NCBI GenBank assembly: GCA_017427065.1
Contig: JAFRTL010000022.1
Location: 28,695-92,694, forward strand
Length of the DNA: 64,000 nt
Origin: Bacteroidaceae bacterium
Lineage (GTDB): Bacteria; Bacteroidota; Bacteroidia; Bacteroidales; Bacteroidaceae
Direction: 5' to 3'
The notes under the pieces were generated by a model, which saw only the letters and a list, made by a program, of their open reading frames with translations, did not search any database and was not told the origin of the DNA. The position numbers and the translations under genes were made by a program. Positions 1-64,000 of the stretch are shown in pieces; within the stretch, counting starts at the first letter, position 1; every line of letters starts with the position of its first letter.

Positions 1-1
1 A

Positions 2-265
2 ATGGATGTTGATGAAATATTGTACTCACTTGGAGAAGTTCAGGATTGCTTAAGCGAAGATATCATTGACATCATTGATGATTATGAACCTTCTGATAAG
101 TATGACCTTATCGATGAGTTTGAATTAAGTGAGGCTCTGCAAAAACTTTCAAAAAAGACATACGCTATAGCTAAATCACTGAGGCAATTAGATGGTTATG
201 AGATGGAGGCAAATGACGTATATGACTGCGCCATTTCTATAGCCATGTTAGCAGAGCATCCATAA
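2..265 (+). CDS. small acidic hypothetical protein, possibly cut at the left edge
   Basis: An open frame of 87 codons begins with ATG at base 2, so the true start may lie outside the window. The product is strongly acidic, rich in Asp and Glu, with no signal peptide, membrane segment, Cys pair or recognisable motif. It looks soluble and mostly helical. I do not recognise the family. A hairpin at 384-407 follows it, but its T-run faces the other strand, so that hairpin does not clearly end this gene. The neighbourhood (small orphan genes and repeats) suggests accessory DNA. Confidence 0.5.
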   Translation: MDVDEILYSLGEVQDCLSEDIIDIIDDYEPSDKYDLIDEFELSEALQKLSKKTYAIAKSLRQLDGYEMEANDVYDCAISIAMLAEHP

Positions 266-383
266 TTTGAGCAAAGTATATTTAGTTCATTGGCTGATAA
301 TCCAACATTCGCTTGTTCGTTTATCATATCTTTGAATTTTAATCAAAGATATTAGTCAAATTGACTACGATAAAAGACAAAAA

Positions 384-407
384 AAGGCAACTCACTTGAG
401 TTGCCTT
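384..407 (-). terminator. Rho-independent terminator of the small minus-strand gene
   Basis: The stem pairs AAGGCAACTCA with TGAGTTGCCTT around a very short loop. Read on the minus strand it is followed directly by a run of T, as in an intrinsic terminator. It lies 18 bases past the stop codon of the 36-residue gene at 425-535. Confidence 0.75.
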
Positions 408-424
408 CACATATATGAATGGAT

Positions 425-535
425 TCAATGTTCGTCTTTGCCACCAAGATATGGAGGTATATGTATATTGCTATTATAGCCACCTGCAGCTTTATACATA
501 ATCCACAGAATCAATATGATAATTACGCTTGTCAT
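425..535 (-). CDS. 36-residue small membrane protein
   Basis: A short frame (ATG at 535, TGA at 425-427) encodes a peptide with one hydrophobic segment at about residues 3-13 (TSVIIILILWIMY), then a glycine-, tyrosine- and proline-bearing polar tail ending GGKDEH. It looks like a single-pass small membrane protein with a short soluble tail. Its reality is supported by context: a TATATTTG promoter element with an upstream TTTG lies just before the start, and a good terminator lies 18 bases after the stop. I do not recognise the family; a role in a membrane complex or in stress adaptation would be speculation. Confidence 0.6.
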   Translation of the reverse strand: MTSVIIILILWIMYKAAGGYNSNIHIPPYLGGKDEH

Positions 536-556
536 AACTCTTATCTTTTTGTTATA

Positions 557-588
557 CAAATATAAGGACAATAAATATCATATCCAAA
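557..588 (-). promoter_or_regulatory. promoter of the 36-residue membrane protein
   Basis: On the minus strand TATATTTG (557-564) matches the Bacteroidetes -7 consensus TAnnTTTG. A TTTG box (585-588) lies 20 bases upstream, which is the expected spacing. The start codon follows 22 bases downstream. Confidence 0.65.
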
Positions 589-698
589 CATTTTCGAATA
601 TTTTTATCTTAAACAATTGCGACTGTGTGTATGGGCAAATCGTCAAGCTAGCCTTAAATTTTACCAAAAGTCAGGCGGTTTTTCAGAAACACAAGGAG

Positions 699-774
699 TT
701 GTCGCGGAAATATCCAGCATTACCATAGGTATTATTGAAGCATTTTTGTGATAACACTGGACATTTCCGCGATA
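699..774. repeat. 20-bp imperfect inverted repeat with CGCGGAAA core
   Basis: Bases 699-718 and 755-774 are inverted copies with 17 of 20 positions matching, separated by 36 bases. Both carry TCGCGGAAAT. The sequence GTCGCGGAAA recurs near the right end at about 63752. No coding frame supports a gene here. Function unknown; a protein-binding site or the end of a small element are possible. Confidence 0.45.
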
Positions 775-832
775 ATTGCCTGCATTTTTTGGATCATACT
801 TGATGTATTGACTATTGATACGTTATCTCTCC

Positions 833-920
833 GCTCAGTCAACGGTAGGACTTAGCTCTGTCATCGTTGGGATTTAGCTAAGTCAAGGTTAGGACTTAAC
901 TCAGTCATCAGTGTGACAGA
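833..920. repeat. 22-bp tandem repeat, about four copies
   Basis: Four consecutive 22-base units (833-854, 855-876, 877-898, 899-920) share the pattern nCTCnGTCAnCGnTnGGACTTA, with the last copy most diverged. There is no gene inside, and the units directly abut without spacers, so this is not a CRISPR array. It could be an iteron-like binding array or a slippage product. Confidence 0.7.
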
Positions 921-979
921 GCATGAAGGTATTAATACTAATTATTGCAAGATCCCTATTCTTCAAACGAAAAATGCCA

Positions 980-1196
980 AAAACACCTCACACCTCACCT
1001 TTTCCGAATTAACCAATAATTTACATACATTCCTAAGGGTGAGGTGTTGAAATGACACCTCACCACACATCACCTTTGTCCGATGTAGATATTCTCTTGA
1101 GGGTGAGGAGTGGTGAGGAGTGCTCTAAACACCTCACCGCTACATCATATTGATAATCAGCGTTTTGAATGCCAAAGATGAGGTGTGAGGTGTTTT
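980..1196. repeat. array of GGTGAGGTGT units in both orientations
   Basis: Outer arms 980-997 and 1179-1196 are perfect 18-base inverted copies, each made of two ACACCTC-type units. Inside lies a second inverted pair, GGTGAGGTGT at 1038-1047 and ACACCTCACC at 1055-1064. Further copies lie around 1098-1135. No coding frame crosses the array. The nested symmetry suggests a protein-binding or cruciform-forming site rather than simple slippage. Confidence 0.7.
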
Positions 1197-1289
1197 CTTG
1201 AAAATTCATTTAAAAAAATAGACTTCACATTTCACGCTAATTATGAAAGTATATGTTCTGTATGATATTTCTAAAACAAATCCAAAACA

Positions 1290-1440
1290 GAGACTTCACG
1301 AGACTTCACACAGACTTCACACGTGAAAAGGTGAAATCTACATATCAGTCAGATATCTATTTTGAAGTATATTAATTTATGATTATCAAATTGTTCCATT
1401 AAGAAAAGCGTGAAGTCTGTGTGAAGTCTTGTGAAGTCTC
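1290..1440. repeat. 31-bp inverted repeat, each arm three direct repeats of GACTTCAC
   Basis: Bases 1290-1320 and 1410-1440 are inverted copies matching at 30 of 31 positions. Each arm holds three direct copies of GACTTCAC (or its complement GTGAAGTC) at a 10-11 base period, about one helical turn. The 89-base centre also has a GTGAAAAGGTGAAATC stretch, and a further GTGAAGTGTGAAGAC lies near 1495. No gene is seen from 536 to 1571. Confidence 0.75.
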
Positions 1441-1539
1441 ATTAGCAGAAAACCTGTCTTAACCAATTATTACTCAGACGCTTTCGAAAAGCCTGTGAAG
1501 TGTGAAGACTAAAATAAACTTACTTTATAAGTTAAGAGA

Positions 1540-1575
1540 TTGAATAAGAGCATCCTTCTGGATGCTCTTATTCAA
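1540..1575 (-). terminator. 16-bp perfect stem-loop after the CSCWMC protein gene
   Basis: Bases 1540-1555 and 1560-1575 pair perfectly around a TTCT loop, overlapping the last codons of the minus-strand gene at 1572-1847. The stem is long but lacks a clean T-run after it, so termination is likely but not certain. Confidence 0.6.
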
Positions 1576-1847
1576 TCATCAGCTTCATTAATGATGCGTT
1601 TGGTTTCTTTCTTAAAGGCTAACCTATTATAAGTTTCGCCCTTGCACATCCAGCAACTACAAGGTGTTCCAGTAGTTTTATAAACCTTACTCCACTTCAT
1701 TTTTGCTAAGTCAAACCAATGAGGATGTTGAATTCTATTACCCTCATCATCGATTGCTTCGCTCATAAATGGAGCATGATAAACCATGCGAGACTTAAAC
1801 ACTCGCTTTTGCTGGGCTCTACGCCAGCCTTTGTTTCTTGTTTCCAT
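1572..1847 (-). CDS. small basic protein with CSCWMC motif
   Basis: The 91-residue product is basic at the N terminus (many Arg/Lys) and has a compact cysteine motif, CSCWMC, near residue 65, which could bind zinc or iron. Similar short proteins with a CSCxxC motif occur widely in Bacteroidetes with no assigned function, as far as I recall. The frame could begin further upstream at a TTG (1859), but the first ATG is at 1847, inside a perfect inverted repeat that could hide the start codon. The gene stands alone, with a strong stem-loop at its end. Function not known. Confidence 0.65.
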   Translation of the reverse strand: METRNKGWRRAQQKRVFKSRMVYHAPFMSEAIDDEGNRIQHPHWFDLAKMKWSKVYKTTGTPCSCWMCKGETYNRLAFKKETKRIINEADD

Positions 1848-1883
1848 CGTCTCTATCAATTAAAAGGATTAGGTGAGACGATG
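1845..1883 (-). promoter_or_regulatory. inverted repeat covering the start codon of the CSCWMC gene
   Basis: CATCGTCTC (1845-1853) and GAGACGATG (1875-1883) are perfect 9-base inverted copies with a 21-base spacer. In the minus-strand mRNA the second copy contains the ATG at 1845-1847, so folding would pair the start codon. It could equally be an operator for a dimeric regulator. Confidence 0.45.
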
Positions 1884-2203
1884 TTACCTTATTCAAAATA
1901 AATACTTTCTTTTCCATACTATTACTATCTTTTAATCTTCAATTCTAAACATTTCACTTCTAAAGGCTACATAATATAAATCCAAAACAATATAAACCCA
2001 ACAACTGGACATTTGTTTCTTCTATGATAGATGACTTGCAATTAGGGCAAATCATCTGCTTTGTCTTTTTTGCAAAAATCGATAAGTTGTAGCAAATCGT
2101 GGCACAAGGTAAGAATATTTTATGAGTTAATCAAAATAATGATGGATTATTCTTATCTTCGCAAAAAGAATGTCAATAATTGATCATTATAAAAGAACAA
2201 GAT
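1884..2203. other. intergenic stretch without a supported gene
   Basis: This AT-rich stretch lies between a minus-strand gene and a plus-strand gene. The only notable item is a 31-codon minus-strand frame at 1960-2055 with one CPNC motif and no visible promoter, which I did not call. TATCTTCG near 2152 resembles a weak -7 element for the gene starting at 2204. Confidence 0.4.
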
Positions 2204-2575
2204 ATGGAAAAGAGAACTACTCCAGATTTTATTACAGAACTACAGCCCAATGAGATTTTTGTATTTGGAAGCAATCTGGAAGGGATGCATGGCGGTGGTG
2301 CGGCATACATCGCCTATCGGAAGTTTGGAGCTATCATGGGACAAGGCGTGGGCCTGCAAGGACAGAGTTATGGAATTCCTACCATGCAAGGGGGTGTGGA
2401 AACCATCCGTCCATATGTGGATGAGTTCATAACATTTGCTAAGGAGCATCCCGAACTTACCTTCTTGGTCACTCGGATTGGCTGTGGCATCGCTGGTTTC
2501 ACAGACGAGGAGATCACCCCTCTTTTTGAGGAAGCACATGATGTAGATAACATCGTGCTTCCTGAGGGATGGTAA
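2204..2575 (+). CDS. macro-domain-like phage-type protein (A1S_2505 family)
   Basis: The 123-residue product matches the pattern of the small A1S_2505-type family found in phages and bacteria: EIFVFGSNLEGMHGGGAA near the N terminus, GQGVGLQGQSYGIPT in the middle and TRIGCGIAGF towards the end. The glycine-rich loops resemble the ADP-ribose-binding loops of macro domains, so binding or hydrolysis of an ADP-ribosyl compound is a reasonable but unproven guess. I chose the ATG at 2204; the frame also has an ATG at 2180, but its extra residues are not typical. Its stop codon abuts that of dnaB with no base between. Confidence 0.8.
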   Translation: MEKRTTPDFITELQPNEIFVFGSNLEGMHGGGAAYIAYRKFGAIMGQGVGLQGQSYGIPTMQGGVETIRPYVDEFITFAKEHPELTFLVTRIGCGIAGFTDEEITPLFEEAHDVDNIVLPEGW

Positions 2576-4111
2576 TCAGAACGGGACGCTCTGCTCTGGA
2601 TAAAAGCCTGGCTCTGGAGGTGGAGGCGTAGCGGTGCTTCCTATAGGTGACGGACCGTTCATGCGTGATGGAATGACATCGGGAATCTGGTCGTCGTCGA
2701 GGTTCTGGAAGCGGGTGTACTGTCCTATAAAGCGCAGGTTCACATCGGCAATGGCACCGTTGCGGTGCTTGGCAATGATAATCTGCGCAATGCCACGAAG
2801 GTCGTTCCCCTGATCGTCAGTATAAATCTTGTAGTATTCCGGACGGTGGATGAAGCAGACCATATCGGCATCTTGCTCGATGGCTCCTGATTCACGCAAG
2901 TCGCTCAACTGTGGGCGACGGCTATCGGCTCCACTGGTACTCCTATCGCCTGTACGGCTCTCTACGTTACGATTCAACTGAGACAATGCGATGATAGGAA
3001 TGCCCAACTCCTTGGCGAGTCCCTTTAACGAACGGGAGATGACACTCACCTCTTCCTGACGACTGTAGAATGACATGCCACTGGCATTCATGAGCTGCAG
3101 GTAGTCGATAATGATGATCTTCACGCCATGTTCCTTAACTAATCGGCGAGCTTTGGTACGAAGTTCAAACACGGAGAGTGAAGGGGTGTCGTCGATATAG
3201 AGCGGTGCATCGAGCAGGTCGCGCAATTTATAGTCCAACTGCTGCCATTCGTAATCAGCCAACTGTCCTGTGCGAATCTTGTCGCTTGGAATCTCACAGG
3301 TATTGGCAATGAGACGGTTTACCAACTGGAGGTTGCTCATCTCCAATGAGAAGAAGGCTACTGGGATATGTAGATTCACGGCCATGTTCTTAGCCATAGA
3401 GAGCATGAAGGCGGTCTTACCCATGGCAGGACGGGCAGCAATGATGATGAGGTCGCTCTTCTGCCATCCTGCCGTAATCTTGTCGAGCTCTGGGAATCCA
3501 CTCTGCAATCCACTCAAGCCATCGGGACGGGCCGCTGCTGCCTGAATATTCTTATAGGCTTCCTCAATCACGGGATTGATCTGCGTATAGTCTTTCTTCA
3601 CGTTCTGCTGAGAGATCTCAAACAGGCGTCCTTCTGTTTCCTGCATCAAGTCGTCCACATCGATGGTCTCATCGAAGGCCTTGGAGAGCACGTTGTTGGA
3701 GAAGGTAATCAGTTCACGCGACAGGGCTTTCTGGGCGATGATGCGGGCATGATACACCACATGCGCAGCAGAGGCCACCATACTGGTGAGCTGTGTAAGG
3801 TAGAAAGGCCCTCCCACCTCATCGAGTTCACCACGCTTCTCCAGTTGGTCCTTCACAGTGAGCAGGTCGATGGGACGCTGCGTCATGGCCAGATCGGTGA
3901 TGGCGGAGAAAATGAGTTGGTGCCGATGCTCGTAGAATGATTCAGGCTTCAGCAGTTCGCTGACTTGCGAAAAGGCATCGCGCTCTATCATCATGGCAGC
4001 CAATACAGCTTTTTCCAACTCGGGTGCCTGTGGAGGAATGCGTCCGTAATCCGACACGGGTGTTGGGTCATTTTTCTTGGTAGTTCGAGATCTTCTTATT
4101 GTTTCTGGCAT
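2576..4111 (-). CDS. dnaB: replicative DNA helicase DnaB
   Basis: DnaB is the hexameric helicase that unwinds DNA at the replication fork. The 511-residue protein has the N-terminal DnaB domain (about residues 25-130) with PPQAPELEKAVL, a linker, and the RecA-like C-terminal domain with Walker A ARPAMGKT (226-233), Walker B IIIIDYLQLM and SQLNR. The proline-rich C-terminal tail is usual in Bacteroidetes. The length is normal. It is divergent from ispE, and TACCTTTG at 4135-4142 (minus strand) is a likely -7 element. The stop codon follows that of the plus-strand neighbour directly. Confidence 0.97.
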   Translation of the reverse strand: MPETIRRSRTTKKNDPTPVSDYGRIPPQAPELEKAVLAAMMIERDAFSQVSELLKPESFYEHRHQLIFSAITDLAMTQRPIDLLTVKDQLEKRGELDEVGGPFYLTQLTSMVASAAHVVYHARIIAQKALSRELITFSNNVLSKAFDETIDVDDLMQETEGRLFEISQQNVKKDYTQINPVIEEAYKNIQAAAARPDGLSGLQSGFPELDKITAGWQKSDLIIIAARPAMGKTAFMLSMAKNMAVNLHIPVAFFSLEMSNLQLVNRLIANTCEIPSDKIRTGQLADYEWQQLDYKLRDLLDAPLYIDDTPSLSVFELRTKARRLVKEHGVKIIIIDYLQLMNASGMSFYSRQEEVSVISRSLKGLAKELGIPIIALSQLNRNVESRTGDRSTSGADSRRPQLSDLRESGAIEQDADMVCFIHRPEYYKIYTDDQGNDLRGIAQIIIAKHRNGAIADVNLRFIGQYTRFQNLDDDQIPDVIPSRMNGPSPIGSTATPPPPEPGFYPEQSVPF

Positions 4112-4164
4112 ACGTTCTTATTTTTTTGCAGGGACAAAGGTAAAATAAAAAAACAGATTTCGCC

Positions 4165-4194
4165 TTGCGCTTACAGAAGAAGTTATTAACTTTG
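4165..4194 (+). promoter_or_regulatory. ispE promoter
   Basis: TAACTTTG (4187-4194) matches TAnnTTTG, and TTG (4165-4167) lies 19 bases upstream. The position also supports an ispE start at 4228 rather than an earlier ATG at 4165, which would lie within the promoter. Confidence 0.7.
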
Positions 4195-4227
4195 TATCAA
4201 CAACCTGTTGATAACTTTTTTCTGACA

Positions 4228-5055
4228 ATGCTGACATTTCCTTGCTGTAAGATAAACTTAGGACTGAACGTGACTGAGCGCCGCCCTGATGTTTACCATA
4301 ATCTGGAGACTGTGTTCTACCCTATTCCACTGAATGATGCACTGGAGGTAGTGCTTCTCACGGAACCGTCGGAGGTGCCTTACCGACTTTCGCAGTATGG
4401 CACGGTGATCGATGGGGCTGTGGAAAAGAATCTGGTGGTGCGGGCGTATCTGATGTTGGCAGCAGACTTTCAGTTGCCTCCTGTGGACATTTATCTTTAT
4501 AAGCACATTCCATCAGGTGCCGGACTAGGTGGTGGCTCTGCTGATGCGGCATATATGCTGTGTCTGCTGAATGATTTCTTCCATCTGCATCTTTCCGAAG
4601 AAACGCTGATAAGCTATGCCAGTCGTCTAGGAGCCGACTGTGCCTTCTTCGTGCATCGTCATCCGACCTTTGCCACGGGTATCGGGGATATCTTCACACC
4701 TATCGGCCTGGACTTAAAGGATTGGCAGATCGTCATCATCAAGCCTGATATCTTTGTCTCTACTGCGGAAGCTTTCAGGGGCATTACGCCACAGCATCCT
4801 AAGCGCTCGTTGCTTGATATTGTGAAGGAGCCAGTGGAGAATTGGCGCTATGGCATGGTAAATGATTTTGAAGAGAGTATTTTCCCGCATCATCCACGCA
4901 TCGCAGAGATCAAGCAGCAGCTTTATGACATGGGGGCTGTGTATGCTGCCATGAGTGGTAGTGGCAGTTCTGTCTTCGGACTTTTCCAAAAAGAAAGTCC
5001 TGTTCCAAAGAAACAGGACTTCCCAGAGGATTTTTATTTCAGCTGTACGCTTTAG
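4228..5055 (+). CDS. ispE: 4-diphosphocytidyl-2-C-methyl-D-erythritol kinase
   Basis: IspE phosphorylates CDP-methylerythritol in the MEP pathway, which makes the isoprenoid precursors IPP and DMAPP. The 275-residue product starts with KINLGLNVTERRPD and has the GHMP-kinase ATP loop PSGAGLGGGSADAAY and a C-terminal MSGSGSSVFG. The start at 4228 matches family length; the earlier in-frame ATG at 4165 lies in the promoter. It shows that the organism makes isoprenoid units by the MEP route, and these are what the polyprenyl synthetase further along the window would use. There is no operon link to that cluster. Confidence 0.96.
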   Translation: MLTFPCCKINLGLNVTERRPDVYHNLETVFYPIPLNDALEVVLLTEPSEVPYRLSQYGTVIDGAVEKNLVVRAYLMLAADFQLPPVDIYLYKHIPSGAGLGGGSADAAYMLCLLNDFFHLHLSEETLISYASRLGADCAFFVHRHPTFATGIGDIFTPIGLDLKDWQIVIIKPDIFVSTAEAFRGITPQHPKRSLLDIVKEPVENWRYGMVNDFEESIFPHHPRIAEIKQQLYDMGAVYAAMSGSGSSVFGLFQKESPVPKKQDFPEDFYFSCTL

Positions 5056-5075
5056 CTAAGTTTTCAGACCTTAAA

Positions 5076-5190
5076 CTCCCCCTCTAAGATAGAGGGGGTG
5101 TCACATAGTGACAGGGGCGTATGATATCGACGTTTGATGATCATACTCCCTCCCAGCTTCGCCGTACTCCCCCTATAGGGGGAGAGTTTT
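5076..5190. repeat. two REP-like palindromic elements in opposite orientation
   Basis: Element 1 (5076-5120) has a CCCCCTCT/AGAGGGGG hairpin (5078-5098) followed by the short palindrome TGTCACATAGTGACA (5099-5113) and GGGG. Element 2 (5144-5190) is a related unit inverted, with CTCCCCC-TATA-GGGGGAG (5167-5184) followed by a T-run that can end ispE transcription. The G-rich hairpin plus small palindrome is typical of REP-type elements mobilised in trans by Y1 transposases; none is encoded in this window. Confidence 0.6.
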
Positions 5191-5198
5191 TTGAAATA

Positions 5199-6716
5199 TT
5201 ATTTTACTGTGACTACGGTGCGGAGGTACTTCTTCAGTACGGGGGTACCATTGTCTTGTGCTTCCAGAATAAGATGGATGGTCTGTCCACTCTGTGCATC
5301 GGCAGGAACGGTGAAAGTGGTTTTTGCCGTAGCAGGACTGTCCACATTGACGGTACCTTCATAAGTACCTACCTTCCATTGCCACCACTTCAGTGTGAGT
5401 TGGTCGCCATCAGGATCCGTAGCCTTGGCATTCAATGTCACTTTCTCGCCAGGAGCTGCCATGATGCTCAGCGGACCAGTGACCACTGGATTATGATTGG
5501 CATCAGCATAGTTGGGAGTAACTGCCCATTGGAATCGCGCAGCAAAGTCGTTCATCACTTCCGGGAAGAAGTATGGCATCTCTGTATCAGGGGCCCTCAT
5601 TGCGGCATACTGTGCCTCCATCGATGCATTGGGGTCGATCTTCACTTCACGCATACGACCGCTCCAGCCGCCCCATGTCTGGTCTTGCCAACCACGTAGA
5701 CCGTTGTCTATCATCTGGAGGTAACAGAAGGTATCTCCTTCGCCTAAGAAAGAGCCCTTGGGCTGGATGTTGCGCAACCACAGACGATAGCCCTCTGCTT
5801 CGAGTTCTTCGGCCGTCTTACCACTCTCACCAAAGTAGTCGTACACATCACCCTTCACCATCTGCTTACCATCGCCCCACACGCGGTAGAGTTCGCCCAA
5901 AGGACCTTTGGAACGGATGTTATCTTGCACCCATTCGGGAGAAAGGTAGTACTGGTATTCGGGCTTTACAGACATGAATGCCATGTACGACAAAGGTACG
6001 GTGCTACCACGCAGGCTTTGTGTCTGAATGTCGGGCCATGCCTTGCCGATATAATTGGGATAGGTACCGTCCTGATCGCCCGACATGCACATCACGGCTT
6101 TCTCGGACACTTTCTTATAGATGGCATCCCACTGAGCAGTTCCCTTATACTCATCTTCGATACTGCGCAGAGCGGCTGCCACTGAACTGGCACCACCCCA
6201 TGTCTGCAGGAACACAGGACCAGGTTTATCGTCCAACAGTACCTGCTTGATGAGGTTGGAACCCTCCGTATCCTTGGAATAGTCGCCCTCGAACTCCACG
6301 TTGCCCCATTTCACGAGGCTGCGTACTTGCTCTGGTATGGGATAGTCGGCATTGTGTACCTTCAGATTGGGATAAGCCTCGGAGTAGGCATCTACCACAT
6401 CGTCAATGAAACGTTCTCCAGGGGCCCAGCGCCAAGAGGTCTGAGGGCCCAATCCGATGTTGGCATACTCGCTGCCTTCACGGAACTTGGTAGTGCCCTG
6501 TCCATCGCCCTTCCAATGGAACTGACTGCTGGTATAGATGATACCCTCTGTCTGGAAATCGGTTAGATAGAGGATGTAGCGAATCAGGGAATTGTTGTCG
6601 TCCAACTCGGGATCGCACGTCACGATGATGCGAGGCTTAGGTACTTGCTGCGTTGCTTCTTGAGCACACCCCACTAGGAGCCACGCGGCTGCGAATGCAA
6701 ATAAATATTTCTTCAT
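5199..6716 (-). CDS. DUF1593 lipoprotein with nucleoside-hydrolase-like fold
   Basis: The 505-residue product has a lipoprotein signal (lipobox LVGC, Cys at about residue 17), then a DUF1593 / Sde0182-type domain beginning PRIIVTCDPELDDNNSL, which resembles the Asp-rich metal site of nucleoside hydrolases. The last 100 residues form an Ig-like domain (ATDPDGDQLTLKWWQW). Family members are secreted proteins linked to polysaccharide use, with unproven substrates. It is 6 bases downstream of the nucleoside hydrolase gene, so the two are probably one operon. Confidence 0.85.
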   Translation of the reverse strand: MKKYLFAFAAAWLLVGCAQEATQQVPKPRIIVTCDPELDDNNSLIRYILYLTDFQTEGIIYTSSQFHWKGDGQGTTKFREGSEYANIGLGPQTSWRWAPGERFIDDVVDAYSEAYPNLKVHNADYPIPEQVRSLVKWGNVEFEGDYSKDTEGSNLIKQVLLDDKPGPVFLQTWGGASSVAAALRSIEDEYKGTAQWDAIYKKVSEKAVMCMSGDQDGTYPNYIGKAWPDIQTQSLRGSTVPLSYMAFMSVKPEYQYYLSPEWVQDNIRSKGPLGELYRVWGDGKQMVKGDVYDYFGESGKTAEELEAEGYRLWLRNIQPKGSFLGEGDTFCYLQMIDNGLRGWQDQTWGGWSGRMREVKIDPNASMEAQYAAMRAPDTEMPYFFPEVMNDFAARFQWAVTPNYADANHNPVVTGPLSIMAAPGEKVTLNAKATDPDGDQLTLKWWQWKVGTYEGTVNVDSPATAKTTFTVPADAQSGQTIHLILEAQDNGTPVLKKYLRTVVTVK

Positions 6717-6722
6717 ACTATT

Positions 6723-7760
6723 TTATTTTTGTTTTTTGGCAAATGCTTCTATTTTGGCTTCCATGTCACTGAACATCAGTCGGGTGTCGATGCGGTCATA
6801 AACGCGGATCTGACGCCCATTATGAGTGTAGCGATAGCTGCCATCCTCAGCTATCGTAGGAATGGTAACATATTGGTAGTGGGAAGACGAAGGATCGGTC
6901 TCAAAGTTGCTCTGAAGCGCTGTCATCAGCACCAAGGGACTATCGCCCAAGATGTAGGTCTCTCCCATCGAACGGCCATTGCGTCCCACCATCATTGCTG
7001 CCAAAGAGTCGTAGAGATAGGCACCCAACTTACCTAAGGGGCGCACCTTCACATCAAGCTCCGTCATACTGTACATACACTGGCGATAAACATCGCGTGG
7101 AATCTGCCAGATGCGGATATCACTCTGATTAAAAATGGTGCGTGCCGCTGCGATGCTCAGATTCAAATTATATTCTGGCATGGAATAACCAGGAGGCACG
7201 ATGGCGCCTGTTTCCTGATATTCCTGTCCGCCAATCCAAATGAGGATGATGTTCTTCCCGATTTCTGGATTCATCAGCCATGCGGAAGCGATGTCAGTGA
7301 GTGGCCCCCCAACACAGACATACAGCGGACGCTGTGGCGTAGCTTTCAAAGCTTCCTCCACAATGAGGCGGGCACCCTCCGACTCCACGGGTTTAGTAGA
7401 ATCCGTCATCTTCACTGGCGCTCCAGGCACCACCTTGAATTGGCCCTGCACGCCCATGACTTCCAGAAATTCATTGACCTTATTGACGGACATCTCGGCT
7501 TCGTCCTTGCCTTGAAGGTTGGCGAAGAATCCACGTCCGTTGCCATTCAGATGGGCACCAATGATGCCCTTGATGTCGCAGGAAGGTGAAAGGACATGAT
7601 GTGCCAATTGGAATAATCCGTCGGGATCACCCATGAAATCATTGTCGATGATGACACTGTAACGCTTGCCTGTAGTGAAAGGTTCGCCAACTGTCTGTGC
7701 ATTGAGCAGGCTTCCCATCCAAAGAAAAGCTAAAACGATAACTATAAAATGCTTTTTCAT
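6723..7760 (-). CDS. exported nucleoside hydrolase family protein
   Basis: The family splits the N-glycosidic bond of nucleosides, releasing ribose and a base, using a calcium held by Asp residues. Here the N-terminal signature is YSVIIDNDFMGDPDG, a variant of the usual DTDPGxDD, so the metal site appears altered (DNDFMGDPDG). A signal peptide (MKKHFIVIVLAFLWMGSLLNAQ) predicts export, whereas classic enzymes are cytoplasmic. I chose the ATG at 7760 because it begins the signal peptide; the longer frame adds a non-homologous extension. The pairing with a DUF1593 lipoprotein suggests the two act on one periplasmic or surface substrate, possibly not a nucleoside. Confidence 0.85.
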   Translation of the reverse strand: MKKHFIVIVLAFLWMGSLLNAQTVGEPFTTGKRYSVIIDNDFMGDPDGLFQLAHHVLSPSCDIKGIIGAHLNGNGRGFFANLQGKDEAEMSVNKVNEFLEVMGVQGQFKVVPGAPVKMTDSTKPVESEGARLIVEEALKATPQRPLYVCVGGPLTDIASAWLMNPEIGKNIILIWIGGQEYQETGAIVPPGYSMPEYNLNLSIAAARTIFNQSDIRIWQIPRDVYRQCMYSMTELDVKVRPLGKLGAYLYDSLAAMMVGRNGRSMGETYILGDSPLVLMTALQSNFETDPSSSHYQYVTIPTIAEDGSYRYTHNGRQIRVYDRIDTRLMFSDMEAKIEAFAKKQK

Positions 7761-7810
7761 TATATGAATGTTTTCTTTGATTATTACGTTTACAAACTTA
7801 AGCATTATTA

Positions 7811-7842
7811 TTGGATTATTTATCGTAAATTCGCTATTTTTG
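7811..7842 (+). promoter_or_regulatory. promoter of the VanX-like dipeptidase gene
   Basis: TATTTTTG (7835-7842) is a -7 match, with TTG (7811-7813) 21 bases upstream; the start codon is at 7884. Confidence 0.6.
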
Positions 7843-7883
7843 CAACTAGAAACCAATATGTAACCTTAGTTTGATATTCAACA

Positions 7884-8648
7884 ATGAAACGTTTTAATCA
7901 CTGGCTGCTTATCCCTTTGATCTTGTTCATCGGCTTCATCGTCCTCTCCAGATGTGTGAAAACCCGTCCGGAGGCTGCTATGCCAAGTGATGGTTCTGAA
8001 AACTTTGTGACGCTGACCGATGCGGTGCCTGATGCGATTCTGGAGATCCGCTATTTCAGTACGTACAACTTTGTGGGGAAGCGTATCGATGGTTATCTGG
8101 AACCAACGGCCTTGATGACCAAAGTAGCAGCCGACAGTCTTCGTGCCGTAAGTGATGACGTAAAGGCACAGGGTTACCGTCTGAAGATCTACGATGCCTA
8201 CCGTCCGCAAATGGCAGTGGATCACTTTGTCCGTTGGGCTAAAAATATTTCTGACACGTTGATGAAAAGATATTTCTATCCCGATGTGGACAAGTCGTTA
8301 CTCTTCGAGCAAGAATACATTGCAGCGAAGAGTGGTCATACTCGTGGATCAACCGTAGACCTGACGCTGTTTGACATGCAAACGGAGAAAGAGCTTGATA
8401 TGGGTGGTACGTTCGACTGGTTCGGACATGAGAGTCATCCTGTCTTTGGGGGAAATCCAGAGACCGCTACATACCTTCCAAACGATACGATAACGGCAGA
8501 GCAGTTCGCTCATCGCATGATTCTCCGCCAAGCGATGTTACGCCATGGATTTCGTCCTTTATCTTCAGAATGGTGGCATTTCACATTGGATAATGAGCCA
8601 TTCCCCGACACGTATTTCAATTTCCCTGTAAAACTGTTGAACAGATAA
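7884..8648 (+). CDS. D-alanyl-D-alanine dipeptidase (VanX/DdpX, M15)
   Basis: M15D enzymes are zinc peptidases that cleave D-Ala-D-Ala. The 254-residue product has an N-terminal hydrophobic segment (residues 8-22), the motif IYDAYRPQMAV, the zinc site SGHTRGSTVDLTLFD (His and Asp) and EWWHFTLDN (Glu and His) near the C terminus. Export to the periplasm is likely; LSRC at the end of the hydrophobic segment is a poor lipobox. With no van regulators nearby, a role in peptidoglycan turnover or D-Ala scavenging is more likely than vancomycin resistance. It is 7 bases upstream of the AsmA-like gene. Confidence 0.9.
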   Translation: MKRFNHWLLIPLILFIGFIVLSRCVKTRPEAAMPSDGSENFVTLTDAVPDAILEIRYFSTYNFVGKRIDGYLEPTALMTKVAADSLRAVSDDVKAQGYRLKIYDAYRPQMAVDHFVRWAKNISDTLMKRYFYPDVDKSLLFEQEYIAAKSGHTRGSTVDLTLFDMQTEKELDMGGTFDWFGHESHPVFGGNPETATYLPNDTITAEQFAHRMILRQAMLRHGFRPLSSEWWHFTLDNEPFPDTYFNFPVKLLNR

Positions 8649-8655
8649 TTCCTTT

Positions 8656-10281
8656 ATGCATAACGTACTTGTGAAAATCTTGAAAACCTTAGGCATCATT
8701 GCTGCCATTCTGGTGGTGCTTTTCGTCATTGCCATCTTCATCGTAGAATCGCCTACTATACAGAACAAGGTGATGAAGAGAGCCACGGCCATGCTCACGG
8801 AGAAACTAGGACGACGCGTGGAAGTGGAAAAAGTAAACATCAGTCTTATCAGACAAAGTGTCGGTCTCTATGGCGTGGAAATCGGAGATAAGGAAACTCC
8901 TCCTGTACTGCAATTGGAACGATTGGAATTCGGATTCGAACTGCTGCCACTGTTGCACAAGCGCATCGTGGTGGAGGACGCCAAGATCGAAGGAGTTGAA
9001 GCGTCTTGGATCTCTCAGACGAAAAAGGGACCGATGGACAATCAGGCCATCATACGTAAGGTAATTGCCAGCATCGACGGAGAGCAAAGCGACGTCAACA
9101 TCCAAGGGTTTCATTATCGCACGGACAATCACCTGCCTCGCAAAAACGAAAATAAGCCCAAACATGGAGCATTTGATCCGGGGCATTTCGACATCATGGC
9201 CAATATGAAGCTTCGCATCGACACCATCAGCAAGGATACGCTTGTGGGCCAACTGCTGGAATGTAAGGCGCAAGATACGTTGATGGGCTTTGACATTCGG
9301 GACCTCCATGCCAAGATTCAAACCAATTACAAAAAGGCCGATATACAAGACCTGACGTTGCAGCAAGGCAATACCGTACTCAATGTGTTAGAAGCAGAGC
9401 TCACACTGCCCAGTAAGAAAGAAGAACGGACATTGGCCTTTACCACGGGTACTATCACTGCACGTACACAGTTACGTGACATTGCACGGACTTTTGCGCC
9501 TCCATTGGAGTACTTTGAGCTGTCGTTGAATCTGACTCTCCACATGAGCATGGCCAACAAGCAGATGGCCTTCCGCGACATACATGTCACCACGGATGAT
9601 GGAAAACTGCAAATTGATGCCAATGGTGATCTGTTGAAGACACAGCCAAAAGATTCCCTCGATCTCCGTTTCCATATCGACCACATGACAGCCAAGAGTG
9701 GCATCGCCGAAGAGATCATCAATCAGTTCTCCGTAAAGAAACTGATGATGAAACAGCTCCGTGTGCTTGGTGCCATCAGCTATGTGGGCAATCTCAATAT
9801 TCTTTACAAGAAGGAACGGTTTAATGGTGTGATCCAAACCAACACCGGAGCCATCAATGCAAATATCACCCATGATGGTATGGACAAATGGATGAGCGGA
9901 CGGGTGGTTACCAAAGGGTTCGATCTGGGAAAGACCATGGACATTAAAGTCCTGAGAACCATCGATTGTACAGCCGATTTCAAGATCGACATCTCCAAGC
10001 CCCGCACCGCGGAGAAAAGAAGACTGAAAGGTGGCAAACTACCAATCTGTACCGTGAATGCAACGGTGGATGACTGTATCTTCGAAGGTTTGCACTTCAG
10101 ACACCTCACGGCCGATATCGACAGTGACTGCGCAGAAGCCATCGGACACCTCCGTAAGAACGGAAGAATCCGCGACCTCTACTGTACCTTTACATTCACG
10201 GATACGGATGATATGCACAAGATGAAGATTAGCAAACCTGGAATCAAGTTCCACCTTCCTGTCAAGAGAAGCAAGAAGTAG
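8656..10281 (+). CDS. AsmA/TamB-like membrane-anchored protein
   Basis: The 541-residue product has one N-terminal membrane segment (about residues 10-31), followed by a long periplasmic part rich in beta strand. The text after the anchor (LTEKLGRRVEVEKVNISL) is typical of AsmA-family proteins, now thought to act as bridge-like lipid-transfer proteins between inner and outer membranes. No catalytic motif is seen. It is probably co-transcribed with the dipeptidase gene upstream. Its stop codon is one base from that of the convergent fructokinase. Confidence 0.75.
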   Translation: MHNVLVKILKTLGIIAAILVVLFVIAIFIVESPTIQNKVMKRATAMLTEKLGRRVEVEKVNISLIRQSVGLYGVEIGDKETPPVLQLERLEFGFELLPLLHKRIVVEDAKIEGVEASWISQTKKGPMDNQAIIRKVIASIDGEQSDVNIQGFHYRTDNHLPRKNENKPKHGAFDPGHFDIMANMKLRIDTISKDTLVGQLLECKAQDTLMGFDIRDLHAKIQTNYKKADIQDLTLQQGNTVLNVLEAELTLPSKKEERTLAFTTGTITARTQLRDIARTFAPPLEYFELSLNLTLHMSMANKQMAFRDIHVTTDDGKLQIDANGDLLKTQPKDSLDLRFHIDHMTAKSGIAEEIINQFSVKKLMMKQLRVLGAISYVGNLNILYKKERFNGVIQTNTGAINANITHDGMDKWMSGRVVTKGFDLGKTMDIKVLRTIDCTADFKIDISKPRTAEKRRLKGGKLPICTVNATVDDCIFEGLHFRHLTADIDSDCAEAIGHLRKNGRIRDLYCTFTFTDTDDMHKMKISKPGIKFHLPVKRSKK

Positions 10282-10282
10282 T

Positions 10283-11173
10283 TCAGATCCTGTTTAGCAA
10301 CTCCTTTGGTAAAGTCGGCATGGCACCATTCTGTGTGCAAACGTAAGCACTGACTTCCACGGCCAACTTATGGGCTTCTTCCATTGGCAATCCTTTCAAG
10401 ATCGCTGCACAGAAGGCGCCTGTAAAGCTATCGCCTGCTCCTACGGTATCAGCTACCTCTACTTTCGGAGTAGCTTGGAAGGAGAGCTTTCCTGGCGTGA
10501 ATACGTAGCTGCCCTTTGTCCCACAAGTAAGTACCACCATCTGAAGACCATACTTGCCAAGCAACAGCCACGCGATGTTCTCCATGTTCAAGCCGGAATA
10601 GCCAAACATACGGGCAACTGTCTCTATTTCTTCGTCATTGATTTTAAGGATATCGCACCGAGTGAGAGATTCCTGTATCACTTCCTTGGTATAGAATTGC
10701 TGACGCAGATTTATGTCGAAGATCTTCAGACAATCATCTGGCGTAGCATCCAAGAAGCGATAGATGTTCCTTCGTGACACCGCATTGCGTTGTGCCAAAG
10801 AGCCGAAACACACAGCACGACAATGACGAGCCACTTCTTCCATCTCAGGTGTGAATGGGATATTGTCCCATGCCACCTTCTCCATAATATCATACGTAGG
10901 TACCCCTTTGGAATCAAGCTGTACTTGCACGGTACCTGTATCATAAGGCACCCGTGGCATCAAGTAATGCAAACCATGTTCTTCTAATGAAGCAATAGTC
11001 TCATCACCCAATTTATCTTCTCCCAACGCACTCACTGCCAAGGCATTCTCCTGTCCCAGGAACAAGCCAGCATGATAGGCAAAATTTGCTGGAGCACCCC
11101 CCAGTTTCTTTCCTTCTGGAAGCACATCCCACAGTGCCTCTCCCAGTCCTACAACGTATCTTTTTTCTTCCAT
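10283..11173 (-). CDS. fructokinase (PfkB family)
   Basis: This kinase phosphorylates fructose after uptake. The 296-residue product has LGGAPANFAYH (substrate-site glycines) near the N terminus and the C-terminal PfkB signature DTVGAGDSFTGAF with the catalytic Asp. It is the last gene of a three-gene unit (GH32, MFS transporter, kinase), 12 bases after the transporter, which fixes fructose as the most likely substrate. The same gene set is found in Bacteroides fructan loci. Confidence 0.93.
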   Translation of the reverse strand: MEEKRYVVGLGEALWDVLPEGKKLGGAPANFAYHAGLFLGQENALAVSALGEDKLGDETIASLEEHGLHYLMPRVPYDTGTVQVQLDSKGVPTYDIMEKVAWDNIPFTPEMEEVARHCRAVCFGSLAQRNAVSRRNIYRFLDATPDDCLKIFDINLRQQFYTKEVIQESLTRCDILKINDEEIETVARMFGYSGLNMENIAWLLLGKYGLQMVVLTCGTKGSYVFTPGKLSFQATPKVEVADTVGAGDSFTGAFCAAILKGLPMEEAHKLAVEVSAYVCTQNGAMPTLPKELLNRI

Positions 11174-11185
11174 AAATCTAAGCTC

Positions 11186-12343
11186 TTAACCCTTAACTCT
11201 ATTAATGTACGTAAACAGATAAATCACTCCGATAGCCATGACGATGACGGCTCCAGCTTGTCCAATGGCATCACTGGCAAAGCCCATGATCAACGGGAAC
11301 ACCGTACCTCCGAAAAGGCCCATGATCATCAGTCCGCTCACTTCGTTCTGCTTCAGAGGCATGGCGGTGATAGCTTGTGTAAAGATCAATGGGAAGATGT
11401 TGGAGTTGCCGTATCCCACCAGTGCAATGGCGGTGTAAAGCACTGCCTTGGATGAACCAAAAAATAGTCCGCACATGGCGAGGGCCATCATCACTACAGA
11501 AATGATGAAGAATACCCGATTATTCATCACTCGCAGGAAGTAAGAACCCGTCAGACAGCCGATAGTACGGAAGATGAAATAGAGCGACGTGGCGAAGGCA
11601 GCATCGTTCAGAGTCATACCTAAACGTTCCATCAAAATCTTCGGAGCCGTGGTATTGGTACCAACATCGATACCCACATGGCACATGATGCCAAGGAAAG
11701 AGAGCAACACAATGGGTGTACCAAGTAACTTAAAGCATTCCACGAAAGTTGAAGGCTTACCTTCGATAGGCTCCTCTTCAATCGAGGTGATGCCCAACCA
11801 TGACGTTGCCAACAGACCCACTACAAAGTAGATGGCAAACAATGCCCTCCAATCCAGTCCGAAGGATGGTATCACCTGTGTGGCGCCCCACATGGCCAAA
11901 TAAGGTGCAAGGAAGGAAGCGATGGCCTTCACAAACTGTCCGAAAGTCAGCGTAGAAGCCAAATTCTTTCCACCTATTACACTGGAAACCAACGGATTGA
12001 GTGATGTCTGCATCAAGGCATTACCAATGCCCAACAGCGAGAACGACACCAGCATCACGCCAAAGGAATTACCGAAAAGCGGAATGAACAAGGACAGCAC
12101 CGTGACTGCCAAAGAGAGCAACACCGTCTTCTTACGTCCGATCTTATTCATCAGCATGCCCGTAGGCACGGAGAAGATGAGGAACCAGAAGAACACCAAT
12201 GAAGGGAATATATTGGCCGTACTGTCGTTCAGCGCCAAATCTTCTTTTACATAATTGGACGCAATGCCCACCAAATCCACGAAGCCCATGCAGAAGAAGC
12301 AGAGCATCAATGGTATTAAAGCCGTTTTATTACTTTTACTCAT
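11186..12343 (-). CDS. MFS sugar (fructose) transporter
   Basis: The 385-residue product has about 12 membrane segments and the MFS loop motif MNKIGRKKTVLL between segments 2 and 3. Because it sits between a GH32 enzyme and a fructokinase, inner-membrane import of fructose or a small fructoside is the likely role. No SusC/SusD pair is adjacent, so this is a minimal fructose/sucrose module rather than a full fructan locus. The spacing to the GH32 gene is 81 bases and holds AT-rich imperfect repeats of ATTGAAAATTGAGAATT type. Confidence 0.88.
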   Translation of the reverse strand: MSKSNKTALIPLMLCFFCMGFVDLVGIASNYVKEDLALNDSTANIFPSLVFFWFLIFSVPTGMLMNKIGRKKTVLLSLAVTVLSLFIPLFGNSFGVMLVSFSLLGIGNALMQTSLNPLVSSVIGGKNLASTLTFGQFVKAIASFLAPYLAMWGATQVIPSFGLDWRALFAIYFVVGLLATSWLGITSIEEEPIEGKPSTFVECFKLLGTPIVLLSFLGIMCHVGIDVGTNTTAPKILMERLGMTLNDAAFATSLYFIFRTIGCLTGSYFLRVMNNRVFFIISVVMMALAMCGLFFGSSKAVLYTAIALVGYGNSNIFPLIFTQAITAMPLKQNEVSGLMIMGLFGGTVFPLIMGFASDAIGQAGAVIVMAIGVIYLFTYINRVKG

Positions 12344-12424
12344 GTCGTAATTTATTATTGAGAATTGAAAATTGAAAATTGAGAATTACTATCCAGAGGG
12401 GTTTACCCTGCGCAGCTATAATTG

Positions 12425-14119
12425 TCAATTGTTAATTTCATAAATCGTCGCCTTACCACCCTTCACAGTGAGTGTATTGTAAGGCTCCGAAGGAAAGACA
12501 AGGTTTGTCATCGCTAATCTGCCATCAGTATCCAGCACCTCGATACTGCATTTGTCGATGAAGAGACGCAGCTGCTTCAACGGTCCATACACTGGAGCTA
12601 CCGTTTCGCAAGGGAATGCCTCACTAAAGCCCACTGCCCCACTCTTTGTACGATCCATCGTGAAGGTTTGCTTCGCAGCATCATACGTCATCGTTACCTC
12701 TTCGCCTTTAGCGTTAGAGAGCACCAGTTGTGTGTTCTTGCGCACATCTACCACGATCTCACAAGTTTCTGTAGGCGCTTTTACCTTCGCTCCACGCAAG
12801 GCCAAAAGCTCTTTCGATGGTGTCACACCTACGTATGTCTCACCATTGTACGTAAACAAATCCAGATCACGAGGCACACTGTTCGCAGAGCGGAACTGCA
12901 TCGTAGGAACTTGATTGGCATACTGCCAGTTGCTCATCCATGCCAACGCTATCACACGATTATCAGGCGCATTAGAGAAAGTCACTGTGGCATAATGGTC
13001 CTTACCATAATCCATCCACTTCGATACTTCAGGCGCACTCTCACACGTGAAACGATGGCCATCAAACTGTCCTACAAAGTATTGTGTAGCGCTGCCACCA
13101 AAAGGACCACCTGGATTGATGTTGCATACCAGCATCCATTTAGATTGTCCTGTTCCACGTACAGGAAGCTTTACAAGATCGGGGCATTCCCACACGCCAC
13201 CATGACTGCCATACCCTTCGCCAAAGCTGCTTTCATACGTCCACTCCTTCAAATTTGCTGAAGAGTAGATACGCATCTGCTGACCAGCTGCCAGGATAAG
13301 ATTCCACTTCTTGATATCCTCATTCCAGAACACCTTCGGATCACGGAAATCGGGCACATTCAACGTCAACACCGGATTGCCAGCATACTTAGTGAATGTC
13401 TTACCACCATCTGTACTATAAGCGATCGACTGCATCTGTGAGGCTCCTGCCGACGTATAGAACGCCACTACCGCTCCAGCTCCAAAGCCAGCGGTATTGT
13501 CCTTATCAACCACAGCAGAACCACTGAAGACAGACCCCAAGCCATCGCTCCATATCACGGGCGACTGAGCTTCCCAATGAATAAGGTCACGACTTGTGGA
13601 GTGTCCCCATGTCATGTTTCCCCACATGGAGCCATAAGGATTCCACTGGAAGCTGAGGTGGTAAACCCCATCTTTATAATACATGCCGTTAGGATCGTTC
13701 ATCCATCCATAAGCAGGGGTATGATGGTAAACTGGACGGAATGCTTCACGATTAGTCGTATCGAATGTATTGCTGAACTTCAGTTCCTTCCAACAGGAGA
13801 GATCCGCAATGGTACGCTCGCCATTTTGGCCGAATCTTACGCTGAAATCCAGCGAGTTAGCACCATTTAATTCAAGTGGTACATAATAATCAATTCTATC
13901 AGTTGCCAACCTTACAGAGAATGTCTGTACTACTTTGTGATCTGTTCCCAGCACGTTAACTGTAGCATTTATGCCCTGTTCCTGCACAGGGATAAGCAGG
14001 TACTTAGAAGTCTGATTAACACGCACCAATGCACGCTGTCTGCTCACGATCTCGGGGGTCTGTGCCCATGTCCATGTGCCTATCAGCAACAGGACAAACA
14101 TAAAAAGTGTTTTTCTCAT
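12425..14119 (-). CDS. GH32 fructan hydrolase (levanase/invertase type)
   Basis: GH32 enzymes hydrolyse beta-fructosides such as levan, inulin or sucrose. The 564-residue product has a signal peptide ending TWTWAQ, an N-terminal beta domain (to about residue 125), then the five-blade propeller with the nucleophile motif GWMNDPNG, FRDPKVFW (transition-state Asp) and WECPDL (acid/base Glu), and a C-terminal beta-sandwich. The protein is predicted to be periplasmic or surface exposed. The minus-strand element TATGTTTG at 14146-14153 is a possible -7 box. First gene of the fructose unit. Confidence 0.95.
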   Translation of the reverse strand: MRKTLFMFVLLLIGTWTWAQTPEIVSRQRALVRVNQTSKYLLIPVQEQGINATVNVLGTDHKVVQTFSVRLATDRIDYYVPLELNGANSLDFSVRFGQNGERTIADLSCWKELKFSNTFDTTNREAFRPVYHHTPAYGWMNDPNGMYYKDGVYHLSFQWNPYGSMWGNMTWGHSTSRDLIHWEAQSPVIWSDGLGSVFSGSAVVDKDNTAGFGAGAVVAFYTSAGASQMQSIAYSTDGGKTFTKYAGNPVLTLNVPDFRDPKVFWNEDIKKWNLILAAGQQMRIYSSANLKEWTYESSFGEGYGSHGGVWECPDLVKLPVRGTGQSKWMLVCNINPGGPFGGSATQYFVGQFDGHRFTCESAPEVSKWMDYGKDHYATVTFSNAPDNRVIALAWMSNWQYANQVPTMQFRSANSVPRDLDLFTYNGETYVGVTPSKELLALRGAKVKAPTETCEIVVDVRKNTQLVLSNAKGEEVTMTYDAAKQTFTMDRTKSGAVGFSEAFPCETVAPVYGPLKQLRLFIDKCSIEVLDTDGRLAMTNLVFPSEPYNTLTVKGGKATIYEINN

Positions 14120-14156
14120 TTCTTAGTTTTTTAGTTAACTAACTGCAAACATAAAA

Positions 14157-14196
14157 AAATATTTTGAGACATTCGTAGGAACGTCCCAAAATATTT
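14157..14196 (-). terminator. terminator of the porin gene
   Basis: The arms AAATATTTTGnGAC and GTCnCAAAATATTT pair around a short loop. On the minus strand a run of T follows. It lies 30 bases beyond the porin stop codon. Confidence 0.75.
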
Positions 14197-14226
14197 ATGA
14201 GAGATGCGGCTTTTAGGTGCAGAGGA

Positions 14227-15441
14227 TCAGAAGATGTACTGGGTAGTTATCATCAGTCGATGATTGTCAACCGAATGCGTTTGCTTTACACGAGCTTTAG
14301 CATCAGGAATTCCATACCAAGCAGTGGTCCAGTTATATTCTGCTCCAAACTTAAAATGGGACAGATTGTAGCTAAGTCCAAGCACCACAGTTGCAAGTTG
14401 GTCTATATTGATTCCTGTGCCTACCAAGGAAGTCACATTCTTTGTAGCCCCTAAGTTCTTGGAATAGCCACCTAAGAAATTGAATCGCCATTGGCTTCCG
14501 TATGCAAAGTTCAACCATGAATGAGAGATGCGCAAAGGAGCATATTCCAATTCACCTGTTCGGGCATCCACACTACTCACACCATAGCCACCTAAGGTAT
14601 TAATCATGGTCATATTACTAGTGAGATAGCTCTTGGCAGCCAACAACATCTTACTATCCTTATAGCGAAGGTGAACCTCTGGAGAAATGGTTGTAAGACG
14701 TTCATTCACCTTATAACCCAAATCGCTTTGGTCACGGAATTTCAATGACATCAGTTCGGCTCCAATACCAGCACTGACATATTGGTCATGATAGTCGAAT
14801 CCTACAAATAGTTCAGGAATTCCACTTTTGCGGAGATAGTCGGAACTTGCTCCATTAGGACCAGTACTCTTATTCTGTGCCTGCCAAGCGGCTGCAACTG
14901 TGAACATGAAGCCATTAGTATCATATCTATAGCGAATCTGTGGCGCTCGGTCGTCGGGATTGTAGGGAGCTCCAGAATTAATATCAAGTATTTCTGGAGT
15001 TACTGTGCCATATAGGGGATGCCATGTTTGACCAAGCAAAAGAGATGAAGTTCCCCAGTCTAAATTGAAATAGGCATGGCGCACACGTAAGATACCAACA
15101 TTGGAGCCATTGCCACGAAAGTCCATTTCTACATTAGCAGAAGTCTTCGCGGAACCCAAATCAGGACCAGTCACGTTCACTCCCAGACGTGTACGCATAT
15201 TATAGAGGTTGAGGTCGCCAGAGGCATTGATATCCTTACCGACTGTATCATACTTCTTATTCAAAGGGAAGAGGTAGAAAGAACCCTCCTCTGATGTCTG
15301 GCTCTGACGGGTACTATAAAACACGTCATTGCGCACAGAACCATAAAAATTGTAACTAAAACCTGCCTTTTGAGCATTAGCAGCCTGTGCAGCAAGTAAA
15401 ATTAAAGAAACGCTTGCAAATAATATATTTTTACTTTTCAT
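14227..15441 (-). CDS. outer-membrane porin (DcaP-like beta-barrel)
   Basis: The 404-residue product has a signal peptide (ending AANAQ), alternating beta strands throughout and a C-terminal Phe (TTQYIF), the usual outer-membrane barrel signal. Motifs such as RVRHAYFNLDWG and LLLGQTWHPLYG fit the DcaP-like porin group, whose members pass small anions. I use the ATG at 15441, which starts the signal peptide. It follows the arsenic operon on the same strand, but a strong terminator (15466-15492) lies between, so co-expression is uncertain. Confidence 0.8.
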   Translation of the reverse strand: MKSKNILFASVSLILLAAQAANAQKAGFSYNFYGSVRNDVFYSTRQSQTSEEGSFYLFPLNKKYDTVGKDINASGDLNLYNMRTRLGVNVTGPDLGSAKTSANVEMDFRGNGSNVGILRVRHAYFNLDWGTSSLLLGQTWHPLYGTVTPEILDINSGAPYNPDDRAPQIRYRYDTNGFMFTVAAAWQAQNKSTGPNGASSDYLRKSGIPELFVGFDYHDQYVSAGIGAELMSLKFRDQSDLGYKVNERLTTISPEVHLRYKDSKMLLAAKSYLTSNMTMINTLGGYGVSSVDARTGELEYAPLRISHSWLNFAYGSQWRFNFLGGYSKNLGATKNVTSLVGTGINIDQLATVVLGLSYNLSHFKFGAEYNWTTAWYGIPDAKARVKQTHSVDNHRLMITTQYIF

Positions 15442-15465
15442 ATATGCTAAATTTTGAACAAAATA

Positions 15466-15492
15466 AGGGCCGACACAGTGAGTGCCGGCCCT
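15466..15492 (-). terminator. terminator after the arsenic operon
   Basis: AGGGCCGACAC and GTGCCGGCCCT form an 11-base GC-rich stem with a 5-base loop, followed on the minus strand by TATTTT. It lies 33 bases past the arsC stop codon. Confidence 0.75.
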
Positions 15493-15525
15493 CACCTCTC
15501 TATTAAACCAATCTGCTATGAAAAT

Positions 15526-16047
15526 TTATTTATTATTCTGATCCGTTAAGATAAACTGATAGAGGGCATACATGCGCGCACCTATTTCATCACGCACACG
15601 ATGGTACTCACTATCAATGAACTCAGGCGTACCTACAGCCTCGGAAGGATCATCGAAGCCCACGTGCATGCGACACTTCACTTCCCCATCAAAATCTGGA
15701 CAAGTCTTGTAAGCATTGTCGCAAACTGTAATCACGTAGTCCCAACTTTGGTCCACATACTCACTTACATTGTGAGGGGTATGATCACTGATATCGATAC
15801 CCAGTTCTGCCATCACACGCACGGCATTAGGATTGATGGCCTTAGATGGATTCACACCACCAGAATAGATTTGGATGTTTTTGTCATAAGAAGCGAAGAA
15901 ACCATGGGCCATCTGGCTGCGGCAGGTGTTTCCTGTGCAGAGCACCAGAATTTTCACTGGTTTCTTCAGCTGATTCTTAATCTGAGCTTGGGCGCCCGTC
16001 ATGCAAAATAATGCCATCAACAGGCTGAGGATGAATACTTTCTTCAT
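15526..16047 (-). CDS. arsC: arsenate reductase (LMW-PTP type) with an export signal
   Basis: Thioredoxin-linked ArsC reduces arsenate to arsenite with three cysteines. All are present: the P-loop VLCTGNTCRSQM (Cys37) and the pair in TVCDNAYKTCP (Cys109 and Cys116, six residues apart as in the S. aureus plasmid enzyme). Unusually, 22 extra N-terminal residues form a clear signal peptide (MKKVFILSLLMALFCMTGAQAQ), so the 173-residue protein is predicted to be periplasmic. Cytoplasmic ArsC needs thioredoxin; a periplasmic one would need another reductant. A shorter start at an internal GTG or ATG cannot be excluded. Last gene of arsR-aqpS-GTPase-arsC. Confidence 0.88.
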   Translation of the reverse strand: MKKVFILSLLMALFCMTGAQAQIKNQLKKPVKILVLCTGNTCRSQMAHGFFASYDKNIQIYSGGVNPSKAINPNAVRVMAELGIDISDHTPHNVSEYVDQSWDYVITVCDNAYKTCPDFDGEVKCRMHVGFDDPSEAVGTPEFIDSEYHRVRDEIGARMYALYQFILTDQNNK

Positions 16048-16081
16048 TGTTCTTCTATTTAAATGTTTATTTATATGTGGA

Positions 16082-17167
16082 TTATACTATTTCTACAAAG
16101 CGGTGAGTAGGATTAGGACGACCTGGTTGCAAGAACTTCCATGCCAATTCTGTCTGTTCGAACTTATCTGCAAGCAGGTGTTTCAATGCTGCACGAACCA
16201 ATTCATCCAGATGCTCTGGTGTAGTTTCCACACGGGCATTGATGACGATGGTGGCTTCTGTGCCCTTACCTGCATCCCCACGCAGTGTCACTGTGCGACT
16301 ATCTTGTGTCAAGTTGCTTACAACAAAGGCATTGCCATTCTCTACGATGGCTTTCACATGTCCTATAGGCAGCCCTTCTTTCTCGAAGGTCTTAGCAAGG
16401 CCTTGGATAAATGTTTCTGCCAACTGGTTCCAATCTGTAATTTCAGTACTCAAGAGTTTCACTGTACCATTGAGCCATCCCAGCACTGCTTCTCCATGAG
16501 CGTAGCGATCATAATCTATACGAAGCAGCTTCTTACCAACATCTGTGCGAGACATGACTTCCTCTATCCATGCTTCCATGCCATCACCCTTCAAAGCGCT
16601 CACTGCCATTACTGTAGAGGTAGGATATTTCTCTGCCAACTTCTGCATTAGTTCTACCTTCTGTGCTGGTTCCAATACATCCGTCTTTGTCAGTACTAGG
16701 ATATCGCTTTCTTCCAGCTGCTTACCAAAGATATATGCCGCATCTGGATGAAGTCCGCCATTGCCACCTTCGAGGATAGAAGGCAAACGGTTTGGATCGG
16801 CCAATACGGTAAATGGAGCCAATTCCAGATCTGCACCATGAAACTTCTTCAATGGCTGAAGAATGGTGGCAGAGAGGTCGGCACAGCTACCTACAGGCTC
16901 TGCGATAATGACATCAGGTGCGCCGTTCTTCAGTTTTTCTATCGCTTCCGTGAATCCGTTGAAATTACAGCAGAAACAACTTCCACTTACCTCTGCTACT
17001 GAGAGTCCTGAGAGTTTCAGAATGGCACTATCGACCAATTCTGGTGCTTGGTCATTGGTAATCAAACCAACTTTCATTCCTTTGTTGATAAAATGCTTAG
17101 CAGTTTCCCAAAGCAAAGTGGTCTTTCCAGCACCGAGGAAACCACCTACGATAATTAATCTAGTCAT
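16082..17167 (-). CDS. CobW/YjiA-type G3E GTPase
   Basis: G3E GTPases of the COG0523 group act as metal chaperones or insertases. The 361-residue product has Walker A GGFLGAGKTTLL (residues 8-19), the metal-binding CxCC motif GSCFCCN and the base-recognition LTKTD. The C-terminal half has the CobW-type domain. In this operon, between an aquaglyceroporin and an arsenate reductase, it may help in metalloid handling, for example protecting or loading a protein under arsenite stress; this is inference from position. Confidence 0.88.
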   Translation of the reverse strand: MTRLIIVGGFLGAGKTTLLWETAKHFINKGMKVGLITNDQAPELVDSAILKLSGLSVAEVSGSCFCCNFNGFTEAIEKLKNGAPDVIIAEPVGSCADLSATILQPLKKFHGADLELAPFTVLADPNRLPSILEGGNGGLHPDAAYIFGKQLEESDILVLTKTDVLEPAQKVELMQKLAEKYPTSTVMAVSALKGDGMEAWIEEVMSRTDVGKKLLRIDYDRYAHGEAVLGWLNGTVKLLSTEITDWNQLAETFIQGLAKTFEKEGLPIGHVKAIVENGNAFVVSNLTQDSRTVTLRGDAGKGTEATIVINARVETTPEHLDELVRAALKHLLADKFEQTELAWKFLQPGRPNPTHRFVEIV

Positions 17168-17197
17168 GTGTATGAATTATGAATTAAAAATTATGTA

Positions 17198-17986
17198 TTA
17201 TTTCTTCTTCATGGCTGGCTCCAACACCTTCGTAAAGAAATAAGTAGCTACCGCACCTCCAAGAATAGGGCCTAAGATATAAACCCAGAAGAAGCCACCC
17301 ACACTGTCGGGGAAGGCAGCACTACCCCATCCTGCTATCCATGCCACTACACGAGGTCCAAAGTCACGTGCAGGATTGAATCCTGCTTGTGTGAGTGGAG
17401 CAATCAGTGTAATACAGATAGATACGGTAAGTCCAATGAAAAGCGGAGCGATGTTGCTGTCTGGACGTCCCACATTGCAATCTTCCGTGAAGCAGAAGAT
17501 AAACAGTACTAATACAAAAGTTCCCACAGCCTCTGCGGCGATAGCCAATGGCATAGAAACCGTTGATACGAGCGCATCGCCAGGATTAGGATAGAATTCG
17601 CCAAACATACGTGCAGTATCCACAGAAGCAGCTGTGCCACGCTCAATGCCATGTGCCAATTCGTAAGTTTCAATCGAAGGATTGAACAACCAGAAAATCA
17701 TAGCGCCAGCAAGCAATGCACCAACAAATTGAGCCAACAAATAGCCAGGCAATTTGGCAGCAGGCATACGCTTTCCCAAAACCATAGATACAGAGACTGC
17801 AGGATTAAGATGAGCTGGACACAGATGACGAGTGACATAGATAGCTAGTGCGACAGCCAAACCCCACACGATAGCTATCTGAAAAATGCTGGTGTACTCA
17901 CCAAACAACACAGCTACAGCGACTGAGCCGCAGCCAAACAAAGTCAGGATGAAAGTTCCTAAAGCTTCTCCAAGAATTTCTTTCAT
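17198..17986 (-). CDS. aquaglyceroporin of the arsenic operon (AqpS/GlpF-like)
   Basis: MIP-family channel of 262 residues with six membrane segments and both half-helices: HLNPAV (NPA 61-63) and GFNPARDFGPR (NPA 204-206). The Asp after the second NPA is typical of glycerol-conducting members, which also pass As(OH)3. In Sinorhizobium meliloti an ars-operon channel, AqpS, replaces the arsenite pump and lets arsenite leave down its gradient. The same role is likely here because no ArsB or Acr3 gene is present. It is followed 30 bases later by the GTPase gene. Confidence 0.9.
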   Translation of the reverse strand: MKEILGEALGTFILTLFGCGSVAVAVLFGEYTSIFQIAIVWGLAVALAIYVTRHLCPAHLNPAVSVSMVLGKRMPAAKLPGYLLAQFVGALLAGAMIFWLFNPSIETYELAHGIERGTAASVDTARMFGEFYPNPGDALVSTVSMPLAIAAEAVGTFVLVLFIFCFTEDCNVGRPDSNIAPLFIGLTVSICITLIAPLTQAGFNPARDFGPRVVAWIAGWGSAAFPDSVGGFFWVYILGPILGGAVATYFFTKVLEPAMKKK

Positions 17987-17998
17987 AAAATAATTGTT

Positions 17999-18029
17999 AT
18001 CAGAATATAGTTTTTCTGATACAAAAATA
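17999..18029 (-). promoter_or_regulatory. possible internal promoter with inverted repeat before aqpS
   Basis: TATTTTTG (18022-18029, minus strand) fits the -7 consensus but has no good -33 box. Directly downstream is the inverted repeat TATCAGAA/TTCTGATA (17999-18022). The 187-base gap between arsR and aqpS contains no gene that I can support. Confidence 0.35.
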
Positions 18030-18173
18030 ATAGGAAAGTCTTTCCGAAGCTTACGTCTTTACTTCAATGGGATGAAATGCTATATCGAAAACGAAAACGA
18101 AGGATTATTTGCCATTTTGCGAACTACGAATAGAGGGGAGGTCATATCACGTTCTTGCTTTATTGGAACTTAT

Positions 18174-18530
18174 TTATCCGCAAGATTCACCTTCTTTTTT
18201 CACACAATTGGCAAAGAAAGTAGAAAACATGTGACGGGCGATCTCCCAATTGCCACGATTGATGCAGTACTTCACTTTTGGACCTTCTATTTCTCCTTGT
18301 ATCAAACCAGCATCCTTCAATTCTTTCAAATGCTGTGAAACGGTAGCCTTAGCAATAGGAAGTTCCTCATGAATCTGACCAAAATAGCAACACTTCATCT
18401 GAGCCAGAAAGTTGAGGATGGCAATACGTGTGGGATGTCCCATGGCTTTGGCAAAGCGTGCCAACTTTTCCTCACGTGCTTTCTGCTCTTGTGGAGTCAG
18501 TTCCCTGTTGTAGTAGAATGTCTTATCCAT
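18174..18530 (-). CDS. arsR: ArsR-family metalloid-responsive repressor
   Basis: The 118-residue product has the winged helix-turn-helix of ArsR/SmtB regulators (ATVSQHLKELKDAGLI, recognition helix) and candidate arsenite ligands in KCCYF and in the C-terminal NC and SCG. Repressors of this type leave DNA when arsenite binds. I use the ATG at 18530: the longer frame to 18551 overlaps the -7 promoter element. It heads the operon with aqpS, a GTPase and arsC. Confidence 0.92.
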   Translation of the reverse strand: MDKTFYYNRELTPQEQKAREEKLARFAKAMGHPTRIAILNFLAQMKCCYFGQIHEELPIAKATVSQHLKELKDAGLIQGEIEGPKVKYCINRGNWEIARHMFSTFFANCVKKEGESCG

Positions 18531-18548
18531 TTTCGTAGTTTCTATTTG

Positions 18549-18580
18549 CAAAGGTAGTGAAAAGGAGGCACAATGACAAA
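18549..18580 (-). promoter_or_regulatory. arsR promoter
   Basis: TACCTTTG (18549-18556) on the minus strand with TTTG (18577-18580) 20 bases upstream. It places the transcript start just before the ATG at 18530. Confidence 0.7.
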
Positions 18581-18586
18581 TATTTA

Positions 18587-18618
18587 CCCAGTTAGGGAGT
18601 AAAACTTTCCTAACTGGG
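18587..18618. promoter_or_regulatory. palindrome upstream of arsR: operator or operon-end hairpin
   Basis: CCCAGTTAGG (18587-18596) and CCTAACTGGG (18609-18618) are perfect inverted copies with a 12-base spacer. It sits just upstream of the arsR -33 box, a plausible ArsR operator, and also 28 bases past the last gene of the large propeller operon, where it could act as a weak terminator (no T-run follows). Confidence 0.5.
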
Positions 18619-18645
18619 CAAAAAGATTTTGGTAACTAAAAAAAT

Positions 18646-19983
18646 TTATTTCACTTTATAGGCAGCCAAGTATTCCCCATGACGCACATACATGATGCCA
18701 TTGCTGACAACGATGTGAGCCCAATTAGGACCAGATCCCTTAGTAATGCGGAACTCGCTCACCACATCAAACTTATCTTTCGTAGGACGAACTAAGCCCA
18801 CGAAACCTCTACGCTCATCGTAGGTGTAGAGCATGCCATCAGCATAGACCGTTGACCCCTTGCCCTTACCTCCACTCCAAGCCTCGTTGTAGAGGGTTTT
18901 ACCTGTAGCGAAGTCTACTGCGACCCAGTTTCCGCTGGTGTTGTTCACCCAGTTGGATCCATAAACCACACCGTCAACGAGCACATAGCCACCATGATGG
19001 GTGCTAAGGTCGTCGTTTTTCCATGCCACGCTGACGCTCTTCAGGTCGTCTGCCAACTTGAAGGCTGTAGTATTGATGCCATAGCCCTGTGAGAAGACCA
19101 GGATACCGTCCTTGAAAATAGGACCATTAGGGCAGATGTTCTCCCAAGGTGAAGATGGATACCATCCAGTGGCTGTCCACTGAATCTCACCAGTTTCCAC
19201 ATCGGCACCATAATAGAAAGTATTTGTGCCACCTACAATCTGGCGTTTGCCATTCCATGTGATAAGGGTCGGCTGCACATAGTTGCGAGATTCGCCTAAA
19301 GAACGCGACTTCCAGATTTCTGCGCCCGTTTCTTTGTCGAGAGCTACAATGGTGGTTTGGTTGCCTCCAGGACTGTAAATCACCTTATTGTCGACCACCA
19401 GAGGACATTCGGCAGTTCCCCAATTTCCTGTGGTGCTGCCATACTTGGCAGTTCCATCTACCGTCCACACGATGCTGCCATCAGCAATGTTGATGCAAGC
19501 TATCTCACCCATGCCACTAATGACATAGGCCTTACCGTCAACGATGGTCGGTGTAGTACGCGTTTCAGGATAGCTGTCTTTCCAAGGCTTTCCATAAGAG
19601 GTTTGATAGAGGGTCTTGCCAGTGCTGTCAATGGCGAAGAACACTTCCTGAGTCTTGTCTTCGTTCATGCCAGTAATATAGACAGTACCACTTAATACGG
19701 CTGGACTTGAATAGCCCTGCACCAAATCCGAATTTTCCCAAATCAGCTGAGGTCCGCCTTCTGGCCATTGTTTCAACAATCCGCTTTCAGCACTATAGAT
19801 GCCATCGCGATTAGGACCACGGAACTGTGTCACATCCTGATCAGACGAGAAGCTGATAGCTACAGTCTGCATTTCATTACCAGAGTTCTCCACGACGTTG
19901 GCTTTGGCATTGTTGCCACAACCAGTGGTAATGCCCGAACATGCAATTGTCATGCTAAGGCAGAAAAACTTAAAAATACGCAT
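18646..19983 (-). CDS. PQQ-like beta-propeller protein 1 of 3 (lipoprotein)
   Basis: The 445-residue product has a lipoprotein-like signal (ITTGC, Cys at about residue 22), then an eight-blade-type PQQ-like propeller. Blade signatures include GYSSPAV, YPETRTTPTIVDGKAYV, NWGTAECPLV, KETGAEIWKS and the C-terminal KGSGPNWAHIV with RHGEY. It is a close paralogue of the next two genes upstream. Whether it binds PQQ or is only structural, as in BamB, cannot be seen. No heme motif (CxxCH) and no methanol-dehydrogenase Cys-Cys pair are present. Last gene of the 22-gene run. Confidence 0.85.
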   Translation of the reverse strand: MRIFKFFCLSMTIACSGITTGCGNNAKANVVENSGNEMQTVAISFSSDQDVTQFRGPNRDGIYSAESGLLKQWPEGGPQLIWENSDLVQGYSSPAVLSGTVYITGMNEDKTQEVFFAIDSTGKTLYQTSYGKPWKDSYPETRTTPTIVDGKAYVISGMGEIACINIADGSIVWTVDGTAKYGSTTGNWGTAECPLVVDNKVIYSPGGNQTTIVALDKETGAEIWKSRSLGESRNYVQPTLITWNGKRQIVGGTNTFYYGADVETGEIQWTATGWYPSSPWENICPNGPIFKDGILVFSQGYGINTTAFKLADDLKSVSVAWKNDDLSTHHGGYVLVDGVVYGSNWVNNTSGNWVAVDFATGKTLYNEAWSGGKGKGSTVYADGMLYTYDERRGFVGLVRPTKDKFDVVSEFRITKGSGPNWAHIVVSNGIMYVRHGEYLAAYKVK

Positions 19984-20004
19984 AGTAAGAATATTAGTTG
20001 TTTG

Positions 20005-21267
20005 TTACTTCACTTTAAATGCCGCCATATATTCACCATGACGCACGTACATCACACCTCTATTAATAACGATGTGAGCCCAACTTGGACCGGAACCTTT
20101 GCTCACGCGGAATTCACTTACCACATCGAACTTATCTTTTGATGGGCGCACTAACCCCACGAATCCTCTGCGCTCATCGTATGTATAGAGCATGCCATCA
20201 GCTGCAACTACAGATCCCTTGCCTTTACCTCCACTCCAAGCAGTGTTGTAAAGCGTCTTGCCTGTATTCCAATCTATAGCCACCCAGTTGCCAGAGTTGT
20301 TGTTTATCCAATTGGAACCATAGACTACGCCATCTATCAGCACATATCCACCATGATGTGTGTCTAAGTCATTAGTCTTCCACACTTTTGATGCTGCAGT
20401 CATAGAGTCATTGAGTTTCACCAAATAGCCACCAGTGTCATAGCCTTCAGAGAAGAACAGTTGGCCATCCTTAAATAGCGGAGCATTCGGAGCTATGTTC
20501 TCGTAGGTGTTCGGACTTGGCCAATCAGTAAAAGTCCATTCAATGTCTCCATTGTCTGGATTAATACCAAACAATACCTGTTCGAGGCCTCCGATGATCT
20601 GACGCTTCCCGTTCCACGTCACGAGTATAGGGGAAATATAGGCACTACCGGCACGAAGTGACTTGGCTTTCCAAATCTCCTTGCCCGTTTCTTTGTCAAG
20701 AGCTACCATCGCCGTCTGGCTTCCACCAGGAGTATAGATGACCTTGTTGTCATACACCAGCGGACACTCTGCAGTACCCCAATGACCTGTCTTGCCTCCA
20801 TAGGTACTTAGTCCATCGACCTTCCACACGATCTTACCATCGGCTATGTTGATGCAAACCACTTCACCACTACCACTTACCACATAAGCCTTGCCATCAA
20901 CGATGGTAGGTGTGGTGCGCGTCTCTGGATAGGCCTGGTTCCAAGGCTTACCGTAAGCCACCGTATATACCTTTTTACCATCAAGCGAATAGGCATTAAA
21001 TGTCTCTGCCGACTCATTCTCATTCATTCCAGTGACGTAGAGTTTGTCACCTACTATCACAGGAGTGGAATAACCCTTACCTACATCGTTGGTTTCCCAC
21101 AGCATCTCAGGACCATCTGCAGGCCACTGTTTCAACAATCCTGTTTCTGCATACTGACCGTCACGTGCGGGACCACGGAAGGTATTCATGTCTTGTGCTG
21201 AAATACCCAGCACGCAAAAGTTCAAGACTACGATACCTAAAACTTTCTTTTTAATTAAGTCATTCAT
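20005..21267 (-). CDS. PQQ-like beta-propeller protein 2 of 3
   Basis: The 420-residue protein has a Sec signal peptide (ending GISAQ) and no lipid-anchor Cys, so it is predicted soluble in the periplasm. After NTFRGPARDGQYAETGLLKQWP it shares the same blades as its neighbours: GYSTPVIV, YPETRTTP, HWGTAECPL, THHGGYVLIDG, YDERRGFVGLV. Tandem duplication is evident. The gaps of 19 and 21 bases on either side fit one transcript. Function unknown; ligand or partner binding is likely given the conserved face motifs. Confidence 0.85.
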   Translation of the reverse strand: MNDLIKKKVLGIVVLNFCVLGISAQDMNTFRGPARDGQYAETGLLKQWPADGPEMLWETNDVGKGYSTPVIVGDKLYVTGMNENESAETFNAYSLDGKKVYTVAYGKPWNQAYPETRTTPTIVDGKAYVVSGSGEVVCINIADGKIVWKVDGLSTYGGKTGHWGTAECPLVYDNKVIYTPGGSQTAMVALDKETGKEIWKAKSLRAGSAYISPILVTWNGKRQIIGGLEQVLFGINPDNGDIEWTFTDWPSPNTYENIAPNAPLFKDGQLFFSEGYDTGGYLVKLNDSMTAASKVWKTNDLDTHHGGYVLIDGVVYGSNWINNNSGNWVAIDWNTGKTLYNTAWSGGKGKGSVVAADGMLYTYDERRGFVGLVRPSKDKFDVVSEFRVSKGSGPSWAHIVINRGVMYVRHGEYMAAFKVK

Positions 21268-21286
21268 TTATTTATAAATTTAGTTG

Positions 21287-22573
21287 TTATTTAATTGAAA
21301 AGGCGGCAAAATACTCACCATGCCGAATGTACAATACTCCGTTATTGATAACAGGATGAGCCCAGCTGGGACCAGAACCTTTGGTGATACGGAATTCGCT
21401 AACTACATCGAATTTCTCACGACTAGGTTTAACAAGTCCTACGAAACCACGACGTTCATCGTAAGTGTAGAGCATGCCATCACAGTAGATGATAGAGCCT
21501 TTGCTCTTGCCACCACTCCAAGCGTTTTCCCACAACGTCTGTCCTGTATTCCAATCAATAGCTACCCAGTTTCCGCTAGTATTGTTTATCCAGTTAGAAC
21601 CATAGATCACACCATCAAGTAGAATCTGATGGCCATGATGCGTGTCAAGATCTTCATTTTTCCATACAAGTGACACTGCCGTAGCATCATCATTAAGCTT
21701 CAGCTTCATAGCTCCCATATCATAGCCATTGGAAATGAAAATCTCACCTTCATTATATATAGGAGTATTAGGAGCTATAGACTCAAATCCTCTGGAACGA
21801 TCTTCGGAATTGCGTCCCCAGTCGTTATATTTCCAAACGATATGTCCATCGTCAGGATTCACACCGATCACTGTGTTTTGCGTTACACTGACTATCTGTC
21901 TATGTCCATTGTGCGTCAGCAGTAAAGGAGATGTATAATTACTCTGCTCATGCAATGACTCAGACTTCCACAGCACAGAGCCATCAGCCTTGCTTAAAGC
22001 GACCATGGTGGTCTCATCGCCTCCAGGCATGAAAACTACCTTGTCATCATAGATAAGTGGGCATTCTGCAGTGCCCCAATTACCAGTCTTACGTCCAAAC
22101 AATTTATCGCCCTCAACTTTCCAAACGATGCTGCCATCATTGGTCTGAATACATACCACATCGCCTGAACCGCTGATGACATAGGCCTTGCCGTTTTCAA
22201 TGGCAGGTGTAGTTCTGGTTTCTGGATAGGACTTTGTCCATGGCGTACTATAGACGGTAGCGTAAATCTTTTGACCATCAAGAGTGAATGCATAAAACAC
22301 CTCATGGCTTTCATCCTCATCCATACCAGTAATGTAGAGTCTATCGCCTACAATAACTGGACTAGAATAGCCCTTACCTATTTCTAAAGTCTCCCATAAA
22401 AGCTGTGGTCCATCTTGAGGCCATTGCTTCAATAGCCCTGTTTCATCGTATTTGCCATCTCGATGTGGGCCTCGCCAGCCATAAATGGTTTGAGCAGTCA
22501 TACTCTGAACTCCGATGAGCAAGAATGCGAGTAAACTTAAATACTTTGTCATTTCTTTCATAACCATTTTCAT
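21287..22573 (-). CDS. PQQ-like beta-propeller protein 3 of 3
   Basis: The 428-residue protein has an N-terminal signal peptide (ending SMTAQ) and the same propeller signatures (GYSSPVIV, YPETRTTPA, NWGTAECPLIY, THHGHQIL, YDERRGFVGLV, HGEYFAAF). The start codon overlaps the stop codon of the glycosyltransferase (TAATG), pointing to translational coupling. It is the most diverged of the three tandem copies. The first ATG is used, but ATGs a few codons later would also leave a good signal peptide. Confidence 0.85.
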   Translation of the reverse strand: MKMVMKEMTKYLSLLAFLLIGVQSMTAQTIYGWRGPHRDGKYDETGLLKQWPQDGPQLLWETLEIGKGYSSPVIVGDRLYITGMDEDESHEVFYAFTLDGQKIYATVYSTPWTKSYPETRTTPAIENGKAYVISGSGDVVCIQTNDGSIVWKVEGDKLFGRKTGNWGTAECPLIYDDKVVFMPGGDETTMVALSKADGSVLWKSESLHEQSNYTSPLLLTHNGHRQIVSVTQNTVIGVNPDDGHIVWKYNDWGRNSEDRSRGFESIAPNTPIYNEGEIFISNGYDMGAMKLKLNDDATAVSLVWKNEDLDTHHGHQILLDGVIYGSNWINNTSGNWVAIDWNTGQTLWENAWSGGKSKGSIIYCDGMLYTYDERRGFVGLVKPSREKFDVVSEFRITKGSGPSWAHPVINNGVLYIRHGEYFAAFSIK

Positions 22574-23856
22574 TATGTTAAATCATTGATAATTGTTTCT
22601 AACTTGCTTGCTGCCACATCTATATTATAGCGCTCAGCTGCTAGTTTCTTTGCAGAATGGCTGCATTGCTCCCACAAACCATTTGTAAGGAACAGGTTCT
22701 CTAATGTCTTTGCAAGCGTTTCTGCATCATTAGGCTCATAAATCAAGCCTGCCGTATCCACTATTTCATTGAAAGAACCAATGTAAGGTTCTACTGCTGG
22801 AACGCCTGCTGCGAAAGCCTCAAGCAGATACAGCCCTACACTTTCTTCAAATTGAAGAGGTACTGCTATGACAGAAATCTGTTTATAAAAAGCAGCATGG
22901 TGCTCCCAATTATATGTCTCCTCTATAGTTACATCGCTTTTGTAAGGTGCCAACAGTTTGCGGATTTTGCTTAAAAACGCCTTGTCCTGAGAAGTGTATC
23001 CTCCGCCAATGCGCAACTTCAGTCTTGGAATGGTATTCCATGTCTTCAATAAAACAAAAGCCTCTGCTAAAACTTCTAATCCATCTGACTGATTCATACG
23101 ATAGAAAAAACCTATCGTTGGATCTTCTGGATGAGTGTCAATAGAATATTTCTCTATATCTACTCCAGGATAGACTACATGGACAGGTGGCGTATTATTT
23201 CCATGCGGACTCCTGTTTAATAGTGCTATCACCTTTTCTTTATAATACCGACTCGTAGTGATCACTGCATCCGTATATTTCAGATTTTCAGAAATGCCTT
23301 GCCAAGCCAATGCGGCATCCTCCTTGCGAAGTCCGTCTATCCACACTTCTTCATCTTGTGCCAGACACAAAATCTTAAGAGACGGAGCCTTTTCCTTCAA
23401 TGCCTTGGCAATGCCAACCAACATAGAAGAGGATATATAAACAGCATCTGGTTGCTCTTTATTTACAATCCAATCAATCATTTCCTGCACCATATTGCCA
23501 AAAGTCATGCCTTCTCCAGTAATCATAGATAGCGTCATATCTTCCATGCCATCACTGGTAGTGGTACCAGCCATCGACATGGCGATATCAAGCAATGGTT
23601 GAGCGCCAAGAAGTTTATTTAGCCATGCAGGCATAAGTTTGTCCTTAAAGAACTTCTGTCCCACATAATAAGAGGTGGCAGGGAAAAACAGCGGTGTATC
23701 CGCTTGAAATTCCTTCTGTCTCAGTGGGAGATAAATAGGCATGATGACCACCTGATGACCTGCACGTTTCATGGCTTGTGCCATGAGGTTGTCACGGAAG
23801 CAATTACCACAGTAATAGGCATCTCCTGAACTCGTTATGACGAAAACTATTTTCAT
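22573..23856 (-). CDS. GT4-type glycosyltransferase
   Basis: The 427-residue product has the two-domain GT-B layout: an N-terminal acceptor domain, and a C-terminal domain with VVYPGVDIEKY, RLKLRIGGGY and FEESVGLYLLEAFAAGVPAV, the nucleotide-sugar binding signature of GT4. The N terminus is unusual, SSGDAYYCGNCFRDN, with two Cys three residues apart. It has no signal peptide and should act at the cytoplasmic face of the inner membrane. Its place in the run suggests it glycosylates the lipid or a protein of the system; the acceptor is unknown. Confidence 0.85.
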   Translation of the reverse strand: MKIVFVITSSGDAYYCGNCFRDNLMAQAMKRAGHQVVIMPIYLPLRQKEFQADTPLFFPATSYYVGQKFFKDKLMPAWLNKLLGAQPLLDIAMSMAGTTTSDGMEDMTLSMITGEGMTFGNMVQEMIDWIVNKEQPDAVYISSSMLVGIAKALKEKAPSLKILCLAQDEEVWIDGLRKEDAALAWQGISENLKYTDAVITTSRYYKEKVIALLNRSPHGNNTPPVHVVYPGVDIEKYSIDTHPEDPTIGFFYRMNQSDGLEVLAEAFVLLKTWNTIPRLKLRIGGGYTSQDKAFLSKIRKLLAPYKSDVTIEETYNWEHHAAFYKQISVIAVPLQFEESVGLYLLEAFAAGVPAVEPYIGSFNEIVDTAGLIYEPNDAETLAKTLENLFLTNGLWEQCSHSAKKLAAERYNIDVAASKLETIINDLT

Positions 23857-23869
23857 GTCATTCTACATT

Positions 23870-26800
23870 CTAGTTTGAAGATTCTCTAACAGCATTGTGA
23901 CAATTCCGTTTAACGAACCACCAAATAAGTCCAATAAACAATGCCATGAAAGCCAAACTTTGCAACCATGTGATCCAGTTATTATGGCTGAAGTTATTAC
24001 AAGTACTCAATAACGCCGATACAGTTCCGCTGCAAACGGCATATAGCGGAAGCAAAACATTCTCACGGAAAAGCAATCCTTCCATACGATCCGGTGCATA
24101 ACCAATACTTTGATATAATCGGATATCCGACTTACGTGCCAATAGGTTTTTACGGATGACTATGATGAAACTCAGGATGCCAAGCAAGATGCCAATACCT
24201 CCTAATGAAAGAAAAATGCTCAAATAGGTATTGACCAGTTCATTGAAAGTATTCAATCGCTGCGCAGTTGTCACCACACGTATACCATACTCATTGAGAG
24301 CTTGTGAAAGCAATGTGCTTACTTCCTGAGATTGCTCTGTTTGGATAAGCATAATCTCCGATCCAGAAATTTCTGGCCATACTTCTTTGAATAGTTGCTT
24401 GTCCATCAGTGCATAGCCCTGGAAGATACCCGTTGCTAATGCTCCAGCTATTAACAGATTCACAGGCTTACCATTATCTTTCTGATAATGCAAGGTATCC
24501 CCAACCGTCATTCCTAAACTCCACATTAAGGATTCTTGATCTACAAGCACAGGATAGACATCACCATTTGCTTTTGTATATTCAGTGAATTCTATAGGTC
24601 CTTGGACGATTTCAAACGTACTACTTTGTAATTCCTCCATATCTACACCTAAAATGGTTGGTTGTGAGACCTTGTTTAGGTTTAGACAACTGGCATCATC
24701 AGCCCCTAAGCGAAGGGTCTGCATGATAGAAATTCCTGAAGGCAAGGCGTCAAGCGACAACTGATGGCGTCCTTCAGCAGTGTTCAAATCATAATAGACA
24801 GGCACGGTAGTTTCAGCCCATAATGAATAACCACCAGTAGCATTGGTCGGTTTTTGAGAATCCGTCACTTGTTGGCGATTCAGTCCCACAGCAAAAATAG
24901 TAAAGACACCAAAAGCAAGGGCATAATATGCTCCTCTTTGTTGTTTCATGTGGTAGAAAAGCGTCGCAAAGGTTTGTTTCTCAAGCGTAAAAGCATGGGG
25001 TTCAGGTTTGCTTTTACGAGTGATGTAATATTCTCCCCATAACCCTGCAAGAACAACCAACAGAATACCTAGCAACACAAAAAGATAGAGTGAGTTTACT
25101 GAAAGAATATTCACTATGAAGACGACAATAGAGAGAATGGTAAAACCTATAGCAGACACCCAAATCCGCTTTCCGCGATGATGCTCTGTTTGTCCTGCTT
25201 GTCCATCCGTATGAACCGCTTTAGCTATCTGATACCAGAGTAGTCCCAATATGACTATGATACTTACGACAATTCCTGCAATGACAGAAATCCCATCAAT
25301 ATATATGCCTAAACTCGATGTCTGTGTTGCTCCTTGCCAAATATTGCCCAGCAACCACATAATAATAGCAGTATACAATATACCAACAATAACCCCCAAT
25401 ATGGTGGCTATGCAAACAACGGGCAATGCTTCTCTCCAAAGATTCTTTATGATACGCTTGTCTGTATATCCCAATGCTTTGAAAAGTTGTAACTCTCCCC
25501 TCCGTTGCCAAAGCATTTCGCTAAGCGGACTCACAAATAAAAGCAATGCTGAAATGATGATGAAAAAGCCTAATGCAAGGAAGAGACTGGCAAAGTCTAT
25601 TCCATTTTTAGCGGCATATAATCCACTCTCACGAGGTTGAATGATTTGTACATCAAACATAGAGAGTTGCAAACCTTCGACCTTTGTGGGATGATCAGAA
25701 ACACGCAATGCAGTGGCCGTACCATAATCATTGCTCCAAATATCTTTCATCAAACTGTAGGGCAACAAGGCTTTGGGAGTGCTCCGATAGAGGTTCCAGT
25801 ACTCTTCATCCTCGTCGCTAATCAGTGTCATATCCAATGGAAGGTCACTGTCCCAATCCGTACAACGCTCCACATCCGACAATCCTGGAAACTCGGCACT
25901 CAATCTTCCATCTTCAACCAATTGACTTAATGGAACGATACTACGCACTTGTAAACTAACGGAATCTGTCTTAAGGTCTTTCAACCCTTTGGACACATAA
26001 TAACTTACCGTAACTCTGTCGCCCACTGAAGCATGGAGTCTCTGTGCGGTATAATCCGAGAGAATCAGTTCATCGTTTTGAAGGGTATGGCCATCAAACT
26101 CCTTAATAGCTGTCACAAAAGAATATGGCACAGAGGCGTCTCCTAAACGAATACCATTAGCAAGATAAGTAAAAAGTGGATTGACATGATTATTCTCATG
26201 CTCAATGTAATCTACCACTGAAGATTGCAAGAAAACACGATCAGTTGTGATTTCGGCATATTCATTCATTTGATGTATTTGGAGTCCAGAATAGGAAGGA
26301 TTCCAGGCCTCAGAAAAATCAGTTTCAGAAATAGTTTTTTCCGAAAGTATCAGATTGATTTTACCTTCAACCTCCATGATCTCTGCTATTTCATCACGGC
26401 TGACAAATATATTTAAAGGTGTGGTTTGTTCATTTTTGAGACTAAGATTGCCACCTTCATCTATGGGTTTTATACCTGTCTGTTCTAATCGTAAGCTGGT
26501 GGTATAATTATCTGTGACAAATAGAGAACCAGATGGTACCAAACCTCCCTTTGGTAAACGAAGCACAATAGCTTCTGCTGGTGAAAGGTGAAGTTCATCT
26601 GCCAAAGCTTGATTAAGCAATGCACGTCCATACATGTCTTCTCCTTCCAATCCCCATACCATTACTGGAAGTAATTGTCCATTACGTGAGATGAAACCAT
26701 CCGTTAGCAAGACGCCTTTCGCTCCTTCTCTAAAGAGCTGTTCCTGCAAGATACTTTCTGATAAGAAAGAGTTTCTTGAGAATATAACAGATTCAACTTT

Positions 26801-26971
26801 CCCCAAGCGTTCTGTCACTCGAAGAATCAAAGTTTGGCGTACGGAATGACCTATGAGCAAACTGCCCACAATGACTGCTACCGTAATCAGTACAGCCAAT
26901 GAGATCAGACGGTAATAGCGCTTGTAAAACCGCACTGAATCATTATTCCCTATGCCAAACACTTTCCGCAT
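23870..26971 (-). CDS. large FtsX-type ABC transporter permease
   Basis: The 1033-residue protein has an N-terminal membrane segment (about residues 23-45), a large periplasmic domain, a first FtsX domain (about 460-600, with EMLWQRRGELQLFKALGYTDKRI), extra membrane segments (610-670), a second periplasmic domain and a final FtsX domain (about 910-1025, with RKSDIRLYQSIGY). That is the duplicated layout of LolCE-like or MacB-like mechanotransmission permeases, which extract or push substrates rather than pump ions. The cognate ATPase gene is 8 bases upstream. Likely substrates here are a lipoprotein or lipid of the system. Confidence 0.88.
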   Translation of the reverse strand: MRKVFGIGNNDSVRFYKRYYRLISLAVLITVAVIVGSLLIGHSVRQTLILRVTERLGKVESVIFSRNSFLSESILQEQLFREGAKGVLLTDGFISRNGQLLPVMVWGLEGEDMYGRALLNQALADELHLSPAEAIVLRLPKGGLVPSGSLFVTDNYTTSLRLEQTGIKPIDEGGNLSLKNEQTTPLNIFVSRDEIAEIMEVEGKINLILSEKTISETDFSEAWNPSYSGLQIHQMNEYAEITTDRVFLQSSVVDYIEHENNHVNPLFTYLANGIRLGDASVPYSFVTAIKEFDGHTLQNDELILSDYTAQRLHASVGDRVTVSYYVSKGLKDLKTDSVSLQVRSIVPLSQLVEDGRLSAEFPGLSDVERCTDWDSDLPLDMTLISDEDEEYWNLYRSTPKALLPYSLMKDIWSNDYGTATALRVSDHPTKVEGLQLSMFDVQIIQPRESGLYAAKNGIDFASLFLALGFFIIISALLLFVSPLSEMLWQRRGELQLFKALGYTDKRIIKNLWREALPVVCIATILGVIVGILYTAIIMWLLGNIWQGATQTSSLGIYIDGISVIAGIVVSIIVILGLLWYQIAKAVHTDGQAGQTEHHRGKRIWVSAIGFTILSIVVFIVNILSVNSLYLFVLLGILLVVLAGLWGEYYITRKSKPEPHAFTLEKQTFATLFYHMKQQRGAYYALAFGVFTIFAVGLNRQQVTDSQKPTNATGGYSLWAETTVPVYYDLNTAEGRHQLSLDALPSGISIMQTLRLGADDASCLNLNKVSQPTILGVDMEELQSSTFEIVQGPIEFTEYTKANGDVYPVLVDQESLMWSLGMTVGDTLHYQKDNGKPVNLLIAGALATGIFQGYALMDKQLFKEVWPEISGSEIMLIQTEQSQEVSTLLSQALNEYGIRVVTTAQRLNTFNELVNTYLSIFLSLGGIGILLGILSFIIVIRKNLLARKSDIRLYQSIGYAPDRMEGLLFRENVLLPLYAVCSGTVSALLSTCNNFSHNNWITWLQSLAFMALFIGLIWWFVKRNCHNAVRESSN

Positions 26972-26979
26972 TGATTATA

Positions 26980-27657
26980 TTATTCTCTTACTAATACCCC
27001 ATCTATCAATGTGACTATCCTTTTAGCTGCATGTGCCGTTTGATCGGAATGCGTCACCATGATGATTGTAGTTTGCAATTTTTTATTTACTAGTTGAAAC
27101 AATGAAGCTATATGCTGAGCATTGTCTTTATCCAATTGTCCTGTGGGTTCATCGGCCAAGAGTACAACAGGTTTATTAATCAAAGCCCTACAAACAGCCA
27201 CACGGCAAGCCTCTCCTCCCGATAAGGTCAGTGGGAATTGGTTTTCCAACGATGCAATGTTTGTCAACTCCATCAATTGTCTGGCCCAATTGATTTGTTC
27301 TTCTGAAACTTCATTCGCTGAAGCCATTAGTGGTAGAAGGATATTTTGTAACACATTGTATTGTGGCAACAAGCGGTGGTCTTGGAATACAAAACCTATT
27401 TTCTTATTGCGCACAGAAGCTAAATCTACATTTCCATCCAACAGCGACTGCCCTTCTAGCAGATAAGATCCAGAATCTGGTAAAAGCAAAGTACCTAAGA
27501 CATTTAATAAGGTAGTTTTTCCCGCTCCCGACTGTCCTCTAACGGCAACAAAATCCCCTTGCTCCACTTCGAAACAAAGTTGGCGGAGCACATGATTCAT
27601 TCGTGCATTTCCGTCTTTAAAAGACTTACTGATATTTTTGAGTTCAAGCAGTGCCAT
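26980..27657 (-). CDS. ABC transporter ATPase (LolD/MacB class)
   Basis: The 225-residue ATPase has Walker A RGQSGAGKTTLL, Q-loop VFQDHRLLP, signature LSGGEACRVAVCRAL, Walker B VVLLADEPTGQLD and the His switch MVTHSD. The signature continuation is EAC rather than the usual EQQ. It pairs with the FtsX permease directly downstream (8-base gap). Confidence 0.94.
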   Translation of the reverse strand: MALLELKNISKSFKDGNARMNHVLRQLCFEVEQGDFVAVRGQSGAGKTTLLNVLGTLLLPDSGSYLLEGQSLLDGNVDLASVRNKKIGFVFQDHRLLPQYNVLQNILLPLMASANEVSEEQINWARQLMELTNIASLENQFPLTLSGGEACRVAVCRALINKPVVLLADEPTGQLDKDNAQHIASLFQLVNKKLQTTIIMVTHSDQTAHAAKRIVTLIDGVLVRE

Positions 27658-27680
27658 AATACGGTATTAAACGTTAAACA

Positions 27681-28823
27681 TTAAGATGCTCCAAAGCAAA
27701 GCAGCGTACCGCGTGTCGTCAGTATGAAGAAATGGTCTTTGATTACTGCAGGAGAACCTAAAATCTGCTCACCTGTATCGTATTCCCATTTCAGAGAACC
27801 ATTTTTCGCATCAAGGATGGAGACGATACCCGTACTAGTACAAACAATGACCTTATCATCACATACTAAGGGAGAACTATCACCTGTATCGCCTTTCAGC
27901 ATATATTTCCAAAGCACATCTCCAGTTTTCCTACTGATAGCGACTAAGTGCCGACTATCAGGAAGTACATACACGGCATCATCAGACACGGCAGGGACAG
28001 AGGTTAAAGATCCATCGGCATCAGTGGCTTCTACAAGCATCTTATGAGTATTGATCTTCCCATTCTTCAATTCAAGTTCATAGACATCCCCTGCATAATC
28101 GGCCACATAAGCATGCCCATCTTTTATGGCAGGTGAAGCAGGAATATAGGCTTGCACTTCCAAAGAGTCTGTCTGGATGCCTGTCTGACAATCTATCAGA
28201 CGTAACCAAGCATCGCATCCACCAAACAACACATGGTTCTGCCATATAGCTACTGCACCATTGATGTAGTATCCCGATTCAAAATGATTAAGTTCATTGC
28301 CATGCTCTTGATCGACCACATACATATAGTTGTCGTAGCTTCCGAAAACCACAGCTTTTTGTCCTTTATAATCTACTAGATTAGGAGTCGCAGAGATTTG
28401 CCCCAAAGTTTCAAATGTCCATAAAGTATCGGCACGCTGCAAATCGATAGCCTCTAAAATTCCATCTATTCGTCCGATATAAAGCACACCATCACGGATG
28501 ATAGGCGTAGCTTCTACACTGGTCTTCATGTCATAATCAAAAACAAGTTCTCCCGAAAGGTTCACGCCGAACACATGGCCCCGCCGATTGACCCAATAGG
28601 TGACCTCATTATATACAATAGGCGACGAAACGGTACGTATACCATCTTTATAACTCCATAGTAATGTAGGAGATTCTGGTAAATTCAGAGATGTATAACC
28701 ACTCATAGCCGCATCTGCGCGATAAAAAGGCCAATCGGTCGTAAAATTATAGCCAACTGGTTCTCTTCCGCTGCATGCCACAAGGGTTAAGAGCAACAAA
28801 CTATATATAATGTATTGTTTCAT
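27681..28823 (-). CDS. PQQ-like beta-propeller lipoprotein
   Basis: The 380-residue product starts MKQYIIYSLLLLTLVACSG, a clear lipobox (LVAC). Propeller blades follow with repeated pattern of strand-turn plus GDVLWKY or GSLKWEY endings typical of PQQ-like repeats. It is distinct from the three tandem paralogues. The longer frame to 28859 adds residues that overlap the upstream gene; the ATG at 28823 is 2 bases after that gene's stop. Likely on the periplasmic side of the inner or outer membrane. Confidence 0.85.
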   Translation of the reverse strand: MKQYIIYSLLLLTLVACSGREPVGYNFTTDWPFYRADAAMSGYTSLNLPESPTLLWSYKDGIRTVSSPIVYNEVTYWVNRRGHVFGVNLSGELVFDYDMKTSVEATPIIRDGVLYIGRIDGILEAIDLQRADTLWTFETLGQISATPNLVDYKGQKAVVFGSYDNYMYVVDQEHGNELNHFESGYYINGAVAIWQNHVLFGGCDAWLRLIDCQTGIQTDSLEVQAYIPASPAIKDGHAYVADYAGDVYELELKNGKINTHKMLVEATDADGSLTSVPAVSDDAVYVLPDSRHLVAISRKTGDVLWKYMLKGDTGDSSPLVCDDKVIVCTSTGIVSILDAKNGSLKWEYDTGEQILGSPAVIKDHFFILTTRGTLLCFGAS

Positions 28824-28825
28824 AT

Positions 28826-29791
28826 TCAATCTTCTAAATACAAAGCACCAGTAGGACAAAGCTTGGCGATGTCTTCACTGACATGTGCGCGGCTCTCATC
28901 GGGAATAACCACTTGCATGCCAAAACCTCGCCCTTTGAATGTAAAACCATCCTTGGTATTATAGACACACAACCCGCAACGAATGCACTTAGCCGGTTCA
29001 AACCACAAACGTCCCACCACGTGTTTCTTCACTTTAAAAGGAAGGTCGGATGACACTCCATAACGCGGAGACTTGATACCGCATTCATCAGCCAACTTCC
29101 TAAGCTTACATGCTTCCTGAGCCGCACAAGCGCAATGAAGGCAATTGGATGGTACGTCTGTACTGACTTTCAGCCACTCTTTCTCCTTTGGAGAAAAATG
29201 TCCGAGCTTTGAAGTGAACATTTTGGCTTTCCCTTTTGGTAAAGGATTGGTATTAGGATCTGGATCTGGTGCCTGGCTCATCTCTCGGATAATCTCTCGA
29301 ATCTCTACATGCTTATCAACCATGCCACGACGGCAAACCTTTTCACAAGGGGTTTTGGGACAGTCGTCACATCCAAGTGTTGGCAAATCAAAGGCTGTGG
29401 CTATATACCTCTTGGCTTCTGAATAACGATTGGTATCATAATACCACAGCACGCGCTCCACATTCAGTCCCTTCGGACAAACCGTCGTACAAGGTGCCTC
29501 ACAGTCGGCTCGATGGTCACTGAGCAACAATTCCAATGCTATCCGTCGCAGTCCCAAGACATCCTCCGTATCTGTGACAATCTGCATCCCTTCTACAGGA
29601 TGTGTGGAACAGGATGGAATCATCTGTCCATTGGCAGCATTTTTAACCATACACACCATGCAAGATGCCATATGCTCCTTCCCTTCAGCATAGCACATGG
29701 AAGGGATTCGCTTACCTAAACGGTTAGCTATCTGCCACAAGGTTTCTTGTTCTTGTACCTCTACCTCAATATTGTCTATCGTAATCTTCAT
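28826..29791 (-). CDS. NuoG N-terminal-like iron-sulfur protein, no catalytic domain
   Basis: The 321-residue protein begins with a plant-type [2Fe-2S] domain (KITIDNIEVEVQEQETLW; CYAEG, CMVC, CSTH), then a Fer4_20-like segment (CEAPCTTVCPKGLN and CDDCPKTPCEKVCRRG), a CLHCACAAQEAC group and a CIRCGLC cluster near the C terminus. It resembles the electron-wire part of NuoG, NAD-linked formate dehydrogenase or GltD, but the molybdopterin, hydrogenase or FAD part is absent. With the adjacent NuoE-NuoF fusion it should form a NADH-oxidising unit in the cytoplasm. Start at 29791, 2 bases after the fusion gene. Confidence 0.85.
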   Translation of the reverse strand: MKITIDNIEVEVQEQETLWQIANRLGKRIPSMCYAEGKEHMASCMVCMVKNAANGQMIPSCSTHPVEGMQIVTDTEDVLGLRRIALELLLSDHRADCEAPCTTVCPKGLNVERVLWYYDTNRYSEAKRYIATAFDLPTLGCDDCPKTPCEKVCRRGMVDKHVEIREIIREMSQAPDPDPNTNPLPKGKAKMFTSKLGHFSPKEKEWLKVSTDVPSNCLHCACAAQEACKLRKLADECGIKSPRYGVSSDLPFKVKKHVVGRLWFEPAKCIRCGLCVYNTKDGFTFKGRGFGMQVVIPDESRAHVSEDIAKLCPTGALYLED

Positions 29792-29793
29792 GT

Positions 29794-32181
29794 TCAATTC
29801 TTTATAGGAACTTTCTTTATCGCATTGAAGCTGCATTCATTGATGCAAAGCCCACACTTCACACATTTATCCACATCAATGGTATGCTGCTCATAAGGTG
29901 TATAAGCAATCGCATCGGAAGGACAAGCCTTAGCACACTTGGTACATCCCATGCAGTCCTCTGTAATCACATAGTTGATCATATCCTTGCAAGTACCTGT
30001 ACGGCAAATACCTTCGATATGCTCATCATACTCGTCACGGAAATACTTCAACGTGGACAAAACTGGATTTGGAGCCGTCTTGCCGAGTCCGCAGAGTGCT
30101 GATTTCTGTACACTCTTTGCCAGTTCTTCCAATTTGACAATATCTTCGGGCTTACCCTTTCCTGTACAAATCTTGTCCAGCAAATCGAGCATGCGTTTCA
30201 CACCCACACGGCAGAAGGTACACTTTCCACAGCTCTCATTCGATGTAAATGTGGTGAAGTAACGAGCCACATCGACCATGCAACTGCTTTCTCCAAGTAC
30301 CACCAATCCACCGGAACCCATAATGGCATCCAGTCTCTTTAACGCTTCATAATCCACTTTCACATCACATTCGCTGGCAGGAATACAACCACCAGATGGA
30401 CCACCTGTCTGCACAGCTTTCAGTTTTTCTCCTCCTTCTACGCCACCACCGATGTTCTCGATAATCTGATTCAATGTGGTGCCCATGGGGACCTCAATCA
30501 AACCTCCGTGGTTCACTTTGCCAACTAAGGCAAAGACTTTGGTTCCCTTACTGCTCTCTGTGCCATACTTGGCATACTCAGCTGCTCCATGATGAAGAAT
30601 ATAAGGAATCTGACTGTATGTTTCCACATTATTGATCAATGTAGGACATCCATATAAACCCGAAACGGCTGGGTATGGTGGACGTAGTTTGGGGAAGCCG
30701 CGTTTTCCTTCAATTGAAGAAATCAAAGCTGTTTCTTCACCACAGACGAATGCACCGGCACCTTCAAATAAACGTATGTCGAAAGAGAAATCTGTACCTA
30801 AAATATGATCTCCGATAAACCCTTTCTCTCTACACATCTCCAATGCTTTTCGGATGCGGATGACAGCTTGTGGATATTCTGCACGGATGTAGAAGATACC
30901 ATTCGGCGCCCCTACTGCATAGCCGGCAATTACCAGTCCTTCTATCACACGCAGCGGATAAGATTCCAGCAGAATACGATCCATGAAAGCCCCTGGATCG
31001 CCCTCGTCACCATTACAGATGACATACTTCTTAGGATTGTTTTGCAACGCCACCATCTGCCACTTACGTCCCGTAGGAAAACCTCCACCACCACGTCCAC
31101 GAATCCCACTTTGAAGCACCGTGTTTATAACTTCCTCACGCCCCATTTTCGTAACGGCTTTCTTCAATGAATCAAAACCACCACGAGCCATATACTCCTC
31201 GATATCCAGAGGATTCATCTTACCATAGCCTTCGGTAGAGATGCGCAACTGTTCCTCAAAGAAATTATTAATGGTACGTGTGCGATGATCCTCATTTAGG
31301 AACGCACTACTTTCCCAAGCCTCATCCGTCTGGAATTGATTCACTTGATGGAACAGCATGTTCTTCCACTGACGCAGTTTACTCTTTGGCTTGAAATGTT
31401 TCATCAGAATCTCACGCACATCGGTAGGCTTCACATTCGGATAGCGGAAAATTTGTCCATCAGACATAGCTACATCAATCAAAGGTACTTGGTTGCATGC
31501 TCCGACACAACTGACTGGTTTAATTCTCACATCTAAACCCAAAGTTTGTGCTTCGGAAGTCACTTTCTGATAGATTTCAGCGGTACCACTGGCCTGACAA
31601 CAATTTTCCATGCCCAAACGAATCTCGCCCTCGGCTTGATCCTCTCCTTCTTCAGCATGTCGCTTCTCTTGTTGTTCAGCATAGATACGGAAAGCATCAA
31701 TCACTTCCTTCACCCTACCCGGTTGTACATGTCCATAAATCTTTTCATCTATCTGTACTACAGGTGCCAATGCACAGACACCCAAACAGGCAATCTTCTC
31801 AATAGAGAACTCTCCATCAGCAGTGGTTATGCTCTCTCCGTCCATATGCAATTCACGTCTGAAGGCATCATAGACATTATCCGAACCTTTCACATGGCAT
31901 GCAGTACCATTACAGATCTTGATGACGTGCTTGCCGTAAGGAATATGTCGGAAAAGCGAATAGAATGTCGAAACACTAATGAGTTGGGCACGATCAATTT
32001 CCGTTCGTTCATAGACTCGTTCCAACACATCAGAGCGCAGATAGTTAAACTCCTCTTGCAATGCCTGCAATAGTGGTATCACAAGCTCGCGAGTGGTCCC
32101 AATCCTGTCGATGATAGCATCTGTACGTGCCATCAAAGCAGCTTTCTCTTCTGCAACTTTCGTCTTACAATTATCACACAT
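29794..32181 (-). CDS. NuoE-NuoF-ferredoxin fusion, NADH-oxidising flavoprotein
   Basis: The 795-residue protein joins (a) a NuoE-type thioredoxin-like [2Fe-2S] domain (CNGTAC and CLGVC), (b) a second such domain (ENCCQ, CVGAC), (c) a NuoF domain with GRGGGGFPTGRKW, CNGDEGDPGAFMDR and the [4Fe-4S] motif SCGKCTFCRVG, and (d) two C-terminal 4Fe-4S ferredoxin motifs (CMGCTKCAKACP, CVKCGLCINEC). This is the layout of diaphorase subunits of NAD-linked hydrogenases (HydB/HndC type). No hydrogenase is present. It should oxidise NADH with FMN and pass electrons to the neighbouring Fe-S proteins. The ATG at 32181 avoids a 19-base overlap; 32202 is the alternative. Confidence 0.92.
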   Translation of the reverse strand: MCDNCKTKVAEEKAALMARTDAIIDRIGTTRELVIPLLQALQEEFNYLRSDVLERVYERTEIDRAQLISVSTFYSLFRHIPYGKHVIKICNGTACHVKGSDNVYDAFRRELHMDGESITTADGEFSIEKIACLGVCALAPVVQIDEKIYGHVQPGRVKEVIDAFRIYAEQQEKRHAEEGEDQAEGEIRLGMENCCQASGTAEIYQKVTSEAQTLGLDVRIKPVSCVGACNQVPLIDVAMSDGQIFRYPNVKPTDVREILMKHFKPKSKLRQWKNMLFHQVNQFQTDEAWESSAFLNEDHRTRTINNFFEEQLRISTEGYGKMNPLDIEEYMARGGFDSLKKAVTKMGREEVINTVLQSGIRGRGGGGFPTGRKWQMVALQNNPKKYVICNGDEGDPGAFMDRILLESYPLRVIEGLVIAGYAVGAPNGIFYIRAEYPQAVIRIRKALEMCREKGFIGDHILGTDFSFDIRLFEGAGAFVCGEETALISSIEGKRGFPKLRPPYPAVSGLYGCPTLINNVETYSQIPYILHHGAAEYAKYGTESSKGTKVFALVGKVNHGGLIEVPMGTTLNQIIENIGGGVEGGEKLKAVQTGGPSGGCIPASECDVKVDYEALKRLDAIMGSGGLVVLGESSCMVDVARYFTTFTSNESCGKCTFCRVGVKRMLDLLDKICTGKGKPEDIVKLEELAKSVQKSALCGLGKTAPNPVLSTLKYFRDEYDEHIEGICRTGTCKDMINYVITEDCMGCTKCAKACPSDAIAYTPYEQHTIDVDKCVKCGLCINECSFNAIKKVPIKN

Positions 32182-32183
32182 AA

Positions 32184-33992
32184 TCAGTTGGCAGCTACAC
32201 AATAAATACTCTCGTTGGTTCTAATAACCATCTTCCCATCGGTAAAGGCCGGCGTGGCAAATGTCTTTTCTCCCGTATCAATGGTATTGATGAGTGTGGC
32301 ATCTTTGTTTGCCGAGAAAATATAGACCTTCCCTTCTACACTGGCCAGATAAACTTTGCCTTCCACAATCATTGGAGAGGAATAGAACTGTACCCCTAAA
32401 TCATGCTCAGCAAGCAATTCCCCTGTCTTTGTATCAAATGTGGCCAATACCCCATAACTGGTAGCTATAAACAACACATCCTTCGTAGCCGCAGGGCTGG
32501 ATACTTCGGGCAGATATTCGTTCGATTCCCAAACCAGCTGACCGTCTGTGGCATTGATGGCCACCATCTTGGCGTTCTCACTGGCACCGAAGACGATGCC
32601 GTCCGATGCACAAGCACTTGCCCCCACCTCACCACTCATGCAGCTGACCTGCCAAAGTTGTTCTCCATTACCAGGATTGTATGCCGTAATGTTCGGATTA
32701 CCCATTATAATAAGTTGTGGTTTATTATCTATGTAAGCAATCATCGGAGATGCCCATGTGGCTCTCTCTGAACGGTTTTTCGTCCATACGGTATTTCCAT
32801 TAGCCAAGCTTAAAGCCATCAGTTTCGGAGAAGAATCATTATCGTATTGCACGATAACAATATTGCCATAGATCAACAAGGAAGAAGCAAAGCCATAATG
32901 ATTGTCGGGCACACCTAGATTCTTTGCCCAAAGCCGATTGCCCTCCATGTCGGCACAGATAATGTCACCCGTTGCAAAGATGGCACATACTTGATTCCCA
33001 TTCGTAGCCACTGTCGAGGCTGCCAAACCAGTATCGTCATTCACACGAGGCATGGCAGATGGAGAACCCGAAATGCCCGATGCATCGAGTTTCCATTTTT
33101 GCTCACCAGTATTGATGTCATAACAATACAGTTCACGGGAATTATTGTCCGCTCCTGTGAAGAACACATTACGACCGTTGATTACTGGAGAATTGTAACC
33201 AGCTTTAGGAACTGCCGTCTTCCACAAAATGTTGGTGCCAGCCTGTAAGTTCCAAGAAGTAGGAATGCCACGTGCAGAGGATTGTCCGTTCGACGTATTG
33301 CCGCGGAAAGCGTTTTGAGTCACTTTGGAAACAGGCACTTCTTCCAGAGCAGTTTCAGCATCAGAAGCATCCTCTGCGTTTTCCTCAGTCGCATCATTGG
33401 CATCCGTTTCTTCCGTAGTTTCAGCATCAGCCAATATATCACCTGGTAGTCTGTCGGTAGTGATGTCATCTGGATCTGACATATCCTCTACGACGAAATC
33501 GCCAGATCCACCATCGTCTGCTTTCTCTGTCAACGACTTATAATAAGGTGAAGAGAAGAAAGCAAATCCTAAGGCTACCGCTGCCAATCCCACGATTCCC
33601 CAATTAATGTATTTACGGGATTTCGATTTTAAGAGCCAGTCGTCTATTGGATCAATCTCCTTGTCGGGTATTTCTTTGGTATTCTCAAAATAGAATCGAA
33701 GGCATACCATCAATATACCGATCAATCCCAACAAGATATAGATACCTGCTTTCAAGTGTCCAGACTGTACGAAATAGGCTTTACGGGCCAACAGATCAAG
33801 TTGTCGGATTTGTTCCTGCAGTTCCACGTTCTCCGAATTAGCATCATTCAAAGACTTAAGGGTTTCCACTACCTCTGTTTGTAATGGAGTTACATCCCTT
33901 ACTTGAAAGTAATTGATGATCAGCATTGCCGAAAGTAACAAAATGAAGACAGAAGTTACAATGGCAATATTTCTAAACACGTCTTTTTTCAT
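32184..33992 (-). CDS. membrane-anchored PQQ-like beta-propeller with coiled coil
   Basis: The 602-residue product has a membrane segment at residues 8-27, a short coiled coil (about 33-70, ETLKSLNDANSENVELQEQ), two more membrane segments (about 83-103 and 130-148), an acidic low-complexity linker (about 160-215, rich in Asp, Glu, Thr) and then a PQQ-like propeller (230-602) with LYCYDINTGEQKWKL and similar blades. The propeller should face the periplasm. It overlaps the NapH-like gene by 4 bases (ATGA), so the two are translated together, which suggests physical contact with the membrane Fe-S protein. Confidence 0.87.
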   Translation of the reverse strand: MKKDVFRNIAIVTSVFILLLSAMLIINYFQVRDVTPLQTEVVETLKSLNDANSENVELQEQIRQLDLLARKAYFVQSGHLKAGIYILLGLIGILMVCLRFYFENTKEIPDKEIDPIDDWLLKSKSRKYINWGIVGLAAVALGFAFFSSPYYKSLTEKADDGGSGDFVVEDMSDPDDITTDRLPGDILADAETTEETDANDATEENAEDASDAETALEEVPVSKVTQNAFRGNTSNGQSSARGIPTSWNLQAGTNILWKTAVPKAGYNSPVINGRNVFFTGADNNSRELYCYDINTGEQKWKLDASGISGSPSAMPRVNDDTGLAASTVATNGNQVCAIFATGDIICADMEGNRLWAKNLGVPDNHYGFASSLLIYGNIVIVQYDNDSSPKLMALSLANGNTVWTKNRSERATWASPMIAYIDNKPQLIIMGNPNITAYNPGNGEQLWQVSCMSGEVGASACASDGIVFGASENAKMVAINATDGQLVWESNEYLPEVSSPAATKDVLFIATSYGVLATFDTKTGELLAEHDLGVQFYSSPMIVEGKVYLASVEGKVYIFSANKDATLINTIDTGEKTFATPAFTDGKMVIRTNESIYCVAAN

Positions 33993-35245
33993 ACTGTCTG
34001 AACTTTTTTTCTTTGTATAATTACTCCTTTATTCTGTGGACAATAACTGAAACATTTACCACACGACACACAATTCTTGTGGTCTATTTCATATTCTTTG
34101 CGCGTACGTCGCACAGAAAGATTTATCAACTTCAATCCTATTACCAGACCGATCAGCGCCCCTACGATGGTTCCATAAAACCTGAAATCTGCCTGAACGG
34201 CATCATTACTTTGCTGCAACTCTTCCACGGTTCTTCCTTGCGCATAGAAGGCTTCTACTTCTGGCAGCATCTCATTGTCGGGATGGGCTTCCTGTATCTG
34301 CACTAATTCATACAGACGGACTTCTTTATTGGCATAACTCAGATTGGCAGAGGACATGCGCAACAGCAAGGCTCCCAATACCATCAGCAGAGGCAAGCCT
34401 ACGGCATATTTCAAAACACGGATAACACCATCGTAACGTGCTTCTGTATTATTATTCTGATAAGGAGGAAGGACGGCATCTACCGGACAAGAATTGTGGC
34501 AAAGCTGACAATTCACACAGGTCTTTTCCGTAATCTTTATCTTCCATATAGAGACAGATGAGAAGAGACTCAACAATGCGCCATAAGGACAAAGGAAACG
34601 GCAGAAAGGACGGCCAGTGAAAATAGACATAACCAACAAGATTCCTCCGAAGGTAATAAGGCCAAAATCTCCTCCTAAACGGAAGATCCCTATAAAAGGA
34701 TCAAACTGGCAGATGATGAATCTACTGCGTGTAAGCGCATACAGCAAAGCAAAGAACAAGTAAATCCAAGGAATCACGCTCAATGCTGTACAAACTGACT
34801 TCGATATACGATAGTTCTTGACATTCAGCAACTCTTGCAAAGCTCCAAATGGACAGACACCTGCGCAGAATACCCTACCAAACAAAAAGGCAAAGATAAT
34901 AGGCAAAAGGAAGAACAACAGCACCACTAATGGCAGGTGATACGTGTTGTCCACCATCGCTAAAGCAATATTCTGAATAGAGCCGATGCTACATACACAC
35001 CCCTCACGGAAAAAGCCAAAATAAGCGACGGAAATCAGAGAGGTGATAATGATAGGACCACGTGTGCGTTTCTTATAAGCAGCCCACGTGATAAGGCTCA
35101 TCAGTGCGACTAGCAGCACGATGTCCAACACATTCCAGAAGGTCTCGTAAGGCACAAAATAATCGCGCTCCGGATACTGATATCCAGATTCGAATTCTGG
35201 CCTTGGAAAACGGCTGACAATGATCATTAACAAATTCTTCATCAT
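33989..35245 (-). CDS. NapH/NosR-type membrane polyferredoxin
   Basis: The 418-residue protein has about six membrane segments with two CxxxCP motifs at their ends (FCAGVCPFGALQE and FCRFLCPYGALLS), a [4Fe-4S] pair CVNCQLCHNSCP, and a C-terminal CVSCGKCFSYCP. NapH and NosR move electrons between the quinone pool and periplasmic partners. The insertion VEAFYAQGRTVEELQ before the last membrane segment is not part of classic NapH. It overlaps genes on both sides by 4 bases. In this run it is the best candidate for carrying electrons across the inner membrane. Confidence 0.88.
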   Translation of the reverse strand: MMKNLLMIIVSRFPRPEFESGYQYPERDYFVPYETFWNVLDIVLLVALMSLITWAAYKKRTRGPIIITSLISVAYFGFFREGCVCSIGSIQNIALAMVDNTYHLPLVVLLFFLLPIIFAFLFGRVFCAGVCPFGALQELLNVKNYRISKSVCTALSVIPWIYLFFALLYALTRSRFIICQFDPFIGIFRLGGDFGLITFGGILLVMSIFTGRPFCRFLCPYGALLSLFSSVSIWKIKITEKTCVNCQLCHNSCPVDAVLPPYQNNNTEARYDGVIRVLKYAVGLPLLMVLGALLLRMSSANLSYANKEVRLYELVQIQEAHPDNEMLPEVEAFYAQGRTVEELQQSNDAVQADFRFYGTIVGALIGLVIGLKLINLSVRRTRKEYEIDHKNCVSCGKCFSYCPQNKGVIIQRKKVQTV

Positions 35246-35823
35246 GCGTGATCCTTTAGTTTATAAGCCGTACCATAAGGGACACGTTGGATGGCTCCCG
35301 AAGCACAGACTTTGGAGATTTTACATTCGTTGCAGTTCAAACAGAGGTCTTGGTTGATTTGAAGATACAAGGAGCCATTGCCAAAGGAATTGCATCCCTT
35401 CACACACTTGCCACAACCATTACACAGATCCTCATCAATCGTATATTCAAAATAAGGATCTTCCACAAACTTACGCTTGATGGCACCTGTAGGACAGATC
35501 ATATTCTCGGCAGCCGTATTCAGTTCCTTGGCATTGGTACGGTAGTATCCACCACAGAGATCACAATACCCGCAAACCTTCACCGCATGAACGCAACGGA
35601 CAGCAGACACAGGCATCACACAGTCGGTTTCACATCTTCCACACTGTGTACACACATTAGGATCTATCTGCCAGAAGATACTGGCTTCCTCGCCTTTCAC
35701 CTTACTAGCACCGGCAATGCCAACGGCAGCAATGGATCCACCTGCCAATACCGTGCCTATCTTCTTGAAGAAGTCGCGTCTTTTCAGCGGACTGCCTTCT
35801 ACTAATTTCTTTTTGTCTTCCAT
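35242..35823 (-). CDS. Tat-exported NapG-like polyferredoxin
   Basis: The 193-residue protein has a twin-arginine signal (KRRDFFKK, then a hydrophobic stretch at about 22-42) followed by several Cys clusters: CTQCGRCETDC, CVHAVKVCGYCDLC, CNGCGKCVKGC and CLNCNECKISKVC with partner CP and CASGA. Three or four [4Fe-4S] clusters can be built. Like NapG, it would fold in the cytoplasm and act in the periplasm next to the NapH-like protein, whose gene overlaps its end by 4 bases. Confidence 0.88.
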   Translation of the reverse strand: MEDKKKLVEGSPLKRRDFFKKIGTVLAGGSIAAVGIAGASKVKGEEASIFWQIDPNVCTQCGRCETDCVMPVSAVRCVHAVKVCGYCDLCGGYYRTNAKELNTAAENMICPTGAIKRKFVEDPYFEYTIDEDLCNGCGKCVKGCNSFGNGSLYLQINQDLCLNCNECKISKVCASGAIQRVPYGTAYKLKDHA

Positions 35824-35832
35824 AATTTCCTC

Positions 35833-36888
35833 CTAAATCGTAACACCTAACTTTAACGGACAATCCTTATTACACGTCGCACACTTTCCAGAAAGTGCCG
35901 TCCCATTTTGAGCTACTAAGGACTTATCGTATTGAAAGGTGATAATCTGATTCTTTCCTGCCACAATGAGCTTGTCACGATTTACCCTTACCTCATAAGC
36001 CGCATGTCCACCGCCTAAGGTCCTTTCATCCAGCAGCACACTCCGAAATTCACCTTCAGGACTATAGCAGCTGATGCGTGGAATACCTTTTTCCGACGTA
36101 ATGATTTCTCCACCGGCATTAGAAGTCACGTACACAGGATTACAGCAACCACTGAAACGGCCGTCATTAATACCAGCTTCTCCAAATGATGACAGATACT
36201 CGCCATCGGCTGTATAGCTTTCTACTAAATGCCTGCCAGGATTCGAGCAATAAACCGTTCCGTTCATATGCATCACACCGAAAGAATAGCTTGGTACCAC
36301 AAAACCATTGGGACTCTGTATGAACTTCACGAATGTACCATCGGTCAAGTACTTACACATCAGCTTATTCTGTGCATCTGTAATGAACACATTCTCTCCG
36401 AAAACGGTCAGTGAGCAATAATCGGCATTCTCATCACACGCCTCCCATTCACGCACCTTCGTACCTTCCATCGTGAACACATCCACATGCATCGGATAAA
36501 GCACATAAATCAAATCGTCACTCACCGTTACATCCATCACTTCTCTAGTTACCGAAAATTTATTCTGTAACTTACCAGCTGCATTATAGACATAAATGCT
36601 TTGAGGGGATGCCACTACAATGTAGTCCTGATACAGTTCGAACGACTCAATGTCCTCTGCAGTCTTGAATGCTGCCACCTTTCTATAAGGAGACAGGAAC
36701 GTACTGCGCTGAGGGTTCTCTCCCACCTTTTCATTGGTCTGGTAGAACAACTCTTTGGGTTTGGCAAACATCTTGTAAACCAAATCCCCTGCTCCACCAG
36801 CAATGACACCACCAACACCAATAGAACCCAATACCCGCAAGAATCCTTTACGAGTCATTTTTCCATCCTTCTTATTCGGTTGTTCCAT
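35833..36888 (-). CDS. NHL-like beta-propeller with Tat-like signal and C-terminal Cys motif
   Basis: The 351-residue product begins with MTRKGFLRVLGS (12 residues into the frame), a Tat-like signal in which the second Arg is Lys, followed by a glycine-rich hydrophobic segment. The body is a six-blade NHL-type propeller (for example SYTADGEYLSSFGEAGINDGRF). It ends with CATCNKDCPLK, a short cysteine group like a half ferredoxin, which could bind metal or be lipid- or disulfide-linked. It is 9 bases upstream of the Tat ferredoxin gene. The C-terminal Cys group next to a ferredoxin partner hints at shared cluster ligation, but that is inference. Confidence 0.8.
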   Translation of the reverse strand: MEQPNKKDGKMTRKGFLRVLGSIGVGGVIAGGAGDLVYKMFAKPKELFYQTNEKVGENPQRSTFLSPYRKVAAFKTAEDIESFELYQDYIVVASPQSIYVYNAAGKLQNKFSVTREVMDVTVSDDLIYVLYPMHVDVFTMEGTKVREWEACDENADYCSLTVFGENVFITDAQNKLMCKYLTDGTFVKFIQSPNGFVVPSYSFGVMHMNGTVYCSNPGRHLVESYTADGEYLSSFGEAGINDGRFSGCCNPVYVTSNAGGEIITSEKGIPRISCYSPEGEFRSVLLDERTLGGGHAAYEVRVNRDKLIVAGKNQIITFQYDKSLVAQNGTALSGKCATCNKDCPLKLGVTI

Positions 36889-36907
36889 ATAGTTTAGTTT
36901 TTATACT

Positions 36908-38329
36908 TCATTCTGTAATCTTCAGACATTTCACGGTGTGCGAATCACGCAGCACCAATCGTCCATCCGCATAAGCCATAGGTCCCCAGGCATCTACGCC
37001 TTCCATCACTTCTTGTTTCTTCAATAGCGTCATGGCATTCGGTTCTATCTGATAGACATACAATACCCCATCTTCATTGAAAGCGAATAGCTTATCATTG
37101 ATTACCAGGTATGGCCCTAAGCCAAATCGCTCATCTTGTGCCGATGTCCAAATCGGCGTATGTAGATTGGACGGATTGTAATACACCAATTTGCTACGAT
37201 TGGCACCACCATCCTTAGGCAAGATGCTGATGATCTTTCCATTATATAAGATAGGAGTCTGCTGTTCACTCGCCAATCCTTTATCAGCCTTGTACTGATC
37301 TAAGACCGTGGCTTTCCAATTGGAGCCACTCCCATCAACTTGCAACAATGCACCGCCATTACCATAGCCAGCCACTAGGAATATCTGATTGGAAGATATG
37401 CGCAGTGGTGAAGGAGCCACGACAGATGGTTGCCACTTATTGGTACTCCATAGCAGTTTGCCCTTATCTGACCCTTCGGCAGAAACGCCACACACGCCTC
37501 CCACGCCTATATAGACATAGGTCTTCTTACCATTCAAGGTCATAGGCATAATCGAAGAATGTGACATCTTGAAGTGGACCGTATTCTCTGTCGCCCATTT
37601 CACTGCACCCGATTGAATATCCATGCCTACCATCAACGTATCCGCACCCGCTGGTGCCAGGATCACTTCATCGCCATCGATAAGCGGACATTGGCCGGTG
37701 TACCAGAACGGCACCTCCGTTTCATACTCCTTCTGCATGTCGCGTGTCCACTTCATGTCGCCAGTCTCCGGATCACAGCACATCACATGACCATTTGGTC
37801 CCATGGTAATGATATACCCGTCGCCAACGGCAGGAATGGTACGAGAAAAGCCATGATTACGTTTGATACGCACTCTGTACCATCGACGCCACAGTTCCTC
37901 TCCCGTTTCCAAAGAGAAGCACCGCAGCATATCAGAGAGCAAGGTCTCATCATAGTCCAACACATAGACCCTACCCTTATAGATCACCGGTGCCGCATGT
38001 CCCTCTCCCGTAGTGAAACTCCACATCTCTTGATAATCGCCAGAAGTACTGATCGCCTCAGACGTTTGAATAATATTATCCCGCTGACTTCCACGAAAAG
38101 CCGACCATACACCATTCATTCCCGTAGGCGCTTCGGCCTCATACTTCATAAAGAACTCGCCAACCTTCACATCATCAGCACTACGGGCAAGCCCTTCAGG
38201 TCGATTATCGGCACCAGGCTCCTGAGTAGTCAGTTCAGAATGCGGGGTATACAGTTGCCATCCCACTAAAACCAGTGAGTAGAGTACAACCGTACCAATA
38301 GTAATCCACTTTAAGCTTTTCTTGTTCAT
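36908..38329 (-). CDS. membrane-anchored PQQ-like beta-propeller
   Basis: The 473-residue product has one N-terminal membrane segment (about residues 9-27) and a propeller from about 80 onwards (SAFRGSQRDNIIQTSEA, AAPVIYKGRVYVLDYDETLL, EETGDMKWTR-like blade ends). It is predicted to sit in the periplasm tethered to the inner membrane. It overlaps the upstream propeller gene by 4 bases. No signal cleavage site is evident. Confidence 0.85.
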   Translation of the reverse strand: MNKKSLKWITIGTVVLYSLVLVGWQLYTPHSELTTQEPGADNRPEGLARSADDVKVGEFFMKYEAEAPTGMNGVWSAFRGSQRDNIIQTSEAISTSGDYQEMWSFTTGEGHAAPVIYKGRVYVLDYDETLLSDMLRCFSLETGEELWRRWYRVRIKRNHGFSRTIPAVGDGYIITMGPNGHVMCCDPETGDMKWTRDMQKEYETEVPFWYTGQCPLIDGDEVILAPAGADTLMVGMDIQSGAVKWATENTVHFKMSHSSIMPMTLNGKKTYVYIGVGGVCGVSAEGSDKGKLLWSTNKWQPSVVAPSPLRISSNQIFLVAGYGNGGALLQVDGSGSNWKATVLDQYKADKGLASEQQTPILYNGKIISILPKDGGANRSKLVYYNPSNLHTPIWTSAQDERFGLGPYLVINDKLFAFNEDGVLYVYQIEPNAMTLLKKQEVMEGVDAWGPMAYADGRLVLRDSHTVKCLKITE

Positions 38330-39534
38330 TTCACTTTATAAGCCATTAAACTATCTCCATGTCTGATGTAAAGCACGCCCTTATGCACCACAGGATGTGC
38401 CCAATGCTGTTCAGTACCCTTTGTCACACGCACTCTACCGACAACATCCATTTTGGCATTGTGAGGCAGAATCAGTTGCACTTCTCCATTGTCACAATAG
38501 TTGAAAATCATTCCGTCTGCTGCTACAGGAACACTTTGACGGGCACGGGTTTTATGCATCAAGGTACCCGTGTTCCAATCCAAGCATACCCAATTGCGAC
38601 TTTCATTACTGCCATAGATGTAATGCCCCACCTTCACCATAGCAGAGAAGACATTCGTAAGCTCTTTGGAATCCCAAACTTTACTGATGCTTCGTCCCCC
38701 ATTCTCCAGTTTCAGCATCACCGAACCATAACCATTGCCCGTCATACAATAGAGCATACCATTTTCATAAATCGGAGAATTACATTGTTCGGTCCATCTG
38801 CTAGGGAAAGGATATGACCACAACAGCTGTCCGTTATCCGCATTCAGACCGATGATGCTATGCTCCGTGATGGTGACCACAATGGGTATTTCCATATCCG
38901 AAATATAGATGGGTGAACAATAGGCCGACGATTCACCTTTGGCTTTGGAAGTCCAAATCTGCGCCCCATTCTGTTTGTTCAATGCCACCACATTGTGCGT
39001 CTTGCCTCCAGGCGTGATAATCAACTTATCGCCTATGATCAGCGGAGCCTCATTCATACCATACTCCAGTTCCTCTGCGCCAAAATCTTTCAAAATATTC
39101 TTTTGCCACACCACATTCAAGGTAGCGGCATCCATACAAGTCAGCACCCCATGTCCACTATACTGATACAACTTGCCATCATTCAGAGTTACGGCAGCTC
39201 TTGCACCACTGTAATTGCCTACCCATTCCTGAGAATAAGGTTTCTGCTGCAGCAACTTGCCATTCATGTCAATCACCGATACAAAACCCATGTGATTGGC
39301 TCCTTTCATGCCTGTCACATAGATCTTGTCATCAAGAATACCCAGTTGCGAATACCCTTCACCAATACCATCTACAGACCACAACAAGGTTGGTCCTTCT
39401 TCTGGCCATGTCTTGAGTAATCCAGAATCGTTGTACGTTCCTGAACGATCTACTCCACGCCATTCCACGACTCGTTGAGCCGAGACACTGATGGCTGTCA
39501 TCGCCATTAGGATCATTAGCAATTTCTTATTCAT
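38326..39534 (-). CDS. PQQ-like beta-propeller protein, soluble periplasmic
   Basis: The 402-residue protein has a Sec signal peptide ending ISVSAQ and propeller blades related to the three tandem copies at 18.6-22.6 kb: it shares the opening WRGVDRSGTYNDSGLLKTWP and the closing HWAHPVVHKGVLYIRHG. It is thus a fourth member of that subfamily placed at the other end of the run. It overlaps the cyclase gene by 8 bases, giving coupled expression with the terpenoid enzymes. Confidence 0.86.
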   Translation of the reverse strand: MNKKLLMILMAMTAISVSAQRVVEWRGVDRSGTYNDSGLLKTWPEEGPTLLWSVDGIGEGYSQLGILDDKIYVTGMKGANHMGFVSVIDMNGKLLQQKPYSQEWVGNYSGARAAVTLNDGKLYQYSGHGVLTCMDAATLNVVWQKNILKDFGAEELEYGMNEAPLIIGDKLIITPGGKTHNVVALNKQNGAQIWTSKAKGESSAYCSPIYISDMEIPIVVTITEHSIIGLNADNGQLLWSYPFPSRWTEQCNSPIYENGMLYCMTGNGYGSVMLKLENGGRSISKVWDSKELTNVFSAMVKVGHYIYGSNESRNWVCLDWNTGTLMHKTRARQSVPVAADGMIFNYCDNGEVQLILPHNAKMDVVGRVRVTKGTEQHWAHPVVHKGVLYIRHGDSLMAYKVK

Positions 39535-41257
39535 AGCGCTTTTTATAATAGTTACTTACTTTTTTCAATCCAATCAATAAAAAGGTGAGGCTATACAACT
39601 CCTCCGAATACCACAGACGGGAGAAATAAAGTCCTATAGGCTCTCTTTGAAATAGTTCTCCTCGCTCGTACGCCTCATAAAGGAAATCCAGTGCTCTGCC
39701 CATTGCCACTTCATTAGGCTTGTCAGCAGAAGCCAGTGCTCCCAATACTTTGGCCGTCAGTGTCACCTTGGAAGCTACGCCCTTAGCACCACCCCAGCCA
39801 CCATCTTCATTTTGTACATTTAGCAGATAAGCCAAGCCTTTATTTGCCAAAGATAACGCTTCAGGTTGACCAGCAGACAACAAGTAATCCACTGCTGTGG
39901 CGGTACCATAGACAGGCGATTTCTCATCCGCAGCATCCTGATCGCCAAACCATAATGGCGTCCAGGAACCCTCTTTAGAAAGCGCTATCTCCATCCACTC
40001 CAGAAGCCGTTTAGCTCCTTTCTCCGTCCGTGCCTTCAGTGCTGGAGGCAATACTTCTTTCCACAGCGAAAAAGCCAGAAAAGCATGCGCAGAGATGTCT
40101 GCACTGCTACGGTCGAAAGGCAGCTTACCCCATCCTTTGCAGAAGGTAGGCATACCACCATCGTTGTTTTGCAGATCCAACAGCCATTCAATGCCTTTTC
40201 CCACTTCTGGAGCATACGTTCCGCGCGTCAACACATGGAAAGCCACCAATGCACCCGACGTATCATCACCGTCGGGCACAGAACCACTAAGGTCGCTCCA
40301 TCCCCATCCACCTGGCTGTGCGCCAGTAAATGGATGTACATCTTTCGTAGAGCGTTCTTTCATATTCTCTATAAAGAAGTCACGCTCTGGCAAATCCTCA
40401 TCCAATGCCCGAATACTGAGGCTCGTTACCCATCCCGATAAATCAGTATCAATGGGCCAGGCTCCATCTTCACGCACCGTATCCACCAAGAACTGCGCCG
40501 CTTTCTGAGTGACCACATGATTCCGATAGCCGGCTTGTGCCATGCACATGCTTACAAAAGCCGTCAGAGGGGCAGCCTCCAGGAAACCACCATCGGCTGG
40601 CTGAAGTTTCACCAAGACTTTCAATGAAGGTTCGATGAATCTCCTGCGCAGTGGTGCCAATAAGCCTTGCTTCCCTTTCTTGAAACGTAGAATGCCTACT
40701 GCTATCAAAGCAGGAATGGCATAACTGACTACTGGCAAATTCAAGAAACGGAACAAGCGCTGTGGCAACACCGCCAGTTCAAAAGGAAATGGCGGGATGC
40801 GTTCCCAATCAGAGATTACGCCTGCTAAGGCACACATCACGAGGATAGGCACTGAGAAAGTGAGATCGGTGCCGTAGTAATCTAACACTCCTTGGATGAT
40901 GTCTTCATCAGTCTCTCCACCAAAACGTTCCTTCAAGTAAACTTGTGTCTTTTCCGACCTCACCCCAACGGCATACAGCGAAGCATATGTCAAGAGCGTC
41001 GCTGTCAGATTCGAAGGACTCTCAATGCTGTCGCCCCAAGAACCGTCGGCCTTCATCGTTCGTTGCAACCATGCCACACCATCCGCGATCTGACGGTCGT
41101 ATGTCTGAGCATCTATCTCATGTAAGGCAAATACCGAAACCGATGTCGATATGGCACTGGAAGAAAGCTTCCCTCGCCATATCTTACCTTCCTCGCGCTT
41201 GCTCAGCAAAGCCTCAGAAGTTACTTTAATCATTTTGTCTATCTGCCTTATATTCAT
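39527..41257 (-). CDS. class II terpene cyclase-like protein (squalene-hopene cyclase fold)
   Basis: The 576-residue product is built of QW-type repeats (VAWLQRTMKADGSWGDS, FLVDTVREDGAWP, IEWLLDLQNNDGGMP, LAYLLNVQNEDGGWGG) that form alpha/alpha toroids. The catalytic motif is intact: GGWGWSDLSGSVPDGDDT, with DXDD at residues 329-332, in the same context as the DXDDT of squalene-hopene cyclase, where the central Asp protonates the substrate. Length is slightly under SHC (about 630). Moderately hydrophobic stretches (135-190) may bind the membrane. The substrate is probably the product of the polyprenyl synthetase in the same operon. ATGA overlap with the upstream gene. Confidence 0.88.
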   Translation of the reverse strand: MNIRQIDKMIKVTSEALLSKREEGKIWRGKLSSSAISTSVSVFALHEIDAQTYDRQIADGVAWLQRTMKADGSWGDSIESPSNLTATLLTYASLYAVGVRSEKTQVYLKERFGGETDEDIIQGVLDYYGTDLTFSVPILVMCALAGVISDWERIPPFPFELAVLPQRLFRFLNLPVVSYAIPALIAVGILRFKKGKQGLLAPLRRRFIEPSLKVLVKLQPADGGFLEAAPLTAFVSMCMAQAGYRNHVVTQKAAQFLVDTVREDGAWPIDTDLSGWVTSLSIRALDEDLPERDFFIENMKERSTKDVHPFTGAQPGGWGWSDLSGSVPDGDDTSGALVAFHVLTRGTYAPEVGKGIEWLLDLQNNDGGMPTFCKGWGKLPFDRSSADISAHAFLAFSLWKEVLPPALKARTEKGAKRLLEWMEIALSKEGSWTPLWFGDQDAADEKSPVYGTATAVDYLLSAGQPEALSLANKGLAYLLNVQNEDGGWGGAKGVASKVTLTAKVLGALASADKPNEVAMGRALDFLYEAYERGELFQREPIGLYFSRLWYSEELYSLTFLLIGLKKVSNYYKKRYE

Positions 41258-42120
41258 AATGTTCCTAAAGCCAATAATCCATAAAACACATACTCCACAT
41301 CACTCGCATCATCCAGCAGTGTAGCCGCAAAGCCACCGTTGTCCAGCCAATGGGAAGTGATGAAATCCGTGGCATTAAAACGCGGTTTTACCTGATACTG
41401 TTTTAGTACGAAAAGGGCTGTAGCCGTGGATAATAAATCAGCCATAGGCACAACTTCCGACGCCTTGAAACCGCCATTGTCTTCCTGCATTTCCCTCAAG
41501 GCATCCACCTCCGCATTTAGCTTCCAACCATCGGTTTGCCCCTTCAGTGAGAGGGCTGCAGCTGTCGCATTAAGGTTGGGCATCTCTTGTGCTGGCGAAT
41601 TGGCATATCCCTTCCCTTTCACACGATAGGCTTCCAAATCAGTCGTATCCAACGCTTCCTCATTACTGGTATCTTCCAGCAAGCCCCTCCAGATGAACTG
41701 ACTATAGGGATTGTGAATATCCCCTTGGGGAACTTCCCGGAAAGAAGTCAGCGGACGAATCTCCCGTCGCTTACTCCCTGTGACTGCCATGAGTAGCTTC
41801 CCCTTATCCATCAACTCGTCAAGCAAGCAGCAACGCATCAAAGCTGCATAATCAATCAATCCCAACCGATCAGCTTGCCAACGATCCAAAAAAGCTTTAC
41901 GTTTCTTCGTATCCAGTTCCAAGCCCAAGACATAGGAAAGCAACCACCCGAATGCCGTATAATACAAATCAGGTTCGCCGCTCTTATTCTTGAAAGCCAC
42001 ATCACCATCCACCCGCTGACTCTCCACAAAGCGAGAAACCTGTGCAAACGCTTCCGCACTCAGCAGTTCCTTACCTGCTGTCAGTGTGCGTAGCAATCGT
42101 ATGGAGAGCGTTTCTTTCAT
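41254..42120 (-). CDS. prenyltransferase beta-subunit-like alpha/alpha toroid
   Basis: The 288-residue product has the helical repeat pattern of protein prenyltransferase beta subunits and small terpene cyclase domains: VESQRVDGDVAF, YYTAFGWLLSYVLG, LREMQEDNGGFKASE, HWLDNGGFAATLLDD with following helices. I see no DXDD motif and no clear zinc site (Asp, Cys, His), so it may be a non-catalytic partner of the cyclase encoded next to it, or bind a prenyl chain. It overlaps both neighbours by 4 bases. Confidence 0.75.
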   Translation of the reverse strand: MKETLSIRLLRTLTAGKELLSAEAFAQVSRFVESQRVDGDVAFKNKSGEPDLYYTAFGWLLSYVLGLELDTKKRKAFLDRWQADRLGLIDYAALMRCCLLDELMDKGKLLMAVTGSKRREIRPLTSFREVPQGDIHNPYSQFIWRGLLEDTSNEEALDTTDLEAYRVKGKGYANSPAQEMPNLNATAAALSLKGQTDGWKLNAEVDALREMQEDNGGFKASEVVPMADLLSTATALFVLKQYQVKPRFNATDFITSHWLDNGGFAATLLDDASDVEYVFYGLLALGTL

Positions 42121-43694
42121 TCTTTCTTAGTGTCCAATATACGTTCGGTGATTCTGAAAAGCAAGCGTTTCAGTTCCACATTTTTCAAGGAATATAAAGC
42201 CCCTATCGCCTCTTGATGATAGACTTCCACCAATGCTCTGACGCGCTCCAAAGCTCGCTCCAGTCTTGGCCGATGCTCTTCCATGTTCAAGAAGGCTTTG
42301 ATGTCTACACTGTGCAGCAATTCCTCAATGAACACCCCCGGATTGTCTTCGCACAATACGGCTAACACGGACGACGGTCGCAGTTCTAATTTATCAGAAC
42401 CAGCGAAATCTTCCACATCGTCTTGCAACTGATAAGCCACGCCGAGGGCACTACTAAATTCATGGAAAATCTGTCGTATTTGCAGCTCTTCCCCCGCACA
42501 AATCAAACCCAGTTGCAACGACACCTCAAAAGCTGGCACTGTCTTCTTGCGGAAGATGTCTAACACTTCTTCTAAGGTCACCGGACGGGGCTGATTGCTC
42601 CATTCCAGTTCCATGCCTTGGCCTTGGCACAATTTCACATGTGCCTGCGCCACTTCTGCCAAGAGAGAAGCATGCGTACACTGACTGAGGAGCCTATAGC
42701 CTTCACCCAATAAAGCATCGCCTATATTGATGGCCATGGGGACCCCATGCGTCACATGTACCGTGGGTTTCCCATAGCGAGTCTCATCATTGTCCTGAAT
42801 GTCATCATGCACCAAGGAAGCTTTGTGGAAGCACTCCACACCGATGGCCGCACGCTTCACGTCCTCACTGACTTCATCCTTGCCCGAAAGTGCCTTATAA
42901 GCGGCAGCCAACAGGTACGGTCTCCAACGCTTACCATCGCTTCCCATCCATTGAAAGGCCGTTTCCATCGTCAGTTTCTCGTCAGAAAGCAGGTATTTAC
43001 GCAGATGCGCAGGTGCAAACCATTGCTGCACCTCCCGTCTCAATTGTTCATAATCCAGCAGATACGCCTCCTCCCCTTCACGCATCGACATCAGCTCCAT
43101 CACATAGCCCGTATCAACTTCGGTGTCTTTACAGCCATCGTAATTCAACGGAATGGCCATACCAGGCACGGCATGACTGATAAGCAGCGGGAATGCCTTC
43201 TCTAAAGAATTTAGGCAACTCACGCCTATCACACAATCCACCACACGGTTCTTGATCAGTTCCACCACCGAGGTGAAACCTTCGGCCACCAGACTCATCA
43301 TGCCCAGTTCCTCGGCTTTTTGCTCAAGACTTGGAATCACACACCTGCCACAGCGGTGACAGAGCAATCCGAATTCATCCATCTCAGCCTCACATTTAAC
43401 CGAATGACTGAGACACTTTGGCAACAGCAACAAGCGTCGTTCATATGGGATCGTTGCCACGAAATGCTTCCATGCCTGGTTATGAATCTCCACCATCAGC
43501 CAGCCACTGAAAGATGCAGGCAATGCCCTCTCCTCCATCACTTGCGTAGCAATGGCAGAAAGATCGTCCATCGAAAGCGGAGGCTGAACCTTTAGGCTCC
43601 CCACCCGTTCTGCTATAAGCTTTCGGAGTTCCATACGCTCCAAGAGCATCGTTGGTACCTCGTATATCTGTCTGGTCACATTCGTTTTATCCAT
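42117..43694 (-). CDS. DUF116-polyprenyl synthetase fusion
   Basis: The N-terminal part is DUF116-like, with LLPKCLSH and CHRCGRC (about residues 94-121 of the longer frame) and further Cys, probably an Fe-S or metal site. The C-terminal part (from about 240) is a trans-isoprenyl diphosphate synthase with GKRWRP, first Asp-rich motif DDIQD (300-304) and second DDVED (428-432). All catalytic Asp are kept. It should condense IPP with an allylic diphosphate; the product length cannot be read off. Start at ATG 43694, overlapping the radical SAM stop by 8 bases; the longer frame begins with TTG. The fusion is unusual and links redox chemistry to chain synthesis. Confidence 0.88.
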   Translation of the reverse strand: MDKTNVTRQIYEVPTMLLERMELRKLIAERVGSLKVQPPLSMDDLSAIATQVMEERALPASFSGWLMVEIHNQAWKHFVATIPYERRLLLLPKCLSHSVKCEAEMDEFGLLCHRCGRCVIPSLEQKAEELGMMSLVAEGFTSVVELIKNRVVDCVIGVSCLNSLEKAFPLLISHAVPGMAIPLNYDGCKDTEVDTGYVMELMSMREGEEAYLLDYEQLRREVQQWFAPAHLRKYLLSDEKLTMETAFQWMGSDGKRWRPYLLAAAYKALSGKDEVSEDVKRAAIGVECFHKASLVHDDIQDNDETRYGKPTVHVTHGVPMAINIGDALLGEGYRLLSQCTHASLLAEVAQAHVKLCQGQGMELEWSNQPRPVTLEEVLDIFRKKTVPAFEVSLQLGLICAGEELQIRQIFHEFSSALGVAYQLQDDVEDFAGSDKLELRPSSVLAVLCEDNPGVFIEELLHSVDIKAFLNMEEHRPRLERALERVRALVEVYHQEAIGALYSLKNVELKRLLFRITERILDTKKE

Positions 43695-44904
43695 AGGCTC
43701 CAAAACCGAAGAAATAGCGTTTCTTCAAGAAACGGTAAAACACATTCTGCTCGGGGATGGCCTGTTCTGCCATATCATGGCTGGCCACAGGACGCATCTT
43801 CCGATATTCTTCCAACACCGTGCCCCTACTCGTGGTATCCACGGCTTCAGGTTCTCCTTCCAGCAGTTCCACCAGTTTGTCAGGACTATCCATTAAGATA
43901 CACCCACGAGTGGTCTCTGCAATCTTACGACGCATACGCGCCAAAAATGCAGAGTTGCAGATCTCAGCCAGATTGGACGCATCTTCATTTAGAAAATCAG
44001 TAGCCATTTGGAATGGCGGACAGAATTCCAAAGCGCCCGATGGAGAAATATGATGGCTCATGCCCGTAGCCCCGGGACACATTGCCTTTCCCTTATCGTC
44101 CCAATATGTATCAATAATAAACAGCGGCGCATCCTTTCGTTGTTCGGCGATGAACGACCGTAAGGCGAAAATTTTATCTTGTGTCAAGGCATTCTCGACA
44201 TTAGGCTCTGAGCCAACGGGACGATAGATGTAATACCATAGATACATCGCTCCTTCTTTGGAAATGCGCTCTATGTAAGCCCTGTTCACCAGATCGTCAA
44301 AGTTGCTCATACAAATGCTGCAAGCCGCTCCGAAAATCAGTTTGGCTTTCCGACAGGCACGCACGCCTCTCAAGGTACGGTCAAACACGTCATCCCGCTG
44401 ACGGCGCAGATCACTCTCCTCCTCCAAACCTTCGATGCTGATAAGAGGCGTGACATTGCCTAACTTCTTCAGTCGCATGGCAATGTCATCCGTGATCAAG
44501 GTGCCGTTGGTAAACAACTGGAAGTAGCAGTCGCTGTGCTTCTCCATCACCTCCAGCAGTCCTTTGTACATCAATGGTTCGCCACCTAAGATGCCATAGA
44601 AATAAGCCCCCCGTTTCTTCCCCTCACGGATGATGCCATCCAGCTGCTTTACAGACAACTGTTTCCTTCCACCACGACTCACCCAACAACCTTTGCAGGC
44701 CAGATTACAGGTTTCCGTCACAGAGATCATCAAAAATGCAGGAAAGAATGGATCGTCGTTTGCTAAGCGCTTTTCAAAGGCATCCATGGACCTATAGCTC
44801 CGCCAGACGAAGTTGTACATAAACTTCCAAATCAGTCTTGGCGTCGTCACTTGGAAAATGCGCAAGGCCGCCTTCGTGGTTGCTATGTAATCATGTAGCG
44901 TCAT
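43687..44904 (-). CDS. radical SAM enzyme
   Basis: The 405-residue protein has the [4Fe-4S]-SAM motif CNLACKGC (Cys66, Cys70, Cys73), the GGEPL motif, and downstream Cys in AMCPGATG and LEFCPPF that may bind a second cluster (SPASM or twitch type). The layout resembles peptide- or lipid-modifying radical SAM enzymes such as those of the HpnH or PqqE groups, without a decisive match. In an operon with a polyprenyl synthetase and a cyclase, C-C bond formation or methylation on an isoprenoid is a plausible task. Electrons could come from the ferredoxin encoded 4 bases upstream. Confidence 0.88.
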   Translation of the reverse strand: MTLHDYIATTKAALRIFQVTTPRLIWKFMYNFVWRSYRSMDAFEKRLANDDPFFPAFLMISVTETCNLACKGCWVSRGGRKQLSVKQLDGIIREGKKRGAYFYGILGGEPLMYKGLLEVMEKHSDCYFQLFTNGTLITDDIAMRLKKLGNVTPLISIEGLEEESDLRRQRDDVFDRTLRGVRACRKAKLIFGAACSICMSNFDDLVNRAYIERISKEGAMYLWYYIYRPVGSEPNVENALTQDKIFALRSFIAEQRKDAPLFIIDTYWDDKGKAMCPGATGMSHHISPSGALEFCPPFQMATDFLNEDASNLAEICNSAFLARMRRKIAETTRGCILMDSPDKLVELLEGEPEAVDTTSRGTVLEEYRKMRPVASHDMAEQAIPEQNVFYRFLKKRYFFGFGAYG

Positions 44905-44908
44905 CTGT

Positions 44909-45613
44909 TTATTTCTTTTTTAGCAGAGAGACGCCAGCCCTACGTGCGACCAGACGTTCTCTCAAAGCCTCATTATATAGTTGTTTTGTGTCTATCTTTA
45001 TGTTCACTTCCTCCTGTGCCTCCCCGCCATTGATAGGCGCAGTGGCATGCTTGGGGAAGATCACAGCTTCTTGCGGACACGTACGCGCACAAGCCGGACA
45101 GTTGTTCTTGCAACTGTGTGGATCGGTCACCTGTACGTTTCCATCTTCATCGAGCGTATAAACGCCAAAGAGACAGAAATCGTGACATTTTCCACAAGAT
45201 ACACAACGTTCACGGTCGATGATCGGGAACCAGGCATCGTGTCCTTGCTTCGTTGGAAAGTCAGCCAACTCCCTGCGATACTCCTCCAAGAGTTCTTCCG
45301 AAACCTCGTTTGGCTTGATGCCCAACTGTGTCGCCACCTCTTCCACCGTATGGGTACGCAGATTCAATACTTCGGGTGCCAGTAAGCCTCTCCATGCCAT
45401 CAACGAATGCACGGCCCTTTCGTGGCAAGCGATCACGACTTTGCCTTCCAAAGCCCTAAAAGCCTCCTCTTGGTCTTCTGCCATTTCACAGAGATCAGGC
45501 ACCACTTGCACCTCAAAGCCCTTCAGCTTCAAGAGCGCAGCGATGCGCGCCACCTTCTCCTTTTCCATGAAGTGACGAGACACACAGCCACATATAATGA
45601 ACTCCTTACTCAT
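44909..45613 (-). CDS. two-cluster ferredoxin with extra N-terminal domain
   Basis: The 234-residue product has a N-terminal domain of about 120 residues starting SKEFIICGCVSRHF, of unknown fold, then two 4Fe-4S motifs, CVSCGKCHDFC (with the fourth Cys in the other motif) and CKNNCPACARTCP, and a charged tail. It is cytoplasmic. It is the first gene after the LytS/LytTR pair and is followed at 4 bases by the radical SAM gene, so supplying electrons to that enzyme is the natural guess. I start at ATG 45613; the frame open to 45637 overlaps the regulator gene. Confidence 0.85.
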   Translation of the reverse strand: MSKEFIICGCVSRHFMEKEKVARIAALLKLKGFEVQVVPDLCEMAEDQEEAFRALEGKVVIACHERAVHSLMAWRGLLAPEVLNLRTHTVEEVATQLGIKPNEVSEELLEEYRRELADFPTKQGHDAWFPIIDRERCVSCGKCHDFCLFGVYTLDEDGNVQVTDPHSCKNNCPACARTCPQEAVIFPKHATAPINGGEAQEEVNIKIDTKQLYNEALRERLVARRAGVSLLKKK

Positions 45614-45618
45614 AATTA

Positions 45619-46377
45619 TCACACTCGCTCCATCCACTGCTTGAACTCCGATGCACGGTTCTTACTAATATAAATAGGCTCAGGCACCTCGGTCTTCATA
45701 TTCACGCGCAGACGCCCGTCAAACCACACGGAGATATCCTTCACCCCTTCCCGATTGATGATAAACTGCCGATTGGCACGGATAAAGTCGACAGGATTCA
45801 ATGTGGCAAAGATCTGGTCCAACTGACTGCGCAACGGATAAGTCTGTCCATCCATCAGCGTCACGCTGGTCTTATGGTCGGTATAATAGAAAAACGCCAC
45901 CTCCGTCATGGGCACAGGCAGCAGCTTGTCCCGATACTGCAAGATGATCTTGTCGCGATAGTTGGTCACAGGCGCCATCTTCAGTTGTGCCATCTGTTCC
46001 AGATAACGTTCGGTGTCCTGGTGCCCCCATTTCTTGAACTTCTGCAAGGCCGCCTCCATATCCTTCGGATGGATGGGCTTCAGCAAATAGTCGATGCTGT
46101 TCACCTTGAACGCCTCGATAGCATACTCGTCATACGCCGTGGTGAAGATGATGGGCACCTCCACTTCTGTCTGAGTGAAGATGGCAAAAGCAGAGCCATC
46201 ACTCAGATGGATATCCATAAAAATAAGGTCGGGCTTCGGATGACTTTCCAGCCACCGGATGGTTTGCCCCACACCTTCCGTGTTCCCAACAATTTCTATC
46301 ATCGGGTCTATGCTTGCCAAGATACTCACCAAGTTATCATAAGCAGCCGTCTCATCTTCAACTATCAGAACTCTCAT
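45619..46377 (-). CDS. LytTR-family response regulator
   Basis: The 252-residue protein has a receiver domain (VEDE, phospho-acceptor Asp55 in IFMDIHLSDG, and the conserved TAYDEYAIEAF and LLKPI) and a C-terminal LytTR DNA-binding domain (about 150-250, with the FIRANRQFIINREGV signature). It is 6 bases after the sensor kinase gene and 5 bases before the ferredoxin gene. Its place at the head of the run makes it the likely activator of the whole operon. Confidence 0.93.
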   Translation of the reverse strand: MRVLIVEDETAAYDNLVSILASIDPMIEIVGNTEGVGQTIRWLESHPKPDLIFMDIHLSDGSAFAIFTQTEVEVPIIFTTAYDEYAIEAFKVNSIDYLLKPIHPKDMEAALQKFKKWGHQDTERYLEQMAQLKMAPVTNYRDKIILQYRDKLLPVPMTEVAFFYYTDHKTSVTLMDGQTYPLRSQLDQIFATLNPVDFIRANRQFIINREGVKDISVWFDGRLRVNMKTEVPEPIYISKNRASEFKQWMERV

Positions 46378-46383
46378 AAATCG

Positions 46384-47406
46384 TCAATTTAAAGGCAATT
46401 TAACCACAAACCACTTCCCTTCATCATCCACTTGGATACTCTGCTCCATCAACAGCTGGAAGCGACTCTGAAGATTATTCAAGCCCGTCCCGTTAGTCCT
46501 ACTAGGCGCCAGTTTCGGACACAAGGCATTCCGCACCATCAATTCCTTTGGCGCACTCATGCCGATGTGCACTGTCATAGGATGCTCACTGTCGATGGTG
46601 TTATGCTCCACCACATTCTCAATCAGAGGCAACAGCGAAAGCACAGGCAACTTCAGTACCCTTTGGTCTTCAGGCACCTCGATGTTAAACTTCAGTTTGT
46701 CGCCATAGCGCACCTCCATCACCTGACTGAAGGCATCCAAGAAATCAAGCTCCTCCTGCAGAGTCACCAATCCCCTCTTCTCGCTTTGCAAGATGTAGCG
46801 GAAGATGTCACTGAGGTTGTTCACATACGACAGCGTCTTTTCGTCATCCCCTTTCCGCACCAAGGCCGATACACCATTCAGAGAGTTGAAGAAGAAATGC
46901 GGGTTGATTTGATTGGTCAGCGCCTTCAGCCGACTCTCCAGATTCTCAATCTTCAGTTGTTCGATTTCCTGTTCCTTGCTACGCTGATACTCAAACAGTT
47001 CGAAGATATACCCCAGCATCGCACAGATAAGTCCCGAGGTAAGGAACTGCATCACCACCAGTGTGTTGGGCATATCCATCGTTTCCGTCAGAAAGCTGAG
47101 CGCAATATACAACAGCAGACCAATGGCAGAGATAACCAAACTCTTCAGCATACGGTTGGAGAGCGACAGTTTCTTCTGGAACTTCAGGTTTATGCGCAAC
47201 AGCAGCCACACAAAGAGCCAGTAGAAAACAAATCGCGCCACGAAGAGTACGATGTAGAAATACAGACTACGGTCGTGAAACATGGGGAACGTCAGCTCAC
47301 ACCACAGCCACGACGCATTTGGATAAATCACGAAAATGGTACAGATCAAGGAAAGCAGCCAAGGCTTGTCCTTGATAGAAAGAATATTTTTGTCAACACT
47401 GTTCAT
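46384..47406 (-). CDS. LytS-type sensor histidine kinase
   Basis: The kinase has four N-terminal membrane segments (residues to about 140), a short coiled coil, then the His_kinase domain with the phospho-acceptor in LTNQINPHFFFNSLNGV and a degenerate ATPase domain with LLPLIENVVEHN. There is no periplasmic sensing domain, so the membrane part itself must sense the signal, for example lipid, quinone or membrane state. I start at ATG 47406; ATG 47410-47412 two codons earlier is equally possible. A -7 element lies at 47431-47438. Confidence 0.92.
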   Translation of the reverse strand: MNSVDKNILSIKDKPWLLSLICTIFVIYPNASWLWCELTFPMFHDRSLYFYIVLFVARFVFYWLFVWLLLRINLKFQKKLSLSNRMLKSLVISAIGLLLYIALSFLTETMDMPNTLVVMQFLTSGLICAMLGYIFELFEYQRSKEQEIEQLKIENLESRLKALTNQINPHFFFNSLNGVSALVRKGDDEKTLSYVNNLSDIFRYILQSEKRGLVTLQEELDFLDAFSQVMEVRYGDKLKFNIEVPEDQRVLKLPVLSLLPLIENVVEHNTIDSEHPMTVHIGMSAPKELMVRNALCPKLAPSRTNGTGLNNLQSRFQLLMEQSIQVDDEGKWFVVKLPLN

Positions 47407-47430
47407 ATGCATCTACTATTTATCAAGGAA

Positions 47431-47497
47431 CAAAGATAATGCATATCCTCCTTCCAGATTCAGTGCCTTTCTCCAAAACGAGAATCACCACACTGAA
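47431..47497 (-). promoter_or_regulatory. promoter region before the LytS-led operon
   Basis: TATCTTTG (47431-47438, minus strand) fits the -7 consensus; a good -33 box is lacking, as expected for an activator-dependent promoter. Upstream, TTCAGTG (47459-47465) and CACTGAA (47491-47497) form a 7-base inverted repeat that could bind a regulator or end the GH88 transcript. This is the only gap of more than 23 bases between 47.5 and 18.6 kb. Confidence 0.5.
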
Positions 47498-47510
47498 AGC
47501 GAAAAACGGC

Positions 47511-48716
47511 TCACTTCCCCAGAGCCTCTTGTCGCGTCAGCGCCTCCAGATAATAATAGTCGGCATAGATGATGGGCACATCGATTTCGTCATTGGCAGG
47601 ATAATTGCCAGTAGAATGCAACAACAGGAACCCCTGTGAGGTTTCTGGAGCAGGTTGGTATTGCGTCGTCAGCGATTGCAAGATCCCGTCGGCTAAACGA
47701 CGATACGTCTGAGCCTCCGCCTCCCCTACATACGTCGCCAATTCATACAGACCCGAAGCGAAAACCGCCGCTGCAGAAGCGTCGCGAGGCACCTCCGTAG
47801 GATGCGTCTTGATGGCCGGATCACGCATGTCCCAGTAAGGAATCAGATCAGCAGGCAAGTCCTTCTGTCCGAAAAAGAAACGCGCGATTTGCTGCGCCTG
47901 TTGGAGATAGTGCACATCCTTCGTGTAGCGATAGCACATCGTAAAGCCATAGAGCCCCCATGCCTGTCCGCGGCTCCACACCGACTCGTCCGCGATGCCC
48001 TGATGCGTGATACGCTTGATCACACTCCCATCCGCAGGATTGTAATCCACCACATGGTACGATGAGAAATCTTCACGAAAATGGTTCTTCAGCGTTTGAT
48101 TGGCATGACTCACCGCCATGTCATAATACTGCCTGTCGCCCGTGAGAAGCGATGCCTGGAAAAGCAACTCCAGATTCATCATGTTGTCGATAATCACCGC
48201 AAACTGCCAGCGGTCGGGTGTGCCCCACGACCAAGAACGGATACAGCCTACGTTCGCATCATAGCGCGACGCCAGCGTCTTCGCCGCCTGAATCACCACA
48301 TCCCTATACGAACGCTCGCCCGTGAGCTCATACGCCTTTCCAAAAGAATTATATACCATGAAGCCCAGATCATGACTGCTGTTGTTCCACTTCAGCTCCT
48401 CCAGCTTCCACGTATTCGATACCGCCCACTCCCGCCAGAAATCATCCTGTGTATGCTGCCACATCAGCCATAGTTCGCCAGGAAAGAACCCCGAACACCA
48501 GTCGCCTATACCCACCAGACGCAGCGAGCCATCCTTCTCCACACACCTCGGCATCAGCTTTGACTTATCCGCGATGCTCTTTCGATTCAAAGCCGTTTGC
48601 TCCAAAAGGAAACGCAATTGCACATCCGCAGCTTTCCACGCATCATTGTTGGTCTGAGCCTGCGCACATAGCGTCATCAGCAGACTGATACAGCAGGCAG
48701 AAAAGAGTGTTTTCAT
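47511..48716 (-). CDS. GH88 unsaturated glucuronyl hydrolase-like enzyme
   Basis: GH88 enzymes hydrate and open the unsaturated uronic acid left by polysaccharide lyases. The 401-residue protein has a signal peptide ending LCAQAQ and the (alpha/alpha)6 barrel pattern, with the two catalytic Asp regions SSHDLGFMVYNSFGKAY and VIIDNMMNLELLF, and ESVWSRGQAWGLYGF. It is predicted periplasmic. It lies downstream of the LysE and recombinase-like genes, 13 bases from the latter, and just before the LytS operon; no lyase or SusC/D gene is adjacent. Confidence 0.9.
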   Translation of the reverse strand: MKTLFSACCISLLMTLCAQAQTNNDAWKAADVQLRFLLEQTALNRKSIADKSKLMPRCVEKDGSLRLVGIGDWCSGFFPGELWLMWQHTQDDFWREWAVSNTWKLEELKWNNSSHDLGFMVYNSFGKAYELTGERSYRDVVIQAAKTLASRYDANVGCIRSWSWGTPDRWQFAVIIDNMMNLELLFQASLLTGDRQYYDMAVSHANQTLKNHFREDFSSYHVVDYNPADGSVIKRITHQGIADESVWSRGQAWGLYGFTMCYRYTKDVHYLQQAQQIARFFFGQKDLPADLIPYWDMRDPAIKTHPTEVPRDASAAAVFASGLYELATYVGEAEAQTYRRLADGILQSLTTQYQPAPETSQGFLLLHSTGNYPANDEIDVPIIYADYYYLEALTRQEALGK

Positions 48717-48729
48717 ATCGTCAAAAAGA

Positions 48730-49404
48730 TTATTGGTCGAACAAATTCAGTTGGTGATGCTCGTCAAAGAGATTCCGCTTCATGGCCGTCAGCTCCTGCT
48801 TCGTGAGGTTCCGTCGCTCCTTGAAATCCCCCAATTGCACACCCAACTGTCGCAGATAGCGATACACCGTATTCGCCGAGCGTATATTCAGCAGCGTCAT
48901 GATCTGTGTCACACTGCTGCCATTCTCGTATAGCTGCTTGCACTGCATGGGCTTCTCGCGGTTCTTACGGTTCACAGAGCCCGTCTTACGTCCCATACGC
49001 ACGCCTTTCTCATAAGCCGCCCGTCGCACCTGCTGCATACGGATGCGCTGCACCTGTCGGTCGGCCTTCTTCAAGGTCACGAGCAATTTACGCACCATCT
49101 GCCCCATCAGTCCACGGGTATGCAGATGATCCTCCAGCGACGAGAAAGCGATGTGCCGATCAGCCAGTTCGGTAAGCAGTTGCACCAGGTCGTTCAGCGA
49201 CTTCTCCAGCACATCCATGCGCCACACCACCAGCGTATCACCCACCTGCAAGCTTTCCAGACATTCCTCCAGTTCCGAGCGGTCAATGGCACTCACCGTA
49301 GTGCCCATCTCGAAGATGCGCTCACAGCCCGCCTCCTGCAACGCCCGCAGCTGTTCCTCCTTACTGCAAGTCAGTGGATTGATGTTCAGAAGTCCCACCT
49401 TCAT
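48730..49404 (-). CDS. catalytically dead serine-recombinase-like protein
   Basis: The 224-residue product has the resolvase/invertase layout: N-terminal catalytic fold, long helix and a C-terminal helix-turn-helix (GSSVTQIMTLLNIRSANTVYRYL). The body matches family text (EAGCERIF, LQVGDTLVVWRMD), but key residues are gone: the YARVS motif is LLNIN, so the nucleophilic Ser is missing, and the DRLGR motif reads DVLEK, so both catalytic Arg are replaced. It cannot cut DNA by the known mechanism and probably acts as a DNA-binding regulator. ATG at 49404 is used (the longer frame starts with GTG). It lies between a LysE and a GH88 gene. Confidence 0.85.
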   Translation of the reverse strand: MKVGLLNINPLTCSKEEQLRALQEAGCERIFEMGTTVSAIDRSELEECLESLQVGDTLVVWRMDVLEKSLNDLVQLLTELADRHIAFSSLEDHLHTRGLMGQMVRKLLVTLKKADRQVQRIRMQQVRRAAYEKGVRMGRKTGSVNRKNREKPMQCKQLYENGSSVTQIMTLLNIRSANTVYRYLRQLGVQLGDFKERRNLTKQELTAMKRNLFDEHHQLNLFDQ

Positions 49405-49416
49405 AAGCACCCTCCA

Positions 49417-50004
49417 TCAATGAAATAAAATCGCAGCCGCACACAGCAGCAGCAGAATTGCCATCACGATGTCCACCTGTTTTTGACGTTTATCGAAAAA
49501 GTGGCGCAGATAAGCCCCCGCCAGGAGCCACACCAGATTGGAACCTGGTCCAGCGATGAGCAGCAAGGCTGCCACGGGAAACATGTCTATCAGACGGTTG
49601 GAATAAGGGAGCACAAAGAGGCTGAAGACCGTCAAGTCGAAGAGCAGCATCTTGGCATTCGTCAGCTGCATCACGAAGCCCGACCAAAACGTGCACACCT
49701 GCGTGTTCTTCAGCTGTATGCCCGACTCTCTGTAGATCTGCCAGGCAAGCCAGATGATGTAAGCCGCCCCCAGATATCGCAGGACATACACGTAATGCCC
49801 CATCGCCTCTCCCAGTAGATGCGTTGCCACTGCCATCAGCACCACGGCCACGGCGAAGCCCAGGAACAGGCCACGCCACATCACCAAGGCATGCTTCCGA
49901 CCATACTTCATGGCACAAGACAGCGAATAGATGTTCGCTGGTCCTGGTGTGTATCCCACAATCAGGATATAAAGTAGTAAAGTCGGTAATTGTGAAAGTG
50001 GCAT
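49417..50004 (-). CDS. LysE/RhtB-family exporter
   Basis: The 195-residue membrane protein has about six membrane segments and the N-terminal signature VGYTPGPANIYSLSCAM of LysE-type amino-acid exporters (the usual motif is PGPN). It exports an amino acid or a similar small metabolite; the substrate is not readable. Start at ATG 50004; the frame open to 50058 has no homologous N terminus. It is divergent from trpS. Confidence 0.87.
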   Translation of the reverse strand: MPLSQLPTLLLYILIVGYTPGPANIYSLSCAMKYGRKHALVMWRGLFLGFAVAVVLMAVATHLLGEAMGHYVYVLRYLGAAYIIWLAWQIYRESGIQLKNTQVCTFWSGFVMQLTNAKMLLFDLTVFSLFVLPYSNRLIDMFPVAALLLIAGPGSNLVWLLAGAYLRHFFDKRQKQVDIVMAILLLLCAAAILFH

Positions 50005-50043
50005 AATATTTCTTTTTGCCTGCAAAAATACAAATAAATTACT

Positions 50044-50051
50044 TATCTTTG
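50044..50051 (+). promoter_or_regulatory. trpS -7 element
   Basis: TATCTTTG fits the TAnnTTTG consensus 29 bases before the trpS ATG. A TTTG at 50015-50018 is 25 bases away, too far for a normal -33 box. Confidence 0.5.
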
Positions 50052-50079
50052 CACCCAAAATTATAAAAAACTATAAGAA

Positions 50080-51066
50080 ATGGAAAAAGTAGTAAGCGGC
50101 ATTCGCCCCACAGGAAACCTGCATCTGGGCAACTATTTCGGAGCAGTGAAAAGCTTCGTCGCCATGCAAGACGAGTATCAATGTTTATTCTTCATAGCCG
50201 ACTGGCATTCCCTGACCACTCATCCCAAACCAGAGAACATACAGAGCAGTGCGCGTACCATCTTGGCTGAATACTTGGCTTGTGGTATCGACCCTCAGAA
50301 GGCACCCATCTATGTACAGAGCGATGTGAAGGAAACCCTGGAGCTGTACCTCTACCTCAATATGAATGCCTATCTGGGCGAGTTGGAGCGTGTCACCACC
50401 TTCAAGGAGAAAGCCCGTCAGCAACCCGACAACGTGAATGCCGGACTCCTTACCTATCCTACCCTCATGGCTGCCGATGTGCTGCAGCATCGCGCCCATA
50501 AGGTGCCCGTTGGCAAGGACCAGGAACAGAACATGGAGATGATGCGCAAGTGCGCCCGTCGCTTCAATAATATCTATGGTGTGGAATTCTTCCCAGAGCC
50601 ACAGAACTTCTACTTTGGCAAGTCGGCCCTGAAGGTGCCCGGACTCGATGGCAGTGGCAAGATGGGCAAGAGCACAGGCAACTGTATCTATCTGCGCGAC
50701 GACGATAAGACCATCACCAAGAAAGTGATGAAGGCCGTTACCGATAGCGGTCCGCAGGAGCCTAACAGCCCTAAGCCTGAGGTGATTGAGAACCTCTTTA
50801 CGTTCCTCAGAATTGCCTCTACTCCTGATACTTACGAGTATTTCGACGAGCAATGGAACAACTGCACCCTCCGCTATGGCGACCTGAAGAAACAGATCGC
50901 ACACGACTTGGTTGAGATCGTGGCCCCTATCCGTCAGAAGATCGAGGAATACAGCGCTAACACCGAATTGCTGGACAAGATTGCCCGCGAAGGTGCTGAT
51001 GCTGCCCGTGCCAGTGCTTCAGAGACCCTGAAGGCTGTGCGTGAGATTATAGGCTTCCGTAAATAA
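50080..51066 (+). CDS. trpS: tryptophanyl-tRNA synthetase
   Basis: TrpS charges tRNA-Trp with tryptophan. The 328-residue class I enzyme has the HIGH-type motif TGNLHLGNY, the tryptophan-site text and the KMSKS-type loop KMGKSTGN (Met-Gly in place of Met-Ser, as in many TrpS). Length is typical. It is followed 9 bases later by a glycanase gene, an odd partner for a housekeeping gene. Confidence 0.97.
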   Translation: MEKVVSGIRPTGNLHLGNYFGAVKSFVAMQDEYQCLFFIADWHSLTTHPKPENIQSSARTILAEYLACGIDPQKAPIYVQSDVKETLELYLYLNMNAYLGELERVTTFKEKARQQPDNVNAGLLTYPTLMAADVLQHRAHKVPVGKDQEQNMEMMRKCARRFNNIYGVEFFPEPQNFYFGKSALKVPGLDGSGKMGKSTGNCIYLRDDDKTITKKVMKAVTDSGPQEPNSPKPEVIENLFTFLRIASTPDTYEYFDEQWNNCTLRYGDLKKQIAHDLVEIVAPIRQKIEEYSANTELLDKIAREGADAARASASETLKAVREIIGFRK

Positions 51067-51075
51067 CCGCCTCCC

Positions 51076-52320
51076 ATGAAGAAGGCAGTCCTCCTCCTCG
51101 TTGCCTTGGTGGTTGTCCTCGTAGCCACTTTGTTACTACGGACACAAAAACCTACGGACAACTTCCGCATGGCCTTGTCTGTGAGTCCCTTTACCCACAG
51201 CATGTTCCTGAATGGCTATACCTACCAGGTTGGCAACAAGACTGCCACCACTCTGGAAGAGTTGGAACGCCTTTACATCGCTGCTGGCGCCACTGAGATG
51301 TACGCCAGGATTGCCACCAAGCGCTATCCCACCCCTGATGATTCAGGGATAGCCGATTCCAATGTTAACAGTCACACACTAGAGCAAGGCCTGGCCCTCT
51401 GTCGATTGGCTGCCAAACTGCACATCCCCATCAACCCTGAGATCATGTGCGCCTATACCTATATGGATATGGAAACCCAGCAAGCCCCCGATTTCTCCGA
51501 ATACCCCGAACTCCTCCCCTTGCAAAACGGCAAGCCTTGGGAAGAGCTCACTTTGGAAGAAATCTGCACGGTCTTGCGAGCCTATGGCCAGTTTGTAGCC
51601 ACAGAGATTCTTAACACGGGATGTACAGTTCAGAACTGGAACCTAGGCAATGAGGCCAATTTTGGCTTTGCAGGCATCAGCGTCGGACTTCAGACGGCTG
51701 TCAATCCTGCCTTGGCCACTATGGATCCCATGCAGCGTTACATGGCCTCCGAGGAATGGATGGAAGACAACCTCTGGAAATACCACGCCCAAGCCTTGGC
51801 AGCCCTCTCACAAGGCATCAAGGACGCCTACGTGGCGCTTGGAAAAGACGATTCCCAAGTGACGTTCTCCACCCACATCGCCACAGTGGTGTTCCCCACA
51901 GAGCGTACTGTGAGTTATTTCAACTGCCTGCGTAAGCATGGATACAACCTCGACGTGGCTGGCATCAGTTTCTATCCCAGTGCCCCCTCTGCCTTTAAGA
52001 ACAGCATGGACCTCTACCATCAGACGGTCGAAGCCATCCAAGAGCAGTGCCACCTCCCTGTCTTTATCGCCGAGTTCTCCTACCCATCGGGTCCTGTGAC
52101 AGGTGCCTTCGCTGGATGGAGCATCCCCGCTGAAGGCTACGAGATCAGTGAAGACGGACAAGCTGCCATCTACGCTGATGTCATCACATGGGGAAAAGAG
52201 CATGGTGTCATTGGCATCCGCTATTGGGCAGCCGACCTGGCCGAAGGATGGTCCAACATGAGCATGTTCCGTTTCGAAGGCAAGCAAGGCATCGCCAAAC
52301 GTATCCTTTTAATACACTAA
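51076..52320 (+). CDS. GH53-like clan A glycoside hydrolase
   Basis: The 414-residue product has an N-terminal membrane or signal segment (residues 4-21) and a TIM-barrel with the acid/base motif WNLGNE (Glu193) and the nucleophile motif FIAEFSYP (Glu333). These fit GH53 endo-beta-1,4-galactanases, which cut the galactan side chains of pectin, but overall text is divergent, so another clan A family is possible. It is 9 bases after trpS and 3 before the GH16 gene. Confidence 0.78.
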   Translation: MKKAVLLLVALVVVLVATLLLRTQKPTDNFRMALSVSPFTHSMFLNGYTYQVGNKTATTLEELERLYIAAGATEMYARIATKRYPTPDDSGIADSNVNSHTLEQGLALCRLAAKLHIPINPEIMCAYTYMDMETQQAPDFSEYPELLPLQNGKPWEELTLEEICTVLRAYGQFVATEILNTGCTVQNWNLGNEANFGFAGISVGLQTAVNPALATMDPMQRYMASEEWMEDNLWKYHAQALAALSQGIKDAYVALGKDDSQVTFSTHIATVVFPTERTVSYFNCLRKHGYNLDVAGISFYPSAPSAFKNSMDLYHQTVEAIQEQCHLPVFIAEFSYPSGPVTGAFAGWSIPAEGYEISEDGQAAIYADVITWGKEHGVIGIRYWAADLAEGWSNMSMFRFEGKQGIAKRILLIH

Positions 52321-52323
52321 TAT

Positions 52324-53127
52324 ATGAAACATTTAGCATTAACAGTGATGTCCCTCCTGGCCATCACCTCCTGCAAGCAGGAACCTGTAATCGTGGCCCC
52401 CGAAGGATACGAACTGGTGTGGCACGATGAGTTTGAAGAAGGATCTACCTTGAACACAGCCGATTGGATCCACGAAGTGAAACCATCTGGATGGGTGAAC
52501 CACGAACTCCAGAACTACGTTGATGGCGAGTACAACGGACAGCGCGTCACTGAGCTCTCCGATGGCAAGCTGAAAATCCACTGCTTCAAAGATGGTGACA
52601 AAATCTATAGCGGACGCGTCTATGCCCACCGCAACGAAGGATGGCTCTACGGATACTTCGAGGCCAGCATCAAGCTCCCTACAGGCTTAGGCACCTGGCC
52701 CGCCTTCTGGATGATGCCCGTCCAAGGTCAAGGCCGTTGGCCCGTGTGTGGCGAGATCGACATCATGGAAGAAGTAGGCTTCCATCCCGACTATGTACAC
52801 TCCACCATCCACTGCGAAGACTATAACCACGTGAAAGGCACCCAGCGCGGCGAGAGCAAGCTCTACCCCACTGCCGAAGGTGCTTTCCACACCTATGCCT
52901 GTGAGTGGACTCCCGAGCAACTGCAGTTCTTCGTCGATGGCGAGCTCCTTTTCACCTTCCAGAACGAAGGCAATGGCCACAGCTCCTGGCCCTACCACTA
53001 TGCCTTCTACCCCATCTTCAACCTCGCCTTTGGCGGCGATTGGGGCGGACAGCAAGGCGTAGATGAGAGTGCCCTGCCCCTCACCATGGAGGTGGAATAC
53101 ATCCGCATATTCCAGAAAAAAATATAG
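52324..53127 (+). CDS. GH16 endo-beta-glucanase (laminarinase-like) lipoprotein
   Basis: The 267-residue lipoprotein (lipobox AITSC, Cys17) has the GH16 beta-jelly roll with the catalytic motif GEIDIMEEVG (Glu144 nucleophile, Asp146, Glu149 acid/base) and WPAFWMMP. The form resembles the GH16_3 beta-1,3(4)-glucanases. It is probably surface or outer-membrane anchored. It is encoded 3 bases after the GH53-like gene. The last codon is followed by a hairpin that overlaps the stop. Confidence 0.92.
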   Translation: MKHLALTVMSLLAITSCKQEPVIVAPEGYELVWHDEFEEGSTLNTADWIHEVKPSGWVNHELQNYVDGEYNGQRVTELSDGKLKIHCFKDGDKIYSGRVYAHRNEGWLYGYFEASIKLPTGLGTWPAFWMMPVQGQGRWPVCGEIDIMEEVGFHPDYVHSTIHCEDYNHVKGTQRGESKLYPTAEGAFHTYACEWTPEQLQFFVDGELLFTFQNEGNGHSSWPYHYAFYPIFNLAFGGDWGGQQGVDESALPLTMEVEYIRIFQKKI

Positions 53128-53197
53128 GAACCACTTTCGCAAGCAGTCCCTACATACACAAAACACATATTTACACGATCTTTTATTTAACTAAATT
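53126..53197 (-). ncRNA. possible small RNA A (promoter-terminator pair)
   Basis: On the minus strand a -7 element TACCTTTG (53204-53211) with a CAAA complement upstream (53230-53233) would start a transcript near 53197. It ends in a hairpin AGGGAC...GTTCCT (53126-53151) followed by ATATTTTTTT. No reading frame of note lies within. Its end overlaps the stop codon of GH16 on the other strand. Confidence 0.3.
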
Positions 53198-53249
53198 CGA
53201 CTGCAAAGGTACACATTATTCTTAAATTCCAAACAAAATCCCAATTATT

Positions 53250-53405
53250 ATAAAAAAGGAACCACTTTCACAAGCAGTTCCTTTCACAACACAAATACAA
53301 AATAAAACACGACAAAACTATTATAATTTCCTTATACTTAGGGAGTATACATCTTTCAATACATATTCACATACTCTTGAAAGACTTGATGGTAATATTA
53401 AAAAC
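53250..53405 (-). ncRNA. possible small RNA B (related promoter-terminator pair)
   Basis: A -7 element TACCTTTG (53412-53419, minus strand) with TTTG (53439-53442) exactly 19 bases upstream would start near 53405. The end is a hairpin AAAGGAAC...GTTCCTTT (53255-53284) followed by a T-run. The hairpin loop shares CTGCTTGnGAAAGTGGTTCC with unit A. An inner inverted repeat CTTTCAA/TTGAAAG is present. No protein frame is seen. Confidence 0.35.
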
Positions 53406-53475
53406 TAGGGCCAAAGGTAAAGCATAATTATTAATATTCAAACAAATCAATGCTGCAAAGATGCAATCTTAGTGG

Positions 53476-53503
53476 TTGATATTCAAAAAAATCTATATCT
53501 TTG
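53476..53503 (+). promoter_or_regulatory. promoter of the SpoIIE-type phosphatase gene
   Basis: TATCTTTG (53496-53503) with TTG (53476-53478) 17 bases upstream, slightly short of the usual spacing, 30 bases before the ATG. Confidence 0.5.
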
Positions 53504-53533
53504 TGGGAAATTATTAAGAAAGGGATCTAGAGA

Positions 53534-55513
53534 ATGAAAAGCTATACTTTTGCTGGACGAATTACCAAATGGATCATGATTTTCCTTGGGACTCTCATGG
53601 CTGTGCTCATTTTAGTCATCTACCTGCTGTCGCAAAACGTCATGAGTGTGGGTGAAACCGACCGTTACCTCAGCGATTTGCGTGGCACAAATGAGTATGT
53701 GCGCCGTACGCTCTCCGACGTGTATGTGGCGACTAAAAACAACCGACAGAGCATCGAGATGTTGCTCGACCAACCTGATGAAATCATGGCTGTCGTGGAG
53801 CGTATCGTGCAAGATAATCCTAACATCCGCAGTCTTGGGGTGAGTTTCATAGCTGACTATTACCCGGAAAAGGGGCGCTGGTTTGCGCCTTATGTGGTGA
53901 GAAAGGATGACGGCAAACTGGTGCAAGAGTATATCGGCAGTGCGTCCCGCGACTATCCGCTGGAGGAGTGGTTCGTGGAGGCGCTCCAATCCTCAGAGGG
54001 CTACTGGAGTGAGCCGTTCTTCGATCAGGAGGATACGACTGCTCCGCTCATCGCCTACATGTTGCCCGTGCGTGATGCCGAAGGGCACACGGTGGCTATT
54101 ATGGGATCTGACATGTCTCTCGACTTTCTTACTGACAAGCTTCAGGCGCTGGATGATGAGTTCGGTTCCACGAAGTTGCCCGAACGTTTATTTGGACCTA
54201 GTTATGCTGCACATAGCTTCATCATCGACAATAAGGGCAATTTCATCGCTCATCACGACCATCTGCGCATCTTGAAAGACAATTTCCTCACACAAGCACA
54301 GGCTTCCAAGGGCACGGATGACGATGCCATCGTACAGGCCATGATTCGTGGGGAGGAGGGTTATGGAACTGCCGTCATCGAGGGGGTTCCTTCTTATGTT
54401 TTCTATGTGCCTATCAACCATGTGAATATGAGCATGGGCATCATGGTTCCGATGTTTACTTTCCACTTCCCTGGTAACATGCTTACACTCATCTTGCTGC
54501 TTATCATTGCCGCTGGCTTGGCTTTCACAGCTTTTGCCATACGCTATAATGTGAAGCGTGCCACTAAACCGCTGACACAGTTGGCTTCCTCGGCCAGTGA
54601 AGTGGCGAAAGGCAATTTTAATGCGCCCCTACCCGACATCCATACGCATGATGAGATCTACCAGTTGCGCGACTCTTTCGCCAACATGCAGCAGTCACTT
54701 TCGAAGTATATCGTAGAACTGAAGGAAACCACGGCATCGAAGGCTGCCATCGAGAACGAACTTAACATCGCGCACAACATACAGATGGCGATGCTGCCAA
54801 AGATCTTCCCGCCTTATCCGGAGCGCAGCGAAATCGACATCTTTGGCAAACTGACGCCTGCCAAGGCTGTGGGTGGCGATCTGTTCGACTTCTACATCCG
54901 CGACGAGAAATTGTTGTTCTGCATTGGCGACGTGTCTGGAAAGGGTGTCCCTGCTGCTTTGATAATGGCAGTGACTCGTGCCATGTTCCGCACCATCTCT
55001 GCCCATGAAGCCGAGCCTCATCTCATTGTCACCTCATTGAACCATGCTATGTCTGAAGGCAACGAGTCCAACTTCTTCGTTACCCTCTTTGTAGGAACGC
55101 TCGACCTTCATACTGGTAAGCTACGTTACTGCAATGCGGGGCACGATATCCCACTGCTCATCGGGAACGGTGTGAACTTGTTGTCGAGCGATTCCAACAT
55201 CCCTATTGGTTTGATGGGCGATTGGACATATACTTATCAGGAAATGATGATCGATGCTGGCACCACCATCTTCCTATACACCGATGGACTGAACGAAGCC
55301 GAGAATCAAAATCAGGAGCAATTCAGCGAGGAGCGTATGCTCCATGTAGCCAACACGCTGCTTGAAAACAATCTGTACCATCCCGAGGAGTTCATCACCC
55401 AGATGACGAAGGCTGTCCATGCGTTTATCGGCGATGCTGAGCAAAGTGACGACCTCACCATGCTCGCTGTGCAATATCAGCCAAAAGAAACTATATTATA
55501 TGAAAAAGCATAA
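53534..55513 (+). CDS. membrane PP2C/SpoIIE-family phosphatase with Cache and HAMP domains
   Basis: The 659-residue protein has an N-terminal membrane segment (residues 13-35), a periplasmic Cache-type sensor domain (about 40-310), a second membrane segment (about 320-340), a HAMP domain, a short coiled coil (NELNIAHNIQMAMLPK) and a SpoIIE/RsbU-type PP2C domain with the metal sites VGGDLFDF and IGDVSGKGVPAA and LYTDGLNEA. It should sense a periplasmic signal and dephosphorylate a Ser/Thr target, usually an anti-anti-sigma factor. No such partner is in the window. Its last 14 bases overlap the start of the TonB receptor gene. Confidence 0.92.
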   Translation: MKSYTFAGRITKWIMIFLGTLMAVLILVIYLLSQNVMSVGETDRYLSDLRGTNEYVRRTLSDVYVATKNNRQSIEMLLDQPDEIMAVVERIVQDNPNIRSLGVSFIADYYPEKGRWFAPYVVRKDDGKLVQEYIGSASRDYPLEEWFVEALQSSEGYWSEPFFDQEDTTAPLIAYMLPVRDAEGHTVAIMGSDMSLDFLTDKLQALDDEFGSTKLPERLFGPSYAAHSFIIDNKGNFIAHHDHLRILKDNFLTQAQASKGTDDDAIVQAMIRGEEGYGTAVIEGVPSYVFYVPINHVNMSMGIMVPMFTFHFPGNMLTLILLLIIAAGLAFTAFAIRYNVKRATKPLTQLASSASEVAKGNFNAPLPDIHTHDEIYQLRDSFANMQQSLSKYIVELKETTASKAAIENELNIAHNIQMAMLPKIFPPYPERSEIDIFGKLTPAKAVGGDLFDFYIRDEKLLFCIGDVSGKGVPAALIMAVTRAMFRTISAHEAEPHLIVTSLNHAMSEGNESNFFVTLFVGTLDLHTGKLRYCNAGHDIPLLIGNGVNLLSSDSNIPIGLMGDWTYTYQEMMIDAGTTIFLYTDGLNEAENQNQEQFSEERMLHVANTLLENNLYHPEEFITQMTKAVHAFIGDAEQSDDLTMLAVQYQPKETILYEKA

Positions 55514-57872
55514 TATTCAACTTTCCATTCTGCTCCTAATACTGGTAGCTATCTCCCCTTGTACTATTTCTGCACAGGACATGGTCACCGCCATGGGCAA
55601 CGAGGGACTCGAGAAGACCGTCAGCTACGATGTGGCAAAGTTCACCGATATACGCGATAAGAAACTCGAAGACGTGATGCGCAAGATGCCTGGCATCAAC
55701 GCCATGGGATGGGGCGGATTGTCCTACAATGGCATGATGGTGGAGAAGATCTACGTCAATGGCATGGACATCCTCGAAGGCAACTACGACCCTATCCTTA
55801 ACATGAAGCCAGAGGATGTGGAGCGCCTCGAAATCACGGAGAACCATGTCGATATCAAGGTGATGAAAGGCACACAGTACAGCGACAACGCAGCCATCAA
55901 CGTGGTGCTGAAAGAAGACGCAGCTTCCAAGTGGAGCGGCTCTGTGAAGGGAGGCCTGGGCTTCTCCCCGCTTTTGGTGAATACAGATGTCAACGCCATT
56001 AACATAGGCAGCAAGTTGCAGACCACCCTACTCTTCAAGGCCGATAATACAGGTATGGACTTCACAAACTCGTTGGCAGGTTTCGGAGGTTTCGATGAGT
56101 GGGGCATGATGTGGGACAAGACCCCTGGAGGGTTCGACTACAGCATCCGCCAGTTCCTCAACGTGCAGCCCTCCTTGGCTCCCCTGCAAGGCGAGCGTGT
56201 GCGCTTCAATCGCAGTGGCATCGCCAACATTGGCAGCACCTTCAAACTCAATGACGACTACCAGCTGAACGTACAGCTCACCTACCATACTGATCTCCTC
56301 ACCGCAGAGAGCCTCGACGAGACCACCTATTACCTGCAGGGCGGTGAGCAGGTAGTCGATGTGACAGGCGAGCATGCCAAGAGTCACCAGCACGACGTGC
56401 AGGCAGACATCACCCTGCTGGCCAATACAGACACCAAGTACCTCAGAAACCAAGTCCACTTCGCCTCCCGTTGGAACGATGTTGATAAGAATATCACTGG
56501 CACTTTCCCGAACGACCAGAAGACCAATACCACCCCGCTCTACTTGAAGGACGACTTCCTCTATAAGCGCCATTTGGGAAAGAACATCCTCACGCTCAAC
56601 CTCAACACAGGCCTCTACAGCCGTCCGCAAGACCTCAAGGTGGTGAAGGAAGACGGCCTCTTCTCGCAGGAGGTAGATGCCACCTCACTCTACGGAGAAT
56701 TGGGAGCCACCCTCGACCATAAATTTACCGACCACCTCACCGTCTCCCTGAATGCAGGCGCAGCAGGTAACCATCGCGAGATAGATATGAAGCTCAAAGG
56801 CCTCCAAGGCTACACTACGCCCGATGTCGATGCCCGCATCAACATCTTCAACGTCTTTGCAGGCGCTACCCTCACCTACATCAACGACAAGATGCAGGCC
56901 GTGCTGAAGCTCCCCCTGAACTACGGACACTACGATCAGGACGACAAGATCTCCGCACAGGATAAGTCCAAATCACATGCCTACTTCTCGCCCAACATTA
57001 ACGTGAAGTACCAAGTCTCAGAGGCACTTTCCCTCTCCTACAACACCTTCTACACGCAGAACGAGCCCAGTCGCATGCGTATCTATCCCAACCTGATATT
57101 CAACGACTTCCGCTCCGCCACCCAAGGCCTACCCGACTTTGTGAGCTCTCGCAACCTCTATGGCACCCTTGGCCTGCAATACAGCCATCCCAAGACCTCC
57201 GTGTTCATCAACGGAGAAGTCAGCTATTGGAACGACAAGATGGACTTCAACGACATCATGTTCTTCACAGACGCCTTCATCATCAACGGCTACCAGATAG
57301 CCCCCAATAAGGCCGATGGCTGGGAGCTGCGTGGAGACATCAGCAAGGGCATAGAGTCGCTCAAGGGCAAGATAGGTGTCTCCGTCAACGGGAGCCTCTC
57401 CAACGCCTCCATGACGCGCAACGGAGCCGATATCCCCTACACCAGCACCGACCTTTCTGTGGGCCCCTACATTAACGGACGCCTCACCTCTTGGTGGAAC
57501 GTGAACTACAACCTCAACTTCCGCACCAACCGCATGAAGATGGACGATGAAGACACCGCCTCCAAGTCGAAAGGCTACACCCAGACCTTGGAGATGATCT
57601 TCGACCCTTGGCAGAAGCTCAACTTCAGCATTCTGGCAGAGCACTACTACACCGAGTTCATGGATGATGTGTCCAAGCATCTGGTGCTGTGGGATGTCAA
57701 AGCGGAGTATAACATCAATGATAAGTGGCAGCTCATCATTGATGCTATGAATATCTTGAATCAGAAGACGTATAATTACACGCTTGCTGATAGTGAGAAG
57801 TTTACAAAGAGTTACACAGCGTATAAAATTAGGCCGAGGAATATTCTTATAAGTTTGTTTTACAAATTCTAA
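55500..57872 (+). CDS. TonB-dependent outer-membrane receptor without SusD partner
   Basis: The 790-residue product has a signal peptide (ending TISAQ), a plug domain with LEDVMRKMPGINAMGWGGLSYNG and VERLEITENH, and a long barrel ending in Phe (ISLFYKF). No CarboxypepD-like N-terminal domain is seen. Start at ATG 55500, inside the phosphatase frame (14-base overlap), so the two are translationally coupled. Substrate unknown: it could be a metal-chelate or glycan receptor, or an outer-membrane beta-barrel family protein of the same fold. Confidence 0.88.
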   Translation: MKKHNIQLSILLLILVAISPCTISAQDMVTAMGNEGLEKTVSYDVAKFTDIRDKKLEDVMRKMPGINAMGWGGLSYNGMMVEKIYVNGMDILEGNYDPILNMKPEDVERLEITENHVDIKVMKGTQYSDNAAINVVLKEDAASKWSGSVKGGLGFSPLLVNTDVNAINIGSKLQTTLLFKADNTGMDFTNSLAGFGGFDEWGMMWDKTPGGFDYSIRQFLNVQPSLAPLQGERVRFNRSGIANIGSTFKLNDDYQLNVQLTYHTDLLTAESLDETTYYLQGGEQVVDVTGEHAKSHQHDVQADITLLANTDTKYLRNQVHFASRWNDVDKNITGTFPNDQKTNTTPLYLKDDFLYKRHLGKNILTLNLNTGLYSRPQDLKVVKEDGLFSQEVDATSLYGELGATLDHKFTDHLTVSLNAGAAGNHREIDMKLKGLQGYTTPDVDARINIFNVFAGATLTYINDKMQAVLKLPLNYGHYDQDDKISAQDKSKSHAYFSPNINVKYQVSEALSLSYNTFYTQNEPSRMRIYPNLIFNDFRSATQGLPDFVSSRNLYGTLGLQYSHPKTSVFINGEVSYWNDKMDFNDIMFFTDAFIINGYQIAPNKADGWELRGDISKGIESLKGKIGVSVNGSLSNASMTRNGADIPYTSTDLSVGPYINGRLTSWWNVNYNLNFRTNRMKMDDEDTASKSKGYTQTLEMIFDPWQKLNFSILAEHYYTEFMDDVSKHLVLWDVKAEYNINDKWQLIIDAMNILNQKTYNYTLADSEKFTKSYTAYKIRPRNILISLFYKF

Positions 57873-57900
57873 GAATCTTTTCTTCTTTGCCAGAAAAGAA

Positions 57901-59472
57901 TTAATTATACCCTGGATTCTGCAACAGGTTTTGATTCAATGCCATCACATCAGCAGGGATAGGATAGATGGTGGTGTGACCATCGGTCTCATCTATGGCA
58001 TCGGGACCACTATAGAGGCTTTGGAACTGACCAAAGCGGATGAGGTCTTGGCGGCGCCATCCCTCCCAGCATAGTTCCAGCAGGCGCTCATCGAGCAGAT
58101 TCTGCAAGGTGAGCTCACGCGTAGGCATGCCAGCACGTAGGCGCACGGCATCATAATCGGCTTGACCATCGCCCCCACTGCGCAGCAGGGCTTCGGCACG
58201 CATCAGCAGCACATCGGCATAACGGAAGAGCACAATGTCATTGTCCATAAGCTTACCATCTTTCAAGGCATTTTTATCTACGGCGTACTTTTTCATGCGC
58301 GCACCAGCCATCTCTACATAGGTACTGCCACTGAGGTCCATCTCTACCTCCCAAGGATAGTAAACCAGCGGATTACCTACACGATCGGGCACCACGTTAC
58401 CATCAAGATCGGTCACCGTACCTGCCCAGTAGTTCAGGTCGAAACGAGTATCTTGGACAGGGGTGTCATAGCCAAAGACCTGCAGGGTACGCAAAGTGGC
58501 ACAACTGCCATTTTCGGCGGTGAAGCCGTAGGCGGCTGCATGGCGATAGTGATAGCTGCGATAGAGATTCTGCTGCTGGTTGCTGTAGAGGTTCTTATCC
58601 ATAGGGATGGTCCAGATGTTCTCTGTCGACATCTCGTTGTATACGGCAAAGTTGAATGCATAGTCGCTCTCCAGCTTGAAGCCCTGGTCTTCTATCAGAT
58701 CGCAGTAGTACTTGGTTTCTTCCCACATAGGGGTGCCACAATAGACCTCGGCATTGAGCATCAACTTAGCCAGTACGAAATCGGCCACAGGCCGTGTGAC
58801 GCGTCCGTAGTAGTCGCCAGGACGCACGCTGTTCTCAATGCAAAGCCACTCTGCCACCTCTTTCAACTCTTGCACCACGAAGGTGAAGATCTCAGCGCGC
58901 TCGGACTGCTGCACATCGTTCATTGACACATCAGTAGAGGTGATAAGGGGCACACGACCGAAGAGGTCGAGCAGTTGCCAATAGTAGATAGCTCGCAGGG
59001 CACGCACCTCAGCCTGATAGGCAAGTAAAGTCTCTGAGTCTATCAGATGGCTATGACTGAAAAGCTGCTCCAGAGAACGGTTGCACAAAGTGATGACCTT
59101 GTAGAGATAAAGCCAGGAGTTCTTGGCCAAATCGTGACCAGCCGACCATGAATGCATATACATGGCTTGCCAGATACCACCGTCGTACCAGTCGCCGCCA
59201 CGGGTGGGGAGCATGGCCTCGTCGGACCCAAAGGTCTGAAGATCATACACGCCACGACAGGTGCCTTGTAGCCCTTGTCCATCAGAGGAACCACCTATAT
59301 AATTATAGAGCGTAGCTACTGTATTCTGAAAAAGTTCCTCGGGGGTGGTATAGACCATCTCCTCGGGAATCTGGTCACGCGGCTCCTCATCAAGGGAGCA
59401 AGCTCCAAGCAACGCCAAACCAATAAAAACGATACCGATATGCCAATATTTCATAAAGTCAGTTTTTTTCAT
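57901..59472 (-). CDS. susD: SusD/RagB-family nutrient-binding lipoprotein
   Basis: SusD proteins form the lid of SusC transporters and bind the glycan or peptide substrate. The 523-residue product has a lipobox (LLGACS), the SusD helical repeats with ALRAIYYWQLLDLFGRVPLIT, and a C-terminal region with LLDERLLELCWEGWRRQDLIRFGQF. Its gene follows susC by 16 bases. No glycoside hydrolase is adjacent on the same strand, so the substrate is unclear. Confidence 0.95.
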   Translation of the reverse strand: MKKTDFMKYWHIGIVFIGLALLGACSLDEEPRDQIPEEMVYTTPEELFQNTVATLYNYIGGSSDGQGLQGTCRGVYDLQTFGSDEAMLPTRGGDWYDGGIWQAMYMHSWSAGHDLAKNSWLYLYKVITLCNRSLEQLFSHSHLIDSETLLAYQAEVRALRAIYYWQLLDLFGRVPLITSTDVSMNDVQQSERAEIFTFVVQELKEVAEWLCIENSVRPGDYYGRVTRPVADFVLAKLMLNAEVYCGTPMWEETKYYCDLIEDQGFKLESDYAFNFAVYNEMSTENIWTIPMDKNLYSNQQQNLYRSYHYRHAAAYGFTAENGSCATLRTLQVFGYDTPVQDTRFDLNYWAGTVTDLDGNVVPDRVGNPLVYYPWEVEMDLSGSTYVEMAGARMKKYAVDKNALKDGKLMDNDIVLFRYADVLLMRAEALLRSGGDGQADYDAVRLRAGMPTRELTLQNLLDERLLELCWEGWRRQDLIRFGQFQSLYSGPDAIDETDGHTTIYPIPADVMALNQNLLQNPGYN

Positions 59473-59488
59473 TGTACAACTTATTCTG

Positions 59489-62161
59489 TTAGAACTGTAT
59501 GCTCAACCCAAAGGTGTAGCTGCGATAGACAGGCATGGTGCGCTTATCATCCACACCCAGAGAGCCATCTATCACGCTGGAGTTGATCATAGGCGTGAGA
59601 CCGCTGTAGCCTGTAAAGGTAGCCAAATTGTTCACAGAGGCTGAGACACGCAGGTTCTGAATGAAACGTGAGCGCAATGGCACTGTCCAGCCTATGGTGA
59701 GGTAATCAATGTTAACATAGTCGCCACGCTCCAACCAGTAGTCGCTGATGGTCTGATCCTGAATATTCTGCTGGGGAGCACCCTGCATCACGTTATAGTT
59801 GGGCAGCGAAAGCATGTTCATGTAGGTGAGGGCCGAACCATTGTAGATTTTATGTCCGAAGGCTCCGTTTACCTGCATGGTAATATCCCACTGGCGATAA
59901 CGGAATGCGATGTTAGAGCCCATCATGGCCTTAGGTGTGGCTTGTCCACAGATGTATTTCTCGTCGGTCACCAGATAGTGTCGGGAGCCATCGGCATCGG
60001 TGACAAGGCCCTGACAATGGGGCAGATAGAACACACCTAGGGGCTGACCAACGATCTGCATCACCACATCACTGGCACCGTGGAAGCCTGCGCCCCAGAG
60101 CGAGGAGATGCCCTTCATGCTGGGAGCAGTGAGGTACTGGCCATTGTAATAACCATTGAGGGAGAGCAGCTTGTTGCGCTCGAACGACCAGTTCATATTC
60201 ACGCTGAGCTGCATGTCACGTGTGCGCAGCGGCGTGATGCCAAAACCTATCTCAAGTCCGCTATTCTTCATGGAACCCATGTTGGCCAAGAGCTTATCAT
60301 AAGTAAACGGTGGAACAGGCACATCATACACATAGAGCATGTCGCTTGTGCGAGATTTGTAATAGTCCAGCGTCAAGGCCACCCTACCCTTCCACAGCTG
60401 TACATCCAAACCCGCATTGAAAGTGCGCTTCTGCTCCCACTTCAGGTCGGGATTGGCATTACGAATCACACCCAGTGTGGTAGCTACTGCACCAGCCATG
60501 GGCACTACCCCATTAGGTTGCATCAGCTGCATGGAGTTATAGGAGTCTATACCTCCTAAATTGCCAGAGAGGCCGTAACCCACACGCAACTTGGCACTGG
60601 AAATGAGCGTGAGCGGCTTCATCCAGGCTTCCTCACTGATGATCCATGCTCCACTGACCGAGGGGAAGAAGCCCCAGCGATGATTCTTTCCAACTTTGGA
60701 GGAACCATCGGCACGGGCATTCACGGTAAGTGTGTATCTGTCAAGCAACGAATAAGAAGCACGTAGGAGGAACGACTGCATGTGGGCATCGGTCTTGTAA
60801 GAGTCGGTACCTTCCCACAGGCGGGATGCACCTGCCGATAGCTTGTGATACCCATAGGCATCGGTGAGCAGGTTGGTGGTGGTGGTATAGAAGCCACTAC
60901 CGCGCTGGCTCTCCCCTTCGGCCAGTGCCAGCAGGTTGAGTGTCCCAGCATGGAAGTTGAAGGTCTTCTCCAGAGAGATGTTTCCCAGCAGTTCCTCATT
61001 CTTGTCATCACCACGATAGGCTTCGCCATGACTCCATACAAAGGTGGGATAATAATGGGCATTGTCTACGGTGTTGTAGCTGTAGGATCCAAATATGCGG
61101 AGTTCAAACTGAGGTGCCAAGGTGGCAGTTGCATTCAGGTGCACGTTGAAATGGGCGTTATCCTCGTCTTGCTTCATGCGGAGTAGCGAGTTGGGATTAT
61201 TGATCCACAGCGCCTCTGTTACCTGATAGTAGGAGCCATCGGCATTCATACCATCGGAGAAGGTGGGGTTAAAGGTATCTGCCGAATAAAAAAGTTTCTG
61301 TTTAAAAGGCAGATAGGACGCTTTCTGCAGAGAGCCAAAGAGACCTAGATCTACGGTAAGCAGGTTGTCGAAGGCCTTCTGTGAGATATCGAGCTTGGCA
61401 ATGTAGTTGCGCAAGTGATAGGTCTTCACCACCCGCTGATGATCCATCATACCCAGTGAGGCACGATAGTTCGCTGTCTCTGTACCCCCTCCGAAAGCCA
61501 CATGATGGTTCTGCACGAAGCCCGTGCGCTCTATGCTGCGATGAAAGTCGGTATCGGCCCCACCATCGATATAATCCAGTCCCAAGGCAGTAGCAGCATT
61601 TCTAAACTGCGGTCCGCTAAGCATCTGCATGCGTTTATACACAGACTCGAATCCCATGGATCCATCGTAGGAGATGTGGAACTGCTGACTACGTCCTTTC
61701 TTGGTGGCCACCTCGATCACACCTGCAGCCCCACGACTACCATACTGCGCCGTCTCTGAGGCATCTTTCAAGATGGTGAAACTCTCTATGTCTGCAGGAT
61801 AAATGGTGGAAAGTGTGGCCAGGTCGGATGTTACGCCATCGATGATGACCAGCGGGTCGTTGCCACCAGTAAGCGAGGTGGTACCTCGTACACGAACGGC
61901 AGAGACCATAGCCTCCTGATTTCCACCTGAGGTGACTTGAACACCTGCAGCTTGTCCGCTCAGTGCATCGAGCGATGAGGTAATCAGACCCTTGTTCATG
62001 CGCTCTTCTGTGACTTTCTCTACAGCACCAGCCACAGTGTTTTGGTCGCTATAACCCACACGTACTGTAGTGACGGTAGTATCACGTTTGACAGGCTCCT
62101 GCGCCCAAAGGGTACCAGAGGCCAACAGACCTGCCAATAAACTAATGGCATACTTTCTCAT
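59489..62161 (-). CDS. susC: SusC-family TonB-dependent transporter
   Basis: The 890-residue outer-membrane transporter has a signal peptide (ending TLWAQ), a TonB-box-like stretch, the plug domain with LDALSGQAAGVQVTSGGNQEAM, VRVRGTTSLTGGNDPLVIIDG and ILKDASETAQYGSRGAAGVIEVATKKG, and a 22-strand barrel ending FGLSIQF. It lacks the N-terminal carboxypeptidase-like extension common in SusC proteins and is on the short side (about 1000 is usual). A minus-strand TATATTTG at 62185-62192 is a likely -7 element. Confidence 0.95.
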   Translation of the reverse strand: MRKYAISLLAGLLASGTLWAQEPVKRDTTVTTVRVGYSDQNTVAGAVEKVTEERMNKGLITSSLDALSGQAAGVQVTSGGNQEAMVSAVRVRGTTSLTGGNDPLVIIDGVTSDLATLSTIYPADIESFTILKDASETAQYGSRGAAGVIEVATKKGRSQQFHISYDGSMGFESVYKRMQMLSGPQFRNAATALGLDYIDGGADTDFHRSIERTGFVQNHHVAFGGGTETANYRASLGMMDHQRVVKTYHLRNYIAKLDISQKAFDNLLTVDLGLFGSLQKASYLPFKQKLFYSADTFNPTFSDGMNADGSYYQVTEALWINNPNSLLRMKQDEDNAHFNVHLNATATLAPQFELRIFGSYSYNTVDNAHYYPTFVWSHGEAYRGDDKNEELLGNISLEKTFNFHAGTLNLLALAEGESQRGSGFYTTTTNLLTDAYGYHKLSAGASRLWEGTDSYKTDAHMQSFLLRASYSLLDRYTLTVNARADGSSKVGKNHRWGFFPSVSGAWIISEEAWMKPLTLISSAKLRVGYGLSGNLGGIDSYNSMQLMQPNGVVPMAGAVATTLGVIRNANPDLKWEQKRTFNAGLDVQLWKGRVALTLDYYKSRTSDMLYVYDVPVPPFTYDKLLANMGSMKNSGLEIGFGITPLRTRDMQLSVNMNWSFERNKLLSLNGYYNGQYLTAPSMKGISSLWGAGFHGASDVVMQIVGQPLGVFYLPHCQGLVTDADGSRHYLVTDEKYICGQATPKAMMGSNIAFRYRQWDITMQVNGAFGHKIYNGSALTYMNMLSLPNYNVMQGAPQQNIQDQTISDYWLERGDYVNIDYLTIGWTVPLRSRFIQNLRVSASVNNLATFTGYSGLTPMINSSVIDGSLGVDDKRTMPVYRSYTFGLSIQF

Positions 62162-62291
62162 AGGTATTAGTTTTGCTTAGACCACAAATATAGTATTTTT
62201 TTTCTTGAATCACTAATTTGAGGTTGATTTGTCGCTTTCAGCACTAGAAAAGGGTATTTCGTTTTCCTCTAGGTAACGAAGGCGAAAATCA

Positions 62292-62339
62292 CAGACATTT
62301 GTCACAAGAAGTTGGATGGTGTGATGACAAAAATGTCTG
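62292..62339. promoter_or_regulatory. inverted repeat upstream of susC
   Basis: CAGACATTTGTCA (62292-62304) and TGACAAAAATGTCTG (around 62324-62338) are near-perfect inverted copies separated by about 20 bases, about 130 bases upstream of the susC start. This may be a regulator site. The rest of 62162-62391 shows no gene. Confidence 0.4.
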
Positions 62340-62391
62340 GCATCAGCACCATGGAATAATGCAGCTATATGTACAACGGAATAAATGAAGT

Positions 62392-62425
62392 AAAAAAAGG
62401 GATGCCTAACAGCACCCCCTTTTTT
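62392..62425 (-). terminator. terminator of the TolB-like gene
   Basis: AAAAAAAGGG and CCCCTTTTTT flank a GC-paired inner stem and short loop, 22 bases past the stop codon at 62447. It has A- and T-runs on both sides, so it may act in both directions. Confidence 0.75.
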
Positions 62426-62446
62426 AATAATATATTGATTAATTTA

Positions 62447-63400
62447 TTAATTCTGAGCAGGTTGTTCAGTAAGACGATAGCTGACAAAAGCCAGGTAGCG
62501 ACTATCAGGCGCCCATGAATTTACATTAATAGTACCCTGACCACCGAAGAGAGACACTAACTTAGTAGGCTGTCCACCTTCTGCAGGCATCAACCACAGC
62601 TCTACGTTCTTGTTAGCCACGTGCTGATTAGGCTCCAAGTCACCCTTGTTGTAAGTGATGTAGATCACCTTCTTGCCATCGGGAGATACATGTGGGAACC
62701 ACGCGTTGCGTGTCTCGTCAAACGTCATCTGTGTCTGCTCGCTGCCATCCGCATTCATGCGCCACACCTGCATCAAGCCACTGCGTACGCTGTTGAACCA
62801 GATGTGCTTGCCATCAGGAGAATACTCAGGACCATCGTCCAGATCATCCGCCGTGGTCAGTCGCTTCTCAGGACCCTTACCCTCTACGTCCATCGTATAG
62901 ATGTCGCGAATCTTGCCGCCATCGCGGAATGCACAGTAAGCCAACGTCTTGCCATCAGGGCTCCAGCCATGCAGATAGCTAGGGCTAGAAGGAGTCACCA
63001 TGCGAGGCAGTTCCTTGCCATCGAGGGAGATGATATAAACATAAGAGCCACCACCGTTGGAACTTGGGCTCGTACTCACTGCGATATACTTACCATCAGC
63101 ACTCAGCACATGGTCATTGTTACAGCGAGACAGATAATGTGTGTTTACCAGCTCCACCTCCCCTGTGCCGTCAGGAGAAATGCGATAGATGTGTCCGCCA
63201 CTATTATATACCAGCCACTTGCCATCCTTGCTCCAGTTAGGCGCCTCGATGGTACCATTGAATTCACGTACTACACGGCGTGCACCAGTCTGGGTATCCA
63301 ACACTTCCAGGATGCTCGTCACGCGAGGTTGCTGCTGTTGCTGCGCTTTCAAGCCCAGAGTCATAGCAGCCAAGGCCATCACTAATAATGTCTTTTTCAT
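62447..63400 (-). CDS. TolB-like WD40 (PD40) propeller, exported
   Basis: The 317-residue product has a signal peptide (ending LGLKAQ, then a Gln run) and six repeats of the PD40 type: APNWSKDGKWLVYNS, RISPDGTGEVELV, LSADGKYIAV, HGWSPDGKTLAYC, EYSPDGKHIWFNS, HVSPDGKKVIYIT. It is a TolB-like periplasmic propeller but without the N-terminal TolB domain. Similar proteins in Bacteroidetes accompany nutrient-uptake loci; the function is not known. A good promoter lies at 63436-63465. Confidence 0.87.
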   Translation of the reverse strand: MKKTLLVMALAAMTLGLKAQQQQQPRVTSILEVLDTQTGARRVVREFNGTIEAPNWSKDGKWLVYNSGGHIYRISPDGTGEVELVNTHYLSRCNNDHVLSADGKYIAVSTSPSSNGGGSYVYIISLDGKELPRMVTPSSPSYLHGWSPDGKTLAYCAFRDGGKIRDIYTMDVEGKGPEKRLTTADDLDDGPEYSPDGKHIWFNSVRSGLMQVWRMNADGSEQTQMTFDETRNAWFPHVSPDGKKVIYITYNKGDLEPNQHVANKNVELWLMPAEGGQPTKLVSLFGGQGTINVNSWAPDSRYLAFVSYRLTEQPAQN

Positions 63401-63435
63401 GATAAGAATGCTTTATTTGTTAATACTTAATGCTG

Positions 63436-63465
63436 CAAAGATACGTACATTTTTGAACAACCAAA
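63436..63465 (-). promoter_or_regulatory. promoter of the TolB-like gene
   Basis: TATCTTTG (63436-63443, minus strand) with TTTG (63462-63465) 18 bases upstream. A second match, TACCTTTG at 63608-63615 with TTTG at 63637-63640 (21 bases), lies further up and may be an additional start. Confidence 0.6.
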
Positions 63466-64000
63466 CCTTTTTACTCTTTTTTTTAGTTATTCTGATATTT
63501 CTCGTTTTCACAGGCCACTGGTAAACCCGAAGGCTATGGCAATCGCTGTGAATGTGGTGAGCGGTATAATTAGTTTAGAGTTTTGGGGGTGTTCAACGTT
63601 GACAGCGCAAAGGTACAACATGAAAATGCCTGTCGCCAAATTATTCTTTCATTTTGGGACGTTGATTTTAGTTAGCACAGTAATATCAGTTATTTTCTAA
63701 ATTGTTAAAATATGTTTAAATTAGCAAAATGGGCAATAGTAGTCGCGGAAACAATAAACATTAACGATGTAGAGTCAATCTCATCTAAAAGGGATTGGCA
63801 AGGTCGCATTTCATGCGCAGCCAAAATGGTCATTTTAATCTTTCTAGTTAGGAAAAAATATTTTTCTAGTTAGAAAAAAAAAAGAGCATGTTTTGAGAGG
63901 GCGCAAGAGTGAGTGAATTCCTGACAGTACTGACAGTTGACAGTTTTATTTTGGCGTATGTATTCCACTTTGGAAAATTTCTATATTATATATTTATATA
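63466..64000. other. gene-free right end with short repeats
   Basis: No coding frame is supported. The stretch holds a second possible promoter (63608-63640, minus strand), GTCGCGGAAA near 63752, a 22-base direct repeat TTTCTAGTTAGnAAAAAA (63841 and 63863) and three copies of TGACAGT at about 63922-63944. The last resembles one arm of the iteron-like repeats at the left end. Confidence 0.5.

What the first reader, a model, noticed from the sequence alone, without database searches (positions are those of the whole stretch)
18646..47412. A 22-gene run joins NADH oxidation, transmembrane Fe-S transfer, terpenoid synthesis and eight beta-propellers
Seen: from the LytS gene to the last propeller all 22 genes are on one strand, and nearly all overlap or are within 23 bases. 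Known: NuoEF-type proteins oxidise NADH, NapH/NapG-type proteins move electrons to the periplasm, DXDDT cyclases make cyclic isoprenoids, PQQ-like propellers serve as dehydrogenases or scaffolds. Inferred: the run makes a cyclised isoprenoid (redox carrier or modified lipid) and a NADH-driven electron path to propeller proteins outside the inner membrane, with ABC and glycosyltransferase steps for export or decoration. I do not recognise any described pathway with this gene set, and neither a terminal oxidase nor PQQ synthesis genes are present.
Basis: partly seen in the sequence, partly recalled or inferred. Interest (0 to 1): 0.95.

Follow-up and report, generated by a model that had tools for sequence, protein, structure and literature searches.

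The report
Conserved terpenoid-plus-electron-export gene cluster
A run of 22 bacterial genes that looks able both to build a ring-closed isoprenoid lipid and to move electrons between NADH and the space outside the inner membrane recurs, largely in the same order, in distantly related bacteria, and our searches found no described pathway that matches it.

Summary
In detail: 22 ORFs on one strand, no gap over 23 bases, families as described. The set is a real unit. In the Bacteroidota loci compared, neighbours stay adjacent almost always (g4-g5 42 of 42, g11-g12 32 of 32). One Planctomycetota contig keeps 14 of the genes in window order.

It has two separable modules. Module A (g3-g7): ferredoxin-type protein, radical SAM enzyme, DUF116-polyprenyl synthase, prenyltransferase-beta-like toroid, squalene-hopene-type cyclase with invariant PDxDDT. 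A CobW GTPase outside the given coordinates co-occurs with it, usually beside an aquaporin gene in Bacteroidota. Module B (g9-g15): propellers, Tat-type ferredoxin, NapH-like protein and an NADH enzyme that is Bfu-type, not plain NuoEF: all five ligands of the bifurcation-linked B2 cluster are conserved.

A and B co-occur more than chance, yet each also occurs alone. Best reading: a Bfu-type enzyme exchanges electrons with periplasmic ferredoxin and propellers through the NapH-like protein, and module A makes a cyclised polyprenoid for that envelope system. Product, acceptor, direction and coupling are unknown. Nine literature searches found no description of the whole.

The parts
46384..47412 (-). 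g1, LytS-type sensor kinase
   Evidence: PF06580 E 2.1e-24; g1-g2 adjacent in 13 of 13 Bacteroidota loci with g1 and room
45619..46377 (-). g2, LytTR response regulator
   Evidence: PF04397 and PF00072; g2-g3 14 of 14
44909..45637 (-). g3, N-terminal Cys-rich domain + two 4Fe-4S; module A
   Evidence: Fer4 models just under cut-off; Cys ligands of the ferredoxin part conserved; the N-terminal domain is a separate protein in many non-Bacteroidota loci (hhalign 99.9%)
43687..44904 (-). g4, radical SAM enzyme with three further conserved Cys (276, 295, 335); module A
   Evidence: PF04055 E 3.9e-19; C66-C70-C73 conserved
42117..43703 (-). g5, DUF116 + trans-polyprenyl diphosphate synthase fusion; module A
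   Evidence: PF01976 E 6.4e-32, PF00348 E 2.8e-45; seven DUF116 Cys and both Asp-rich motifs invariant in 20 rows; model pLDDT 87
41254..42120 (-). g6, single alpha-toroid like Rab geranylgeranyltransferase beta; module A
   Evidence: best PDB profile matches RabGGTase beta, E 2.9e-10 for the whole sequence, no single stretch significant alone
39527..41257 (-). g7, squalene-hopene-type class II cyclase, DGDDT; module A
   Evidence: PF13243/PF13249; profile matches squalene-hopene cyclase E 3.2e-34 and lanosterol synthase E 1.1e-22; PDxDDT invariant in 14 rows
38326..39534 (-). g8, exported PQQ/BamB-like propeller, variable copy number
   Evidence: PF13360; absent or doubled in relatives
36908..38329 (-). 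g9, membrane-anchored propeller; first gene of module B
   Evidence: PF13360; g9-g10 33 of 33
35833..36888 (-). g10, NHL-like propeller with Tat-like N-terminus and C-terminal Cys residues; module B
   Evidence: NHL-repeat PDB matches E 2.5e-19; alignment; Tat reading is mine
35242..35823 (-). g11, NapG-like multi-4Fe-4S protein with Tat-like N-terminus; module B
   Evidence: Fer4 models, weak NapG match; g11-g12 32 of 32
33989..35245 (-). g12, NapH-like transmembrane 4Fe-4S protein; module B
   Evidence: PF12801 E 6.2e-17; TIGR02163 E 6.3e-19, under its cut-off; alignment A2
32184..33992 (-). g13, membrane-anchored propeller; module B
   Evidence: PF13360; g12-g13 27 of 27
29794..32202 (-). 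g14, fused BfuC-BfuB-type NADH enzyme (2Fe-2S, FMN, SLBB, 4Fe-4S); module B
   Evidence: PF01257, PF01512, PF10531, PF10589, Fer4; C641, C679, H728, C733, C738 in 22 of 25 rows, 3 rows truncated
28826..29836 (-). g15, BfuA-like 2Fe-2S/4Fe-4S protein; module B
   Evidence: PF13510, PF14691; counterparts in three other-phylum loci also carry a pyridine-nucleotide flavoprotein domain
27681..28859 (-). g16, lipoprotein-like propeller
   Evidence: PF13570 over cut-off
26980..27657 (-). g17, ABC ATPase
   Evidence: PF00005
23870..26971 (-). g18, permease with FtsX-type domains
   Evidence: PF02687, two stretches
22573..23856 (-). g19, GT4-type glycosyltransferase
   Evidence: PF13692, PF00534
21287..22573 (-). 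g20, exported propeller
   Evidence: PF13360; BamB-like
20005..21267 (-). g21, exported propeller
   Evidence: PF13360
18646..19983 (-). g22, lipoprotein-like propeller
   Evidence: PF13360
18174..18530 (-). ArsR-like helix-turn-helix ORF, probable start of a second transcript
   Evidence: reading; promoter-like match 18549-18580; no orthologue found in the loci compared
17198..17986 (-). MIP, glycerol-type aquaporin (NPARD)
   Evidence: PF00230 E 5.6e-43; MIP-cobW adjacent in 8 of 8 Bacteroidota loci with MIP
16082..17167 (-). CobW/COG0523-type GTPase, accessory of module A
   Evidence: PF02492; co-occurs with g5; cobW-g3 within 3 kb in 17 of 18 non-Bacteroidota loci with cobW
15526..16047 (-). 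LMW phosphatase/ArsC-like protein with signal-peptide-like N-terminus
   Evidence: PF01451, TIGR02691 below cut-off; N-termini of 4 sequences read

Best explanation
A two-module cell-envelope system. Module A (g3-g7, helped by CobW) makes a long polyprenyl diphosphate (g5), processes it with oxygen-independent Fe-S chemistry (DUF116 part, ferredoxin g3, radical SAM g4) and cyclises it from the terminal isoprene with the DxDDT cyclase g7, with toroid g6 as partner. Module B (g9-g15) is a Bfu-type NADH(/ferredoxin) enzyme (g14-g15) that exchanges electrons through the NapH-like protein g12 with the exported ferredoxin g11 and with propellers g9, g10, g13 in the periplasm. g16-g19 glycosylate and/or move the lipid or a partner to the outer leaflet. 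The cyclised lipid serves the envelope relay (anchor, carrier or matrix); in the Bacteroides-like host the net flow is most likely outward, disposing of NADH electrons. Shown here: gene content, conservation, catalytic and cluster residues, co-occurrence. Inferred: every reaction, the direction, and the use of the lipid by module B.
For: Order kept: among 85 loci compared, Bacteroidota pairs g3-g4 40 of 40, g4-g5 42 of 42, g5-g6 42 of 43, g6-g7 40 of 40, g7-g9 33 of 34, g9-g10 33 of 33, g10-g11 32 of 32, g11-g12 32 of 32, g12-g13 27 of 27, g13-g14 22 of 23, counting loci with the first gene and enough DNA beyond it. One Planctomycetota contig has g3-g7, g9-g16 and g19 in window order, and another has g9-g15, a propeller, g3, a different radical SAM protein, g5 and g6. 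Co-occurrence: 61 relatives, A in 6, B marker in 10, both in 6, Fisher 3.8e-6; 167 Planctomycetota, A 43, B 17, both 11, Fisher 4e-4, or 42, 17, 10 and 0.002 without a truncated A match. Active residues. Bfu B2 ligands: spacing 38-49-5-5 here against 38-49-6-5 computed from the published residue numbers.
Against: A without the B marker in 32 of 43 Planctomycetota genomes; B without A in 6 of 17 there and 4 of 10 relatives. Two Bacteroidota loci, L052 and L073, show no module B right after g7 (too little DNA to enter the count). In non-Bacteroidota loci g7-g9 adjacency was 0 of 15. Module A proteins g3-g5 look cytoplasmic, so no direct contact with the relay is evident. The genomes are related, so Fisher values overstate independence. 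No product, redox activity or transcript is known.
Confidence: 0.4

Rival explanations
1. Same machinery, reversed: periplasmic propeller proteins oxidise an exported or environmental substrate, electrons enter through g11-g12 and the Bfu enzyme splits them between NAD+ and ferredoxin. The module A lipid anchors the oxidase.
For: Bfu enzymes are described as reversible (passages of PMC9304861); other NapH-like conduits were found with an alcohol oxidase (passages of PMC8238504); several propellers resemble quinoprotein families weakly.
Against: The propellers match BamB better than PQQ enzymes; whether the genome can make PQQ was not settled.
Confidence: 0.2
2. Module B exists to supply electrons for finishing the module A lipid, for example reductive tailoring at the outer face of the membrane; the whole run is one biosynthetic gene cluster with export genes.
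For: Contiguity of A and B in most Bacteroidota loci compared; GT and ABC genes in the same run.
Against: B occurs without A in 4 of 10 relatives and 6 of 17 Planctomycetota with the B marker; A's own redox proteins look cytoplasmic.
Confidence: 0.2
3. Two independent systems that share regulation (LytS/LytTR) and lifestyle and have become neighbours, without a common product.
For: Each occurs without the other; in non-Bacteroidota loci g7 is not followed by g9 (0 of 15).
Against: Joined in at least three Planctomycetota contigs (L133, L134, L135) and one Lentisphaerae locus (L069) besides Bacteroidota; co-occurrence above chance.
Confidence: 0.15
4. A metal or metalloid handling system: ArsR-like regulator, aquaglyceroporin, CobW and exported ArsC-like protein point to arsenic, with the lipid as a carrier or product.
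For: Gene types at 15526-18530.
Against: The ArsR-like ORF was found in none of the loci compared and the ArsC-like gene in few; outside Bacteroidota CobW stands with g3 without them.
Confidence: 0.04

Closest known systems
Bfu family of electron-bifurcating enzymes (BfuABC/HydABC; passages of PMC9304861)
   Same: g14 has the BfuC and BfuB domains and the five B2 ligands; g15 has the minimal BfuA domain types
   Different: Fused BfuC-BfuB; g15 has no catalytic domain here and a flavoprotein domain in three other-phylum loci; partner is a NapH-like conduit. The word NapH has no occurrence in that paper's main text
NapH-like extracytosolic electron transfer systems (passages of PMC8238504), with NapGH and NosR
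   Same: Membrane 4Fe-4S protein (PF12801) with exported Fe-S partner, used with varied redox partners
   Different: Those systems were defined by flavinylation; no FMN-binding domain is among the Pfam matches of this run. Propellers and a terpenoid module are present instead
Squalene-hopene and related class II cyclase pathways
   Same: g7 matches squalene-hopene cyclase over both halves and has the DxDDT acid motif
   Different: Scores below the NCBIfam cut-offs for squalene and hopene cyclases; sits with its own fused polyprenyl synthase, radical SAM and a second toroid
DUF116-polyprenyl synthetase fusion noted in Pirellula staleyi (one passage of PMC5898192)
   Same: The same fusion
   Different: That paper suggests electron transfer for the DUF116 family and mentions the fusion in one sentence; no pathway is described in the passage seen

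Membership tests
Bfu electron-bifurcating enzymes | BfuB domains: FMN-binding 51-kDa, SLBB, NADH 4Fe-4S, ferredoxin-type 4Fe-4S | tested here: met
   Pfam counterparts PF01512, PF10589 and Fer4 over cut-off, PF10531 at the cut-off (27 bits against 27) in g14; the InterPro-to-Pfam mapping is recalled
Bfu electron-bifurcating enzymes | BfuC 2Fe-2S thioredoxin-like domain | tested here: met
   PF01257 E 1.6e-45 in g14; four Cys in 25 of 25 rows
Bfu electron-bifurcating enzymes | Five ligands of the B2 cluster, His included | tested here: met
   C641, C679, H728, C733, C738 in 22 of 25 rows, 3 truncated, several rows the same gene fetched twice; spacing agrees except 5 against 6 between His and Cys
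Bfu electron-bifurcating enzymes | BfuA with 2Fe-2S and 4Fe-4S domains | tested here: met
   g15: PF13510 and PF14691 over cut-off, C-terminal Fer4_15 at the cut-off
Bfu electron-bifurcating enzymes | Bifurcation of electrons between NAD and ferredoxin | not testable with these tools
   needs purified enzyme
NapH-like flavinylated systems | FMN-binding domain or ApbE in the cluster | tested here: not met
   no such Pfam match in the 22 genes
NapH-like proteins (wide sense) | PF12801 4Fe-4S motifs in a membrane protein | tested here: met
   PF12801 E 6.2e-17, conserved Cys
Class II (DxDD) terpene cyclases | DxDD acid motif in a two-barrel toroid protein | tested here: met
   PDxDDT invariant in 14 rows; squalene-hopene cyclase match E 3.2e-34
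Squalene-hopene cyclase (equivalog) | Score over TIGR01507 cut-off | tested here: not met
   66 bits against 431
Protein prenyltransferase beta subunit (g6) | Zinc-ligand His in the DPFHTLFG-type segment | tested here: not met
   aligned segment reads D-x-YYT-x-F in all 14 rows in a weak alignment; which residue binds zinc is recalled
PQQ-dependent dehydrogenases (propellers) | PQQ and metal site residues | not tested
   only family scores were seen; g20 matches BamB best

The most novel reading that the evidence does not exclude
Module A makes a new class of cyclised, radical-SAM-tailored isoprenoid that is itself the membrane electron carrier (or an obligate cofactor-lipid) for a new kind of NADH/ferredoxin-driven respiration, in which a Bfu enzyme works across the membrane through a NapH-like conduit onto periplasmic propellers.
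Probability: 0.2. Interest if true: 0.95.

Novelty: new variant of a known kind. Interest (0 to 1): 0.72.

Why it matters
If the anatomy means what it seems to, gut, rumen and sediment bacteria of the Bacteroidota share with Planctomycetota, Verrucomicrobiota and others an unstudied lipid pathway that needs no oxygen, and a membrane-crossing use of a Bfu-type enzyme. It would give a testable role to DUF116, to a common but unexplained set of propeller proteins, and to a CobW GTPase. The cluster is small enough to delete, and Mangrovibacterium marinum DSM 28823, a named strain, carries it (locus L027).

Tried and rejected

Searches in print (9 of 10 used). Four papers were looked into by passages only; the library lacks most subscription journals and all preprints.

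Rows left out before counts: in the tree, g5 rows of 450 residues or less and loci L014, L016, L018, L019 (81 rows used). In the Planctomycetota count of A, matches under 111 bits were left out except G428, whose match runs to a contig end; G365 (55 bits in a 512-residue frame) may be a further A. The genome-contig scan kept the best 80 of at least 561 relatives, so its phylum list is a sample.
Full report
OBSERVATION. The run is as described. Twenty-two ORFs lie on the minus strand from 47412 down to 18646; the 21 gaps run from -43 to +23 bases. I number them g1 (LytS) to g22 (last propeller) in the direction of transcription. The host is a genome of 2.5 Mb in 27 contigs, 83% complete.

IS IT A UNIT? 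Yes. g5 was searched in 61 genomes (own and relatives). A fused DUF116-polyprenyl synthase is in G000, G023, G029, G035, G059 and, at 40% identity, G052. Maps of the fetched contigs show the run nearly whole in G023, G029, G059 and G035, with changes such as missing or doubled g8. A scan of the named genome collection kept the best 80 of at least 561 relatives: 42 loci from Bacteroidota and 38 from other phyla, by record title and my sorting. Over 85 loci compared, neighbours in Bacteroidota stay together almost without exception (numbers in the evidence field). In the other phyla the module A pairs are also mostly kept: g3-g4 23 of 29, g4-g5 25 of 26, g5-g6 28 of 32, g6-g7 22 of 25, while g7-g9 is 0 of 15.

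Across phyla. In a Planctomycetota genome (G368, locus L134) the order is g3, g4, g5, g6, g7, g9, g10, g11, g12, g13, g14, g15, g16, g19, the window's order with g8, g17 and g18 missing; in G339 (L133) it is g9-g15, a propeller, g3, a different radical SAM protein, g5, g6; in G428 (L135) g9-g15 with a glycosyltransferase-like gene, a radical SAM protein, g7 and a g5 end; in a Kiritimatiellae genome (G311, L136) two propellers, g9-g15, g19, g16, g17, g18 (best BLAST hits, often 28-50% identity). In a Lentisphaerae locus (L069) module A and g10-g13 stand back to back. Of 34 non-Bacteroidota genomes with g5, 17 have a strong g12 match (at least 280 bits), and in 12 of these 17 a g14 match lies within about 5 kb on the same contig. 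In a tree of g5 the 40 labelled Bacteroidota rows lie on one side of one branch.

TWO MODULES, LINKED BUT SEPARABLE. Among 61 relatives the B marker (profile of g12, over 450 bits) is in 10 genomes, module A in 6, both in 6 (Fisher 3.8e-6, or 2.3e-5 without the window's own genome). G043, G046, G050 and G058 have the marker without g5. In 167 Planctomycetota A is in 43, the B marker in 17, both in 11 (Fisher 4e-4; 42, 17, 10 and 0.002 without the truncated match). So 32 genomes have A without the marker and 6 have the marker without A. In wide samples of the window's phylum the only strong matches were the window's own genome: the DUF116 part gave 2 of 247 (the second at E 1.6e-4) and the g12 profile gave nothing else over 71 bits in 244 genomes. 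Related genomes are not independent, so these values are guides.

WHAT LIES OUTSIDE THE COORDINATES. CobW (16082-17167) follows module A. In the 61 relatives an orthologue at 60% identity or more is in 6 genomes, 5 of which have g5; the sixth, G006, is 80% complete; g5 without CobW is G052 (Fisher 6e-6). In three of the five it lies on another contig than g5. Of 29 Bacteroidota genomes with g5, 20 have it at 47-60% identity; nine do not. In non-Bacteroidota loci cobW lies within 3 kb before g3 in 17 of 18 loci that show it, often with a GcvH-like protein (15 of 38 loci) and a free-standing copy of the g3 N-terminal domain (14 of 38). The aquaporin gene sits next to cobW in 8 of 8 Bacteroidota loci with it, and in five of six Bacteroidota loci with cobW, g1 follows within 3 kb. 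In the window these genes are preceded by an ArsR-like ORF, a promoter-like match at 18549-18580 (6 such matches in the window against 1.5 expected; 1 of 100 shuffles reached 6) and a 10-bp inverted repeat at 18587-18618 (my reading).

MODULE A, RESIDUES. g5: seven DUF116 cysteines (97, 104, 115, 118, 121, 163, 191) and both Asp-rich motifs (D300 D301 D304; D428 D429 D432) are invariant in 20 rows from seven phyla or groups. The model of g5 is good (mean pLDDT 87); the DUF116 part alone folds as a Rossmann-like domain (pLDDT 85) without a clear relative in the PDB. g4: CxxxCxxC plus Cys 276, 295, 335. g7: P328, D329, D331, D332 and T333 invariant in 14 rows; matches squalene-hopene cyclase over most of its length. 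g6: toroid nearest to Rab geranylgeranyltransferase beta. g3: ferredoxin clusters plus a separate Cys-rich N-terminal domain. From these I infer a polyprenyl diphosphate that is processed by Fe-S chemistry and cyclised by protonation. The chain length, the order of steps and the product are unknown.

MODULE B, RESIDUES. g14 carries the BfuC ligands (C97, C102, C139, C143 in 25 of 25 rows) and, in 22 of 25 rows with 3 truncated, C641, C679, H728, C733, C738. The published B2 ligands of the NiFe enzyme are C438, C476, H525, C531, C536 (passage); the spacings agree but for one residue. The paper states that the His is absent from non-bifurcating homologues (passage). g15 resembles BfuA; in three other-phylum loci its counterpart also has a pyridine-nucleotide flavoprotein domain. 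g12 is NapH-like without an FMN domain, g11 NapG-like, and g9, g10, g13 are propellers, which I read as facing the periplasm. A NapH-coupled Bfu enzyme is not named in that paper: its main text has no occurrence of NapH.

HOW IT PROBABLY WORKS. I commit to an envelope redox relay with its own lipid (0.4). Shown: content, order, residues, co-occurrence. Inferred: NADH and perhaps ferredoxin feed g14-g15; g12 conducts across the membrane; g11 and the propellers hand on to an unknown acceptor; the cyclised lipid serves this relay; GT and ABC genes finish or move it. Against it stand the genomes with one module only, two Bacteroidota loci (L052, L073) where no module B follows g7, and the lack of any product or phenotype. 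The host also has a cytochrome bd subunit elsewhere, so the relay need not be its only electron sink.

NOVELTY. Nine full-text searches found no description of this set; the fusion protein is mentioned in one sentence of PMC5898192. The parts are variants of known kinds (Bfu enzyme, NapH-like conduit, class II cyclase); their conserved union is, as far as these searches reach, undescribed. I therefore mark it a new variant of a known kind and keep the bolder reading, a new isoprenoid electron carrier, in the novel case.

Noticed in passing
window 15526-16047: An ArsC-like/LMW phosphatase protein carries a signal-peptide-like N-terminus, also in L041, L044 and L132; an exported member of this normally cytoplasmic family is odd.
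   Followed up: partly
window 14227-15495: A 422-residue protein without Pfam or NCBIfam match that I read as an outer membrane barrel; a related ORF follows cobW in G006 (L142, 8499-9017).
   Followed up: no
L071, L076, L099: A B12-type radical SAM protein (TIGR04013-like) stands where g4 would be.
   Followed up: partly
L068 and L079: A gene that looks like a cysteine desulfurase precedes the GcvH-like gene, a hint at sulfur chemistry in module A.
   Followed up: no
L082 and L091: A MAG titled Akkermansia muciniphila and one titled Pedosphaera have nearly identical loci; at least one title is likely wrong.
   Followed up: no
G043, G046, G050, G058 (relatives): Module B marker g12 at 467-485 bits without module A; may show what B does alone.
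   Followed up: no
window 1-2000: G+C drops to 0.35 against about 0.41-0.53 in the other 2-kb steps of the window.
   Followed up: no
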